Part shown: one piece after another, positions 1 to 64,000 of the stretch
How positions within the stretch are numbered: position 1 is the first letter of the stretch
Layout: each line of letters starts with the position of its first letter
Source: Tridacna crocea
Lineage: Eukaryota; Mollusca; Bivalvia; Cardiida; Cardiidae
Direction of reading: 5' to 3'
Length of the DNA: 64,000 bases
Assembly (NCBI GenBank): GCA_943736015.1
Contig: OX031064.1
Span: 38,491,361-38,555,360 of the forward strand
Translations under genes and position numbers: made by a program
Notes under the pieces: model-generated
What the model was told of the DNA's origin: nothing
The model's database searches: none
Seen by the model: the letters and a program-made list of their open reading frames with translations, nothing else

Positions 1-654
1 AGCCCAGGAAAGAAAACCGCGTACAAATACTTTTTACTAGATTGGTGGTTATGAAATTTTTATTAGAAACGGTCTACGTTAACGCGTCTTGGTGTGGAAG
101 ACGCTTTCCCCGGAGCTTGATAGAATTTAAGAGTTGAAGAAATGACCGAGAGGCAATCAAAACTTGTCAGAAAGCAATCATTGAAACGATTTGTCCGTCT
201 GAGGATCGGAGAGGTATTTATCAGCCATTATGGGCCCAAATAATTACCTTGAGTAAGATTTACAACCTCTGTATCTGAAAGTGACTTAGATGGTCAAAAT
301 GTACGTGTTTTCTCTTATGTCTTCTTAAAACTTTTTTCGCAGATGATTAAGCTAATAGCTTTTTCTGGTGGTTTTTCCTAGTATTTGTATAATTTTTCTC
401 TCTCTCTATAAATTACTTTTTGTATATTTTGATGTACCCTGTAGCCTATCTATATATCTGTGTTTGCTGTCTTTTTTCACTTTTTTTTTTTTCAATGAAT
501 AATTCTACAACGAGTCGATTTCAACATTTTAATGATGGTTTTTATGAAGACAGACAGTGTCCATGAGCACGTATCCGTTCCATGAGTATAGCTGCCAATA
601 AAACAGGCACCACTTCTTCGAAACTGATGGTGACTTTCCTAAATGGTCCATGTC

Positions 655-1092
655 TTTACCCTTTGGCTTTTAACCCTTTATTCCATAGATAATCATTTTG
701 ACGTATCAACAACAGACAGCTTTTGAAAACATTGTGGGAAAAGGAGAAATTGCTCGTAACGAGCAATTTCTCCTTTTCCCACAATGTTTTTCACTCAATC
801 AGATAATTGTTTCTCCATTTGTCCATGTTTTTGGCATCATATGTTTATTTGCTGCTGAATGGGAAGAGCCTAAAATTGGCATATGAGGTAGAGGGTTAAG
901 CGCGACTCGCTGACCTTTTGCGGATAGTGTAGATCAAGATCAGACTGCACAGAACGTGCAGTCTGATCTTTGATCTACACTGTCCGATAAGAAGATATTA
1001 TTCCCTAAAACATAACTTTGAAATAGCAATATTTTGGTTTCAACTATCGAAATGAAAATTTCATTTTAGTTATTTAGCAGGATACGGGTTAA
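655..1092 (-). mobile_element. Family D TTAA MITE, split by a family B element
   Basis: The left end (CCCTTTGGC) is at about 658-666 and the body resumes at 900. It holds the hairpin CAGACTGCAC/GTGCAGTCTG at about 935-970 and ends with GGGTTAA at 1086-1092. Other family D copies (31564, 49551, 32668, 43321, 60560) give the same order of blocks. The two halves are separated exactly by a TTAA-bounded family B element. Non-autonomous, no coding capacity. Confidence 0.8.
670..899 (+). mobile_element. Family B TTAA MITE nested in family D
   Basis: Bounded by TTAA on both sides, with ends CCCTTTA and TAGAGGG. The centre (about 725-790) is a near-perfect palindrome with apex GCTCGTAACGAGC. Near-identical copies lie at 27299 and 31773. 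The TTAA pair interrupts the flanking family D element, so this is a later insertion. Confidence 0.85.
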
Positions 1093-1623
1093 AGGTGGCC
1101 CTTCAGATTTTGGGACGAAAAATGCAAAAAAATCATCCTTATACTCCCATAGCCTTTTAATTTGCGTTCATAAAACCCCAGTAGTCGAAAACCATCCGAT
1201 AACACGAGAAATTAGAAATTTATTACGGACCAAGTTGACACCAACGGGAGACACGCTCTATTTTTAGATTATCAATTCTCTCATTTAAATACAGGAAAAC
1301 ACAAACAAAGCTTCAAACATCCGTCCGAAGAAGACATTATGGAAAATAATTATTACGTGTTTGTTATGTAATGGAATTTAAGCGTTATTAGTCACGTGCC
1401 AGTCACTTAACATTCCCACAATGCTTTATTGATTTTTGGCGCGAAATCTAAAAATAGCTTAAGAGGCTACGTAGCCTTTTAAGGGAATACCATAATTTTT
1501 TTTTTTTTGTAATTTTATGATTCTTAATTATTGATAATTTGTATTGTTTTTTCATATAAATTTCAATAATATATATATTTTTTAATTTGGTGTGATGAGA
1601 AAATTCTAAATACCCACCTTTAA
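1089..1623 (+). mobile_element. Family H repeat, copy 1 (about 535 bp)
   Basis: Begins TTAAAGGTGG and ends CCACCTTTAA, a short terminal inverted repeat including TTAA. The same 520-550 bp sequence recurs at 14325 and 32150. No open reading frame of note. It abuts a family D element at the shared TTAA 1089-1092. Probably a non-autonomous DNA transposon, because three copies share defined ends. Confidence 0.75.
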
Positions 1624-2548
1624 GGAGTTCACTTTTCCCCTGTGTTTATCTTACAGGGTGTCATGTCCTGGTACAAGGTCAAGTATGTCTGTATCTTATT
1701 GTTATTAGGGAATGAATCTTCTGATACAAAACTGACCGTTTAATCGGAGACCAAACGCTCAAGCTTAGAAAAACCCAAAACACCTCATAATTCTATTTGA
1801 ATTTTATTCAAAATTAATAACAACAAATGTCCTTTTCAGTTGTATGTAATGCTTGGCAGTAACAGGGCGTGACTCCTTATGTAAAATAATTGACAATAAA
1901 TTCAACAGGGTTTAAGAAGAGTGGGCTGTAGACCAAATTGGCTATTAGGACAAGCCCAAATACTCCTATCACTGACTTATTTTGATAACATATCTTAAGC
2001 CCAAATTCAAACATTTTGAAATTAATAGTTCTAGCCGTATTCATTAAACATCTTCAAATCACATACAAAATTGCATTCTACCGCAAACAAACCCCGGGAT
2101 TAACGGTGGCTTGATTATATAGTAATAGCAAGTAGAAAGACAAAGGCTAGCAAAATTACAACAACTGTGTATCTTATTACTAGTATTATACTGCAAAGAA
2201 ATTTCTCGTGATCTGATTGGCTAACATGCCGGGAACATATACATCATGTACACTGGCAAAAACCAGGTGAAGCCAGTTTCTCTTTTGAGTACCCCGTAAA
2301 CATCATACACGTGCAACACAACATCCAGAATGGCGATGTCGATTAATCACCAGACTGCACATTAATGCACCAAACTGCACGTTTTATTGATGTTAGTTTC
2401 CAGTGACGTCAGTTTTCATCGAATTGGGGCACTCAGAAGGGAATTTCTCTTTTGTCAGCATACTCGATTCGTGAGATTATAACACAGGAAAATTTCGCTT
2501 AACACGCTTTGAAAAGGTAAAACCTTGCAGTATAATAAATTCGTTGCA
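1624..2548. other. No gene or repeat recognised
   Basis: AT-rich sequence on both strands with no convincing reading frame, RNA gene or recognisable repeat. Stretches 1-654 and 2680-3769 look the same. Confidence 0.5.
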
Positions 2549-2679
2549 CGGTCAGGTGGCAGGGGACTTGGAAACTTGTTCACGATTGTGTCAAATCATG
2601 TCGCCACCTCCCCTTCGGCTCGGGGCGACATGATTCACCACAGCCGTGAACAAGTTTAAGTCCCCTGCCACCTGACCGC
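2549..2679. repeat. Foldback palindrome, about 131 bp
   Basis: Arms of roughly 55 bp starting GGTCAGGTGGCAGGGGACTT and ending with its complement at 2679. The inner part is GC-richer (CTTCGGCTCGGGG). No internal reading frame. A single copy in this window, possibly a palindromic MITE. Confidence 0.75.
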
Positions 2680-3769
2680 ACAACTAAAAAAGTATCAACC
2701 TAATTGTTTATATGTATTTGATTGCATTTTAAATAAATATTGACTAGTCTCATTTATTGTTTATGTGATATTTTTTTAAAAGCTTCCTATGCTGAATTCC
2801 AAAGTTATTTCCTGTTAAGCATATTTCACGTTGTACAAGAAATTGTGAAAGAAACAGCATCATAGTCTTTTTACTATTACATGTATTTTATACAAGTTTT
2901 TTCGCTTTTACACGGTCAAAGCCGCTGTATTGCCCTTCTGTCACGCCCTTTGATATGAAATAACAGTTTATAATTATTTCTTTCTGCTACAGCAACATGA
3001 ACTTCGAGCGCTAAAGGAGAGAATAATCTTGTGGCGCTGTCAATGATGAGACCTTGGCATGATAATCTGCCGAGACAGAATGCTAACGCACAATAATCTT
3101 TTAGTAAAACTGAAGAGTGTCGACGTTTCTATTTTCAGCCCACTATGTTTCATTGTATCATATACTTGGGGGTTTTGTATTAATTAAGAAAGAAAAGTGT
3201 GCGCTGGTGAAAATCTACAATAATCGGTTATTAGGTTATTTTCCATATTTCGCTGCAAATCTTTAAATGTCTTTGAGTGTGTGGTGACCGCATCTCTGTC
3301 TTAGTTCGTCTGGTATTCTATAAACTCTCGGTGCCTTCCCCCTCTGTTCTTCAACTGATACGTCTATCTCCACTCTAAGCATTGATACAGAATCGTCTAA
3401 GCCTGTATCTTGACAATTTAACACTCCTGGGTCGCCAAGTGTCTTATGGTTGTGGAGCTGTATTATTCAGTCTTTTAGTTCAGGATAAACTGTTCCTTAA
3501 CTTGTCTTTCACAATTCTTGTCTCAGCATGATTTTTGGTGATATTGACATCTTCGGGTAAAAAGCAATTTGCAATTGGAAAAAAATGTATTCATACTTTA
3601 TGTTAATTCTACAGGCACTGCTGGCTTATTTTCAGGCGTATTTACTTTAATTTTTTTCACTTCGAATTACCTAAAAGTCTAAATCCAAATACTCTAGTAT
3701 TTCTTAACTTTTTCAATATATTTCTTGGTAAGATTTTTAGCCCACTGGTTAATGTTTTGCTTTTGTTTT

Positions 3770-4800
3770 CTGTCAGATTAATCTCAACAATGGCGCAGCA
3801 GGTGCCCCTAAAACTCTATTAGATCATCTTTTTTTTTTATCTGGACTCTCTTTGCATCGCATGACCTTCTTTCAACGCAGGCATTACGGAGGCTTGAAAG
3901 CTCTCCGTAAAACAAGAACCTTAGTGCCTTTAGTAGTCATCTAATTTTTAAATGTGGCTATCAGATAGTCTACACCTGCCTCTTCAACATCAGGAATGGC
4001 CGGGGACAGGGCAAATCTTCTCACTAGTTGTGCTTGAAATATTCATCCACCTTGGGCACTGTGAGTTTTTCAGTGTCATACTTAATCTTTTTACTTTCTT
4101 TCTTTTGTTCCTGTTCTTTTACACAATGCTTGAATGACATCATCAACAAGGTATGATTACTCCCAATGATTCTGATCATGGCTAAGGTACTCGCCGTCCA
4201 TGATATGCAAGGTCAGTCTCGTTGATTGCTTATGCGGTCAAAATCAGGTTGCTGTGCGTGGCAATCACAAGGCACCTGAGCACCCCCCATTTACAGATTT
4301 ACAGTATCAGCAATATGTACCATCTAAGTTTTGCTGTGAACTGATTCCAACTTTGGCACTTCGGTCGCCTTGTACTGTACTTATATCCTTCTTAAGGGAC
4401 TGGTTTAGTTACCTCCTTTTGTATGAAATACGCCTCAATGGTCATCCAAGTTTATAGTAGAACTATGCGAAAAGTCATTATGAAAGCATCTGCAGAAGAG
4501 ATCATCGCTGAGGAACAATCAGGTTTTAATGCTGTGCGTAGGACCGAACAACAGATCCCCAATCTAAACATCCTCAGTGGTAAAAACAAAAAGCGGTGAA
4601 AGAAAAGATTTCAAATCAAAATTAAGGGCAACTGTAGGGAAGCTCACCAATAACGACATCAATGGCAAGATCATAGAACAGCTATATGTGCAGTATGTAT
4701 AGGTTGGAACTTAAGATGAGCAGTCCAGAGACATGGCTGGAGTCAAGAAAGGTTGTCTTCTATCTCCTTTGTCTCCTATATTTTCTAAGAGAGAAACGTG
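3770..4800 (+). pseudogene. Decayed LINE reverse transcriptase fragment
   Basis: The clearest part is about 4460-4600, which reads VIMKASAEEIIAEEQSGF followed by NLNIL, the start of a non-LTR reverse transcriptase palm (the usual block is EEIIAEEQAGFR). About 4725-4770 reads SRDMAGVKKGCLLSPL, matching the GVRQGCxLSP motif. About 3783-3830 reads INLNNGAAGAP, like the LxNxKAAGPD block before it. Frame changes and stops separate these blocks, and the catalytic FADD segment is not found. The later part is cut off near a foldback element at 4854. The surviving order fits one old insertion on the plus strand; clade not assigned. Confidence 0.75.
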
Positions 4801-4853
4801 TCTGATACCTTAAATGAATATGAAGGGCAGAAAAAATTCTCACTATACATGAC

Positions 4854-4949
4854 CTTTTCGTGTGTTGCAAGCCCTACGTCACAATAGATTCGAGGTCTGT
4901 CCACCAGACCTCGAATCTATTGTGACGTACGGCTTGCAACACACGAAAA
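4854..4949. repeat. Near-perfect palindrome, about 96 bp
   Basis: Arms begin TCGTGTGTTGCAAGCC and meet around a short loop near 4900 (GTCTGTCCACCAGAC). The arm ends overlap the terminal repeat of the adjoining family J foldback, so it may be an inverted partial duplication of that element's end. Confidence 0.8.
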
Positions 4950-5203
4950 AGGGCAATCAGATATTTGCGTAAACTTTCGGCTTGGATCAGCCTGCGCAGT
5001 CCGCGCGGGCTCATCCGAGACGGCAATCGGATAACGACTAAATTAGAATTTGTGCTATAGTAGACTATCACAAAACAGATAATTACAAAGAAACGGAAAG
5101 TGTCGTTTCGGATTGGCCTGTGCAGACTGATCAGGTTAATCCAAGACGACAGTATTACCTCGACAAATGTCCGAATGCCCCTTCTCGCGTGTTTCAAGCC
5201 ATT
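4930..5203. mobile_element. Family J foldback element
   Basis: Ends GGCTTGCAACACACG (4930) and CGCGTGTTTCAAGCC (5203) are inverted repeats. They are followed inward by GGGCAATCAGATATTTGCG and its degenerate complement. Two copies of the module built on CAGCCTGCGCAGTCCGCG lie inside in opposite orientation. The same module recurs at 17640-17885, 23630 and 55125. No coding capacity. Confidence 0.65.
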
Positions 5204-5383
5204 ATGATGATGGTTTCTAGATCTGAAGGTCAACCTGGAGCTGCACCTATACTAGCTGCTCTTCCAGGGCTGAAGCGAGCCTTTGTGGACAAGAACAATG
5301 TTCTACTACACTACTGCTACATTAATGTCATTGCTTGTGAGCCATGCATGCTGAAAGTAGACCTTGAGAAGACAATTCGGTAA

Positions 5384-6108
5384 GTTGATAAAAGATGTCT
5401 ATGAAGAATTCTTTACACTGAAAAGGACCACTTTTCGGTTGACGGTCTATTCAAAACAGAATCAAAGATAATTTTCCGATTTATTCACTGTTGGCAAGGG
5501 AGGAGGGAAGCTTCTATCTCGCACGTGTCTGGTATCTTAATTCGTCTGTTCTTCAGACCAATTAGCACATTACTAAATTGTGCTTCAATTATTTCTTCAG
5601 ATGTACTCGGCAATCATCGTTCCACAACCTGGATGTCACGTGATCGCTGCTTCACCAGTCTCATGCGATGATCTGATACGGGTCTATTACGCTTACAAAT
5701 AATCAAAGGGGGGAAGTAACAGAAAGCATCAATTTCAATTTATTTTAGACCTTAATAAATTGGTGTTTCGTAACATTAAGTAAGTTTTAAAAAAGCAAGG
5801 GAACTGTGTGATTTAGAAAAAAAAGAAAGGAGGAAAGAAGCAATTACTTAATGAAATCGGTGCTATTTATGCCACAATATTTACTTATAAAAAGTGCTTT
5901 TAACTTTTTTTAGGTTCTAATCAAAAATGTGTTGTAACAAGGTTGGGTAGGTATTAAACTTCCGCACACGACTTACTTAGTGGTACTACGGATCATCCTT
6001 GAAAATATAGTGACAAAAGGAGAGGCTGTTCATATATTTTTCTTCGACGGGGAAGTTAGGCTTTTCCTTATATTTCCATGTTTTTGGAATCTTCAAAGAC
6101 AGATCACC
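5384..6108. other. No gene recognised
   Basis: AT-rich sequence. A weak hairpin-element trace (GAAAATATAGTGACAAAAGG) lies near 6000 but is too degenerate to place. Confidence 0.4.
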
Positions 6109-6306
6109 AGGGCCCGTGTTCACCAACCATTCATGAGAATATTCTCAGTCTTATTCTCCAAGGTTTTCTAAATTTGTAAGTAACACAACTTCTGACTGGC
6201 TAAACCGAATGGTTTAGCCAATCAGAAGTTGTATTACTTACAAATGTAGACAATTTTGGAGAATAAGACAAGGACCGTTCTTAAGAACGGTTGGTGAATA
6301 CAGGGA
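6109..6306. mobile_element. Family G foldback MITE
   Basis: Terminal inverted repeats CCGTGTTCACCAACCATTC and its complement near 6290-6300 enclose a central palindrome built on CTTCTGATTGGCTAAACC (about 6190-6235). A second copy lies 400 bp downstream. About 200 bp, non-coding. Confidence 0.8.
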
Positions 6307-6700
6307 CAGGTTTAATCCTTTTAGAACCATAGTTCGACATTTCTCCCATCCATGCATGCTACAAACACTTTTCCCCTACTGCGTTTTAATCTACATTGGA
6401 AGCAGAGATGTGAGGGATTTTTTCCCGGATTACCTAATAAAATCTATTAGAAAATAAAACTAGCTGTCTGTTTAAAGGACCCTCCGGGAGTATATCTGTC
6501 AAAAATAATAGCTTCTTTTTGAACATGAGATGTGTTGTGGTACGGATGTGTGTACAAGAATGTATAATTTATATGACGAATCCAGCGGTCGTTCAGAAGG
6601 AAGGGCTGGGTTGTAGAAAACATTGGTGGGTATTGAAATTGAAAAAAGATCCGTTATAATAGCGATTGTAAAAAACTGCTTTGCATGAATTGTGCATTTC

Positions 6701-6902
6701 CTGAGTCCGTATTCACCAACCATTCTTAAGAACGTTCTTTCTCTTATTCTTCAAGATTTTCTGACAGTGAAAGTAACGGAACTTCTGATTGGCTAAACCG
6801 TATGGTTTAGCCAATCAGAAGTTCTATTACTTTCACACTGACGAAATTCTGAAGAATATGATTGAAAATGTTCATAAGAAAGGTTGGTGAATACGGACCC
6901 TG
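6701..6902. mobile_element. Family G foldback MITE
   Basis: Ends GTCCGTATTCACCAACCATT and its complement at 6880-6900. The central palindrome is the same GATTGGCTAAACC type as at 6109. Best-preserved full copy in the window. Confidence 0.85.
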
Positions 6903-6995
6903 GTGTTTTAATATTGTTCCTTTCCCCCCAGGGCGTGGGTAGAGATTGAACACGAATGGGCGTTTTACCTCTTAACTGATCATACTTTTTAGGTA

Positions 6996-8325
6996 CGAGG
7001 GGTGTTCGAAAAAGTTTCGGGACAAGTGTCGCCATTCTTTTATATTTTGATATTTTTTTAACGAGTTTTTCGGTAATGATAGCTACAACCATGTTCTATA
7101 GGTTGGTTGGAACTTGAAACAAATAAACGAAGATACACGAAACGCGTGATGTATTGTCACCATAGCAACGTCAAGTCGACGTGAGCGGGGCACCTTGATG
7201 CACCGAGTAAAGGGTTGTCTTTACAAGTGTCTGAAATAGTCATGGTTATTCAAAATACTACATGGAATGCTCAATGCAACACTGATGCCTATGTACGCAC
7301 GAATTAAAACATTTTTTGAAGTCTGATGATGGAATGTTCCTTATACACTCCCTGACTACGACGCGAAGGTCGTCGACGTCGTCAAAACAGTGACCGCTTG
7401 ATAGTGGTGAATAACCAAAATTTACACGGTGCGAGTTAGAGAAGTATGGTGGGTGCTCAATAGACGTGTTGCTCTATCTATCAGCAGGTACTTTCTTGAT
7501 ATAAGGTGTGGCGTTGTTATGATGAAAGTAAAATGCGCCTGTTTTTTTGGCCGTTTCTCCTATACAGCCTTGATCAACTCATGTCGGTGCACCTGAAACG
7601 AGCTTACGGTTCAACCTATGCATCTATATATATGCAAAACATATCTCTATAAATTACCGCTTTCACCAACCAATTCTGTCATCATATCAAATAAGAATAT
7701 CATTTTATGTACAATGTAGTTATAAAAAAAAACTTTACGTTCGACTAATACTATGCTGTGACTGTCTTCCAAATCGGTAGTGTGTGGCAGACAGTAACTC
7801 CGTTCATTTCAATAAAATAAAACGTTTCACCATTGCTTTTGTAGGCGAGGGTGAATTAGGGGTTTTTCCACACAGAACTGGCTTACTTGGTCTCTGGATC
7901 ATACAAACCAATCCAAGTTACATCGGCCGTAATAATGAATACCGAGAACCTGTCACCGAGTTCTCTGTGGTGTTTCAGGAAAGACTTACTGCCTGCGACT
8001 TACTGAAGCTTTTGATGGCAGGTAGTAGACGGGGTACCCTGCAGGCAAATACTTTTGTCACACACAATTCAAAAACATACAGGAGTGCTTATTGTGATCT
8101 ATACTTGCAATTAAAAAGAAGTTATTTTGTGAAGTCACGTCAAGGTTCCCCTCTCACGTCGACTTGAAGTTGCTATAGTGACCATTCATCACGTGTATAT
8201 TTGTTTATTTGTTTTGATTAATCTATAGAAAACGGTTGTAGCTATTACTACCAGAGAAATAATTGAAAAATCTTAATAAATAAAAGAATGACGCCAATCG
8301 TCCCGGAACTTTTCGAACAGAATCG
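6996..8325 (-). pseudogene. Decayed mariner-family DNA transposon
   Basis: The ends are inverted repeats of roughly 190 bp. The left begins GGGGTGTTCGAAAAAGTTTC near 7000, and its counterpart ends CCCGGAACTTTTCGAACA near 8322. Inside, the minus strand at about 7885-7920 encodes WIGLYDPETK, the conserved mariner block containing the second catalytic region (usual form DETWIxxYDPETK). At about 7440-7540 it encodes HFTFIITTPH then RATRLLSTHHTSL, a decayed form of the LHHDNAPPHT and LxHPPYSPDL blocks. Length near 1.33 kb is normal for mariner. Stops and frame changes show it is dead. The open stretch on the plus strand at 7784-8167 is antisense to this transposase and is not a gene. Confidence 0.8.
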
Positions 8326-8397
8326 CGAAATATACCCATGACCTACGGTGTTTGAAAAATCGTCAGATTAACTCCCTTCAATGAGTGAGATATATAG

Positions 8398-8600
8398 GAT
8401 CTGACATGAGTTGGTTTGTTCAGATAAAATTTATTAAAGGAGTCTACAAAAATGTTATTGAGCGAGCCTTTGGCGAGCTTAATAACATTTTTTGTGGACG
8501 AGTTTGACAATTTTTAACCTCAAAAACCAAACGAGTGTCAGATTTTTTTTATCACATTTACTGTATAACAAGAATTATAGTCCAAAATGTGTTAAACCAG
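8398..8600. mobile_element. Family I repeat, short copy
   Basis: Begins GGATCTGACATGAG. An inner inverted repeat (AATGTTATTGAGCGAGCC/GGCGAGCTTAATAACATTT) follows, then the outer arm complement ACGAGTGTCAGATT near 8533-8547. Longer relatives lie at 41285 and 60058. Confidence 0.7.
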
Positions 8601-8875
8601 AGGCATACATGTATCATGTGTAGTGAAATTTACATGAAGCCTGTGCACTTACTTTGACAGGTACAATACAAACGAAAAAAAGTTCCAAAGAAACTTGCAT
8701 AATATTGATTTTTGATTGAGTCTAACAGTGATTAAATTAACAACCTTATCATGACACGAACTTCGACCGCTGATTTCCTTCAGAAACCTAGGTCAGCAAT
8801 GGTTTAGAAATGAAGCGAGATATAAGCTGAGTAACCCTCTCGTTCTTTTTCCTTCCCCTGTAGACTTGGTTTTGG

Positions 8876-9093
8876 TTACCCCATTACCACACAATCCCTA
8901 CTTTTGACGCCCCTGAGAAAGAAGCCTTTAGAAAACATTGTGGGAAAAGGAGAAAATGCTGGTAATCAGCATTTTCTCCTTTTACCACAATGTTTTCTAT
9001 CCTTCACAAAACAAATTTCAAATTTTATTTTGCCGTCTGCAAACGCTTTCAATTTGGACCTGTCTAAAATATTGTCGTTTGGTGATGGGTTAA
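8876..9093 (-). mobile_element. Family A TTAA MITE
   Basis: Left end CCCATTACCACACAATCCC, central hairpin (about 8929-8997) with apex GCTGGTAATCAGC, right end TTTGGTGATGGGTTAA. Both ends carry the CCCATT/GATGGG type of terminal repeat. Confidence 0.9.
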
Positions 9094-9616
9094 GATTAAA
9101 AATGATATCGATCTAAACTTATTATCACTTATTTCTGTTGACTGATCCTACACTCTCGTTAGTAAACATGACCACAATATTTTAATCCATATACCATTCT
9201 TTTGATTTACATCTTATATTTACAGACAAAAATAATTTACGAAGTTTCCCGATCCTCATTCTGTTCGTTTCCTGTTGTGAAAGTAAGAAATAGTCTCCCT
9301 TTAATTAGGACTATAATGAATGAGATGATAGTATTTATATTTTTTGAGTAGAGACTAATTCTTGAAACAATTTTCGCATCTTTATGATTCAATAAATGTC
9401 AGACAAAGCATTAATCAACTTGATTAAACAGATCATTAGATTGTAGGTAACATCTTAAATTTGAATTTAAAATTTAATTAATTTCTTCCTGACGAATCAG
9501 TAAATTGTGTTATACAAGTACACATGTAATATCACGCCAGAGGCGCGTGCGTATTTTCACGTTGAAATATCACACAGTCTGTATAAAGCGAGCGTCAAGA
9601 GGTCCCTATAAAGTAA

Positions 9617-9693
9617 GAAACGGAACCGAAACGAAACGCAACGAAACGAAACGAAATAGAACGAAACGGAATATAACGAGAACGAAACGGAGC
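9617..9693. repeat. (GAAAC)n microsatellite
   Basis: An imperfect pentanucleotide array of GAAAC/GAACG units over about 75 bp. Confidence 0.85.
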
Positions 9694-9699
9694 GAAAAC

Positions 9700-11560
9700 A
9701 TGGCCAACTTTATCATGCAAATCAAACCCGGTAACTGTTATTTGACCGTTATGTAAGCCAATTAAATTATGAGAGTTTGATCCCTTTTGGCCGTGAAATC
9801 GATCACATGTGGAATTATATATTGACTGGCGATCTCTGCAAACCCTTTGCACTTATAACCAGAATTTCGCGCTTCGAGTGTAGAGGGTTTCAATTTATTG
9901 GAAAACAACTCTGCGGGATATCTGGGGTTGTAAATTACTAGGGTACCAAAACTTGTAGGATTTGTTTTCCTTTCAGGTCTTACAATGTGATCTACCTCAA
10001 ATTTTACCGAAAGCACGCGTTTGAAAATTTATGGTCAGCTATAGAAATGCTTTTGACCAGCAACTGCTCTTTTTCAAGCAATGTTGTCATGCCTTAATTG
10101 ATACAAATTAAATAATTTGAGCCATATTTATTGTGTTGTCTACAACTGCTTTAAATATTGGGGCAGTCATACATTGCCAGTTCCTGAAGAGTTAAAAAAA
10201 AGAAAAATATCCGCAGTACAAATTTCTTATGATGAGACTAAAGCCGGGGGAGAAGCGCGACACGAACGCTCGAAATGTAACAGCACATATGTTTACTGCA
10301 TCTTTGGAATTTTATCTCTGACTTTTTCATCATATTTTTGAATTCAATCTCTGATATTTTTATTGATTTATCAAAAAATGGTACAATAGTAAAAATACTT
10401 CGGTAGGATATATTTCTGAATAGCTACCCACAAAGTTAAGGATATTATGAAGAGGCTTCTCTTGTTACAATGTTTTTGAAACCATTAATTTCCAACCTGT
10501 AGCATAGAGCTATTACATAGTCAGCAGACGGCATTTTATTGTAATTGTTTTGCATTGCGTCGTCACAAATACATGAACGTACATGTATATTAGGCTGGGG
10601 AAAGTGTGTTGGTAGATCAGACCACACTGGTATCGTCTGATCTATCATAAACAAACCAACCGTATACAAATTATATTTTTTAACCTTTATGTTCAATAGG
10701 TCAGTTCTGTTTAAAATAATTTCGTCATTTTTTAGAAGTCGTCAGTGGTTTTGTGAGCACACGGTAAACATAAATCAGCCTGCACAATATTGTTGGAAAA
10801 TCAAAATTATCTTCAGGGAAGTCAGAAAGCTTATTTATTGTTGTTTAATATGGCGTAGTTTTCAGTCATTTAGAAAATACATTTTTAACCCTTTTTACAC
10901 TTTTTTAAAGTAACTATCGTATTTTCTTTCTTTTTCCCTGATCGTTTGCATTGTGCCGGAGTTCTCCGATGATGACCGAGTCTCACTGTAAGATAAGACG
11001 CCTATCGGGTATCTTGATTGGTGTTACGTAATGGTATACATTGATACATTTTTACGGGGTAATATGAAAGAAAGTACATTTATCAGGAAAAAAATCAGAC
11101 TTCTTTAGGGAGAGGAACTATATAAGCTTTGATGCTTTCGTTTCAATCCTTTTCGCAATACATGTTGTAAATGAATGATGTTAGTATATTGAATAAATTA
11201 AAACTAAATGTTTAAACTAAGATCAGATTTTTTTTTTTATGAGATTATTTATAAGAATTTAAAGTCAAGTTTAACAAGATTTTGTATAAGGAAGTCCAAT
11301 TTGCCGCCTTCTTTCTTTAGCTCTTTACTTGCAAATGTGTGATGATTAATGCATTTTCAAAAGTATTTTATGGCGACAGCTCACATATCCAAATTTCCTC
11401 GCTATTTTCAATCTGATCACATGTATTTTCTCCCTCTCATGTGTTTTCAAAAGTCAATAATTTAAAACCTTTTCCTATATGGAGAAGTTTTTGACTTCAC
11501 CAACTTTTAAAAAAAGCAATTTCAGAAAATAAATCAAATGTAGCTTAATTGATATTCTTC
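9700..11560. other. Unique AT-rich stretch, no gene recognised
   Basis: Short open frames occur (10117-10341, 10689-10913) but lack codon bias, splice-supported structure or protein similarity that I recognise. No RNA gene or dispersed repeat seen. Confidence 0.45.
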
Positions 11561-11569
11561 ACTTTAAAA

Positions 11570-11690
11570 GAGTAGAAAACATTGTAGGAAAAGGAAACAG
11601 TACTGGATATTGGTATTTCTCCTTTTCTCACAATGTTTACAAAAGGTTTTATGCAGGACCGTTGAAATTCGGGAGTGTGCTGTACGGGTC
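11570..11690 (+). mobile_element. Degenerate family A MITE fragment
   Basis: GTAGAAAACATTGTAGGAAA and CTCCTTTTCTCACAATGTTT preserve the two hairpin arms with many mismatches. The outer ends are not recognisable. An old copy. Confidence 0.6.
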
Positions 11691-12297
11691 ACATCAATAC
11701 TCCCAAAACGCAAATTGTTTTCTGCTGATTTCAGTCACATATTGATATTGCAACGTCAATTTTTTAAGCCAAAAGAAATTCGACACATTAAATAAAACCG
11801 ATTCAGTCTAGGATCAGACTGCTTATTTTGTACAGTTTGTTACTGGTCTATTGACTGCGTAATTATTATAATGATCCAATAGTACAACAATTTCAATCTT
11901 CTTAAGAAATAAAGACAAAAAATAAATAAATATATAAGTAAATAAATAAAAATGCAATTTAAAGAAATTTATGCCAACTAAATTGAAATTATTTTCCGAG
12001 AAAGAATTAAAAAAGACGATACTGGGAAGATAATGGTTTTTACAAATCGCTTAAAAGTTTTCACTGATGCAAATAATATACACGTACATGTATAAAAATG
12101 ATTAATACAGTCATTATATATTTGGACAATGTGTAAAAACAGGATCCAGGTTTAACAAAACAATATAGACAAGGTTATCATGTCATCAGTTCTTATCTTC
12201 CCTTTATCCGTTGCTAAATCTTTTCACCCAGTCTTAAAATCTCACTTAGCTCGATACAGCATTTTTATACAAAAATTAACGATAGTGTCGTTTTTAA

Positions 12298-12600
12298 ACT
12301 AAAATGGACGCAAGATCTCAATTTAACAAATGTAAACGAATACTTTGATCATAATCACAACAAAACATAGAATACTTCAAGACGTTATAGATTTTTTTCT
12401 TGCAATTCATTTTTATGTTATTTAGCGTCAAAAACGGCGCAAGAGCAAATTTCTTAAACCTTTCTATAGAAATAAGAAGGAGAATGGGTCAGTAACTTTA
12501 AATCAAAATGGACGCAACTTCCCATTTTGCTACAGGAATTAAAATTATATTGAAGTAAAGTAGAGATATTACAGAATACTTCAAGACGTTATAGATTTTA
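12298..12600 (+). repeat. Two direct copies of an about 95-bp sequence
   Basis: The 12298-12395 copy (AAATGGACGCAAGATC ... AATACTTCAAGACGTTATAG) is repeated with changes at 12505-12600. The shared end AATACTTCAAGACGTTATAG is identical in both. Function unknown. Confidence 0.7.
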
Positions 12601-12619
12601 ATCATTTTAGAAGAAAAAT

Positions 12620-13100
12620 GTGTTTTAGTCGATCAAAAAAAATTTCCTTCTGAATCCTATATGACAGGCCGTTATCGGAAATCCTTTCGGACCAGATAAT
12701 CGATATGTTCCAAGGAGAGTAACTCTTGCTCGACCTGCAGCTGAAAGTTGGGGATGAAAGGTGGTACAGTTTCCTCATCCACCCTATTCTTCCTTCCTCA
12801 GCCCATGAGACGTCGATATGGCTCTAAAAGTATCTTGGTAACTTGCAGTTTTTCAGTGTCTGCGGGGTATTCCTGGAAAAAATTATTTTGCAGCCTTCAC
12901 AGACTGGATTTCCAGACTTGAAAAATGTATTTCTGTCAAGGGGGGACACTTTTAATGGATGAAATGAACAAAATACATGTATAACATGCATATAATAAAA
13001 TGCATCTCATAGACACCCAGTGACATAATTAAATGAACGACCCCCGTAAGACCATCATTTAGCAACAAGCAAGAAAGAGAAATGGGACCGTGAAGTTGGC
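12620..13100. other. Unique stretch, weak coding-like composition
   Basis: 12660-12960 is less AT-rich than its surroundings, and a frame reading VGDERWYSFLIHPILPSSAH is visible, but it is interrupted by stops. I cannot name it. It could be a decayed exon or retroelement piece. Confidence 0.25.
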
Positions 13101-13137
13101 TCAACGCTCAGTAATCAACATTCAGCTCAACACCAGC

Positions 13138-13200
13138 CTTGTTGAGCCAGCTCGACATTCCAGCTCAACGGCAAGCTCAACAGCAAAATTACATATATAT
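13138..13200 (+). repeat. Single unit of the GTTGAGCCAGCTCGACATT minisatellite
   Basis: TTGTTGAGCCAGCTCGACAT followed by two AGCTCAAC motifs. Three tandem copies of the same unit occur 2 kb downstream at 15219-15400. Confidence 0.75.
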
Positions 13201-13526
13201 TTCAAAATAAGAAAATATTGATGCTGAACATCAATGGCGCCGTAAACCACTTATTTCTGTAACAGGGCACAATGCACTGGGACACAACGTGATCACTGTT
13301 AATCACGTGATCGTTTAACACCTCAGTAGGAATCACATTGTTGATCACATGACTCATTTTGTCACGTTTAACATCCAGTATTTGCATATGTGGAGAAAAT
13401 CGTCGCCCTTGTAAGATTTTGTCTACACAAACAAACATTAATTTTGTCGGCAATGTATTACCATACATTAACGAAAGAAAAAGTGTTATCGAATTGTGCT
13501 AAATCTGACATTCTAACACATATGTC

Positions 13527-13619
13527 TGGTATCATACAACCCCTCTTTATAGATATAATAAAGACTTGAACGAAGTTCTCATTATATCTCTATAGACTAG
13601 AGGGGTGGTATGAGACCAG
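13527..13619. repeat. Imperfect inverted repeat, about 93 bp
   Basis: Arms CTGGTATCATACAACCCCTC and GAGGGGTGGTATGAGACCAG enclose a second imperfect inverted repeat of ATATAATAAAGACTTGAAC type. It abuts a larger foldback starting at 13644. Confidence 0.7.
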
Positions 13620-13643
13620 TCATGTCAGGCGCAACGATTTACG

Positions 13644-14141
13644 GATGTTTTGGTAACAGACGAGTTCGGTAATATAGATTATAGAGTAAATCAATTGGAT
13701 GTTTCGGAAACAAAGCAATTATATAGTGTTTATCTATCGTGACGTTCTTTACACCCAACGCATGACTTTATTTTATTCAAACCTTCGTTTTTAAAACCTT
13801 AATTTGTAATTCCCACTATGTTTTATAAATAATTTTTTGTTATGACCCTAATTCTATGCTGTATGTATTGGCCATGTGGATTGCCTATCTATCAAGCGAA
13901 AAGGGTGGAAAGTGGAAAAAAAAAAAACAATAAATAAAGGATTTGAACCTATCTATCAAGGGATAAATTGTTGAAAAGTGTAAAAGTAAAAGGTTTGAAC
14001 AAAACAAAGCCATACATTAGGTGTAAAGAACGTCACAGAACAAAAACATAATATAATTGTTTTGTTACCGAAAGATCCAATCGATTTACTCTATAAGTCT
14101 ATGTTACCGAACTCGTTTGTTACCAAAACTTCTGTCACCTG
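13644..14141. mobile_element. Foldback element with about 120-bp arms
   Basis: The left arm 13644-13765 (GATGTTTTGGTAACAGACGA ... GACGTTCTTTACACC) is matched by its complement at about 14018-14141 (GGTGTAAAGAACGTCAC ... GTTACCAAAACTTC). The 250-bp interior contains two direct copies of CCTATCTATCAAG. No reading frame. Probably a non-autonomous DNA transposon. Confidence 0.75.
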
Positions 14142-14324
14142 CTCCAACATTGACCTAGTTACAGTTAGCTGGTCTTAAAAGCACGATCGCGATAGGAAAA
14201 CAATATTTCTACAATCCATACAAAACTAGAACAAAAATATAACGGGGGTCACAAGTACCACATAGGGTGCTCTAGGGTCAAAGAGCTTGAAAATACCTTT
14301 TAACCTTTTTCCAGCGTAAGATAT

Positions 14325-14874
14325 TTAAAGGTGGCCTTTCCGATTTTTGGACAAAAATTTTACAAAAATGCAAAGAAAAAATCATCTTCATACTCCCATA
14401 GCCTTTTAATTTGCGTTCATAAAACCCCAGTAGTCGAAAACCATCCGATAACACGAGAAATTAGAGATTTATTACGGACCAGGTTCACACCAACAGGAGA
14501 CACGTTCTATTTTTAGATTATCAATTCTCTCATTTGAATACTGGAAAACACAGACAAAGTTTCAAACAATCGTCTGAAGAAGACATTAGTGAAAATAATT
14601 ATTACATGTTTGTTATGTATTGGAATTTAAGCGTTATTAGTCACGTGCCAGTCATTTGACATTCCAACAATGCTGTATTGATTTTTGGCGCGAAATCTAA
14701 AAATAGCTTAAGAGGCTACGTAGCCTTTTAAGGGAATAGCACCATTTTTTTTTTTTTGTAACTTTATGATTCTTAATTATTGATGATTTGTTTTGTTTTT
14801 TCATATAACTTTCAATGATATATATATTTTTTAATTTAGCGTGATATGAAAATTCTAAATACCTACCTTTAAAA
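14325..14874 (+). mobile_element. Family H repeat, copy 2
   Basis: TTTAAAGGTGGCC start and CCTACCTTTAA end; the body matches copy 1 at 1089 across its whole length. Not flanked by other elements here, so this is the cleanest copy for defining the ends. Confidence 0.8.
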
Positions 14875-15218
14875 TGGCGGTTTCGAAAATTTGTGACAGA
14901 TATTTTTTTATCACGTGACTTATTTTTCAAAATGGATCTTTATTCATCATTATTTTTCGAAAGGAAAATGATGATATGTCTACGATCCGGGTTTTTATCC
15001 ATTTAACAATGAAAGTACAATATATTATATATTTTAAAAAAATTCCCACAAATAAATAAAACAAAGTTAATATGGACCCCGATCTGGTAATCAAAGTACA
15101 GTAAATATAGATGGATGTTGAAATAAAGCATGGAACCAGTTCAATATGGCTGCCTCCTTAGGCACTTTACAAAACCGAATAAAAATATAGTGCCGCCGCT
15201 CAAGCGGCGCCACAATCA

Positions 15219-15400
15219 AAGTTTGTTGAGCCAGCTCGATATTCCAGCCCAACCACAAGCTCAACAGTAAAAATACTTATACATGTGCTTTGATCAATAT
15301 CCGTTGAGCCAGCTCGACATTCTAGCTCAAACACCAGCTTAACAGCAGAAATGCATCTATTTGTCAAGCCGTTGAACCAGCTCGACATTCCAGCTATTTT
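15219..15400 (+). repeat. Three-unit minisatellite
   Basis: Three tandem units of about 70 bp, each starting GTTGAGCCAGCTCGA (the third GTTGAACCAGCTCGA). Each has AGCTCAA-type motifs that can pair with the start of the unit, so each unit can fold on itself. Confidence 0.8.
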
Positions 15401-15581
15401 GTACAGTCTGATGTTGATTTACATTGTCCACAGGAGGTCAGTCAGTTGGGCTTAGTAGCCTGGGGGGTAAGACTTCATCCGAGGGTGTTATTTTTCATTT
15501 TTTACAGAAACGGGTTCATTCTGTACTTCTATTTCAATGAACAATAAAAGGCAAAATCAAAATATTTGGCTCGGTAGACCT

Positions 15582-15795
15582 TTAACCAGCTAGAAAAGCG
15601 AAATCTAATGCCATCGTCAAGCCAACAATTAAAAAAACCCGAATTTTGCTATTTCAAAAATACATATATTTTGGTATGGCTTTTATTTTCGGGCTGTGAA
15701 GAAGCAAGATTAGACTGCACGTTCTGTGCAATCTGATCTTGGTCTATACTGTACGCAATAGTTCACTGAGACGAGCTTACTGGCCTAAGGGTTAA
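15582..15795 (+). mobile_element. Family D TTAA MITE, diverged
   Basis: TTAA at 15582 with CCAGCTAGA, a centre GACTGCACGTTCTGTGCAAT at about 15712-15732, and right end CTAAGGGTTAA at 15785-15795. The left end has lost its CCCTT. Confidence 0.7.
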
Positions 15796-16064
15796 GTTTA
15801 TGAAACTATTCAAATTTTAATGACATCAAATTCTTGACTATGTCATCATATTAATAGACATGGCTGTTCGCCATTACCTATGCCGTAGTTGAAAAGCACT
15901 CTCGGCGTTAAGCTGTTCTGTTTGAGTGATAAAAATGTTGATTTTGTTGATAAATATGGGAAGACGTGCTAGACATTCTATCTACTTTAGACCGATACTA
16001 GTCATTTTTATTCATGAACTTTGATAGGGGAGAATATAGTCGCGGCATTCAATAACTGAACCTG

Positions 16065-16160
16065 GGCCAGTACTCACCAACCATTTTTAAAGCTTGGCCT
16101 TACGAAATCTTATTCTTAAGAATTATCTAAATTTCAAGGTAACACATCTTCTGATAGTGA
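16065..16160 (+). mobile_element. Family G foldback, left half only
   Basis: CAGTACTCACCAACCATTTT followed by ATCTTATTCTTAAGAATT and ACACATCTTCTGATAG matches the left arm of family G. The right arm is missing. Confidence 0.6.
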
Positions 16161-16263
16161 AGAGTTGATGGTCGCATTTTCAACTTTTGATATTCTCAAG
16201 GACATTCGTATTTTTCTGTTATTCACATTATTGAATCGCATACAGTCTTAGAATTAAGATTGT

Positions 16264-16406
16264 TTAACCCATTACCACACAATCCCTACTTTTGACGCCC
16301 CTGAGACAGAAGCCTTTTGAAAACACTGCGGGAAAAGGAGAAAATGCTTGTGACCAGCATTTTCTCCTTTTCCCAAAGTGTTTTCTACCCTTCCCAGAAT
16401 AAATTG
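16264..16406 (-). mobile_element. Family A MITE, far end lost
   Basis: TTAACCCATTACCACAC start, then the hairpin with arms carrying ACACTG and CAGTG-like partner changes (AAAACACTGCGG / AAAGTGTTTT). Similarity stops near 16406 and no closing terminal repeat is seen. Confidence 0.75.
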
Positions 16407-16865
16407 AACAGAGAAAAGGGGGAAAAGCGCCATTTTCTTCACGACTGACAATACTTCAGACAGCCGTATTTCTGTAGAGAGGTGGAAATTAAGGATTACT
16501 TGGCCCAAAAGTTAACGTATCCAATCAAATCCATGTACGTTTGTATAAACGTAACTATTCTGTATCTCTAGATCTCTCTGAAAATCGTACAAATGAACGT
16601 TCAACATAACCGCGGTCACCTTTTGTGGCGTTCAGACCCGTAGTTTAGTGCATCTTTAACCGGCATCTTTCTATTAGCAATAATCGGTTCTCTATGTTCA
16701 TTGCCCTTTTGGGAAACAGCTCCTGCGCCAGCGTTTAACACGCCAATGAGTAGAATCTCTCTTTTTTTCCCGATCTTTGTTTTTCTCGGTTTTTAATTTG
16801 TTGGTGAGTCCGTTAGCTCCGTAGATAATATATATAGTTTGAAGAGCAGTTGTCGCTCGTTCACC

Positions 16866-17166
16866 AGCCGATATAGCTCAGTAGATAGAGGATAGGACTC
16901 GTGAACACAATGTTTCGGGTCACTACAGGTTATGGGTTCGTTTCCCCGGCTGGCAAACTAAAATTACTAATAGTATTTCGGAGGAGACATTAAACCGAGG
17001 TTCTGTGTGACGGTGCTATACGCCGAGCACGTTAAAGAACCAGGCAAAGCTCTCAGTAGTTTTGACCTGTATCCTTGCACTATTCCCCCGTAACAACTAA
17101 CCGTCTTCTGGGGGGCCTCGCTCAGATGGGCAAACGGTAGCGACGATAAATAAACAGAAATAACCA
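16866..17166 (+). mobile_element. tRNA-derived SINE
   Basis: The head has box A-like TATAGCTCAGTAGATAGAG (16872-16890) and box B-like GGGTTCGTTTCCC (16934-16946), a tRNA-like arrangement with an enlarged variable region. The body contains GACATTAAACCGAGG and GCACGTTAAAGAACC (16985-17042), a core type common in SINEs of marine invertebrates. The tail is A-rich (GATAAATAAACAGAAATAA). Not a functional tRNA: the acceptor stem does not pair well. No clear target duplication identified. Confidence 0.75.
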
Positions 17167-17356
17167 ACTAACAGTCGCTCGTTCGATTTACCAAATTCTT
17201 TTCGAGGATTAAAAAGTATCCTTTGTCAAAGCTTAGCGCGTAACGATATTTGATGTGGAAAAGAAGCCAGTGGCTTGGAAAGAATTTCACGCTGAGTACT
17301 CTTCAAATGATACATGTATCTTATGATCTTATGATAGATCTGTAACTGATACGATG

Positions 17357-17533
17357 TTAACCTTTTACTACATAAAGTATTTCTATGTTATCTCTAATTG
17401 ACCCTAAATAACAGCAAGGATGAAGCCGTTTCTTATGTGTATATGACACCTTTTGGTACCATAGAAAACAATATTTTCCAAAGGCTCCTACAAGCAATGC
17501 GTAGAAATGAGTAACTATGGAGTAAAGGGTTAA
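17357..17533 (+). mobile_element. Family C TTAA MITE lacking its hairpin
   Basis: TTAA ends with CCTTTTACTACATA and TATGGAGTAAAGGG. The body matches the copy at 18904, but the central palindrome is gone. Only GAAAACAATATTTTCC remains where the full copy has a hairpin of about 65 bp. Confidence 0.85.
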
Positions 17534-17619
17534 AAACCTGTAACTCATCAAATCAACAAACGTACTGTATTTATTTAATTTCTTCCAAGGCTGCTGATGA
17601 CAACAGTCCATTTATATAT

Positions 17620-17885
17620 GGCCTGTAACAGGCGAAAAGTGGCATTCGGTCATTTGCCTAAAGTGTTGCCTCTGATTAACCTGGGCAGTCCGCGCAGACT
17701 AATCTGTGACGACACTTTTCGCTTTTATGTATTTTTCTGTTTTTTGCGCAAGCCTACTGTAGCATTATTTCAAACGTAGTCGTAAAATGATGTCTCTGGT
17801 TAGCCTGCGCGGACTGCGCAAGCTGATCCGGGACGACACTTTACGCAAATGTCTAAATGCCTCTTTTAGCGTGTTGGAGGCCAAT
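17620..17885. repeat. Two family J modules
   Basis: Two copies of a block around AACCTGGGCAGTCCGCGCAG (about 17675-17700) and AGCCTGCGCGGACTGCGCA (about 17801-17820), each followed by ACGACACTTT and CGC. They match the interior of the foldback at 4930. Confidence 0.65.
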
Positions 17886-18162
17886 GATATCAGTGCTTCC
17901 TAGATTTCACAGGGCTTTAGATTTGCCGTGCCTTGCCCATTGGCACACCAAGAAAACCAGCTGTGCATGGTCAGATCTAACTAAGCCATCTGAATTACAT
18001 TTTCAACCTCTATGGCCGAGCCACACAGACTGCCCCTGTATTCCAGGATTTGAACTGCTTACGAACATGAAAGTTCGTAACAAAAGCATGGCTGAAATTC
18101 AAAACGCATCTGGCGGTATTCGAACCCATGACGGGCAAATATCCTCGTTTTTAGAGGTTTAC

Positions 18163-18566
18163 CATCTTCGCAAGCCAAGGCTGACGATTCACTACGTTAC
18201 TCTACCCTTGGCGGATCGAGCTTGATTTTTACATTCCCCCGATACGCTTTCTCATTGGTTGCAGCCAGCTCTAGCCGCAATGAATGAAATCACTCGCAGT
18301 ATTTTATCTTTGATAAAAATAGAACAAAGTCGCTATACCTTTCGAATAGGAGGTAAACATGGAAACCCACGTGGATGTCTGCTTATCGCTTCATGTGTAT
18401 TCGTAAGCGGTTTGTAAAACGATATTTCATTTGCTTTTAGAAATATGATATAAAGGGGGGTAATAATCAGCATCCAATAGAGGGTGCATCGCAGGAATCT
18501 CGAAATCGGGCTCAATCCGCCAAGGTAAGATCCACGTAGTGATCGTAACCTTGGCTCGCGAAGATG
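18163..18566 (+). mobile_element. Family O foldback, copy 1 (about 404 bp)
   Basis: Ends CATCTTCGCAAGCCAAGG and CCTTGGCTCGCGAAGATG are inverted repeats extending about 65 bp. The interior is shared with an inverted copy at 22408-22812. Non-coding. The defined ends and two copies indicate a non-autonomous DNA transposon. Confidence 0.8.
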
Positions 18567-18654
18567 TTGTTATAGGTATTGTAACTAAATCGGGACGAAG
18601 CCATGCATGAAGGAGTGGTCTCCCGTAACAGATGCCCAAAGGTAACAATTCTTG

Positions 18655-18725
18655 GGCACAATGCAAATCATGATCAGACTGCACATATCGTGCTGTCTGA
18701 TCATTAATCATCCCTGTCCAATATC
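18655..18725. repeat. Family D-type hairpin fragment
   Basis: ATGATCAGACTGCACATATC pairs with CGTGCTGTCTGATCAT. Followed by CCCTGTCCAATA, as in D and F elements. Outer ends not found. Confidence 0.5.
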
Positions 18726-18903
18726 CAATATATCCTGAGTTATTCTGTCCAAAATGTTGTCGAATGAAGACAAACCTTACCATGTTTCAAAAAACAAAAC
18801 TTTAAAGAAATAAAAAACGTAGAAAATTCATCATCATTACTGCGGAGAATTTATAGGAGAATTAAATAAGGCTAAATTTCTCTCTTCAAAAGCCTCTGTT
18901 TTT

Positions 18904-19133
18904 TTAACTCTTTACCCAATAAGATATTTCTATGGTATCTCTAATTGACCCTAAATAACAGCAAGAATGAGGCCGTTTCTTATGTGTGTATGACACCTTT
19001 TGATGGCATAGGAAACATTGTTGCAAAAGGTGAAATTGCTCGTCATGAGCAATTTCACCTTTTGCAACAGTGTTTTCCAAAGGCTCCTACAAGCAATTCC
19101 GTAGAAATGAGTATCTATGAAGTACAGGGTTAA
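18904..19133 (+). mobile_element. Family C TTAA MITE, complete
   Basis: TTAA at 18904-18907 and 19130-19133, with ends CTCTTTACCCAATA and TACAGGG. The central palindrome (about 19012-19080) has arms AAACATTGTTGCAAAAGGTG with apex GCTCGTCATGAGC. It differs from family A and B stems at paired positions (GCAAAAGG/CCTTTTGC). Confidence 0.85.
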
Positions 19134-19216
19134 TCTGCGATTTTTATTAAATACCTTAATATTAAAACGATTCTATAGATGAAGATTTATCACACAAAAT
19201 TAGGAGGGTTATCTCT

Positions 19217-19446
19217 TTAACTCTACCAAATAAAATTTCAGACTGGTCCAAATTGAAGGCTTATGCAGACGACAGATTAAACATGGCCAAAGTGAGAAAG
19301 ATTGTCATTGAAAGGGTAGAAAATATTGTGGGAGATAGATAAAATGCTAGTTACCAGCATTTTTTTTTTCCTTTTTCCACTATGTTTTCCAAAACCTCCT
19401 TCTTCAGGGTTGATAAAAGTCGGGGATCATGAGGCAAAAAGGTTGA
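19217..19446 (+). mobile_element. Family A MITE, first of three in a cluster
   Basis: TTAACTCTACCAAAT start, hairpin at 19316-19390 with a decayed left arm, and end CAAAAAGGTTGA. It runs directly into the next copy. Confidence 0.8.
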
Positions 19447-19674
19447 CCTTTTACCAAACTGCAAAATTTTGGACCTATCCAAATCGAAAGCATTTGTAGG
19501 GCGATAATTTCACAGTGGCTCGAATGAAGCATTTTTTTTTCTTTGATAGGGTAGAAAACTTTGTGTGAAAAGGAGAAAATGCTGGTAACCAGCATTTTCT
19601 CCTTTTCCCACAAAGTTTTCAAAAGGTCTCTTCCTCAGGGTCGTTAAAAGTCTCCATTGTATGGTAAAGGGTAA
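19443..19674 (+). mobile_element. Family A MITE, second of the cluster
   Basis: TTGACCTTTTACCAAAC start and TGGTAAAGGGTAA end. The hairpin (about 19556-19622) carries ACTTTGTG and CACAAAGT, a paired change from the consensus ACATTGTG/CACAATGT. Confidence 0.85.
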
Positions 19675-19715
19675 AGTGGTAATCGCATATCGCACTTCAT
19701 AATTCTTATCCACCT

Positions 19716-19944
19716 TTAACCCTTTACCCTATGGCAATATTGTAGACCTGTCCGAATTGAAAGCATTTGCGGATGACAGTTTCAATCTGGCTAATAAGAA
19801 ATTATTTTTCTTTGATAGGGTAGAAAACATTGTGGGAAAAGGAGAAAATGCTGGTAACCAGCATTTTCTCCTTTTCCCACAATGTTTTCAAAAGTCTTCT
19901 CTTTCAGGGGCGTCAAAAGTCGTCATTAAGTGGTAAAGGGTTGA
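19716..19944 (+). mobile_element. Family A MITE, third of the cluster
   Basis: TTAACCCTTTACCCTATGG start, perfect hairpin at about 19822-19890 with apex GCTGGTAACCAGC, end GGTAAAGGGTTGA. Confidence 0.9.
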
Positions 19945-20414
19945 GCCATCACGGATGGAAAGCCTGGCTGGCTAATCCGGAAATGTTCACGACTAGAAGT
20001 TAGTTGCAGTTAATCCGGAAAGGCCCATGCCTATCGGTCAAGTCGATGAGAGTTCAAGCACCAACTCGAACATAATCTAATCATGGTGGATGAGAGGCAT
20101 TGCGACTTGGTTTATTCCACTAGCAAGTTGTTAAATGAATCGACTTCGTTCAAAACTCACTAAAGCCAGCGAATAGGTAATTTTCAGTGTTTAAAACCCG
20201 AAAATATAATGGATTACCCATCACTACATACAGGTCTGATTTATCCAGTGCATTTGATCGAGAATATATATCATCAAAGTTTACCGTAGATACCCTATTT
20301 TAAGAAGCCTCGCCTAAAAGACGCACTAGAAAATTAAGGAAAATGCGGCTTATGGTCTATTTTGTACGGTCATATTTTTTGCATGGCACAATCGACAGTT
20401 CTATCGATTATTTT

Positions 20415-20530
20415 GAGTAACGTGTTTTAGTATAGTTCTTAAGAATTGAGGCAAATTTCAAAGAAACACATTTTATGGTTAGCTAAGCCAAATAATTTAT
20501 CCAGTTAGAAAGTGTATTATAAAAGTATAG
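20415..20530 (+). mobile_element. Degenerate family G fragment
   Basis: GTTCTTAAGAATTGAGGCAA and TGGTTAGCTAAGCCAAATAA resemble the arms and centre of family G. Terminal repeats not seen. Confidence 0.45.
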
Positions 20531-20539
20531 ATTTAGGCC

Positions 20540-21640
20540 GCATTTGCACAGCAAAACAAAAGAATTAGTTTAAACATATTTTATTACCAATTGTATACAT
20601 AGTTTTCTATATAACAAAGACAGTAATCATCCAAATAAGGCAAAAGGGTCTGGCCACAAGTTCTCACGACTTAGCTTCGGCCATTCTCTTTTGTTTAACT
20701 TTTTCTCTTTTTGTTTTACACCGAATACGGTCTTCAATAATACCAGATATATTAAAAAAAAAACATACAATAAATAAATTTCGGGCTAGTATGTAGAGAA
20801 GACAGTGTCTTTCCGGTCATGAACGGAAACAACATGCATACAAATGAAAATTTGTTAAAGAAACAAGTCAATCAAAAAAAAAGTAAATAGGCAAAAGAAT
20901 AAAGATATTTTAAATGAACATCTACTAAACAAAACCTTTGTAGATCATTTCTTCTGTTTATTGGGTTACACATTATTTTGAAAAACTCACAGACAATAAT
21001 TAATCTAGCGGCTGCCATAGTAAACATAAAAAAATGTTGAAAATGGCTTAAAACACTCTTCCTTGTAAAACGATTACTCAAAATTATCGATGAAACAAAT
21101 TCTGGCATCATCACACATGCTCATGAAATGCATTATTGTAAACGCAATAATAACGAGCGGTCACATGATTCAAGTCATATTGGGAGTAAAGGATCAAATT
21201 CTCCCACGGGATTTAGGAATCGTTGTTCTCCAAATTAAAATGAACAAGTTCTCTTTAACCCGCTGTGGCCATTCACCAAACTACAGTCTTCTTCGAATAT
21301 TGAAAAACGGGTTTAATTTGGCCTCTTCACGCAACGACTTGACTTCTATCAGTTTTAATGAGCGTTCAGAGATCGTTTAGATCTAACTCATTGTATCCCA
21401 GCAGCTTTACTGTTAACTCCGCCCCCTTGCGGAAGACACTTAAAGAGATGGGAAATTAACAATTTGTTTTGTTTGATGGGGCTAATTTGTTTTGTTTGAG
21501 CTTGTGCCTGGTTGTGATATGCAGCTGCCTCAGCTTACTCCGTCAAAACTAAAGGCTTTCGAACGAACTCGACTGTGATTTCTGTTTGATTCGAGGACAA
21601 ACTCGATCCTTTCCATGCTACCAGACGGCAAAGCACGTTA
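20540..21640. other. No gene recognised
   Basis: AT-rich sequence. Short open frames at 20872-21114 (minus) and 21090-21380 (plus) overlap and have no protein similarity I can name. Confidence 0.45.
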
Positions 21641-21641
21641 C

Positions 21642-21869
21642 TTTACCCTTTCCCAAACGAGAAATTTTAGACTCTTCCAAACTCAAAGAGTTTGCAGACA
21701 ACAATTTCAAATTTGATAAAAATGGCAGAAAGCTTTTCAAATGGGTAGAAAACACTGTGGGAAAAGGAGAAATTGCTCGTTACGAGCAATTTCTCCTTTT
21801 CCCACAGTGTTTTCAAATGACTTGTACTGCAGACACGTAAAAGCAAGGGTTTGTTTGGGAAAGAGTTAA
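21642..21869 (+). mobile_element. Family A body with B-type hairpin apex
   Basis: CCCTTTCCCAAACGAG start and TTTGGGAAAGAGTTAA end. The left flank contains the family A segment (GAGTTTGCAGACAACAAT), but the hairpin apex is GCTCGTTACGAGC, the family B type. The arms carry CACTGTG/CACAGTG, again a paired change. Confidence 0.85.
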
Positions 21870-22089
21870 ATATCATTATCACATAACCATGTTTATTTCA
21901 ACTGTAATACAGCCGCTACGAATTTCCTTATCTTACACACGTCAGAAATACCACAGTGCCTTATTTGGCTAAACTTCAGCATTCATACACCTCATTTCTT
22001 GTACATTGCAGGCCCTGATGTCTGTAAAATCTACTGTCAAAAGTTGGTGATCGTAGCAAAACTGCTGATTTCATCCAACACATAAACTC

Positions 22090-22363
22090 CCTTATGGGCC
22101 CCACAGATTATGACGCTGCGTCAGCAATCCAAGTGGTCAAAACGAGGCAATAGCGGACATGTTCTAACCGGAGATTTTTCGCCTCTCACTTCTGATTCAT
22201 GTGAAAAAAGTAGTCAGTGGTTTCGGAAAGCAAGTTGAGTTAGTATTGGTGTGAGAAAGCCAGGAAACACATGGGTGCGTCACTGACCGTCGTAATATGA
22301 CCTAAGCTCTTACAATGGCGTCGAACTCCGTTACAAACCAAACCAAATCAGTGACATTGGATT
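22090..22363 (+). mobile_element. Degenerate SINE-like 3' region
   Basis: ACTGACCGTCGTAATATGAC followed by ATGGCGTCGAACTCCGTTAC and ACCAAACCAAATC resembles the 3' part of mollusc SINEs (ATATGACC ... GGCGTTAAAC ... AAACAAA). The tRNA-like head is not clear. A weak call. Confidence 0.4.
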
Positions 22364-22407
22364 TTCAGCCTTCTACAGCGGTCAAGTTTAGCTTAGTTTA
22401 GTTGATA

Positions 22408-22812
22408 CATCTTCGCCAGCAAAGGTTGCGATCACTACGTGGATCTTACCTTGGCTGATTGAGCCCGATTTCGATATTCTAGCGAAGCGCCCTCTATTGG
22501 ATGCTGGCTATTACCCCCCCCCCCTTTACATAACATTTCTAAAAGCCAATGAAATATCGTTTTACAAACCGCTAACGAATACACATGAAGCGATAAGCAG
22601 ACATCCACGTGGGTTTCCATGTTTACCTTCTATTCGAAACGTCGCGACCTTGTTCTATTTTTATCAAAGATGAAATGCTACGAGCGATTTCATTCGTTGC
22701 AGTTAGGGCTGGCTGCATCCAATGAAAAAGCGTATCGGGGAAATGTAAAAATCAAGCTCGATCCGCCAAGGGTAGAGTAGTAGTGAATCGTCAGCCTTGG
22801 CTTGCGAAGATG
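22408..22812 (-). mobile_element. Family O foldback, copy 2
   Basis: Inverted relative to 18163-18566 and alignable across its full length. Begins CATCTTCGCCAGCAAAGG and ends CCTTGGCTTGCGAAGATG. Confidence 0.8.
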
Positions 22813-22934
22813 AGTTGTTAATGAGAGCGTGAAAGTAAACTTCCAACACCTCAAAGTTGAACCTACTGACAAAAATAGATATAAAATATGCTCTGGCATA
22901 AGATGGCATAAAGTATCTCTGTGATTCATTATAA

Positions 22935-23090
22935 AAAATACAATGCAAATCATCAAATACTTATGGGTCCATGAAATACAATGTCTAACTACCAACTGCA
23001 TCATGAAGTACACCGGTCCTCTGACATACCGAATATCGACTGATAGCAAAACGTTTCGGTCCAGGTCAGCCTGCGCGGAGCGCCCTTTAC
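22935..23090 (+). repeat. Family P dispersed repeat
   Basis: Shares GGTCCATGAAAT, ATCATGAAGTACACCGGTCC and the following TTTCGGTCCAGGTCAGCCTG with 55000-55190. Partial relatives lie at 43155 and 44333. About 150 bp, non-coding. Confidence 0.6.
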
Positions 23091-23186
23091 CAGGCGATCC
23101 CTTGGGGATTTTCTATGAGCTTGGGAAATAAGGCCATTGAAAACATCGTAATAATTGCTGGAGAAAATCTCACCGTATCGAACAGT

Positions 23187-23303
23187 GTCCTGAGATCAGA
23201 CTGCACCTTTTGTGCAGTCTGGTCTTAATCTATATTTACCTCCCCCCCCCCCCAAAAAAAAAAGGGCGCCTTACCTCTCGCTTAACAACCTAAGGGTTAA
23301 AGA
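23187..23303 (-). mobile_element. Family D MITE remnant
   Basis: Hairpin ATCAGACTGCACCTTTTGTG/CAGTCTGGTCTTAATCTA and an end CTCGCTTAACAACCTAAGGG TTAA at 23284-23299. A C-run and A-run interrupt it at 23240-23262. Confidence 0.6.
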
Positions 23304-23629
23304 TCAGACAAGCCGGGGATCGGGGTCCCTCGAGTGCCTTAGACAAAAAAAATTAGCAGCCAATCTAATTACCTGCAGACAGAAGTGACTTACACAAAGG
23401 GCCGCTATATTTAATTAATGAATGAAGAGACAAAAGAGAACGGAGCAGCAGAAAGACCCCTCTTAAAACTGAGCAAATGCACGTGAAAAAGAGGTTTAAT
23501 TCATTCACACACACAAAAAAAACGAATCGGCTCAGATCAGCCTTCGTGTCTGCATGACAAAGAACCAGCTTGCCTCATGATTCCGTCGATTGTCAGAAAA
23601 ATGTAGTTTATAATTACATACTTATAGTT

Positions 23630-23740
23630 GGTCTACGACATGCGAAAAGTGAATTTTCGGACATTTGCGTAAAGTGGCGTCTTGGATCAGCCTGCGCAGG
23701 CAAATCTGAGACGGTAATTTACGTCAACGTAGATTTTTCC
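23630..23740 (+). repeat. Family J module
   Basis: GCGAAAAGTGAATTTTCGGA, then TTGGATCAGCCTGCGCAGG, matching 4950-5035. Confidence 0.6.
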
Positions 23741-23864
23741 CATATTCATTAAACCCGCTCATGAACAGAACAGAAGAGAACGTAACAGATTTTAATCAGA
23801 AAAACAACTTGAACACATATTAAGTGCCATCGGCGACATACATACACAATAAATTACTCAGTAC

Positions 23865-23942
23865 CGTCGGTTTACTTCCAAAACCTCGTAACTACAGCTT
23901 GTAAACAAGCTGTAGTTACGAGGTTTTGGAAGTAAACCGACG
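23865..23942. repeat. Perfect palindrome, 78 bp
   Basis: Arms of about 38 bp begin CGTCGGTTTACTTCCAAAAC and turn around at CTTGTAAACAAG. No mismatch seen. Single copy in the window. An uncorrupted palindrome of this length implies a very young insertion or ongoing arm homogenisation. Confidence 0.85.
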
Positions 23943-23949
23943 ATATTCC

Positions 23950-24690
23950 AGTATGGAAATAAAATCAAAAACGGATTAAAAAATTACATTTCATTATGCA
24001 ATCTGCTTATGCTAGAGTGTCGATCAATTGATCTGGTTTTAGTTAACGTATGAGAAAAAAAGCTATATTCAACGAGTCTACAAAATGCAATTAGCTGAAT
24101 GATGATTTATTAATTTAAACGTGTTTAACCCTGTGCTATCACATAACCAATGGTTAATGCAACATATCCATTACGAATTTACTTATCCTACACGTAGCCG
24201 ACTTTAATGAGGTAATATCTGACTTAATCTATCAAACCAACGTGGTGCTGCCAGTAATTTCAAAAAAGCGTCAGGCACAAATTTACTATTTCTTCTGTCA
24301 AAAACGGTGAACTTGGTAAAGACAAGTTTTGTTTTATTTTTAGATTCCATATTAATTAGTTGTATTTCACCTTCTTTGCAAAAATTCTCAGTCCAAAATG
24401 TTTACTCAAAGCTATGGGTCATTCTCATTCATAAATATATATGTGATAGTAGGTATCTTCTTTTTTCGGTGAAAGATCCAAATTTATTTCATTGAGTGAA
24501 CATTGTCGTTAATATTATACTGAACCGCCCTGAAAACGCGTCACCTTCTTTTTATTCTAATTAAGTGGTGACTTTGTAGAAAATGGATTTTTTTCTTATA
24601 TAAAGGCTTGAATCATAGTGTGTTTAAAAGGCTGGCAGTGAAACAAATCTTTCATGTGATCACAGTTTCGAAATTGTAATAAAGAAATCA
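23950..24690. other. No gene recognised
   Basis: AT-rich, no repeat or coding signal that I can support. Confidence 0.45.
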
Positions 24691-24779
24691 ACATGGTATC
24701 CAAAAAATGAACTTCTCTAAAAACGTTATGATAAAACAAAATCATTTTATGGTCCTTATTTCATTGTCATTACATTTTC

Positions 24780-25315
24780 AAATCATGGTTAACGCTTCAA
24801 GACGTTTTGAAACACTAGTATCGTGTATGTCCGCCGTCAGCTCGTCTACATGCAACAACCCTCCTATCCATAGAACGACATAACGCACAGACTCTGTATT
24901 GAGGACACCAAAACTGTCTCTCTCCAAAACACAATTGTTAGCAAATCTTTCTCCTAACCTATGATAAACACGAACTCTACTATCTCTCTTGCTTAGATTA
25001 AACCGAGATTCATCCGAAAAAAAAAAACACTTGCTAAGTTTTGTTGAGCATATAAGGCGTGTTCTGTCAGCGCGACGACGTCGCGTCAGAATCTGCCCTA
25101 TATATACGGTCGACGACACCTGATACCCCTAGATTTCAAGCTTTCAAGCTTTCTTCCGTGAACACCACGTGTCTCCCGCTACGTCGACGAAGCCGTCTTA
25201 AAAAGCGATTACGTAGGTGACGCAAAACGATGTAACGGTCCTGGTTAGGTGTTGTAACGTGTCTCTGACCAGGGCAAGGACGATCTCTAGTGCTGCTAGT
25301 CGCTCGAAAAGTACT
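24780..25315 (-). pseudogene. Tc1-like transposase fragment
   Basis: The minus strand reads VTTPNQDRYIVLRHLRNRF at about 25230-25185, a helix-turn-helix linker block of Tc1-like transposases. It then reads FFSDESRFNLSKRDSRVRVY at about 25025-24968, the DDE-domain block of the VLFSDESRF type, followed by a block like RxxERFAxxCVLERDSFG. The order is right for Tc1, with stops and frame changes between blocks. The C-terminal catalytic region and terminal repeats were not found. An immobile relic, abutted at 25313 by a family A MITE. Confidence 0.8.
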
Positions 25316-25541
25316 AACTCATTACCAAACGATGGTATTTGAGGTTTGTGCAAATCGAATTCATTTGCAGACGACAAAATAAAAGTGACTGAAAATTTGA
25401 AATTTGTTTTATGAAGGGTAGAAAACATTGCGGGAAAAGGAGAAAATGCTGGTTACCAGCATTTTCTCCTATTCCCACAATGTTTTCTATAGGCTTCTTT
25501 CTCAGGAGCGCCAAGCTAGGGACTGTGTGGTAATGAGTTAT
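25313..25541 (+). mobile_element. Family A MITE
   Basis: Ends TAACTCATTACCAAACGA and TGTGTGGTAATGAGTTA: both terminal repeats carry the CTCATTACC/GGTAATGAG type. Hairpin at about 25426-25490. Confidence 0.9.
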
Positions 25542-25639
25542 ATAGGTGCAGATCTTGAATTGATTATACCCGAAGTAAAGGTATTTCTTAAGATTACCAT
25601 TATTTTTGCAAATGGCTCTTACGCCTTCAGCTATTTTAC

Positions 25640-25980
25640 ATTATTTTTCCTCACGAGTTTTTACCTATGGCCTTGAGTAAGTATTGCCTTTTTAATGAAT
25701 AGCTATATTCTACCTAAGGTCTTTTTATCAAGGGCTTTTCACTAAAGTCTTTTTACCTATGGCCTTGATTACGTATTGCCTTTTTAATCAATGGCTTTTT
25801 GCCTGCATTTTTTTCAATCATTGACTTTTAATAATGGCTTTGTCAACCTGTGGTCTTTTTATCTATGGTACTATTTACGTATTGCCTTTTTTTAATCTAT
25901 GGCTTTTAACTATGACTCTCATTACCAATGTTTTTTTTTACTTATGACCTTTTTTTACTTTTTGGTTTCTCACTATTTCT
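25640..25980 (+). repeat. Degenerate low-complexity repeat
   Basis: Irregular reiterations of TTTTTACCTATGGCCTTGA and ACGTATTGCCTTTTTAAT. Period variable. No coding sense. Confidence 0.7.
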
Positions 25981-26639
25981 TTTCCTTATTCTTCTAATCG
26001 AACATCATTAATTAAAACAAACCAAAACAAAAATTCTGATTAACAAATTTCAGTATAAAATCCTTAAACGGAAATCAAGACAATCAAGACCTGTCACGAA
26101 AAAAAAAATCAATCGAACGTCGAGAGCAAAAACCTTCGGTTTAAAACACGATTTAATTTCGAAGTCTGTAATATAATTAATGTGTGTTATGAATTAAAGT
26201 ATTATTTTCCAAGACGGAATCTTTGACAAAATGCGCACTGGGACTCTACCGCGATACTCAAAGCGAGGCTAATTCAATAGACGGCGCAACCCGTACTCCC
26301 TGTTAAGGAATCAAATATTTCAGAAGAATTAACTCTTTCAGTGCCGAACACATCTAAAGTTTGTTCGAAGACAGTGCAGATCTGGCTGAAGATCAGATTG
26401 AAAATGATATAGAATCTTATCTTAGACGTACACTACACGATACTTTGTTAGATATTCCTGTCGAAACACAGTTTTAAAATTTCAGTATCATGATCTGCTA
26501 CTGGCCGAGTGTCTCCATTTCACTAATGTTGAAATTCTAAGGATATAATCTTTAGCTTCAAAAAAAGATTCCTCGGATTTTCTTAGGGTTCTAACTATTA
26601 ATCCTCTTTACATAAAGCGCATTTTCTCGTTATTTGGAA

Positions 26640-26757
26640 AACAGTAACGGACGTCGAAGATCAAGAATCAGACTGCACGTGCCCGTGCAGTCTGATTCTT
26701 GATCTACATCGTCCGCAAAAGCCAATTATCTTACCACACAGAGACGAAAGAGTTTAG
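26640..26757. mobile_element. Family D-type hairpin element, partial
   Basis: Perfect stem GATCAAGAATCAGACTGCAC/GTGCAGTCTGATTCTTGATC around CGTGCCCG. Both arms share GAATC/GATTC, an insertion-type change relative to the usual AAGATCAG. Right flank CATCGTCCGCAAAAGCC and CGAAAGAGTTTA as in D. The left end may be TTAACTCTTTC at 26330, giving a longer unit, but this is uncertain. Confidence 0.6.
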
Positions 26758-26759
26758 CT

Positions 26760-27270
26760 GGAAAATTTACGACACTGATTTGACAGACGATTTAAACTAA
26801 ATGAGATTTAATCTACTATTCTATCTCTATAAGGCCTCCCCTGATGAAATTCGTACTTAAAATGTTAACGGTTTAATTGTATTTTGATTTACAGGAATAC
26901 CTTTTAAAGTGAAAATTTTATCTTTATTTTGCAAGTCTATCTGATATTTCCACTGAATTCGAGGATTCCTAAAAGTTTGTTTAATACGACCACGCGCCAC
27001 TGCAATAAACACTGTGAAGTTAAGAACTACATGACCAAATACGACCATATTTGCCGGCTTCTCGAGCGTTAGCATTTGAATATTTCTAGGTATAGCGACA
27101 TCTGACCGTAATAAAAACAGTACAAAATACTACTAAATGGCAAAACAAGACCATATCACGAGGTTTGTAACACTGAACATAAGATAATTTTATGGTACAT
27201 CGCCAGCCAAGGCCAAGGCCATTTGGCGTGCATGATGGGCAAGGCAGTTACAACAGGACAAATTGAGTTC
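26760..27270. other. No gene recognised
   Basis: AT-rich sequence with no supported feature. Confidence 0.4.
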
Positions 27271-27274
27271 TTTC

Positions 27275-27655
27275 TGGGTCCGTATTCCCAAACCATTATT
27301 AACCCTTTACTCCATAGATACTCGTTTTAATACATGAACAACAGACTGCTTTTGAAAACATTGTGGGAAAAGGAGAAATTGCTCATAAAGAGCAATTTCT
27401 CCTTTTTCACACAATGTTTTCTACTCAAGCAGAGAATTGTTTCCCAATTTGTCCATATTTTTGCCATCATATCTTTATTTGCTGCTGAATTGGAAGCGCC
27501 TAGAACTGGCATATGAGGTAAAGGGTTAAGCACATTGTTATTCTCGACAATTCCCTATGTTGGCTACTACTTCTGATTGGCTAAATTAAATGCTTTAGTT
27601 AATCAGAAGTTGTGTTACTTTTATAAATCTAGAATGAGACTTATTAGATTTTTCA
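27275..27655 (+). mobile_element. Family G foldback interrupted by family B
   Basis: GGGTCCGTATTCCCAAACCA at 27278 is the family G left end. The element resumes after the nested MITE with TTATTCTCG and the centre TTCTGATTGGCTAAATTAAA at 27570-27600. The right terminal repeat is not present. Confidence 0.7.
27299..27529 (+). mobile_element. Family B TTAA MITE nested in family G
   Basis: TTAA at 27299-27302 and 27526-27529, ends CCCTTTACTCCATAG and GAGGTAAAGGG. Hairpin apex GCTCATAAAGAGC, slightly decayed. It sits in the TTAA that family G carries in its TTCTTAAGAAC block. Confidence 0.9.
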
Positions 27656-27659
27656 CTGG

Positions 27660-29300
27660 ATTTGCTGAATTCAGGCGATAGGAAACCAGACTGGGAACTG
27701 GGTACCAGCCCCTTCGAATAAATCAAACCACTGAGGAAGGTGCGAAATTAAATCAGAAGCCATTATAGACGAAATCCGAGGCATACAAGCATCTAATCAC
27801 GAGCCAATCGGGACCTTAACGGCTTATCACATACATGTACTTTGTCAGATTGTTGTACAGATCGCAGTGAACGTACTTAAAATGTACTCAACATGCGAAC
27901 GTATTGCAAGTTAGTATAGAAGTTTTATTTTTGTTTTAATAGAATACCGACGCTGTATAAGGGCTAAATCTGGTTGAATCGGATATGTTTATAAACGCAA
28001 AAACCGATCAAGTGTGCACACGTAATTGCTGACTGATTACCCTTGTTGCACCACAATGTACATAGCACATCTCTCATACTATCCAAGTATGGGAAATCCT
28101 TTCAGAATTCGTAAATTCCGGTTTAAGTACCTTGTTACTACGTCGAATTGCTGAAAGGGATGCTCCTTCGCCCCCGACCCCCCACCCCCAAAGAAAAAGA
28201 AAAAAAATGAGCAGCCGCCAAGTTCTGAAACACCCTCCAATCAATTCCGTCAGAACCCCATCCCCATACGTATTGTTAGTAATAGGATGGTTAACGTAAA
28301 CGTTACTACTACGTCTTCGCTTGCATGTTTCATCACTTTTCCAAGCTTTTTGTCCATGCTGACATTTGTGATACTTTTTTAATCCCCCTAAATAATATGC
28401 CAAATAAAAACATTGATGATCGTTTCCTTAGATGTTTAGAAATGCTTGCCAAATGCGAATTTATATTTGTGAGACTCCAAGTATTTCAAGATGGAGAGAG
28501 AAAGTGGCAGACAGACCGCACAGAGACAGACACAAAGATAGCGACAGAGAGATGAGAGAAGTGGGTGGGGGGCTGGGGGCGGGGGGGGGGGGGCTGAGGA
28601 GGGTGCATTTGAACGAATGAAGTTTGTGTGTTTATTTCGAGTATACGTTTCGCATACACAAAAGATCCACACTGGCTGAATTATCATTTCCGAGTCACAG
28701 GACAGTTAACAATTAGAACATAGCTAAAGTAAAAACACTATCCCCTGAGATTGTAATCCATCATGATTATATTCGGTTTTGATCTAATATGGTGCAAAAA
28801 CTGCCATCTTTTCACCGTAAAAAAGAAATTGATTAAACTTAATGTCCGCCTTTTTTGTCGCTCTATGATCATAATTAATCTCGCCAGGCGAGCAATAAAG
28901 TGTTAATAAACATGAATAAGAATAAATCTAAGTGACGAAAGACGAGTCGAATGTCTCACCAATAGACCAGCATGCCATTTCCTCGTTATAGACCATTTCC
29001 ATCAAGCCCCATGAGTCTTTGGTCAATCTACTGACCATTATCTTTGTCACGGACATCGGTCAGTAACTATCCACAAACCTACAGTAATTTATTGTGGGTT
29101 TTATTTCAGTCCAATTTATTTAGGGTAAACGATTCTCGGTTTTGAAGCACTAGGGAAATACTTGGACGAGCACACACGAAACCCTTTGGTGTGCAAAATC
29201 TTCGGTACTCTTAATACGATCTAACCTTAAGTGTGAAATATGGATGGTCAGTGGTCAGTCGGCAATTCTTCTCACGAAACAGATCGATTTTGTATCTAGT
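27660..29300. other. No gene recognised; G-rich tract at 28559-28602
   Basis: Mostly unique AT-rich DNA. A GGGTGGGGGGCTGGGGGCGG-type tract lies at 28560-28602 and can form a G-quadruplex on the plus strand. No coding exon that I can support. Confidence 0.5.
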
Positions 29301-29307
29301 CTTTGTA

Positions 29308-29385
29308 CCCTTTACCAGACGACCAAGTATTGTACTCCTCCAAACCGAAACTAGCTGCAGACAACAACTTTAGTGAAGCTTAAAT
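29308..29385 (+). mobile_element. Family A MITE, left fragment
   Basis: CCCTTTACCAGACGACCAAG then CTAGCTGCAGACAACAACTT matches the left 80 bp of family A. No hairpin follows. Confidence 0.65.
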
Positions 29386-29614
29386 AATGTTATTGTCCCC
29401 AGTATCTTTACTTTTGCAGGCATGGGTAAGGCTCCTAATATCGATGAATTGAACCTTTTTTCATAGAACTTGTCCTCTTGATTTTAAATATAACAAAAAA
29501 AAAAAAAAAAACAAATCTCAATATATCACGATTGAAAACTTTGTATATCTGACTTTGTTTGAAAATATGAATACAATGCTTCAACAAAATTAATGACCGA
29601 TCACATCACCGAAT

Positions 29615-30300
29615 CTTTGGTAAAACGCATATAAGATAAGAAATTTACACTGAGAACAAGCGAGGTTATGCGATAAACGTTATTTACTGACTTAGTTCTC
29701 AATTTCTTTTATTGCATTGGCTTTTGGTGATTTAGTTACGGACAGTTCGTATTGAGAGTCGTCCTTAACCCCACCCACCCCCTTCCATAAAAAATAGATT
29801 TTTAACACTAAACCTTCTACATAGGTTTAATCAAACTTCCATCCCGATAAAACACGTGTAAGATAAGAAAATTTGTAAAGCAACATTACGTTAAAACCTT
29901 GGGAAGTTATGCAATAAATATTTCTTACTAAGTTATCTATTTTTGTTTTGGCTGTCGGTGATTTAATTACGGATATTTCGTATTCTTATCACAAAAAGAA
30001 AAAAATAAAATCCTGAACACTTAACCTGCTAAGTAAGTTTAATCAAGCTTTCATCCCGATAGTGATCCAAATCTTACCTAAAACACGTTTCAGATAAGAA
30101 AATTTGTAAAGGTAATATTACACTAAAACCAAGGGAGGTTATGCCATAAATTTTACTTACTTAGTTATCAATTTTCATTTTTGCTGTCGGTGATTTAGTT
30201 ACGGACATTTCTTATCACAAAAAAAAAGGTTAAATTTTTTACACTCAAACTACTAAATAAGTTAAATCAAACTTTCATCCCGGTAGAAAAAAAACATTTT
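29615..30300 (+). repeat. Three tandem units of about 210-220 bp
   Basis: Landmarks recur at regular spacing: TTTCATCCCGATA (about 29838, 30049, 30270), GATTTAGTTACGGACA and GGTTATGC-ATAAA. The block around ACACGTTTCAGATAAGAAAA resembles the distal part of family I elements (60345-60440), so the array is probably derived from that family. Confidence 0.8.
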
Positions 30301-30355
30301 ATCTGTTTCAAGGTTATCTTTTGGTGGAAAAATTCATTTGTTGGGCAGTGTATAT

Positions 30356-30450
30356 CCAAGGTCACACTGCACCTTCTGTGCAGTCTGATCTTGGCCCCAA
30401 CCGTCCACAAACGGTCTTTTAGTCGCGCTAAGCAGCCTTAGGGTTAGGGT
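30356..30450 (-). mobile_element. Family D MITE, half copy
   Basis: Hairpin CACACTGCACCTTCTGTGCA/GTCTGATCTTGG, then CCGTCCACAAACGGTC and CGCGCTAAGCAGCCTTAGGG at the end. Confidence 0.55.
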
Positions 30451-30659
30451 ATTCCTACCCAGAAGCGAAACATCTATTTACACTATAACTGTACTCAGGA
30501 AGTACACTGAAATGAACTTCTAAACTTCTAAATGAACAGAAACATTTTTAGATTTACACTTAAAGAAATTAAGGGTGGTTAAAAGTGTTTAGAATTATTG
30601 ATTCTCTACAAATTCTAAATAATCTAACAACAAACAAAAGATTAGTTGGCTTCTTTAAA

Positions 30660-31485
30660 AAAGAAGCCAGGAGAGGTCAGCATCAATGTTTTCAAATAGT
30701 TTATTGGCTTTCAATTTCAATATAGTTTGGTACATGTAAACAAATGAGTTTTAAAAAAACCGCCGCGTAGAAACCTCGTATGCTTTACATGACTGTAATT
30801 TGACCTTCTTGTCGCGTGTTCAACTTGCATGTTCCAGTAGTCTTTTTTCTCTTTTTGAACGAAATTCTTCTTATTTTTTCTTTGCTTAGAATATTTGCCT
30901 AATGAAAAACAAAAAAGCTACAATTATTAGAGAGGTTATTTGCAGGCATGGCAAATTACTAAATTAAATCTTTTCTGAAATTCGTCATTTATAAAAATAA
31001 ACCATATCTATTTCATGTTTCGGTATTTTTTTTTTTTATTTTGCTTTATTTACAAAACCATGACGAAACAGACTCTGTATCAGAACAATTACGCTAGAAG
31101 AAATAGAATTAGACAGCAAATTCTGTGGCAGCCTGCCTTTTAAACTCACCACTGTTGGAGAGGTCTGATGACCTCTCCAATTATGTCATGTTGACCAGAG
31201 GATTCAGGAGAGGAAAGCCTTAATCATGGAAATGAACTTTAAGCACAAAATATTATGGAGTATGTAAAACATCTCAGGACTGAACCACTTTCCCCATTCA
31301 CCATTTTTTTCTTGTTCTGGAAGATTTCTTCGTTGATAACATTTGCTAAACTCTTCCCATGCCATAGACGACACCAGAAGCTTTTGTGGACAGTATAGAT
31401 CAAGATCAGACTCCACAGAACTTGCAGTCTGATCTGGGATCCATACTGTCCATTGCTATAATTATTATATTCTAGATTATGACCG
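30660..31485. repeat. Segmental duplication, unit 1
   Basis: About 820 bp that reappears at 32947-33760 in direct orientation. It starts GAAGCCAGGAGAGGTCAGC and contains the short hairpin GGAGAGGTCTGATGACCTCT (31156). It ends with a D-type hairpin flanked by GGACAGTAT and ATACTGTCC, then ATTATTATATTCTAGATTAT. On the minus strand an AATAAA lies at the distal end, so it could be a transcript end, but no coding exon is recognised. Confidence 0.8.
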
Positions 31486-31563
31486 TACTGTCTTCGATCT
31501 TGCAAAGGAAATGCATTTTTAGCCATTGAGAAATTGCGGTTTATTTTTTCAGTAGTGAAAGAG

Positions 31564-31776
31564 GTAACCCTTTCGCTGCTTATCGCGTGTCACTGACCTT
31601 TTGCGGACATTCAGATCAAGATCAGACTGCAAAGAACGTGCAGTCTGATCGTGGATCTACACTGTCCGGTAAGGAGATTTTATTCCCCAACACACATAAC
31701 CTTGAAATAACAATATTTAGGTTTTTATCATCGAAATGAACATTTCATTTTAGTTCTTTAGCAGGACAAGGGTTAA
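31564..31776 (-). mobile_element. Family D TTAA MITE
   Basis: Starts TAACCCTTTCGCTGC, hairpin AGACTGCAAAGAACGTGCAG, ends CAGGACAAGGGTTAA. Its closing TTAA is also the opening TTAA of the next element. Confidence 0.85.
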
Positions 31777-32001
31777 CCCTTTACTCCATTGATACTCATT
31801 TTGACGTATCAACAACAGACAGCTTTTGAAAACATTGTGGGAAAAGGAGAAATTGCTCGTAACGAGCAATTTCTCCTTTTCCCACAATGTTTTCCACTCA
31901 ATCAGATATTTGTATCCTCATTTGTCCATATTTTTTGACATCATATTTTTATGCTGCTGAAATGGAAGAGCCTCAAATTGGCATATCAGGTACAGTGTTA
32001 A
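31773..32001 (+). mobile_element. Family B TTAA MITE
   Basis: Ends CCCTTTACTCCATTG and GGTACAGTGTTAA. Perfect hairpin at about 31826-31890 with apex GCTCGTAACGAGC. Nearly identical to 670-899. Confidence 0.9.
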
Positions 32002-32149
32002 CGGCGATTAATTAGTCAACACAACACTTCAAAAAGCCATGCAGTCTTTAGTTTACCACCGTGATAGAGCCATAAACCATCTCATAACTGTTGGCCTGTC
32101 AGTGCAAGAGACATCTATTTTGTTCTTATCAAAGCCTGATAACTGGATC

Positions 32150-32671
32150 TTTAAGGTGGCCCTTCCAATTCTGGAACGAAAATTTCATAAATGAACAAAA
32201 AATCATCCTTATACTCCCAAAGCCTTAAAATTTTCTTTCATAAAACCCCAGCAGTCGAAAACCATCCAACAACAAGAGAAATTGGAGATTCACTACAGCC
32301 AAGGTCGACACCGACGGGAAACGCGATCAATTTTTACTTGAGCAACTATCTCATTTATATATCGGAAATACACATACGAAGCTTCAAACATAGCGTCCGA
32401 AGAAGACATTATGGAAAATAATTACATGTTTGTTATGTTATGGAATTTAAGCGTCATTAGTCACGTGCCAGTCACTTAACATTCCCACAGTGCTATTTGG
32501 AGCCAAATCTAAAAATAGCTTAAGAGGCTACGTAGCCTTTTAAGGGAATACCATAAAAAATGTTGTTGTTTTTTTCGATTCTTAATTATTGATAATTATT
32601 CATACAAATTTCAGTAACATATATATTTTTTAATTTGGTGTGATGTGAAAAATCTAAATACCCATCTTTAA
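32150..32671 (+). mobile_element. Family H repeat, copy 3
   Basis: CTTTAAGGTGGCCCTTCC start and ACCCATCTTTAA end. Matches copies at 1089 and 14325, with small deletions. Its terminal TTAA is shared with a family D element. Confidence 0.8.
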
Positions 32672-32881
32672 CCCTTATCCTGCTATATGACTAAAACTAA
32701 ACTTTTAGTTAGGATATTAATAACCCAAACATTGCTGCTTCAAAGTTACGTTCTCGGGAAATAATATCTACCTATCGGATGGTGTAGATCAAAGATCAGA
32801 CTGCACGTTCTGTGCAGTCTGATCTTGATCTACATCATACGCAAAGGGTCAGTGAGTCGCTCTTAGCAACCAAAGGGATAG
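32668..32881 (+). mobile_element. Family D TTAA MITE
   Basis: TTAACCCTTATCCTGCTA start, perfect hairpin AGATCAGACTGCACGTTCTG at about 32793, end GCAACCAAAGGGATAG (TTAA lost). Confidence 0.85.
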
Positions 32882-32889
32882 AACAGAGA

Positions 32890-32946
32890 GTGTTTAAGTC
32901 TTTACCAGACGACAAAATTTTAGACTGGTCGAAATTGAAAGTATTT
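32890..32946 (+). mobile_element. Family A MITE, left fragment
   Basis: TTTAAGTCTTTACCAGACGA then AATTTTAGACTGGTC and GAAAGTATTT match the first 55 bp of family A. It is cut at the start of the segmental duplication, marking that breakpoint. Confidence 0.7.
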
Positions 32947-33760
32947 TGAACAAGAAGCCAGTAGAGGTCAGCAGCAATGTTTTCAAATAGTTTATTTGCT
33001 TTTAATTTCAATACATTTTGGTACATGTAAACAAACGAGTAAAAGAGCCGCCACGTAGAAACCTCATGCTTTACATGACGGTAATTTGACCTTTTTGTTG
33101 CGTTTTCAAGTTGCATGTTCTTGTCCGGCGGTCTTCTTCCTCTTTTTTTAAGGAAATTCTTCTTATTCTACTTATTTTTTCTTCTGCTCGGAATATTTGC
33201 TTAATAAAAAAAAATACAATTATTAGAGAGGTTATTTGCAGCCATGGCAAATTACTAAATTATATCTTTTCTGAATAATAAACCACGTCTATTTCCTGTT
33301 TCGTTTTTTTTTATTTCGCTTTATTTACACTTGACGAAACAGACTGTGTATCAGAACAATCAGTACGCTAGAAGATATATAATTAGACAGCAAATTCTGT
33401 GGCAGTCTGCCTTTTAAACTCACCACTGTTGGAGAGGTCTGATGACCTCTCCAATTATGCCATGTTGACCAGAGGATTCAGGAGAGGAAAGCCTTAATCA
33501 TGGAAATGAACTTTAAGCACAAAATGCCATGGTGTATGCAAAACACCTAAGGATTGAACAACTTTTCCCATTCACCAAATTTTTTGTTCTATTCTGGAAG
33601 ATTTCTTCGTTCATAACATTTGCTAAACTCTTCATATACCATAGACGACACCAGAAGCTTTGGTGGACAGTATAGATCAAGATCAGACTGCACAGAACGT
33701 GCAGTCTGATCACCGATCCATACTGTCCATTGCTATAATTATTATATTCTAGATTATGGG
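32947..33760. repeat. Segmental duplication, unit 2
   Basis: Direct copy of 30660-31485 with scattered substitutions and small indels. The terminal D-type hairpin is closer to perfect here (CACAGAACGTGCAG). Confidence 0.8.
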
Positions 33761-33770
33761 AATTTATTCT

Positions 33771-33925
33771 AGATAATTCTCTTTATTTACAAAACCATGA
33801 CGAAACAGACTGTGTATCAGAACAATTACGCTAGACAAAAATGGATTTAGACAGCAAATTCTGTGGCAGTCTACCTTTTAAACTCACCACTGTTTGAGAG
33901 GTCTGATGACCTCTCCAATGACAGA
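33771..33925. repeat. Segmental duplication, partial third unit
   Basis: CTTTATTTACAAAACCATGA through GAGGTCTGATGACCTCTCCA repeats 31045-31185 only. It lies immediately after unit 2, so the units grew in tandem before or after separation by the MITE cluster. Confidence 0.8.
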
Positions 33926-34032
33926 TCAAACATGGCTCAAATTATGGGATCGTTCTTTTGATAGAACGCATTAAGGGGAAAAAGTAAAGAACCCCTTATT
34001 TTTTTCTGAAGCTTCTTTCAGCATTTTATGTG

Positions 34033-34240
34033 TGGTGTCCGTGGTTGTGAGTTAGAGTGTCGGCCTCGTAACCATAAGGTCCTGAGTTCGATACCCTGGA
34101 GCGGGTATCAACTTTTTCATTGGCCCACACACTCGGCACAAGTACTGGTGTAGTTCCCAGGAAGCAGAATCGAGAGAGATTAGTATAAGTTGTAAGAACT
34201 TGTACTTTCTCAATAGATGTAAAATAAATATGTTTAATCT
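34033..34240 (+). mobile_element. tRNA-derived SINE
   Basis: A tRNA-like head has GAGTTAGAGTGTCGG (box A-like, 34049-34063), an anticodon-loop-like CTCGTAACC, and box B GAGTTCGATACCC (34084-34096). The body continues with CACACTCGGCACAAGTACTG and an AT-rich 3' part ending AAAATAAATATGTTTAA. The layout matches bivalve tRNA-SINEs. It is not a functional tRNA gene because the acceptor arm lacks a matching 3' strand. Confidence 0.8.
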
Positions 34241-34304
34241 AAATACTGGTTTGACAGACTCCACCTCTGATTGAAATTTAACGCTCCAAAATAATATGAC
34301 CATT

Positions 34305-34400
34305 ATTGATGTCAGACTGCGCACTCGCGCAATCTGACCAGGGCTGATACTTTTTGCAGTTTCCAGAAGTTCCCTTTTTTTGCGTGACAGGTCACATTAT
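34305..34400 (-). mobile_element. Family N foldback, fragment
   Basis: CAGACTGCGCACTCGCGCA then TTTTTGCAGTTTCCAGAAG and GCGTGACAGGTCACAT match one end and the centre of family N (compare 36160-36247). Confidence 0.65.
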
Positions 34401-34489
34401 GTATATGCAGATGCTTTAAGTCCCCTTTTCTTAGAGCATTGCTCAGAGTATTTGAAAATTACCAGAGTTGACACTTATTGCTTTTATGA

Positions 34490-34670
34490 TATTCTCTGTA
34501 TGCACGGTGGTCATTCTACCTAGTTATACAATCATTTTTGAGCTATCAGCATAAATTGACCTGCACTATTGTTGATCTGTTTTCCTTTAATTGATTGATG
34601 AACAGAATCCCCAGATGGTCCCTTTTTGCGTGATAGGTCACATATATCAACTCTGGTCAGCCTGTGCAGT
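34490..34670 (-). mobile_element. Family N foldback, partial
   Basis: ATTGACCTGCACTATTGTTG, CAGATGGTCCCTTTTTGCG and CTCTGGTCAGCCTGTGCAG are family N blocks in reverse order relative to 35946. Confidence 0.6.
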
Positions 34671-34844
34671 CCGACATGGGTGGAAAGTTTTTACTGCCGG
34701 TGAAATTTCTGTATCTTTGTCCAAGACCATTTTTCCTCATGATTCAGTCGCTCTTTAGACAAAAAGCTTCTAGTATGATCATGTGGCGACTTGCAGGGTA
34801 TAACAAATTACGAAGATGCATTAGACCTCAATTTGCCATAGCAT

Positions 34845-35095
34845 AGTCCATTTGCGACTCATCACGCGAAAATGGTCTATCTAGGAGTTCTGTACATCAT
34901 TTAGATAAAAACAGATCTACGATAGTGCAGGTCAGTTTAAGTTGATAATTCAAAAATGTTTGTATAACAAGGTATACAATGACCACTTTCCAAAAAAAAG
35001 TGTCAACCCTGGTCAGCCTGCGCAATTCGCGCAGTCTGACCAGGTTGACACTTTTCGCAGTTCTCAGAAGGTCCTTATTGTGTGATGGGTGACAC
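34845..35095 (+). mobile_element. Family N foldback, near full
   Basis: Left end GACTCATCACGCGAAAATGG, central hairpin CCTGGTCAGCCTGCGCAATT/CGCGCAGTCTGACCAGG (about 35008-35045), right end CAGAAGGTCCTTATTGTGTG. The ends are imperfect inverted repeats. Confidence 0.75.
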
Positions 35096-35482
35096 TTATA
35101 AACGTATCAAAAGTACAAGTGTAACTTTAACAGTACATGCATTACAGATGTCATGCCAATCTAGTTTCTATTTTCTGCATGCTGTCTTTCAACTGTTTTT
35201 GGTGGCAGCAACCGAAATGGACAGCCCCCAGTAATGGTTGCAAACAAAATATTGCATTTCAAAGATTCTGTAACAATGTATAATAGGACGAAACAGAAAC
35301 GTGTGGTAACCTGTCAAGGTAGTTTAGAGGTGTATAACTTGATTGAGAATTTTAAATTATGATTTTATGTTTACCACTGATCAGGTTTGAATATTTTGAA
35401 GAAGTTTCATTTCAGTGGGACTAAAAAGAAATGAGAAAATGGCTTTTTATCGACAGTACCCCGTCCTCTGTGAAAAAAAGTA

Positions 35483-35868
35483 GTGACTGACTGCATATGG
35501 AGACTCGAAGCTTGTTCAATATCTCGTATGGTACCCTGCGATTTTTTTTTTCATCCTAGTATATCTATTGACTTCTCAGAGACTGTACGCCAAGATCTAC
35601 ATGGGCTCGTCTCACAAACCATTATTTAAACACTCTTAGTTTTATTCTTTAGCATTATTCTAAATTTAAAAGTCACAAAGAAGTGACCGACTGCATATGG
35701 AGACTCAAAGCTTGTTCAGTATCTCGTATGGTACCCTGCGTTTCTTTTTCGTCCTAGTATATCTATTAACATCTCAGAAATTGTACGCCAATATCTACAT
35801 GGGCTCGTTTCACAAACCATTCTTTATTGAACACTCTTAGTTTTATTCCCAAGCATTATTCTAAATTT
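35483..35868 (+). repeat. Tandem duplication, two units of about 193 bp
   Basis: GTGACTGACTGCATATGGAG (35483) recurs as GTGACCGACTGCATATGGAG at 35682. The whole block through TATTCTAAATTTAAAA is repeated. Each unit ends with a family G left arm (CTCACAAACCATT). Confidence 0.85.
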
Positions 35869-36318
35869 AAAACGGTGACACAATTTCTGATTGGCTAAAA
35901 CAACCAATTGGTAGAGCCATCAGAAATTGCGGGTTTTCTTTTTTATATGTGTGACCCGTCACACGAAAAGGGACTATCTGGGAACTCTGTACATCACTTA
36001 GATATAAACAGATCAAAGATAGTGCTGGTTAATTTAAGCCGATATTTCAATGAATGACCACTTTTCATACAGAAAATATCATAAATCATACAGAAAATAT
36101 CATACAGAAAATATCATTTCTGTATCATATCATACAGAAAATATCATAAATGCGAAAAGTGTCGACCCTGGCCAGACTGCGCATTTGCGCAGTCTGACCA
36201 GGGTCGACATTTTTCGCAGTTCCCAGAAGATCCCTTTTTGACGGGTCCATTAATCATATGTAAATTCAGAGTAAGACATTGACAATTGTCTTTGAAAATG
36301 GTTGGTGAAAAAGGACCC
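35800..36318 (+). mobile_element. Family G foldback split by family N
   Basis: Left arm GGGCTCGTTTCACAAACCAT at 35801 and centre TTCTGATTGGCTAAAACAAC at 35886-35910. The right end ATGGTTGGTGAAAAAGGACC appears only at 36298-36317. The intervening 300 bp is a family N element. Confidence 0.7.
35946..36250 (+). mobile_element. Family N foldback, complete
   Basis: Ends GACCCGTCACACGAAAAGGG and TCCCTTTTTGACGGGTCC. The central palindrome TCGACCCTGGCCAGACTGCG/CGCAGTCTGACCAGGGTCGA lies at about 36160-36211. A short ATCATACAGAAAAT array (36066-36140) expands its left half. Confidence 0.85.
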
Positions 36319-36754
36319 AGTCTGGTTTATGGTCCGCAAAGACACTGAATTTTGCATTTAGCATGCGAAACATTTATTTTTCTAGAAAAGAAGGTACATA
36401 TTACGAATATTTTTTTTTACTTCTCTCTTCCCCCCCCCCCCCCAAAAAAAAAAAAGACGGTAAGAGCCGTTTCAACACATCATTTACCGCCCACATTTAC
36501 AAACAATAGACTCATTAGTAAAACAAACCACAGAAACATTTTCACCCGGCCACTTAGAACGCTCTTGAATAACCAGGCGTTTTTTTTTCATGATGCCGTC
36601 TAAGATCAGACAGCGTTAAATTATCCAGTTTGATCTCTGATTCACTCTATCGATATGTTAGAGTAAATTTGGACAAACGTGGAACTGGCTCTGCCAAAAT
36701 TGTATCATTTCACTGAATTAAAAAAAAAAATTCTAACTCGTCAATCCCGTGCTT

Positions 36755-36870
36755 TCACGACCCTACCGTTTAAGGAGTTTGAAAAACTAGAAAACATTTT
36801 AAGAAAAGGAAAAAATGCTAGTGACCAGCATAGTGCCTTTTTTCTTATAATATTTTCTACCTTTTAAAGA
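36755..36870 (-). mobile_element. Degenerate family A hairpin
   Basis: AGAAAACATTTTAAGAAAAG and AATGCTAGTGACCAGCAT survive, the distal arm is poor. Ends not recognised. Confidence 0.55.
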
Positions 36871-36939
36871 AGACAGTAAGAAAGCAAATTTAATTTCACG
36901 TCTGCACATGCTCACAATACGGACAGGTTCTAAAAGTTT

Positions 36940-37161
36940 GTCGCCAAGAAAAGAGTAAATACTGAACCAGTCAACAAAATTTTGCAGATGACAAACCAGA
37001 TAAACCTCAAATAAATAAATTTGTCTTCAGTAGGGTACAAAACATTGTGCAGAATGGAGAAGATGATTGGTACCGACTTTTTCTTTTCTTTTTCTACAAT
37101 GTTATCTAAATTCGTCATCCTCAGGTTCGTTAGAACCCGGAGTTATTTCGGAAAGGGTTAA
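36940..37161 (+). mobile_element. Degenerate family A MITE
   Basis: CAAAATTTTGCAGATGACAA and ACAAAACATTGTGCAGAATG with right end CGGAAAGGGTTAA. It ends in the TTAA that starts the next copy. Confidence 0.65.
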
Positions 37162-37386
37162 CCTTTTTCCAAACGATCTCTGGTTGTCACGACCCTGAGA
37201 CAGAAGCCTTTCGAAAACATTGTGGGAAAAGGAGAAAATGCTGGTAACCAGCATTTTCTCCTTTTCCTGCAATGTTTTCTACCCAGCTGGCCATGAATTC
37301 CAATTTTTGAGTTACGTTTATTTTCTCGTCTGCAAGTGCTTTCAATTTGGACCAGTCTAAAATTTTGTCGTTTGGTAAAGGGTTAA
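37158..37386 (-). mobile_element. Family A TTAA MITE
   Basis: TTAACCTTTTTCCAAACGAT start, hairpin at about 37212-37278 with apex GCTGGTAACCAGC, end GTTTGGTAAAGGGTTAA. Confidence 0.9.
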
Positions 37387-37734
37387 ATAGAATTGTAAGG
37401 GTTTAGTACTGTCAATTAAGCGATGTCAGGTATTTCAACACACAATTTGTAAAGGGTCGAGTGCTGGCCCGTTGAAAGAGCTCTACAGTAACTCGAGAAA
37501 GAGATTGGGCGACGAGATAAGGAACGATAACTCAACTTTAAACACGATCTTGACACGAGAGATGGCGCAGCTGTCGGCAGCAGAAATCTAATTTGAAAAT
37601 ATTTGTGGAATATAAATAAACATCTTAGAGGCGATTGATACAGCGTTTGTACACCACAGACCGACAGGGTTAGTCGATGTAAACCGGCAGGACATTTTCA
37701 TTAAACCGATCTAAATTTGAATTCCAAGACTAAT

Positions 37735-37830
37735 CATATGTTTGGCTGAGACGTTCCGTTTCAGCCAATCAGATGTCTGCTCTTAAAACTTAGAATAAGA
37801 ACAGTACAAAGAACTGTTGGAAAATGTCAT
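37735..37830. mobile_element. Family G-like foldback fragment
   Basis: TTGGCTGAGACGTTCCGTTT/CAGCCAATCAGATG, then TTAGAATAAGAACAG and GAACTGTTGG, as in the right half of family G. Confidence 0.5.
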
Positions 37831-38170
37831 GACGGTCAGGATGTAACCAATGGTTTGCGGTCTTTACAATGTAGACGTTTGGATTTCATTTCCGGTCTTT
37901 GCCCCGGAAGTGGGAGCGAACATGACAGCCAGATATACCTATCGATAACTGACATTTACAGAATCAAATATTCAATCAACACTGGGTGCCCTTTGGTGCT
38001 TAGTATTTGAATTTGTAATTCTAAGATTTCAGGTACGATCCATTGTAGCGGCACTAGCTGCATGGGAGTGTCCTCGATCAAGACACTATATTACTCAAGC
38101 CTAGTTCTTTTGAAATATTGGAAAGACACTATAAAAAGGCCGTCTCATAGATTAGAATTTCACCTTTTGT

Positions 38171-38401
38171 TTAACCCTTAACAAAACGACAAATTTCGAC
38201 CTGGTGCAAATTGAAAGCACTTTCAGACAACAAAATAAACGTAAAAACACAAAAAATGAAATTTATTTCATGCTGGGTAGAAAACATTGTGAGAAATGGA
38301 GAAAATACTGGTTAGCATCATTTTCTCCTTTTCCCACAATGTTTTCAAAAGGCTTCTATCTCAGGGTCGTAAAAACCACGGAGTGTTTGGTAATGGATTA
38401 A
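38171..38401 (+). mobile_element. Family A TTAA MITE
   Basis: TTAACCCTTAACAAAACGAC start, GTTTGGTAATGGATTAA end. Hairpin at 38280-38347 with a decayed apex (CTGGTTAGCATC). Confidence 0.85.
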
Positions 38402-39150
38402 ACGACTTTGTAAAAGATCACACAATCAGTCAAGACAAACCACTTGCAAAAATTCGAACACACTTTTGAAGGAAAAAGATTTTAACTCTTGATTGCTTAG
38501 CATGCGTTTTTGTAGAACATAGAGTTTGATCTTAGGTCTACACTGACCGATACAGTACTGACGGTTTAGATTTTTTCCCGGAAAAAAAAGAAATAAATAC
38601 CAACGTTTGAAATCGCAATATTTCGTGGAGAGATGGGGGAGGGGAGTGGGGGGGGGGGAGGTTGAAGACTTGAAATCTTATTTAGATGTAAAAACTATAT
38701 GTGGCTAAAACTATGGGACATGTTTTTTGAAATACCACTTCCTCCTTTTCCTACAAAATTTTCAACTGCTGTCTGTCCAAGACCTGCAAAACCAGAGGTT
38801 GTTTTTGGTAAAAATATAACTTATTACAGTCTTTTCTTTTTATTATTTTAAAGTGGTAATTAATATCGCTTCATTTAATGTCTGATTGTGCCAGAAGGTT
38901 TTTTTTTTTACATCGCTTTAAACATTCATTTAGTTATATCATGTCCACAGCTGACTTAGTCATGTATATCCTTAGTTTGGAAATATAGATCATTTGAGCT
39001 CTGCATTGCCTTGCCCAAGGGCATTTCTAAGAAAAAAATTCAAGCACCTTGGGTACAGATCAAACTGTTGATGAGCGATCCTATATCTCATAGAGCTTCA
39101 GATAGAGGGAGTTATTTTGATTTCAAACTTTTGAAATATCAATTATTCTC
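38402..39150. other. No gene; degenerate family D trace and G-run
   Basis: GATTGCTTAGCATGCG and TTTGATCTTAGGTCTACACT at 38490-38560 are a worn family D remnant. A G-rich tract lies at 38634-38662. Otherwise nothing recognised. Confidence 0.4.
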
Positions 39151-39154
39151 CACA

Positions 39155-39229
39155 AAACCCTATGTCGTGGGTACTCATTAGAATCGTCTCATCGAGACGA
39201 TTCTAATGAGTACACACAACATAGGGTTT
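39155..39229. repeat. Family K palindrome, copy 1 (75 bp)
   Basis: AAACCCTATGTCGTGGGTAC arm and its complement meet at GTCTCATCGAGACG. The same palindrome occurs at 43011-43085 with TACG/CGTA in place of TATG/CATA. Flanking sequence on the right is also shared. Confidence 0.9.
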
Positions 39230-39258
39230 CGAAGAGAAATAATGACTTTAGAATGCCA

Positions 39259-39313
39259 TCTCTCTCTATTTCTGTCTGTCTCTCTCTCTGTCTGTCTCTC
39301 TCTCTCTCTTATA
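39259..39313. repeat. (CT)n microsatellite
   Basis: TCTCTCTCTATTTCTGTCTG and related runs. Confidence 0.85.
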
Positions 39314-39879
39314 TGGAGCTGTGTAAACCAAACTCAGACCCACAAACAGACCTGCAATTCATCCTACCAGTCCGACAGAAGGCGCGGATCACTCTTCGCA
39401 AAGTTAATTCGATTTACGATCTTAGAAAACCATTGATTTCGACGCTTAACCCAGCATTTTGGGTTACCGACATATTTGGCGTACACTGTATACCGCCAAG
39501 ATCGTAAGGCACACATGTGGTTTTAGTCTACAGTCTCCCCAACCTTCTAATGTTTGTGAATACATAATCCCTACGGAATACAAGATGAAAAAAAAAAACA
39601 TAAAATTCACAGCTGTGATTGACAAAAATCGATCGATTGGGAGACTGGCGGTCATAATAAAGCCTGTAGTTTTTTTTTCTCTGTCAGTCTGTATCTGCTG
39701 ATGCTAGCTGCTTTTCCTCAAACTAGTCTCTGATCAGATATTAAATGTAAACTTGTTTAAAATAATTCTTTCTCATTTTCCGATCTTTATCTGCTTGCGG
39801 AGAAAAAACAAATGTCGTCTATTGATTCCAAGTGACAAGGAAGAAAATTACAAAGAGTCAATAACAATTGGTCGCAGTT

Positions 39880-40283
39880 ACGTCTGGGCGGGATTATGCA
39901 AATGAACCACGCGCGCTGGTGCTAATGACCAATCCTATGAGAGTAGAACGTGACGTAGATCCGCGCCACATTTTTTGTCTCTAATGTGTTGACAAATGAA
40001 CTATATGCTTACTAAGATTTCATGTAAGGATCTATTTACTTATCTTCGAAAGCGAGCAGAGTTTTTTTTTTGCATAGATCCTAGAATTTCTGTGTGCGGG
40101 AATATAATATTAGATGGGGCCTTTGGATTGTAACTGTCTTTCTAGGAAGCTACTGTGGCGATGCTCTTGCACAAGCTAGTGTGTAGTAATGACATTGATA
40201 TAGGGATCATCAGTGTAAATTAAAATACTTAATATTATTATAGTTTTGTTTATTTTATGTGAAGGAAAATAACTCATTACAAA
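39880..40283 (+). promoter_or_regulatory. Putative TLX promoter and 5' UTR
   Basis: Within 80 bp there are a GC box (GGGCGG, 39886-39891), an octamer (ATGCAAAT, 39896-39903), a CCAAT box (39929-39933) and a CRE-like TGACGTAG (39951-39958). This stretch is unusually GC-rich for the window and free of transposons. No TATA box at a convincing distance. Placement 330-400 bp upstream of the start codon is consistent with a core promoter plus 5' UTR. The assignment rests on motif clustering, not on a known transcription start. Confidence 0.5.
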
Positions 40284-40779
40284 ATGTCGAAAGAAGACAG
40301 CAAAGAATCACAACGTGAAAACAAACATAATACAGACATTGAAAGTGCGGAACAAAAAGCTTCCAAACCACGGTTGTCGTTTGGTATCACAAGGATATTG
40401 GGTGAAAGCCGTCAAAGATCACGATCTCTCTCTCCTAAAAAGGACAGAAAAGACTCCTCGTCGGATTTTGAAGTGGTTGATTCAGACGCCGACGTCATTT
40501 CTGATCACGAGCAAAATGACGTCGAAGAGACTCACTCGGAATCGCCGTCATCATCACCATCGTTGTCGACGTCGAAATTTGACGGCAGTCTTGGACAATC
40601 TCCGACGATTTATCCTCTAGATTTGGCTTCGTCTGCAATGTTTCCTTTAGCCGGTTGTGGATTGTACAGGGGACCTCATGGGGTGATCAAGGTGCCGGCA
40701 CAGCGTCCACATCCCATGATGCAGTTATTTACGCCCTACAGTATTCCCTGGGTAGACTTTCGTCGGGATAGATTTGGGG
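40284..40779 (+). CDS. TLX: TLX/C15-like homeobox factor, first coding exon
   Basis: A 165-codon exon ending in a split glycine codon. Residues 29-40 (KPRLSFGITRILG region) match the EH1 Groucho-binding repressor motif in the TLX form (ISFGIDQIL). Residues 134-142 (VIKVPAQRP) match the TLX block VVRVPAHRP, and residues 155-165 (PWVDFRRDRFG) match PWMESNRRxxKDRF just before the homeodomain. Between them is an acidic, serine-rich linker (58-98). The start codon has A at -3 and an in-frame TGA eight codons upstream. A donor GTTTGT begins at 40780, in phase 1, where TLX genes end exon 1; the reading frame beyond it runs into a MITE and is not coding. TLX proteins are nuclear DNA-binding regulators of neuronal and mesodermal fate in animals. 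The homeodomain exon was not recognised downstream in this window. Another NK-class factor with an EH1 motif is the main alternative. Confidence 0.78.
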
Positions 40780-40802
40780 GTTTGTACATTAAAGATTTCC
40801 TT

Positions 40803-41033
40803 TTAACTCATTACCAAACGACAATATTTTAGGCTTGTCCAAATCGAAAGCATTTACAGACCACAAAGTAAAGCGACTTAACATGTTAAATTTCTTTTGT
40901 GAAGAGTAGAAAACATATTGTGGGAAAAGGAGAAAATGCTGATTACCAGCATTTTCTCCTTTTCCCACAATGTTTTCTAAAGGCTTCTTTTCTCTGGGTC
41001 ATCAAAAGGAGGGATTGTGTGGTAATGGGTTAA
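40803..41033 (+). mobile_element. Family A MITE in the putative TLX intron
   Basis: TTAACTCATTACCAAACGAC start, GTGTGGTAATGGGTTAA end, hairpin at about 40909-40978. It begins 23 bp after the splice donor and in sense orientation. Confidence 0.9.
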
Positions 41034-41284
41034 TGAAAGTCACTCCATCTTTTTTGTATCATTGTAATTTATAAATATAATAATTCTGCATTTTCTTCTA
41101 AAATATTACTTTGCTTTGTAAATGTTCTATTCTCTCATACATCTTTTCATTTTTGTATCAGTCAGTTAGTATACTCTTCATTCTGTTGCCCACATTTCGC
41201 CGAATATAAAATGATATTGTTGACTATAACGATGATTAGATTTCACAAATTTATCGACATTCGTGATACATAAATAGCTCTACA
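41034..41284. other. AT-rich putative intron, nothing recognised
   Basis: No repeat, exon or RNA signal seen. Confidence 0.4.
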
Positions 41285-41640
41285 TAGAGGATCTGACATA
41301 AATTGGTGATTGAGTTCAATTTGTTTTCAACAAACCTAGAAAAATATTAGTGGCGAGCTTACTGACATTTTTTATTACAAGTTCAATGAAAAAAAAAAAA
41401 CGATTCTTTTGCTCAAATAAAAAATCTTGCAAAAAGATGTCAGGACATCTAAAATTATGCATGCACACCTAGGAATTTCAATGAATAATTTCTGACTTAC
41501 TTCTCGAAAGAAGTATAAAATGACGTCACAAATTATGTCAGTCGACGCTTAAAGTCAAACGTGTATAAAATAAGACAATTCGTTATGGGTTTATTGCACT
41601 GGAAGCAAGGGGGTTTGTATGACAAGATAAAGTGAGTAGC
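41285..41640 (+). mobile_element. Family I repeat, diverged copy
   Basis: GGATCTGACATAAATTGG start and GAGCTTACTGACATTTTT as in the other copies. The distal block AAACGTGTATAAAATAAGAC ... ATTGCACTGGAAGCAAGG matches 60345-60410. Confidence 0.65.
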
Positions 41641-41819
41641 ATAAATACATCAAAGGAACACGTAAAGCAGGGTCAGTTTGCACGTATGTGCAGGCTGATC
41701 TTAGTGTTGTATCTCTGTAAAAAGAACACTACCTCCATGATACTTTGTATGAGCTAGATTAACATAAAAGACATTTTTAGACTAGATGTAACTTCTACGT
41801 ACCATCAATTTCAAGGGAC

Positions 41820-41955
41820 TTTTTGTCAAGATTGTCTCAGAATGACAGGCAGAATAGATCAAAGTTAAGACTGCACGTTTTAGTGAGGTCTGATCTTGAT
41901 CTACAAAGGCCATAAAGTTAATTATAGTTGTGACATGTACCTCAAAGGTTAATAT
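41820..41955. mobile_element. Family D-like hairpin remnant
   Basis: AGATCAAAGTTAAGACTGCA and GGTCTGATCTTGATCTAC (41855-41905), then CTCAAAGGTTAA. A shorter hairpin GGTCAGTTTGCACG lies at 41670. Confidence 0.45.
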
Positions 41956-42035
41956 TGTTATCATATGTCTAAGTGTCTGTATGCAAAGCTTCAGATAGAG
42001 GGGGTGATATTGATTTAAAAAATGAAAATATTATA

Positions 42036-42985
42036 GTTCCACTTTCAATAGCTTCGACGCTCACACTTTATGGTGACATCTTTAATCATTCCCGTTCGAA
42101 AATTTCTTTTGGTTGCAGACAACCCCCCCCCCCCCTTTCGACTTGGTTTGACTGACTTGTGAAATCTTGCCATTGTATTTTTCCCAAATGACATGTAGAT
42201 ATGTAGTTATAGAATTTTTTAGGGTTTACCAGTTCCTAATTGGTGTGTTGGTGGGATGGGGGACTGGCTAGAGTCAAAGAGTCAGGATTTGAATTGTCAA
42301 CTGGTGATCTGAGTTGGATTGGTTAATTTTAGGTTTTCGTCAGAATGTTTATTAGCAAGGCGCACAAAAGCGAAGTCTAGAGCTTGGAAAACATAGTAAA
42401 TTGATACCAAATTTTCATCGAATACTTTTCAAGCTTTCAAGAATAGCCTTCTGGTCTCAGACAGAACAGGTCAGTAAATTGAATAGATAGTCTGGAAATA
42501 TGAAATTAGAACAATATAAAAGTGTGTTGGCGAATAAGTCTACTTGATATTTTGTGAATTGAAAACCCTCTTAATTCGTGTAGCAGTTTTAGTTATACAG
42601 CTACACAAGCTACATCACTATTCTAATTCATTTGTTCTGCAAGCATGTTTATCATTGTTGTGATGGCGATTATCAAGTGAATTTGAAAGATAGCTTTTTT
42701 TCCCCGTATTTTCATAAGCTTTAAAATCGTTATTGGAAAGTATTTCTGTTTGGTAAGCCGAAAAAAAAAACGCGACCCAAAACTGTCGTTTATCAGAACA
42801 GTCATTCTTTGTCGTAGCTAAAGGATTTTTCCTATTTGGAAGTTTGAGAGCGCGGACCTCGTAGAAAACAACAATTAGAGGACTATTTCAGAGAGCGCGG
42901 ACCGAATAGAGAACACCATTAGAAGCAGTAGAGCAATGTTGTTTGCGCTTACCAAACTTAGAAAAAAGCCAGTGAAAATTCAAAT
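42036..42985 (+). repeat. Inverted duplication, copy 1 (empty MITE site)
   Basis: About 950 bp starting GTTCCACTTTCAATAGC, alignable in inverse orientation to 56528-57743. It includes a C-run (42125), GTGTGTTGGTGGGATGGGGG (42244) and two GAGAGCGCGGACC blocks (42848, 42892). At 42571-42574 it has a plain TTAA exactly where the other copy carries a family A MITE. No coding frame recognised. No terminal inverted repeats seen, so it may be a segmental duplication or an unknown element. Confidence 0.85.
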
Positions 42986-43010
42986 AACTTTTCAGTGCAT
43001 GGTATCCACT

Positions 43011-43085
43011 AAACCCTACGTTGTGGGTACTCATTAGAATCGTCTCGATGAGACGATTCTAATGAGTACCCACAACGTAGGGTTT
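43011..43085. repeat. Family K palindrome, copy 2 (75 bp)
   Basis: Perfect or nearly perfect: AAACCCTACGTTGTGGGTAC arm, centre GTCTCGATGAGAC. Differs from copy 1 by changes present in both arms. Confidence 0.9.
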
Positions 43086-43154
43086 CAAAGCGATATAATG
43101 ATTTTAAAGTACCATCACTCCTTTTTATGACATCTCTGTGCATGCATGATATCA

Positions 43155-43260
43155 TAAAAGTCATCATTGTATCGTGGGTCTATAAAATCAATTACGTTTA
43201 ATAACCGAATAAATCATGTGATACAATGGTCCTTTGGCATGCAAAAATTTCTACGTCAGC
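43155..43260 (+). repeat. Family P dispersed repeat, partial
   Basis: ATCGTGGGTCTATAAAATC and AAATCATGTGATACAATGGT followed by TTTGGCATGCAAAAATTTC. Shared with 44333-44440 and more loosely with 55000. Confidence 0.6.
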
Positions 43261-43320
43261 AGAGCTCTAATATTTCATCTAGATTTAGATATTAGGATCA
43301 AGATTATTTGTTAACATTCA

Positions 43321-43532
43321 TTTACCCTTGTCCTGCTAAATAACTAAAATGAAATTTTCAATTACATAGTAAAAACCGAAATATTCTTATTTCATCGTTA
43401 TGTTTTGGTGAATACTATCTCCTTATCGGGCAGAGTAGATCCAAGATCAGACTACACATTCTCTGCAGTCTGATCTTGATCTACACCGTTCGCAAATGGT
43501 CAGTGAGTCTTGCTTAGTATCCAAAGGGTTAA
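43321..43532 (+). mobile_element. Family D TTAA MITE
   Basis: Start TTTACCCTTGTCCTGCTA, hairpin AGATCAGACTACACATTCTC near 43445, end ATCCAAAGGGTTAA. It shares its last TTAA with the next element. Confidence 0.85.
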
Positions 43533-43750
43533 AATTTTGTTGAAATATTTACGAGACCTCACAAATTTAGATTTGTTCAAATTCAGAACACTTCCTGAGA
43601 CACTTTTAATGTCACTCAGATGATGCCAATTACCTTTAACAGGGTAGGAAACATTGTAAGAGAAGAAGGAAATGATTTTCAACATTTTCTGCTTATCCCA
43701 CAATGTTTTCAAAAGCTCTTAAAATACGAAATTGTGTACTAGAGGGTTAA
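43529..43750 (+). mobile_element. Degenerate family A MITE
   Basis: GGGTAGGAAACATTGTAAG and CTTATCCCACAATGTTTTC mark the hairpin arms. End CTAGAGGGTTAA. Confidence 0.7.
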
Positions 43751-43962
43751 GATCCAGTTGTCGATCACAGATCAGTTGTATAAAGCTTATTTTTATATCA
43801 AAGATATAGACCCAGGGACCATGTTGGTATAGCTTTAGTTTATGCTAAGCTGAGTTCATGCTTAATTTGAAATTCCATTAATCCTTCAGACCGTGAGAAA
43901 ATTTGAAAAGCAGGCATAAAACTGGACAGAAAAGGGAAGGCATTGCTACAGACACGTTATTT

Positions 43963-44178
43963 TTAACCCTTAAAGCGATGGAACTAACTTAACTTGGTTT
44001 TGTGGACAATGTAGATCAAGATCAGACTGCACAGAACGTGCAGTCTGATCTTGGATCTACACTGTCCACTATTCTGTTACATATTCTGGCCAAAAAAAAC
44101 CTTGGTGCAGCAATATTTCAGATGTTTTTCCTATTTAAAAATGTCTCTTGTATCAATTCAGCGCTTTAAGGGTTTTAA
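43963..44178. mobile_element. Family F TTAA MITE
   Basis: Ends CCCTTAAAGCGATGG and TCAGCGCTTTAAGGG give an 11-bp terminal repeat flanked by TTAA. Its hairpin (about 44009-44062) is the GATCAGACTGCACAGAACGT type shared with family D, although body and ends differ. Confidence 0.8.
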
Positions 44179-44332
44179 GTGAATGCCAAGATCAGGCAGG
44201 CGGCACAAAACGTGTAATGTCATTCTTCGATCTTACCTTATTGATATTTAGACCAAAAAAGTCTAGAAAAAGGGTAACAGATTTGCCATATTCTAATAAA
44301 AAGGGGTTTAATGGATCTGTGTAATATTATGC

Positions 44333-44440
44333 GAGTGATCATTTCATCGTGGGTCTATAAAATTTAGATAACGTCTAGTAAACGACTAAATCATGGGATA
44401 AAATGGCCCTTTGACATGTGAAAATTTATCTGCTCGATAC
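44333..44440 (+). repeat. Family P dispersed repeat, partial
   Basis: TCATCGTGGGTCTATAAAAT, AAATCATGGGATAAAATGGC, TTTGACATGTGAAAATTT as at 43155. Confidence 0.6.
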
Positions 44441-44460
44441 GCTTTGAAAATGCATTTTAA

Positions 44461-44689
44461 TTAACCCTTTACCACTCAATCCCGACTTTTAATACCTCTG
44501 TGACAGAAGCCTTTTGAAAACATTGTGGGAAAAGGAGAAAATGCTGGTTACCAGCATTTTCTCCTTTTCCCACAATGTTTTCTTCCCTTCCTAAAGACAA
44601 ATTTCAGTTCTTGAGTCACATTTATTTTGTCGTCTGCAAATGCTTCCAATTGGACCCATCCAAAATTTTGTCGTTTGGTAAAGAGTTAA
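44461..44689 (-). mobile_element. Family A TTAA MITE
   Basis: TTAACCCTTTACCACTCAAT start, perfect hairpin at about 44515-44582, end GTTTGGTAAAGAGTTAA. Confidence 0.92.
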
Positions 44690-44847
44690 GCTACATGTCC
44701 ACGGAACTCAGGTCTATTTGACTCTTTCCTTATTTAGAAATGTCCCTGTCGGTATATCAAGCGTTTTTTTTTAAATTCGTTCTGAAAACAAAATTGAAAA
44801 CTTTCCGGTAAAATAAGACTATATAACATGACTTTTGTGTTTCTGTA

Positions 44848-45068
44848 CCCAAAGACAAAATATTAGACAAGTCAAATTTTAAAGCATTTGCAGACGACAA
44901 ATCAAATTTAACTTAAAATATCAACTTTGTCGATCATGCTAAGGTAGCAAACATTGAAAAAAAAAAAAGAGAAGAAAACGCGGATCACCAGCAGTTTCTC
45001 CTTTTCCCACGGTATCTTCAAATGCCTTTTTCCTCGTGTCTATTGAAAAGAGTGTGGTCAAGTGTTAA
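44848..45068 (+). mobile_element. Degenerate family A MITE
   Basis: CAAAATATTAGACAAGTC and GCATTTGCAGACGACAAAT survive. The left hairpin arm is replaced in part by an A-run. End GTGTGGTCAAGTGTTAA shared with the next copy. Confidence 0.75.
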
Positions 45069-45298
45069 CCCTTTACCACACGACAAAATTTACGACCGGT
45101 CCAAATTGAAAGCATTTGCAGACGACAAAATAAAGATGGATTAAATGGCAGTATTTGCTCTTGATATATAGAGTAGAAAACGTTGTGGAAAAAAGGAGAA
45201 AATGCTGGTTACCAGCATTTTCTCCTTTTTCTACAATGTTTTCAAAAGGCTTCTCTCCAAAGATCGTTAAAACCCGGGATCGTTTGGTAAAGTGTTAA
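45065..45298 (+). mobile_element. Family A TTAA MITE
   Basis: TTAACCCTTTACCACACGAC start, hairpin at about 45175-45243, end GTTTGGTAAAGTGTTAA. A LINE begins immediately after its closing TTAA. Confidence 0.9.
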
Positions 45299-45409
45299 TG
45301 TACGAACATAACGTTACTATGATAATAGTAAAATAACAGTAAGAGTAGCGGGCTAGATACGCTGATAGCAGAAATATACAAACATGCTTTTGCCAAAATT
45401 TCGCGCGTA

Positions 45410-47209
45410 ATGCTATTACTTTTTAATAAAATATACGATAGTGGTAAGTACCCTAGCGATTGGGGAACCGGAGTTATCATACCTATATTTAAAGGTGGAG
45501 ATACCGATGATCCAAAAAATTACCGCGGGATTACACTCAATAATATTATTTCAAAAATTTACTCCCAAATTTTGCTTAATCGTCTTACGAAATGGTCAAA
45601 TTTGTATGGTAAAATAATCGATAATCAATTTGGTTTTCAGAAAAATAAATCAACAATAGATTGCATTTTTCTTTTACACTCAATTATTCTGAAATCCTTA
45701 TATAGTCGTAAAAAATTGTATTGCGCATTTGTTGATTTCGAGAAATGTTTTGACAGGTTGAATCGATTTTTCATATTCCAAAAATTATCGCGCGAAAATG
45801 TTAGCTCGAAATTTGTATTGGCTATCAAAAACATGTATAACACTGTTAAAGCAGCAGTAAGATTTAATTCAGACATGTCATCATTCTTCAATTCCAACAT
45901 CGGTGTAAAACAAGGAGATCCTAGCTCCACGATTTTATTTTTATACTTCATAAATGATATAATTGATAGTTTTGATCAAAACATAGACGGATTATTTAAG
46001 TTAAACGGTGAAAATTTATTCATACTGCTTTTTGCAGACGACACAGTTCTATTTGCTCATACACCCACTGCTTTACAATCGCTCTTGAATGATTTACAAA
46101 ACTTTTGCCAAAATTGGGGGTTGAAAATTAATACGAACAAAACAAAAGTAATGATTTTCGAATTAGGACGATACACAAATTACAATTTTGTTTTAAATGA
46201 AAACGTTTTGGAAGTGGTAACTTCTTTTAAATACTTAGGAATTAATCTTTTCAAAAATGGTAATCTGTTCAGATCACATAAAAAGCTTGCGCAACACGCT
46301 TCATTCGCTTTACACAACTTGTTTGTTGTTTTAAATCAATTAAACTTAAATATAGGAGAGCAATGTTGTTTATTTGATAGCCTGGTAGGGTCTGTATTAA
46401 ACTATGGTGCCGAAATATTCGGAACAAGCGAATATAAATCCTTCGAACTAATTCATTGTAAATTTCTTCGGAAAATTCTTGGCGTAAAAAAATCTACCAA
46501 TTTAGATGGTTTATATGGTGAAACAGCTCGATATCCTATGCTCATACACCGTAAAATTAAAATGTTTAAATTTTGGATAAAAATAATCGACAGCGAAAAT
46601 GACTCTTTAATGAAATGTATTTACAATGGGTTAATGCACGACGCGGAGATGAATAATACATACAATGGAAATAATTGGGCATATCAAATCAAATCATGTC
46701 TTTATGAGTTAGGTTTAAATGATCTATGGCTCTACCAGAACGAAATGCAAATTAATTTAAGTGTTATCAAAACTAGAATATTAGATGTTTATAAACAAGT
46801 ATGGCATTCAAATATTAACAATTCAAGAAGATTGGCAGCATATTGTTCATTCAAAAATTCCTTTGAACAAGAAAAATACCTTGAAATAATCAAAATAAAT
46901 AAATATAGAATAGCATTAAGTAAATTTAGACTTTCTTCACATAAACTGAGAATAGAATCAGGTAGGCACGAAGGTATAGGTATTAATGAAAGAATATGCA
47001 CCCAATGTAATATGCATGTTATAGAGGACGAATTTCATTTTTTACTAGTCTGTCCAAAGTACCACAACTTCAGAACACAGTTTTTGAAACCTTATTACTA
47101 CCGTTGGCCAACGCTCCATAAATTCCAGACTCTTTTATCAAGTCAGAATACAAAGCAATTATTTAATTTGTCTAAATTCATATACACTGCTTTCAACGCA
47201 CGTGTTTAA
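45410..47209 (+). CDS. LINE reverse transcriptase (ORF2 C-terminal part)
   Basis: A 599-residue open frame; the frame stays open back to 45332, adding SSGLDTLIAEIYKHA, the usual block before motif 0, so the annotated methionine is arbitrary. Reverse transcriptase motifs appear in order: NYRGITL (37-43), GFQKNKST (75-82), FVDFEKCFD (107-115), QGDPSS (168-173), FADD (208-211, catalytic aspartates present) and SFKYLG (272-277). A C-terminal zinc-binding-like motif CTQC-X9-H-X4-C lies at residues 530-548, as in jockey/CR1-like and related LINEs; I cannot fix the clade. The endonuclease half is missing through 5' truncation, so it cannot move alone, but the lack of internal stops in 600 codons points to recent insertion. 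It would copy RNA into DNA at a nicked target. Confidence 0.92.
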   Translation: MLLLFNKIYDSGKYPSDWGTGVIIPIFKGGDTDDPKNYRGITLNNIISKIYSQILLNRLTKWSNLYGKIIDNQFGFQKNKSTIDCIFLLHSIILKSLYSRKKLYCAFVDFEKCFDRLNRFFIFQKLSRENVSSKFVLAIKNMYNTVKAAVRFNSDMSSFFNSNIGVKQGDPSSTILFLYFINDIIDSFDQNIDGLFKLNGENLFILLFADDTVLFAHTPTALQSLLNDLQNFCQNWGLKINTNKTKVMIFELGRYTNYNFVLNENVLEVVTSFKYLGINLFKNGNLFRSHKKLAQHASFALHNLFVVLNQLNLNIGEQCCLFDSLVGSVLNYGAEIFGTSEYKSFELIHCKFLRKILGVKKSTNLDGLYGETARYPMLIHRKIKMFKFWIKIIDSENDSLMKCIYNGLMHDAEMNNTYNGNNWAYQIKSCLYELGLNDLWLYQNEMQINLSVIKTRILDVYKQVWHSNINNSRRLAAYCSFKNSFEQEKYLEIIKINKYRIALSKFRLSSHKLRIESGRHEGIGINERICTQCNMHVIEDEFHFLLVCPKYHNFRTQFLKPYYYRWPTLHKFQTLLSSQNTKQLFNLSKFIYTAFNARV

Positions 47210-47266
47210 TAGCTGAGTTGTTGAAAAAACAATACAATTTATAAAGTTTTATCTTTCACAATTGTT

Positions 47267-47760
47267 TTGTTTCCAAAAATTCTAACCGACTCATACCTAA
47301 CAGCTTACATCTTCATTATTATTCGTAATCTGACTGTGTGGATCTGGGATCGGGGCTGCAATTTTTGCAATTCTGATCTTGATCTACACCGTCCTCAGAA
47401 ATTTAACCGACCTACACTTAACAGCCTACATCTCTATCATTACTTGTAATCTGACTGTAGATCTGGGATCGGGCTGGAATTTTTGCAAGTCTGATCTTGA
47501 TCTACATTTAAGACTTACATCTCAAATATTATTTGTAATCAGACTGTGTATGTCTGGGATCGGGCTGCAATTCTTGCAAGTCTGATCTTGATATATACCG
47601 TCCTCAGAAATTTAACCCAGCTACAATTGACAGTTTCTGTCTCCGTTAATATTGGTAATTCGACTGTGTAGATCTGGGAACAGACTTCAATTCTTGCAAG
47701 TCTGATCTCGATCTACGCCTTTCTCAAAAATTTAACACGTAACAGCCAACATCTCTGTTA
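47267..47760 (+). repeat. Tandem array, about four units of about 90-120 bp
   Basis: GATCTGGGATCGGG recurs at 47341, 47461 and 47551, and as GATCTGGGAACAG at 47670. Each is followed by TTTTTGCAAxTCTGATCTTG and an ATTTAACC block. It is derived from a D-type hairpin unit, since GATCTTGATCTACACCGTCC is the right arm of family D. Confidence 0.85.
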
Positions 47761-47879
47761 TTATTCGTAATTATTTACTATTTACTTTTTGTCAAAACAT
47801 TTGTAAGTGTATATTTATGTATGTATTTCACTGTAAAACTAGAATCAGACGGCAATTCTGACAACTTTGTAATAATCGT

Positions 47880-48003
47880 AATTATTCGTGATCTACTTTT
47901 CCCAGACCTTGTGGATTAGGGATCGGATTGCACACTGTGCGATCCGATCCTAATCCACATCGTTTGCAATATTGTTTTGAGGCGCGCTTAGCAACCGATA
48001 GGT
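47880..48003 (-). mobile_element. Family D-like element with variant palindrome
   Basis: The stem is GTGGATTAGGGATCGGATTG/CGATCCGATCCTAATCCAC instead of GTAGATCAAGATCAGACTG and its complement, yet both arms still pair. The right side has CATCGTTTGCAATATTGTT and GCGCGCTTAGCAACCGATAG. Confidence 0.65.
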
Positions 48004-48297
48004 TTAGAAGTCCAACTGTGAACATGCCATTCTTTTTTAAACTTAATCAGTATCTGTCTTCCCATGTTTCCTTCGGAAAACATGAAATTACTTCATGTGT
48101 TACCGACACGCACTTTTTTTTAAATCTACATACATTCTTTCGCATCTCGTGGTTATTGTATTTGTATTGGCTATAAATATGTGTATATTTAATGCCAAAT
48201 AAAGATTATGTTATGTTATGTTATGTTATTTGGTAAGAAAAAAAAAGTTATCCTTTTGCCACTTCGTTTTTGTTTTGTAAAAGTGGTTTACAAAAAA

Positions 48298-48420
48298 TTG
48301 ACTCTTTCATTACCATAGATGGTGCAAAAAGCTTTTGAGGAATAGGCTGATCAGGATCAGGCCGCACAGAACGTGCAGTGAGTCTGATCTCTGATCTTAC
48401 TGTCCACTAGTTTGTTCTAG
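48298..48420. mobile_element. Family F/D-like hairpin remnant
   Basis: GATCAGGCCGCACAGAACGT/GCAGTGAGTCTGATC with CTGTCCACTAGTTTGTTC, as in family F at 44064. Ends worn. Confidence 0.5.
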
Positions 48421-48423
48421 GTT

Positions 48424-48690
48424 TGGACCTAACCTGTATCTGTAGGCATTGAATAGCCTAACTTATTAGTTTGATAGTGAAGAAGGAAAAAATGAAAGCT
48501 CGTCTGATTTTAGGACAAAGGGCTTTTTTAGTAAATCTCTAACAATTTCAAAATAAAAGAAATAGAAAAAAAGAACACCAGAAACAAATTTTGCGGTTAT
48601 TTGGCATGAACTGCAAGCCCAATAGGGTAAAATTGAACAGCGGGGAATAAAAAAGGGAAAATTGCGATGTATGTGCTTTCCACTGCTTAT
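48424..48690. other. No gene recognised
   Basis: AT-rich; two overlapping minus-strand open frames lack any recognisable similarity. Confidence 0.4.
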
Positions 48691-48694
48691 ATTC

Positions 48695-48923
48695 AAAACT
48701 CCTTACCAAACAACAAAATTTTAGACTGGTCCTATTTGAAAGCATATGCAGACGACAAAATGAAAGTGTCTAAAAATTTGAAATTTGCTTTGTAAAGGTA
48801 GAAAACATAGTGGGAAAAAGGAGAAAATGCTGGTTACCAGCATTTTCTCCTTTTCCCACATTTGTTTTCAAAATGTTTTTTTCTCAGGATGGGAAAACCA
48901 GGGATTGTTTGGTAAAGACTTAA
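48695..48923 (+). mobile_element. Family A MITE
   Basis: ACTCCTTACCAAACAACAAA start (TTAA lost), hairpin at about 48800-48869, end GTTTGGTAAAGACTTAA. Confidence 0.85.
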
Positions 48924-48929
48924 ACAAGT

Positions 48930-49550
48930 CTGCTTCGTCCGAAATACAATTATTTTAACCGGAATTGTTGTTTGAATTATTAGATTTATTGCTACTCAAA
49001 TTTATGTACGTGGCAAACAGAAGCCCTTCACAACTTTATGGAAAACGTGTCTCGGTAAAAAAGTGTCTGTACATACCTAATGCTTGACTTGAAAAAAGGG
49101 CTACTTTAGCATTATCTCCCGCTAGATGGCATTCTATAAATACTCATCTATCTGATATGGGCATCCTGGGTACAGAGCCGAACCACTTTCCCACGCGACA
49201 ACTGTTACTTTTGAATTTCAAACTGAAATAAAAGTTTACCCAATAAAACGCTACCTCGTGCAATTCACTCAACTATGATCACCAGTTTAGAGAAATCTGT
49301 TGCTAAAGAGGGTCTCATTTCACCTCAAACGTATTTATACTTAAAAACTATTTTCAACATTGCTACTTTATAGAGCGTAATATTACAGTCAGCCCGCTTT
49401 TGGGGCTAGTAGTGATGTGTCATATAAGACAGTCGAATCTTCTAAGAATATGACATGCGCAGACAACGGCTACTTTAGAGCTCAAACCTAGTACTGGCGA
49501 AACCCATGATATGAATGAATATGTGAGCTGTCATCGTGAGATGGATGAAC
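48930..49550. other. No gene recognised
   Basis: AT-rich sequence without supported features. Confidence 0.4.
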
Positions 49551-49990
49551 ATATCCCTTTGGCCGCTAAGCGCGACTCGCTGACCTTTTGCGGACCGTGT
49601 AGATCAAGATCAGACTGCACAGAACGTGCAGTCTGATCTTTGATCTACACTGTCCGATAAGGAGATGTTATTCCCAAAAACATAACTTTGAAGGAGTAAT
49701 ATTAACGTTATTAAGCCTTTCCCAAATAGTCCCTGGTTTTTACGGGTCTGGTATAGAAGACTTTTGAAAACATTGCGGGAAAAGGACAAAATGCTGGTAA
49801 CCAGCATTTTCTCCTTTTCCCACAATGTTTTCTACCCTATCATGTAGAAAAATCATCTTTTTAGCAACTGTTAATTTGTCATCTGCAAAATGCTTTGAAT
49901 TTGGTCTGGACCAAAATTTGCCGTTTGTGAAAGGGTTAATATCGAATTGAAAAATTCATTTTATTCATATTCATCAGGATATTGGTTTAA
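49551..49990 (-). mobile_element. Family D TTAA MITE split by family A
   Basis: CCCTTTGGCCGCTAAGCGCG at 49556 and hairpin GATCAGACTGCACAGAACGT near 49610. The body breaks at 49711 and resumes at 49940 with TATCGAATTGAAAAATTCAT, ending TTAA 49987-49990. Compare the uninterrupted order at 31564-31776. Confidence 0.85.
49711..49939 (-). mobile_element. Family A TTAA MITE nested in family D
   Basis: TTAAGCCTTTCCCAAATAG start and TTTGTGAAAGGGTTAA end. Hairpin at about 49765-49832. TTAA on both sides interrupts the family D body. Confidence 0.9.
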
Positions 49991-50216
49991 CCCATTACCA
50001 CACAATCCCTACTTTTGACGACCCTGAGAAAGACGCCATTAGAAAAACATTGTGGGAAAAGGAGAAAATGCTGGTAACCAGCATTTTCTCCTTTTCCCAC
50101 AATCTTTTCTATCCTTCACAAAACAAATTTCATATTTTTAGACAGTTTGATTGTGTCGTCTGCAAATGCTTTCGATTTGGATAAACCTAAAGTTTTGTCG
50201 TTTGGTAATGAAATAA
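49987..50216 (-). mobile_element. Family A MITE
   Basis: TTAACCCATTACCACACAAT start, shared with the end of family D, hairpin at about 50041-50109, end TTTGGTAATGAAATAA. Confidence 0.88.
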
Positions 50217-50219
50217 AGT

Positions 50220-50590
50220 AGCATAAAAACATCAGGTTCAACTAATCTATCAAATAAGGTCAATATCAATGCAGTGAATGAAATACCAATTATTTTTTTT
50301 TAAATGCTATATCAATCTTCTCCAATGAGGTTGTTTTTTTCTTATTGTCCCAACTTTTATCATAACATTTGTATGTGTGTGTGTGTGTTTTTTTTTTTTA
50401 ATTTAAATTTGTAAGAAAGGAAACAGGATTGAAGAATCTTCTTGCAAAGGACTTTATATATATTTTGAGAACATTTTTCGTTGAAGGAGAAATTCTTCGT
50501 TGCACTCCTTCAGCTATAATTCTATTACTTATATTCAACTTTAATTCAGGTTAAAAGAATAAATTTTACTAGAACACCTTTTCAGGGCAA
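50220..50590. other. No gene; (GT)n-T tract
   Basis: A short GTGTGTGTGTG run and T-run at 50371-50399. Nothing else supported. Confidence 0.4.
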
Positions 50591-50595
50591 CCGCT

Positions 50596-50884
50596 TTAAC
50601 CCATTACCACACAATCCCTACTTTTGACAACCCTGAGAAAGAAGCCTTTAGAAAACATTGTGGGAAAAGGAGAAAATGCTGATAACCAGCATTTTCTCCT
50701 TTTCCCACAATGTTTTCTACTCTTCACAAAACAAATTTCAAATTTTCAGTCACTTTTCTTTTGTCCTCTGCGTTTTCTCCTTTTCCAACATTGTTCTTTC
50801 TACTCATCACAATACACAAATTTTGTCGTCTGCAAATGCTTTCGATTTGGACAAGCCTAATATATTGTCGTTTGCTAATGAATA
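50596..50884 (-). mobile_element. Family A MITE with partial arm duplication
   Basis: TTAACCCATTACCACACAAT start, hairpin at 50650-50717. A second copy of the right arm (TTTTCTCCTTTTCCAACATT at 50773) and of the following CTCATCACAA segment is inserted before CGTCTGCAAATGC, lengthening the element by about 60 bp. Confidence 0.85.
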
Positions 50885-51074
50885 AAATTTGTTTCAAGGA
50901 GGGTATAAGTTTTTAAAAAAGTCTAAATGCGGCTCAGAGTATATATGAGTAAAGCTGTTTTTGTGTGAAAACCATTTATTTCTTCTTTCCACAAAAAAAA
51001 ATTTGTGCGCCTATGTCCCAATGGTATTCAAAAAGAAGATAGTTTTTTCTCAGTCTTCAACCCTTTCAATACTT

Positions 51075-51130
51075 TTGAATAAAAAACTGCACAGAACGTG
51101 TAGTCTGATCATCTTTTATATCGTCTGCTT
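51075..51130. mobile_element. Family D/F half hairpin
   Basis: AACTGCACAGAACGTGTAGT then CTGATCATC and ATATCGTCTGC. A fragment only. Confidence 0.4.
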
Positions 51131-51446
51131 GTTTAGTCAATCCCGTGAGATAAAAAAAACTTTCCGAGTTACAATGGGTTATATTTTCAGTGTACGAAAG
51201 AGGTTTGGCTTATATACCGTACATTTGCCGCTCAAAGATTTCGCATGAGAAAAACTCCTAAATTGAAAAAAAAAGAAAACTGTTATAAATTGAAGCTGAT
51301 TAAGTCTTTAGAGGCGCAATTTTCTGACTATATTTATTATATAGCATTTATCTCCCGAATTCTCAAAATTCCGGATTCATATCTAAAACTTTTCAGCGGC
51401 TGGATCACTTTAGAAGAAATCTCACTTGCAATTTGTATTGATTGTT

Positions 51447-51675
51447 TTAACCCATTACCACACAATCCCTACTGTTGATGCCCCTGAGAAGGAAGCCTGA
51501 TGAAAACACTGTGAGAAAAGGAGAAAATGCTGGTAACCAGCATTTTCTCCTTTTCCCACAGTGTTTTCTACCCTGTCCAGAACATATTTCAATTTTTCAG
51601 TCGCCTTCATTTTGCCGTCTGCAAATGCTTTCAATTTGGACCAGTCTAAAATTTTCTAGTGGGGTAAAGAGTTAA
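51447..51675 (-). mobile_element. Family A TTAA MITE
   Basis: TTAACCCATTACCACACAAT start, hairpin carrying CACTGTG/CACAGTG in both arms (about 51503-51568), end GGGGTAAAGAGTTAA. Confidence 0.9.
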
Positions 51676-51875
51676 GCGAGATGTCTTGATTTCGTCTACG
51701 GAGTAACCATTTATTATAATTTATTTTCTTTATTATTACTATTTCATTGTGCAATGTATTGAGACCAAGTTCGATAAAACATGAAAAGGTTTTTTTTTCT
51801 CCACGTCACAGGTTTGACTACATATGTGGACGGTATATATTCAAGATTAGACTGCACGTTCTTTGGCTTCTGATC

Positions 51876-52103
51876 TTAACCCTTTCCCAAATAAGCCCTG
51901 GTTTTTACGTGTCCCCAGTACAAGTCTTTTGAAAACACTGTGGGAAAAGGAGAAATTGCTCGTGACGAGCAATTTCTTCTTTTCCCATAATGTTTTCTAA
52001 CCTTCTCGAGAACTTTCATTCATGTCTATCAAATTTCAAATTGTAGTCTGCAAACTGTTTTATTTCGGAAGAGTCTAAAATTTGTTGTTTGGGAAAGGGT
52101 TAA
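51876..52103 (-). mobile_element. Family A/B hybrid MITE nested in a D-type hairpin
   Basis: TTAACCCTTTCCCAAATAAG start and TTTGGGAAAGGGTTAA end. The body is family A, the apex is GCTCGTGACGAGC (B type). It lies inside a D-type hairpin: TTCAAGATTAGACTGCACGT before it and the continuation TTAATCTATC after it. Confidence 0.88.
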
Positions 52104-52197
52104 TCTATCTTTCCCAAAATATCAATGTTTCCTTACCCTTGTCTGTCTGTCTTTCTACCTGCCTGCCTGTCCGTACATCCTTCCTTCCGTCTGTCTG

Positions 52198-52228
52198 TCC
52201 CTCTCTCTCTCTCTCTCTCTCTCTCTGG
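52198..52228. repeat. (CT)n microsatellite
   Basis: Uninterrupted CT run, preceded by CTGTCTGTCTTTC-type repeats from 52140. Confidence 0.9.
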
Positions 52229-52244
52229 GAGTGTAGACCAGACA

Positions 52245-52610
52245 ATAACACTATACGACGGCAAAAATGTGCTTTTATCCAAATTAAAAGCATTTGCCAT
52301 TTTCAATGTGACTCGATGATAGAATTTTCCGTTCATAGAAAACATTGTGGAATATGGAGATAACACTGCTTACCAGCATTGTCTTCTTTTCCCGTAATAC
52401 CAAGTCCGGAAGCGCTTGTGGCAGCGCACAGTGCAGGACTTAAAACCGGGAGGTCACGGATTCGAATCGAAATATCATCGAGTTTCTTGCCGGTGATATA
52501 ACTAAAACAATGCTGAAAACAACGTTAAACCCAATTGAATCCTTTTCCCGTGATGTTTCGAAATCCTTCTTTGTCGCGCTCTCAAACACTTGGGAATATG
52601 ATTGATTAAA
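52245..52610 (+). mobile_element. Family A MITE split by a SINE
   Basis: CAAATTAAAAGCATTTGCCA and AGAAAACATTGTGGAATATG give the left part. The right part (GATGTTTCGAAATCCTTC) resumes after the SINE at 52552. The outer ends are worn. Confidence 0.75.
52396..52541 (+). mobile_element. tRNA-derived SINE with 10-bp target duplication
   Basis: The head GTGGCAGCGCACAGTGCAGG (box A-like) and GGATTCGAATC (box B-like, 52459-52469) precede a body with GGTGATATAACTAAAACAAT and a 3' end ACAACGTTAAACCC. CTTTTCCCGT occurs on both sides (52386-52395 and 52542-52551), a clean target-site duplication within the right arm of a family A hairpin. About 146 bp. Confidence 0.85.
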
Positions 52611-52954
52611 ATCTAATTTTCAGCTGCACTGTTTGAAACCTCGGAGTATCGTTTCGTTTTTAAACGACACATCTCTGTAAATAAGGAATCATTGCGTCGG
52701 AGGACAAGTTTAGAAAGTGGATCAATCATTTGGACAAGATTAGTTTCGATTAATAATTAATCACGTGTTTTATATTGAAACTGGATTGCAATTAAAGCGA
52801 AATCGCAATTTACATTGTGTGATGACAGCACTGTTTTTCACAAGTGCCTGCTGCTTGTTTTCCTTACCGTGCAGAATAAATAATTTCTAGATCTTGATAA
52901 GATTAGATAAAAAATGATCAGATGCATTAATTATCTCTATACATGGGTGTAGTA

Positions 52955-53095
52955 TGTAAGTAAGTAAGTAAGTAAGTAAATATTTTATTATAGTGACATG
53001 TGTATAAGAAATTCAGTTTTACAAATAAATGATGAAATCAAAAACACCCGGCCCCACGGGGCTATATGTCACTTTTGAAAACAATTACAGTATAT
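52955..53095 (-). mobile_element. LINE 3' end fragment
   Basis: Read on the minus strand: ATATAGCCCCGTGGGGCCGG, a short stem-loop, then AATAAAATATTTACTTACTT with a (TTAC)n tail (52955-52978 on the plus strand). This is the usual 3' UTR layout of CR1/L2-like LINEs. No coding part present. Confidence 0.7.
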
Positions 53096-53132
53096 ATATA
53101 CACAACTTTACCATTTCAAAGATTTAGACAGT

Positions 53133-53335
53133 CTGATGGATAGAAAGATAGATGGATGGGTGGAAGGATAGATGGATGGGTGGAAGGATAGATGGAAGGA
53201 TGGTTGAATGGATGTGGATGGATGGAAGGAAGGAAGAACGGACAGATGGATGGATGGATGGTTGGATGGATGGAAGAATGAATGAATGGACGAACGTATA
53301 AATGGGTGTAAGAATAGGAGTGTGGATGTAATGAT
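53133..53335. repeat. (GATG)n/(GGAT)n microsatellite-rich tract
   Basis: Irregular GATGGATGGATGG and GAAGGAAGGAAG runs; the minus-strand open frame across it is a repeat artefact. Confidence 0.9.
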
Positions 53336-53436
53336 AGATAGATAAGATATATACCAATGAATAGATCAAATCATAAATGCAGTTATTTAGTAAAGTACAC
53401 GAAATTCTAAGAGCAAGGTTCAGAATAGATAGTATG

Positions 53437-53662
53437 TTAACCATTTACCAAACAATCCCTGGTTTTAACGACCCTGAGAAAGAAGACTTCTGAAAACCTT
53501 GTGGGAAAGGGAGAAAATGCTGGAAACCAGCATTTTCTCCTTTTCCCACAATGTTTTCTTCTCTTACAAAATCAATCAATTGTTGAGTCAGGTTTATTTT
53601 GTCAAATGCAAATGCTTTCAATTTGGACAAGTCTAAAGTTTTGTCGTGTGGTAAAGAGTTAA
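53437..53662 (-). mobile_element. Family A TTAA MITE
   Basis: TTAACCATTTACCAAACAAT start, hairpin at about 53491-53557, end GTGTGGTAAAGAGTTAA. Confidence 0.9.
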
Positions 53663-53664
53663 AG

Positions 53665-54345
53665 AGTCATAAAAAATAACAGATAATTCCAGTTAAGTAC
53701 ATGTATTAATTACCAGATGTCATGAGAGAGAAAAGAAAAAAGAAAAAATAGGAGTAACTATAGACAAAATAAGTTTGAGATCTGGTACAAGCATCGAATA
53801 CGTTTTCCTTGTACATGGCGGTAGTTATGCTCAACATTCTACTTGTAACTTAGTTCCAGCCATGTTGTACCACACAAAAAACAAAAATTGGTAAAGAAAT
53901 GATATTTGAAATGCCTGCAATGCAATTTTGCACGATAATTTGAAGTCAAATTTATTGAATTTAAAGTAGATCTAGTTATGGCTAGAATTGTGAAGATTAT
54001 GCTGTATGGTTGTTTTTTTTTTTTTGAGGAATCATCTTACAGTTTCGCTGCGTAAGATAAATCTTGATTTCAATTGTCGAACGTAAATCGAATAGAAAAT
54101 TGAAATTTGATTTAAAAGCCGCCGTTTGAATGAAATTGAATTTAGGTCAAAGATTTTACCAAGTAATTTCTGTATATTGTGACAGCATCTTTTCTCCTTA
54201 TTATATATAGAAATGTATAACTGATAGTCAATTTGACGGTATGGGTCCCAAAGCGCTTGTAAAACATTTCTGCAATGCCAATATTCAACTTGTAGTGAAA
54301 TCGTAAAGATAAATCGGATGGACTGTGCCTGCCTACGTTTCTCTC
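53665..54345. other. No gene recognised
   Basis: AT-rich sequence; the minus-strand open frame at 54032-54364 has no recognisable similarity. Confidence 0.4.
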
Positions 54346-54572
54346 TTAACCCATTACCACACAATCCCTACTTTTGACGCCCCTGAGACAGAAGCCTTAA
54401 GAAAACATTGTGGGAAAAGGAGAAAATGCTGGTAACCAGCATTTTCTCCTTTTCCCACAATGTTTTCTACCCTTCACAAAACAAATTTCAAATTTTCAGT
54501 CACTAATTTTGTCGTCTGCAATTGCTTTCAATTTGGACCAGTCTAAAATATTGTCGTTTGGTAATGGGTTAA
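54346..54572 (-). mobile_element. Family A TTAA MITE
   Basis: TTAACCCATTACCACACAAT start, perfect hairpin at about 54401-54468, end TTTGGTAATGGGTTAA: the best example of the CCCATT subtype. Confidence 0.93.
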
Positions 54573-54574
54573 TT

Positions 54575-54995
54575 AAAAGGCAAAATTTACACTATGGCGA
54601 ATTGGCGAAATGCATCATAAACGAAGTGCAAAGCTCGAATAGGCATCACTACGCACAAGTTCATTTATGGTGGACAAACTGAAGAGACATTCTAAAGGAC
54701 ACCAGATTGTGTTCATAATGTATGTAAAACGATATTCTAACAAATGGAAGGAAGAATAAAACGAATTTCAACGATCTCTCAGCAAAAGCCAAACGTTTTT
54801 GTGATTGCTCTCTACTTGCGCTCTGAACTACTTCCCACGAAGAACGCTGAAAGGAAGTTGCTGTTTACAACGAACTGAGTAAAGTACAGTTGATGATCCT
54901 AAATCGGCTTGAAGACCGCTAAATGCTTTTTTAAAACTGTATGTCATGAACAATATGGACGAGCCGGGCTCTGGTAAAAGGGTCCTTGATGCATC
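54575..54995. other. No gene recognised
   Basis: Unique sequence of moderate base composition without supported features. Confidence 0.4.
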
Positions 54996-54999
54996 TTCG

Positions 55000-55190
55000 T
55001 GAACCATTATACCAAACAGGTTATTGCATGATTATGTATCTATAAAATCTATTTTTGTCAAACAACCAAATGAATCATGAGGTACACTGGTCTTTTGACA
55101 TGCATGAAATTCACCAAGAGCAGTTTCGGCCCAGGTCAGCCTGCCCAGTCCGCGCAGGCTGACATTCGTCGACACTTTTTGCAGATGAAG
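55000..55190 (+). repeat. Family P repeat with a J-type module
   Basis: ATCTATAAAATCTATTTTTG, ATGAATCATGAGGTACACTG and TTTCGGCCCAGGTCAGCCTG then CCCAGTCCGCGCAGGCTGAC. Same order as 22935-23090. Confidence 0.6.
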
Positions 55191-55557
55191 TTCAGCACTT
55201 TTTCACAGGGCATAGCTCAGTTATTATAAGGTTATTTATAGTAACGTCCCTCTGTCCTTTCCTCTCTGTCTTTGTCTCTGTCTTTTACATTTATCCCCCG
55301 CCTAAAAGAGAAACGATAAATTATTAAAACCTAGATTAATTTCTTGTTTCCTTAGACCAATCTGTCAGCGAGGCGTTCAGTTTGTTTGACATCTTAGAAT
55401 TTATACCTGTATTTCGGTATAATTTATATATTCTAGGGTGGTCTGTGGTCAAACAATACAATCCTTGCTTGCTATAAAAAAAATGTTTCCATGACGAGAG
55501 GTTTTATGAGATGCAATTTATATTTTAATAAACAAACTCATGTTTACAAAAAATGAA

Positions 55558-55745
55558 AGTGGGCTCTCAAAAAACATTGTGGAAAAAAGGGGAGCATGCT
55601 GGTGACCAGCATTTTTTTTTTTTTTATTCATTTTCCTACAAAGTTTTCTGACATTTCACACCCTTTCTATTATTTAATACTCATCCAAAGTTTTGTCTGC
55701 ATCATGCTTTCTAATGCTTCAATTTGTCGCCTGTAAAGAAAAAAA
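55558..55745 (-). mobile_element. Degenerate family A MITE
   Basis: AAAAAACATTGTGGAAAAAA and GCTGGTGACCAGC with a T-run in the distal arm. CCAAAGTTTTGTCTGCATCA beyond. Confidence 0.65.
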
Positions 55746-55870
55746 AAACCAGTCATAATTGATGGGTACATTCAGCCTCGTCAGAAATACAGTTTGGGCG
55801 TATCTCATTGTGGGTGCCCTGGGATAGGTAGCCTAAAGTGTTACACGTTTTAAAACTATGCATGCACGCA

Positions 55871-55911
55871 TCATTCATTCATTCATTCATTCATTCATTC
55901 ATTCATTCATC
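55871..55911. repeat. (ATTC)n microsatellite
   Basis: Ten uninterrupted ATTC units, immediately upstream of a family A MITE. Confidence 0.95.
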
Positions 55912-55919
55912 TTTCTATT

Positions 55920-56148
55920 TTAACCCTTTCCCAAACGACGAACTTTTGGACTAGACCAAATTGAACGCATTTGCAGACGACAATTCAACTCTTGCTGAAA
56001 AGATGATTTCTGTCTGTGATAGGGTAAAAAACATTGTGGGAAAAGGAGAAAATGCTGTATACCAGCATTTTCTCCTTTTCCCACAATGTTTTCAAAAGGC
56101 TACTATTCCAGACCCATAAAAACCAGGGATTGTTTGGGAAAGGGTTGA
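55920..56148 (+). mobile_element. Family A MITE, CCC subtype
   Basis: TTAACCCTTTCCCAAACGAC start and GTTTGGGAAAGGGTTGA end, perfect hairpin at about 56029-56096 (apex GCTGTATACCAGC). Confidence 0.9.
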
Positions 56149-56527
56149 GGTAGCTTGGAGTTGTACAAAAAAATCAACATTTGTTGTATGATGTATCAAT
56201 CTCTGTGCAATTGATGGAATCTTTTTAGCTGAGTTACTGGTGTGCTGATGATTAAAGTCTCAACCTTCTAATCGGTATAATTGTAACTCACAATGACCTC
56301 TTTGGTCATAACCTCCTAAAATGGATTTGCCGCACGCAACTTTGATAGTGTCCTTGTAGGAATTGAATTAGTCAACATTCATTAAAGTTGGATACGTTTA
56401 TTTAATTGAGAATAGTTGTTTAGTTGTTACGAGTTGGACTAAATCTCCGTTCGCAACAATGTTTTCAAATTTGACAAGGACGTAATGCGCAGAGTCAGAC
56501 GGTATGCATTGATAATTTATATGACTT

Positions 56528-57743
56528 TTAACTAGCTTTTTTTTTTTAAGTATGGTAATCGCAAACAACATTGCTCTACTGCTTGTAATGGTGTTCTCGA
56601 TTCGGTCCGTGCTCTGAAATATTCCTCTAATTGTCGTTTTCTACGAGGTCCGCGCTCTCAAACTCCCAAATAAAAAAAAAAAAAACTCCTTGACTATGAC
56701 AAAGAATGTTCTGATAAACGACAAATTTGGAACATGTTTTTGTTTTTTGGTTTACCAAACAGAAATACATTCCAATAACGGTTTTAAGGCTTATAAAATT
56801 ACGGAAATAAAAAAGAAGCTATCCTTCAAATTCACTTGATAATCGCCATCACAACAATGATAAACATGGTTGCAGAACAGATGAATTAGAATAGTGATGT
56901 AGCTTATGTAGCTGTATAACTAAAACTGCTACACGAACTAACTCTTTACCAAACAACAAAATTTTAGACTGGTCCAATTTGAAAGCACTTGCAGATGACA
57001 AAATGAACGTAACTCAATTATTGAAATTTGTTTCCAGCAGGGTAGAAAACATTGTGGGAAAAGGAGAAAATGCTGGTCACCAGCATTTTCTCCTTTTCCC
57101 ACAAAGTTTTCAAAAGGCTTCTATATCAGGGTCGTAAAAAAACAGGGATTGTTTGGGAAAGGGTTAAGAGGATTTTCAATTCACAGAATATCAAGTGGAC
57201 TTATTCGCAAACACACTTTTATTTTGTTCTAATTTCATATTTCCAGACTATCTATTCAATTTACTAACCTGTTCTATATGAGACAAGAAGGCTATTCTTG
57301 AAAGTTTGAAAAGTATTCGATGAAAAATCGGTGTCAATTTACTATATAATTTTTCAGCAGTTTTCCAAACTCTAGACTTTGCTTTTGTGCGCCTCGCTAT
57401 AACGAACATTCTGACGTAAACCTAAAATTAACCTATCCAACTCAGATCTCCAGTTGACAATTCAACTCCTAACTCTTTGACTCTTGCCAGTCCCCCACCA
57501 ACCAACACGCCAATTAGGGAGTAGTAAACCCTTAAAATTTCTATGACTACATATCTACATGCCATTTGGGGGAAAAAACAATGGCAACATTTTACAAGTC
57601 AGTCAAACCAAGTCGAAACGGGGGAGGGGGTGTGTTCGGCAACCGAAAGAAATATTTTAGATTTTTCGAACGGGAATGATTAATTAAGTCGACGAAGATG
57701 TCACCATAAAGCGCGAGCGTCGAAGCAATTGAAAGTTCCCTAA
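56528..57743 (-). repeat. Inverted duplication, copy 2 (MITE-filled)
   Basis: Inverse of 42036-42985, extended by a 230-bp family A insertion at 56938-57167. The GAGGTCCGCGCTCTCAAA block, the CACGCCAATTAGG block and the G-run at 57610 all align with copy 1. Confidence 0.85.
56938..57167 (+). mobile_element. Family A MITE with matching empty site elsewhere
   Basis: CTAACTCTTTACCAAACAAC start and GTTTGGGAAAGGGTTAA end. Flanks are TACACGAA and GAGGATTTTC. The unoccupied counterpart at 42571 reads, in this orientation, CACGAATTAAGAGGG. Confidence 0.95.
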
Positions 57744-57906
57744 GATAGTTAAAAGCTGGTTTATGAATTATTAACGCCTAATGGTCCCTTAGTTTAATTT
57801 ACGGGCGCATTTGCCCTAAAAACGAAATTATCGCCGAACTCCAGGGCATTATACAGTGCCACGGGTTACAAATGAAAAACTTAAACTTGTGAAACTCGAA
57901 CAATCC

Positions 57907-58090
57907 TTAACACTTTAACAAACGACAAAAATGTTGCCTTGTCCAAGTCGAAAGTATTTCTAGACGACAAAGATGGAGCAACCGAGATATGGTGTGCATC
58001 TTTGGAAGGGTTGAAAACGTTGTTGGAAAAGGAGAAAATGCTGGTTACCTTAACTTTGCTACTTTTTCACAATACTTTCAAAAGCCTTAA
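57907..58090 (+). mobile_element. Family A MITE, right end lost
   Basis: TTAACACTTTAACAAACGAC start. The hairpin is reduced on the right (CTGGTTACCTTAACTTTGC). It stops at TTAA 58087-58090, where the next copy starts. Confidence 0.8.
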
Positions 58091-58317
58091 AACTCATTAC
58101 CAAACGACAAAATTTCAGGTTTGTCCAAATCAAAAGCATTTGCAGACGACAAAATAAAAGTGACTTCAAATTTGAAACTTGTTTTGCGAAGGGTAGAAAA
58201 CACTGTGGGAAAAGGAGAAAATGCTGGTTACCAGCATTTTCTCCTTTTCCCACATTGTTTTCCAAGGGCTTCTTTTCCAGGGTCATCGAAAGTCGGGATT
58301 GTGTGGTAATGGGTTAT
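58087..58317 (+). mobile_element. Family A MITE
   Basis: TTAAAACTCATTACCAAACG start, hairpin at 58196-58261, end GTGTGGTAATGGGTTA. Confidence 0.9.
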
Positions 58318-58414
58318 ACGTCCCTTTTCTCGATACAAAATGAAAAAGATAAATAGTATAAGTATCTCTCCGAAAACAAATTTTTGTACAGACAAAGAAG
58401 ATTTTTGTCCTTTG

Positions 58415-58511
58415 CAATTCTGGAAAGCATTGTGAGAATAAGAATAAAGGCTGTTTACCAGCATATTCTCCTCCTCACACAATGTTTTCACAAGCTTCGA
58501 ACAGCCCTTAA
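58415..58511 (+). mobile_element. Degenerate family A hairpin
   Basis: GGAAAGCATTGTGAGAATAA and CCTCACACAATGTTTTCAC arms around GCTGTTTACCAGC. Outer parts not aligned. Confidence 0.65.
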
Positions 58512-58539
58512 TTCTATACTAAACATCAAAATTTAACTT

Positions 58540-58772
58540 TACAAAATTACCAAACAACAAAATTTTAGGTTTGTTCAAATTGAAAGCATTTGCAGATGAC
58601 AAAATATATAAAAGTTACTTAAAATTTGATTTTTTTTTTGTGAAGGGTAGAAAACATTGTGGGAAAAGGAGAAAATGCTGGTTACCAGCATTTTCTCCTT
58701 TTCCCACGATGCTTTTTAAAGGCTTCTATCTCAGGGTTGTCAAAAGTAGGGATTGTGTGGTAATGGGGTTAA
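58540..58772 (+). mobile_element. Family A MITE
   Basis: ACAAAATTACCAAACAACAA start, hairpin at about 58651-58716, end TGTGGTAATGGGGTTAA. Confidence 0.88.
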
Positions 58773-58824
58773 GACAAAACGAAATAGAAAGTATCTGAAA
58801 ATATAAAAGGTGACTAAAATTATT

Positions 58825-58940
58825 GGAGTCTTCATTAGGACGGTACAAAGCATTGTGAGAAAAGCATAAAATGCTGGCGGTCAGGATTTTCTCCTTTATC
58901 CACGATATCTAAGACTTTTTTGTTTAAATTCTGGATTGTT
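58825..58940 (+). mobile_element. Degenerate family A hairpin
   Basis: ACGGTACAAAGCATTGTGAG and TTCTCCTTTATCCACGATAT around GCTGGCGGTCAGG. Ends worn. Confidence 0.55.
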
Positions 58941-59039
58941 CATTGAAGACTTATTTCTTTCGCTACTGATGAAATAAATCACACTTTCCAAACGAGTAAT
59001 AAAATATAGATCTACAGCAAGATGTAGAGGCGGTTTGAT

Positions 59040-59152
59040 TATAATCTAGAATAAGTGAACAGTGTACATCAGAGATCAGACTTCACGTTCTATGCAGGCT
59101 AATCTTTATCTACAATGTCCACATGTTTCGACTAAGGCAAAGACAAAGTTAA
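59040..59152 (+). mobile_element. Family D-type remnant
   Basis: AGAGATCAGACTTCACGTTC and ATGCAGGCTAATCTTTATC, then CAATGTCCAC. Its end meets the TTAA of the next copy. Confidence 0.5.
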
Positions 59153-59329
59153 CTCTTTACCACACGACAAAATTTTAGACTGGTTCAAATTGAAAGCATT
59201 TGCAGATGGCAAAATAAAGGTGACTGAGAAATTGAAATTTGTTATGGGAAAGGTAGAAAACACTGTGGGAAAAGGAGAAAATGCTGGTTACCAGGCGTCA
59301 AAAGTAGGATTTGTGTGGTAATGGGTTAA
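59149..59329 (+). mobile_element. Family A MITE lacking its right hairpin arm
   Basis: TTAACTCTTTACCACACGAC start, intact left arm through GCTGGTTACCAG, then directly GCGTCAAAAGTAGG and TGTGGTAATGGGTTAA. The right arm and next 15 bases are cleanly missing. Confidence 0.9.
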
Positions 59330-59725
59330 CCCTATAATGTCATGTGATTTTTTACTGTAACTTAAAAACTTGATCTATGAGTTTCAATATTTTCAAGTTA
59401 TCAGTACATTGCTTGTTTGTTCCTTTGTTTTTATTTGTGTGTTTAACGCTGTTTTCAACATAATTTACTTTAAATCGTGGCCAGTGCACTTGTTTATACT
59501 TTTCTGGACTTTATTTTACAAGAGGTTAGCGCAGTATTCTTCCCAAGCCGCTATTTTTCCATATAACCACAGTCGTAACATTGATCAGTGGTGTGAAAGG
59601 AATGAATTCTGTCACAATGACTATCAGCAGTCCTCGAGAAGAAAATGGCCACGACCCAAAACCGTCTTTGAAAAAAAAAAATACCCACAAACTTAACTGG
59701 AAAAAAAAAACTGTTACGAACTCCA
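59330..59725. other. No gene recognised
   Basis: AT-rich; overlapping open frames (59370-59696, 59581-59907) have no similarity I recognise, and the second runs into a MITE. Confidence 0.4.
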
Positions 59726-59727
59726 GT

Positions 59728-59954
59728 TTAATCCTTTACTCCATAGATACTCATTTCTACACATTGCTTGTAAGCCTTTGGAAAACATTGTGGCAAAATG
59801 TGAAATTGCTCGTGACGAGCAATTTCACCTTTTGTCACAATGTTTTCTATGCTTTCAAAAGGTGTCATATACACATAAGAAACTGCTTCATCCTTGCTGC
59901 TATTTAGGGTCAATTAGAGATACCATAGAAATGCCTTATGGGGTGAAGGGTTAA
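59728..59954 (-). mobile_element. Family C TTAA MITE
   Basis: TTAATCCTTTACTCCATAG start, hairpin at about 59780-59850 with apex GCTCGTGACGAGC and GCAAAATG/TTTTGTC, end ATGGGGTGAAGGGTTAA. Inverse of 18904. Confidence 0.88.
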
Positions 59955-59974
59955 TATGTCTTCAACTGTTTATC

Positions 59975-60055
59975 ACAAAACTCAGAGTTACTGCGACCCT
60001 TAGAATGAAAGTTTTTGAAACCATTGAGGGAAAAGGAGAAAATTCGGGTTACTTA
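59975..60055 (-). mobile_element. Family A MITE fragment cut by family I
   Basis: GCGACCCTTAGAATGAAAG and AAACCATTGAGGGAAAAGGA end abruptly in TTACTTACATATAGGATC, where family I begins. Confidence 0.6.
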
Positions 60056-60057
60056 CA

Positions 60058-60450
60058 TATAGGATCTGACATGAGTGAGCTTTTGAAATAAGATTTTATT
60101 AAACGAGTCTAGGGAAATGTTATTAAGCGAGCCTTTGGCAAGCTTAATAACATTTTCCTTGACGAGTTTAATAAAATCTTATCTCAAACGCCCACAAATA
60201 TCAGATTCTTTTTTATCACATAACGATATTTCACAAAATAAAGATCAGATGATGCAAAAACATTCATAAATGTACCCGCGGTATTTTCTATGAGACCAAT
60301 TCACTTTTATGAAATGTGTCCAAAATGGCGTCAAAAATGACGTCTCACAAATGTGATATTAAACGTGTATAAGATAAGATAATTCGTAATGGGTATATTA
60401 CACTGAAAACAAGGAGGGGGGGGGGGGGAGTTGTGTGATAAAATGCTTTC
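60058..60450 (+). mobile_element. Family I repeat, longest copy
   Basis: GGATCTGACATGAGTGAGC start. Nested inverted repeats: AAGATTTTATTAAACGAGTC pairs with GACGAGTTTAATAAAATCTT, and AATGTTATTAAGCGAGCC with GGCAAGCTTAATAACATT. Then CAAATATCAGATT. A tail block ACGTGTATAAGATAAGATAA ... ACACTGAAAACAAGGAGGG follows, with a G-run at 60415-60429. Confidence 0.75.
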
Positions 60451-60559
60451 TACCCGTCCAGTGTCCGCAAAAATGTCTTTGAGTGCGCTTAACAGCCTGA
60501 GGATTAAAAACGTTTGAGAAGATTAATGACAATTAAACAATTTTAAAACTGAAATAAAA

Positions 60560-60773
60560 CTAACCCCTTATCCAGCTTAAATAACTAACATGAAACTTCC
60601 TTTGCGATTGTAAACATCAAATATTGTCATTTCAAAGTCATGTTTTGGAGAATGATACCTCCTTATCGAACAGTCTAGATCCAAGATCAGACTGCACGTT
60701 CTGTGCAGTCTGATCTTGATCTACACTATTCGCAAAAGGTCAGTGAGTCGCTCTTAGAAGTCAAAAGGATTAA
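60560..60773 (+). mobile_element. Family D TTAA MITE
   Basis: CTAACCCCTTATCCAGCTTA start, perfect hairpin AGATCAGACTGCACGTTCTG at about 60690, end GTCAAAAGGATTAA. Confidence 0.85.
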
Positions 60774-61046
60774 GCGGATTTTGTTTCAATTCTGCATAGA
60801 AGACGGTGAGATACAAAAGACAAAAAAAAAATGACAATTAGTCTGGTGCAATAATTTCGACCGAAAATGAACTTAAGGCTAAATTTGTCTCAACGAATAT
60901 TTTAAATATAATAATCACAACAAGGTCATCAGCTCAACATTCCGTTGTTTATTTCTGCATGAGAGTTGTTGATTAATTATTCATACTCGCATGACTTTTT
61001 CTCTCCCGACTTTCAACCGGTGAAAATTTGGTGGTAGAGTTAATAC

Positions 61047-61274
61047 TTAATCCTTTACCAAAAGACAAAATTTCAGATTAGTCCAAATTGAAAGCATTTG
61101 CAGACGATACAATAAATGTAACTCAAAAATTGAAATTTGTTTCCAGCAGGGTAGAAAACATTGTGGGAAAAGGAGAAAATGCTGGTTACCAGCATTTTCT
61201 CCTTTTCCCACAATGTTTTCAAAAGGTTTCTATATCAGGGCCATAAAAACCAGGGATTGGGTTAGAAAGGGTTA
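61047..61274 (+). mobile_element. Family A MITE, first of a head-to-tail trio
   Basis: TTAATCCTTTACCAAAAGAC start, perfect hairpin at about 61153-61220, end GGTTAGAAAGGGTTAA. Its end TTAA opens the next copy. Confidence 0.92.
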
Positions 61275-61506
61275 AATCATTATGGAACGATAAAATTTCA
61301 GACTGGTCAAAATTGAAAGTACATGTACTTGCAGGCGACAAAATAAACATTATTCAAAAATTGAAATTATTTCCAGCAGAGTAGAAAACATTGTGGGAAA
61401 AGGAGAAAATGCTGGTGTGGCTAGAATTTTCTCCTTTTCCCACATTTTTTTCAAAAGGATTCTATTTCAGGGTCGTAAAAACCAGGGATTGTTTATGAAA
61501 GGTTTA
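61271..61506 (+). mobile_element. Family A MITE, second of the trio
   Basis: TTAAATCATTATGGAACGAT start, hairpin at 61384-61450 with a decayed apex (GCTGGTGTGGCTAG), end GTTTATGAAAGGTTTAA. Confidence 0.85.
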
Positions 61507-61710
61507 AATCTTTATGCAACGATAAAATCGAATGAAAATCATTTGTAGATAATAATTAATGTGACTCAAATAACTGGATTTTTCTTTCAAAAGTTGAAAA
61601 CATTTTAAAGTGCTGGTTACCAGAATTTTCTCATATTTTCTCCACAATGTTTTTTAAAACATTTTCCATGCAGGGTCGTATTAGCTCGGAATTGTGTGAT
61701 AAGGGGTTAA
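61503..61710 (+). mobile_element. Family A MITE, third of the trio
   Basis: TTAAATCTTTATGCAACGAT start, shortened hairpin (GAAAACATTTTAAAGTGCTG), end TGTGTGATAAGGGGTTAA. Confidence 0.8.
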
Positions 61711-61895
61711 GAAGTTCTTTTCCACTTTTGAATGCAGAGAGATGCATGTAGACAAGGAACAACGACCCGTTACAGCCGTTCTTAATGTAAAGACTACCTC
61801 AAAATTAAAACCTTTTTTTTTTCTTACATTCAAATATACTACTCAAATTTTGATAGGGATCACTTACATATGTCTGTATGGGTTTATAAGTAACA

Positions 61896-62118
61896 ACAGT
61901 TTTATCATACTGTAAAACTCTATATTTGTCCAAGCTGAAAGCATATGCTGACCAAAAACTAAATACAACGTGCACTATGCTGTCTGTAATAGGGTAGAAA
62001 ACATTGTTGAAAAAAGAGAAAATGCTGGTATCCAGCATTTTCTCCTTTTCCAACAACGTTTTCCAAAGGCTTCTTTCTCAGTGTCTTTAACAGTTGGCAT
62101 TGTGAGGTAAAGGCTTAA
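61896..62118 (+). mobile_element. Family A MITE, diverged left end
   Basis: TTTGTCCAAGCTGAAAGCAT, hairpin with CATTGTTGAAAAAAG/CTTTTCCAACAACG (about 61998-62065), end GTGAGGTAAAGGCTTAA. Confidence 0.8.
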
Positions 62119-62119
62119 A

Positions 62120-62815
62120 GATTCATTTCCACTGGTCATTTTATTTCTCACTGTGGCAATGTAACTTATTGTAAAATCATACGTGATACATGCCACATAT
62201 ATATTTAGAGTGAATCTTTTAGAGTGATCCCTAGCAAATTTTGAGTAGTATACTTTCTTTTCATTGGCACTGACAAAAAAAAGAAAACAACTGAGAGACG
62301 TCTTCATTATTGAGACCATCAGATTTCTGAACTATGTTCAACGAACAAAAGCTGGACATACAATTTCTATATACATGTATGTTGAGAAATTAATATAAAC
62401 ATAAATTGTAATTATTGTATTTCGTCGTCATATTGAACTAAGATATTTTACTTTTCAATGGACTCTCAAAATCGCAAATACGAAATAATTTGCCCGTATG
62501 TGGGTAACCAAAGTAATCGTGTTAGGAATACTTGTAACATTTATATCTATCTAACCATGTGGGTAATAGTGCGAATATATTAGTCTGTCCCAAGATAGGG
62601 GATTTAATTCTTGGCATTAGTTTTCTAAGATTATTAGATAATCTACACAGCTTATCTGGTTCTATTGGATACCATTGTAGATAAGGGCAACGAGTTAAAA
62701 CCTATGTCGTTTGAGTCACTGTTTGAGTCACTGTTTAGACAAAAATCTCTAGGGAAGCATGGATTTCAAAAATATTCCAAACGACGTTTAACCAAACGAT
62801 CATTGTATAAATACC
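62120..62815. other. No gene recognised
   Basis: AT-rich sequence; contains CACTGTTTGAGTCACTGTTT, a short direct repeat at 62714-62738. Confidence 0.4.
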
Positions 62816-62816
62816 A

Positions 62817-62890
62817 GGGTCCGTATTCAAAAATAGTCGCAATCTTAGGGCTTTTTCTAGATTGAGAAAGTAACGGAGTGTCTGATTGGC
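62817..62890 (+). mobile_element. Family G left half
   Basis: CAGGGTCCGTATTCAAAAAT start, then AGAAAGTAACGGAGTGTCTG and ATTGGC, breaking at the TTAA of a family A insertion. Confidence 0.65.
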
Positions 62891-63120
62891 TTAACCCTTT
62901 TCCAAATGGCAAAATTTTAGACTGCTCCAAATTGAAAGCATTTGCAGACGACAAAATAAAAGTGAATAAAAATTTTGAAATTTCTTTTGGCAAGGGAAGG
63001 AAACATAGTGGGAAAAGGAGAAAATGCTGGTTACCAGCATTTTCTCCTTTTCCCACAATGTTTTCAAAAGGCGCCTATCTCAGGGTTGTAAAAATCAGGG
63101 ATTGTTTTGGAAAGGGTTAA
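62891..63120 (+). mobile_element. Family A TTAA MITE nested at family G
   Basis: TTAACCCTTTTCCAAATGGC start, hairpin at about 62998-63066, end TTTTGGAAAGGGTTAA. Both terminal repeats carry the TTCC/GGAA variant. Confidence 0.92.
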
Positions 63121-63306
63121 CCATTCACTAAAATAGCCTCTCAGCCATGCATTTTACTGTGCATTAAAATGAAACAATTAGTCATCTCTTGTGTGTCATA
63201 ATTCTTATCAATATAAATCGGTACACTCATGCAGTTTTAAGAACAGTGGTTTTTACCGGAAGTGAACCTTTGAATTGGGGCATTACTTCCGGTTTAAGAA
63301 ATCTTG

Positions 63307-63400
63307 GGTCGCATTCCATCAACCACTCAAAAATGAATTTTGATTCTTATTCTCTAAAATTTTCTAAATCATACAAGAAAATGATCCCTGATTGGCTAAG
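63307..63400 (+). mobile_element. Family G left half, diverged
   Basis: GGGTCGCATTCCATCAACCA, TTGATTCTTATTCTCTAAAA and CCTGATTGGCTAAGAATAAC in family G order. No right arm. Confidence 0.6.
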
Positions 63401-64000
63401 AATAACGTTATCAGCAAATCGGAAATTGCAGTTCTTTTCGATCTATAAGTAAAACAAGTTTGCTACATGTATATAGGCTCTACGTTTGAATCGGAAATGC
63501 TTGGAGTTTTAGTGTCGACTGTAATCTTTTATTAAAATTTATTTAGCGGGATAAGAATTAAGAAAGTAAAACAAATGTCCTGCAGCTACGGTACCCGTAT
63601 TTCTTCCGATTGTAAGGTTAATTACATACAATGAATTTGTGTGATTAGTCGACGAAAATGGTTGCTTTCATTTTACACGACCACGGAAAGGCAAGCGCAC
63701 TAGTTTTCTTTCAACTGCAGCAGACAGTTCTCGGTATCCTACGTTTTATCCCATTCCAATAATCTTTTCCACGACTTCAAAGACAAATGTCAACATTGAA
63801 ATCTTATTACATTTTTTCGGCTGCAAGTCTGGGATGTTTCTTCGGGTGGAGGGTCAACAATGCAAATGTCATTTTGTTTAAATAAGCTTTTGCGTTTTTA
63901 TTTTTTTCATAAGCCTCTATGAAAATCACACATGTAAAGAAATACGTTATTTTTTTTTACCGTAACCATAGTCAAGACAAACTTTCTGTTTTAAACATAC
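63401..64000. other. No gene recognised
   Basis: AT-rich with no supported feature to the window end. Confidence 0.4.

Follow-up and report, generated by a model that had tools for sequence, protein, structure and literature searches.

Matched changes in the two arms of a TTAA element hairpin in Tridacna crocea look mostly like subfamily markers

A 67-bp hairpin recurs throughout a 64-kb stretch of the Tridacna crocea genome (contig OX031064.1, 64,000 nucleotides, here called the window), and several of its copies carry the same change in both arms. The question is whether one arm is copied onto the other in the folded state or pairing is kept by selection. The family offers many natural replicates in which arm co-evolution by copying can be set against selection, with the flanks serving as an independent clock.

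The element and its copies

We found 54 non-overlapping matches in the window to an element of about 228 bp with the form TTAA-CCCTTTACC...GGTAAAGGG-TTAA, whose central 67-bp palindrome has a 33-nt arm on either side of a 1-nt centre. The consensus is short, repeated, homogeneous in size and bounded by inverted TTAACCCTTTACC ends, as is characteristic of a MITE. Its terminus CCCTTTACC also agrees with the motif CC[C/T]T, given as a criterion of the piggyBac/TTAA superfamily in an account of coral elements (PMC2872659), with CTCT and CCCA as variants among the copies. Judged by its TTAA ends and CCCTTTACC termini, the element appears to be a non-coding piggyBac-type MITE. Among 36 complete ends on each side, TTAA was present within a short distance in 28 on the left and 30 on the right, and a single TTAA is common to the neighbouring copies 36942/37158, 44842/45066 and 61049/61274 (copies are named by start coordinate, 19445 being 19445..19674). 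Ten matches have no usable stem and were dropped, so that arm counts refer to 44 stems. Two ORFs of the window were scanned, one of which matches RVT_1 and the second gave no match. Exact-pattern scans of viral contig and genome contig collections returned no match, and among the open-licence papers listed by literature searches none describes the family in its title or the opening of its abstract. The copies needed for the argument are as follows.

670..898, minus strand: subfamily B copy, different flanks, GCTCG apex
16264..16406, minus strand: copy with truncated left end; T>C pair (position 8) in stem 16319-16385
17357..17533, plus strand: subfamily C-like copy, most of the hairpin gone, start read by eye
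18905..19133, plus strand: subfamily C copy; private paired G>T (position 12) in stem 19011-19077
19445..19674, plus strand: copy with stem 19554-19620, private paired A>T at position 7 and one single-arm change
19717..19942, plus strand: perfect consensus stem; sister of 19445 (36-copy flank tree, support 99/45)
21644..21869, plus strand: subfamily D copy; stem 21748-21814 perfect, with paired position-8 change and apex variant
27299..27528, minus strand: subfamily B copy
31773..32000, minus strand: subfamily B copy, perfect stem
45066..45298, plus strand: copy whose two arms share a G>A at position 14
49553..49703, minus strand: copy of a second hairpin family (E), used as replicate
50596..50883, minus strand: copy with internal tandem duplication, junction in the arm near the apex
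51447..51674, minus strand: copy with stem 51502-51568, one mismatch and a T>C pair at position 8
51876..52102, minus strand: subfamily D copy; apex pairs retained, position 8 altered in one arm only
54346..54571, minus strand: copy nearest the family consensus (28 compared), perfect stem 54401-54467
59150..59294, plus strand: copy with one arm lost, the hairpin apex running directly into the right flank
59728..59953, minus strand: subfamily C copy, stem 59781-59847
61901..62118, plus strand: copy with four single-arm changes plus a private paired G>T (position 12)

Paired variants in individual stems

The first-pass annotation had pointed to identical changes in the two arms of some copies, and these were read back at each cited site. 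The pair ACTTTGTG/CACAAAGT, a two-arm A>T at position 7, is present at 19554-19620, together with a mismatched pair at position 13. The pair CACTGTG/CACAGTG occurs in the perfect stem at 21748-21814 and again at 51502-51568, and the same position-8 pair is found at 16319-16385 along with three mismatched pairs. The apex does switch as a pair between GCTGG/CCAGC and GCTCG/CGAGC, and it is accompanied by a paired A>T located five bases further out; the GCTCG/CGAGC form was seen in 7 of the 44 stems (670, 27299, 31773, 21644, 51876, 18905 and 59728). Only 18905 has an exact GCAAAAGG/CCTTTTGC, the variant ascribed to family C; in 59728 the position-14 G>C pair is likewise present, but single-arm changes adjoin it. 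The supposed lack of mismatches within copies did not hold up, as 38 of the 44 stems have a mismatched pair and only 6 are perfect (19717, 21644, 31773, 44461, 54346 and 61049). Several of the cited variants are in fact subfamily markers, since their carriers are sisters on the flank tree: 16264 and 51447 (support 95/74, with less than half of the columns filled in 16264) and 21644 and 51876 (100/99). The two-arm G>A of 45066 is plausibly due to chance because G>A is the commonest type of change.

Paired changes compared with chance

The excess of paired changes in the better-preserved copies is real. Among the 31 copies scoring at least 140, identical paired changes number 6 against 1.31 expected (P=0.001) in a site-weighted Monte Carlo test with changes measured against the subfamily consensuses, although two of the six (16264 and 51447) probably go back to a single event through common descent. 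In an alignment of 27 gap-free stems (25 distinct), from which 6 of the 33 tree copies are absent because their stems do not span 67 nt, two-sided changes affect 22 cells against 5.0 +/- 1.8 in shuffles (0 of 500 as high) and 1-4 when partners were slid, while pairs with a two-sided change number 7 against 3.6 (9 of 500). The 13 copies scoring below 140 were handled separately, and the 11 of A type among them gave no excess (4 paired against 6.3 expected). It may be noted that copies were found and graded by a profile that contains the stem, which favours well-kept stems.

Family E gave a paired excess in two of its three quality classes: 8 against 1.9 expected in the well-kept copies (n=10) and 30 against 12.8 in the divergent matches (n=13), with none in the middle-score copies (3 against 3.5, n=7).

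Placement of the changes on flank trees

An excess of this kind could be produced by arm-to-arm template switching or conversion acting in the folded state on inserted copies. The process is documented elsewhere, in RNA genes and yeast coding genes, and one event can, as those accounts describe it, make a paired change or homogenise the arms (PMC8794818; PMC8604942). The stems also fold strongly as DNA in the 5 cases computed (19445: -31.9 kcal/mol, z -11.8), and the private paired changes of 19445, 61901 and 18905 could be copying events. The distribution over the trees tells against it. On flank-only trees of 33 copies (medians over the best and 300 bootstrap trees) the tips carry about 62 single-arm changes, 3 paired changes and 3 with different changes at the same site, as against 5 paired and 5 single-arm on internal branches (Fisher P=7e-4). 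A 38-copy set agrees, with 5.6 paired and 11.1 single-arm changes on internal branches and 4.5 and 105 at the tips (averaged over 201 trees; Fisher P=7e-4). Many of the internal single-arm changes are ambiguous placements among weakly supported deep nodes, and a single 64-kb window underlies both the trees and the rates, with tip branches that include unsampled source history.

If either arm is fixed equally often, the tip counts suggest that at most about 9% of mismatches are resolved by copying, and the degraded A-type copies, as given above, have no paired excess to add. Insertions are likewise adverse, as none of the 8 stem insertions, which occur in 6 of the 33 better copies, has a counterpart in the opposite arm. 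Five are spread over 19222, 27299, 40804 and 45066 (either arm) and 48697 (left arm), a sixth sits at a different position in the right arm of 48697, and the last two are at the centre of 61274. Nor is there clear inversion of the spacer: the centre base is T in 31, C in 8, A in 4 and G in 1 of the 44 stems, and the family E loop is GTTCT in 9 of the 10 well-kept copies and ATTCT in the remaining one. The joint signature of a template-switch-maintained hairpin, paired changes within individual copies plus spacer inversions, was not observed, and neither the tip enrichment nor the inversions of those reports are evident in the Tridacna element (PMC8794818; PMC8604942). We consider copying within inserted copies quite unlikely as the general explanation; the observations indicate that it is at most minor, and that conservation is stronger in the stem than in the terminal repeats.

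The first-pass annotation had itself named a flank-only phylogeny with branch counts, and would have counted its reading as refuted if paired variants all fell into a few old subfamilies with single-arm changes dominating within each. Run on the copies of the window, this is largely what appears, the private paired changes of 19445, 61901 and 18905 being exceptions among the tips of the 33-copy trees. Its other proposal, selection for pairing, fits the transposing lineages, whereas arm copying as a general process is not supported. Matched two-arm changes mostly mark subfamilies and most single-copy changes are one-armed, which looks like the ordinary evolution of a hairpin element.

Conservation of the stem relative to flanks and ends

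On the 33-copy trees the stem has 15 changes on internal branches where 124 are expected at the flank rate, and 74 against 260 at the tips. Stem columns are 95.7% conserved (25 copies). Pairwise divergence of the stem stays at 0.05-0.06 where A-type flanks differ by 0.15-0.30, and beyond a flank divergence of about 0.35 it climbs about as fast as the flanks (37 copies).

Stems much more alike than flanks across families (A-B comparison: flank 0.545, stem 0.141) would also follow if recombination between elements homogenised hairpins or swapped them between MITE families, the paired variants travelling as modules. Linked paired changes at positions 26 and 31 are common to B, C and D, the D flanks fall inside A on the 36-copy tree, and the 38-copy tree scores these positions in D as a separate event. 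On the 33-copy tree, however, one event unites B, C and D, so homoplasy at positions 26 and 31 is not established, and the paired position-8 change of 16264 and 51447 tracks the flank clade. The apex exchange of subfamily D was dropped as proof of recombination between families, as the 36- and 38-copy trees conflict with the 33-copy tree. We regard such homogenisation or exchange as quite unlikely too.

Selection on a transcribed RNA hairpin, as small-RNA precursor or transcript structure, would account for the strong fold and the retained pairing. Tolerance of mismatches as G-T wobble is nevertheless without strand asymmetry in 33 copies, since the element strand would accept 19, the opposite strand 20 and neither strand the other 28, and we give this reading very little credence.

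At the tips the stem has decayed less (74/2178) than the TTAA ends (about 20/252 by eye, Fisher P=0.0014). By script the ends gave 16/256 with a two-base shift allowed (P=0.03) and 27/256 without (P=2e-6), and misaligned ends would inflate the gap. The difference is a hint that the stem is somewhat protected once inserted; our preferred explanation does not predict this, and recombination could also account for the difference. The TTAA ends were suggestive as an insertion clock but were set aside, since their count moves with the alignment rule.

Preferred explanation

We put at roughly 70% the probability that the hairpin is kept in transposing lineages, where paired changes become subfamily markers, and that it decays arm by arm after insertion. 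The copies would presumably be mobilised in trans by a putative transposase. In lineages still transposing the palindrome is conserved in sequence as well as in pairing, a step we take as demonstrated by stem rates that lag well behind those of the flanks, above all on internal branches. There a changed pair is occasionally fixed in both arms, whether by one template-switch step or by two steps under selection, and then marks a subfamily, as is seen on the flank trees. An inserted copy would be freed of constraint and its arms would mutate independently, which is supported because tip changes are almost all single-arm and the degraded copies lack a paired excess. The palindrome may be retained for binding of transposase or host factor at inverted sites, or as a fold needed for mobility. 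A bolder version, which we hold unlikely, makes the hairpin a cis-acting mobility module common to, and perhaps exchanged between, unlike TTAA MITE families, with both arms rewritten in one step during replication or repair in transposition, so that paired changes arise only in moving lineages.

Relation to known elements

Close precedents are the CMITEs of corals and the REPINs of bacteria. The CMITE families of Acropora, as described (PMC2872659), are small non-coding elements with TTAA ends and CCCTTT-type termini, an internal region that varies less from family to family than the terminal repeats do, and adjacent or tandem copies. They are only about 100 bp long, and a long palindrome and an analysis of arm pairs are absent from the description, by which, and not by alignment, they are likened here. 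Replication slippage is the origin proposed for their tandem arrays (PMC2872659), whereas neighbouring Tridacna copies share one TTAA. The REPINs of Pseudomonas fluorescens differ in being bacterial, RAYT transposase-associated and built of inverted REP sequences (PMC3116915), and no sequence kinship is claimed. Should the hairpin be a signal for mobility, this would be relevant to the question why some TTAA MITEs retain their internal regions longer than their ends, which the authors of the coral account left open (PMC2872659).

Fragment breakpoints

As a minor observation, 7 of 20 internal fragment ends lie at profile positions 129-150, around the apex at about 139-140 (binomial P=0.008, with the bin chosen post hoc). 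Five of these seven come from matches below 50 bits, and some copies contribute two ends.

Element and its setting

The window is apparently eukaryotic and AT-rich (G+C 0.33-0.40 in 4-kb steps over the 64 kb). It has two stop-to-stop frames of at least 150 aa and one reverse-transcriptase ORF, and no tRNA genes were found in it. Its open frames include:

45332-47209, + strand, long ORF with a match to RVT_1 (reverse transcriptase; E 7.8e-36), probably of a non-LTR retrotransposon
40263-40832, + strand, open frame of 189 aa that begins in low-complexity sequence and has no match in Pfam; one stretch we take to be reminiscent of homeodomain-protein exons

A profile started from four seed copies and then iterated gave 54 non-overlapping matches in the window (32 plus, 22 minus), 10.3 kb in total. 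The element is ~228 bp long, starting with TTAACCCTTTACC at the 5′ end and closing with GGTAAAGGGTTAA at the 3′ end, and its centre is a palindromic stem in which the arm GAAAACATTGTGGGAAAAGGAGAAAATGCTGGT and its reverse complement flank a single base. It would be filed as a putative piggyBac-type MITE with a conserved hairpin. Coral CMITEs (PMC2872659) have TTAA ends, CCCTTT termini and adjacent copies in common with our element, and likewise an internal region conserved above the terminal repeats; REPINs (PMC3116915) are also mobile hairpins in which compensatory changes are common. No publication evidently on this MITE family was found in the open-licence literature searched. At 36942-37385, 44842-45298 and 61049-61710 abutting neighbours have a single TTAA in common, as if one copy had inserted into the terminal TTAA of the other. 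The left ends of copies 48697-48922 and 58091-58316 carry AAAA in place of the expected TTAA.

Paired changes in the stem

The variants cited by the first-pass annotation, which proposed arm-to-arm copying or selection for pairing, were found in the window on reading back. The copies cited for stem position 7/8 do have the paired changes, but three of the four also have mismatches that had been left out (one each in 19554-19620 and 51502-51568, three in 16319-16385). Nor are the copies free of arm mismatches, as at least one mismatched pair is present in 38 of 44 alignable stems and only 6 are perfectly paired. That the same change occurs in both arms beyond chance is borne out: scored against subfamily consensuses, the 31 better-kept copies (score of at least 140) have 39 changes in the left arm and 38 in the right, with 6 identical pairs against 1.31 expected with site weights (P=0.001) or 0.81 with uniform sites. 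Two of the six, in copies 16264 and 51447, are probably a single event by descent. Covariation in 27 gap-free stems (25 distinct) lies above 500 of 500 shuffles and every slid pairing, but relatedness of the copies tends to inflate counts of this kind, and therefore trees were used.

The trees were built from flank sequence only, with the stems left out. With 36 copies, 16264 and 51447 are sisters (95/74), as are 21644 and 51876 (100/99), and the three subfamily B copies cluster with 18905, the sole C copy there (100/99). By parsimony on the best 33-copy tree and 300 bootstrap trees (medians), internal branches have 5 paired and 5 single-arm changes, and tips 3 paired, 62 single-arm and 3 with unlike changes at the same site (Fisher P=7e-4 for internal against tip, events treated as independent). 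The tip pairs on the best tree are 19445 at position 7, and 61901 and 18905 at position 12. With 38 copies, old ones being more numerous among them, the means over 201 trees are 5.6 paired and 11.1 single-arm changes internally; tips have 4.5 paired changes, 105 in a single arm and 8.9 with unlike changes at the same site. Some of the internal single-arm changes are artefacts from ambiguous deep nodes. Among 11 degraded A-type copies there is no paired excess (4 against 6.3 expected), with 10 same-site-different changes against 6.7. None of 8 stem insertions, in 6 of 33 better copies, is mirrored. Given these branch counts, degraded copies and unmirrored insertions, paired variants largely follow subfamilies with single-arm changes within them, the pattern that the annotation had itself set against its proposal.

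Template switching is a documented route to paired changes (PMC8794818, PMC8604942), but its marks are not evident in the MITE stems. From the 3 paired and 62 single tip changes, and assuming resolution toward either arm equally often, copying could have resolved at most ~9% of mismatches, chance coincidences still included, a level that cannot account for the slow stem.

Constraint on the stem

A-type copies with 15-30% flank divergence have stems only 5-6% apart; beyond ~35% in the flanks, stem divergence climbs at roughly the flank rate. Stem column conservation is 95.7%, above most terminal-repeat positions (25 copies). Set against the flank-rate expectation, the flank tree has 15 stem changes versus 124 on internal branches and 74 versus 260 on tips. 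Internal branches thus show the strongest constraint, which would fit a constraint that operates while a lineage transposes and relaxes once a copy has inserted. Tips also include unsampled source history, since a single window was sampled. Running counter to such relaxation, decay is greater in the TTAA ends than in the stem (74/2178), though insertion should renew these ends: ~20/252 by eye (P=0.0014 versus stem), and by script 16/256 with shifts allowed (P=0.03) or 27/256 without (P=2e-6). It is therefore possible that the stem is partly protected after insertion.

Flank divergence is 0.545 between A and B and 0.583 between A and C, while the arm consensuses differ at 2 of 33 and 4-5 of 33 positions. 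As pairing alone would permit free paired drift, there seems to be a constraint on arm sequence as such, putative inverted binding sites being one example. Mismatches that a G-T wobble could accommodate show no strand bias (19 on one strand, 20 on the other, 28 on neither) and so lend no support to selection on a transcript.

Folding and possible breakage

The five stems tested fold strongly as DNA (z -10.0 to -18.5). Seven of 20 internal fragment ends fall no more than ~10 bases from the apex (P=0.008, the bin being picked post hoc and 5 of the 7 being weak matches). Together with the following rearranged copies, this small sample fits hairpin-prone breakage:

59150, apex joined directly to right-flank sequence
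17357-17533, most of the hairpin gone
50596-50883, duplication with junction close to the apex

Family E

A second hairpin repeat, family E (inner stem AAGATCAGACTGCAC), has 30 matches in the window and serves as a replicate for the paired-change counts. Copies read by eye have CCCTT-type ends adjoining TTAA; one arm of the hairpin carries a one-base bulge, and the 5-nt loop reads GTTCT in 9 of 10 well-kept copies. Copies include:

884-1034
31566-31718
32728-32880
43379-43532
49553-49703
60619-60771

Counted across copies, identical paired changes number 8 in the 10 well-kept ones (1.9 expected), 3 in the 7 of middle score (3.5 expected) and 30 in the 13 divergent matches (12.8 expected), with more than half of these 30 in 17800, 36153 and 47891; two changes common to copies 31377 and 33656 were probably inherited. 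Five family E-like hairpins follow in quick succession at 47326-48004 (47326, 47449, 47536, 47658 and 47891), possibly a local tandem array. Subfamily B directly adjoins family E at both 670-1034 and 31566-32000, where the neighbours, read by eye, apparently have one TTAA in common.
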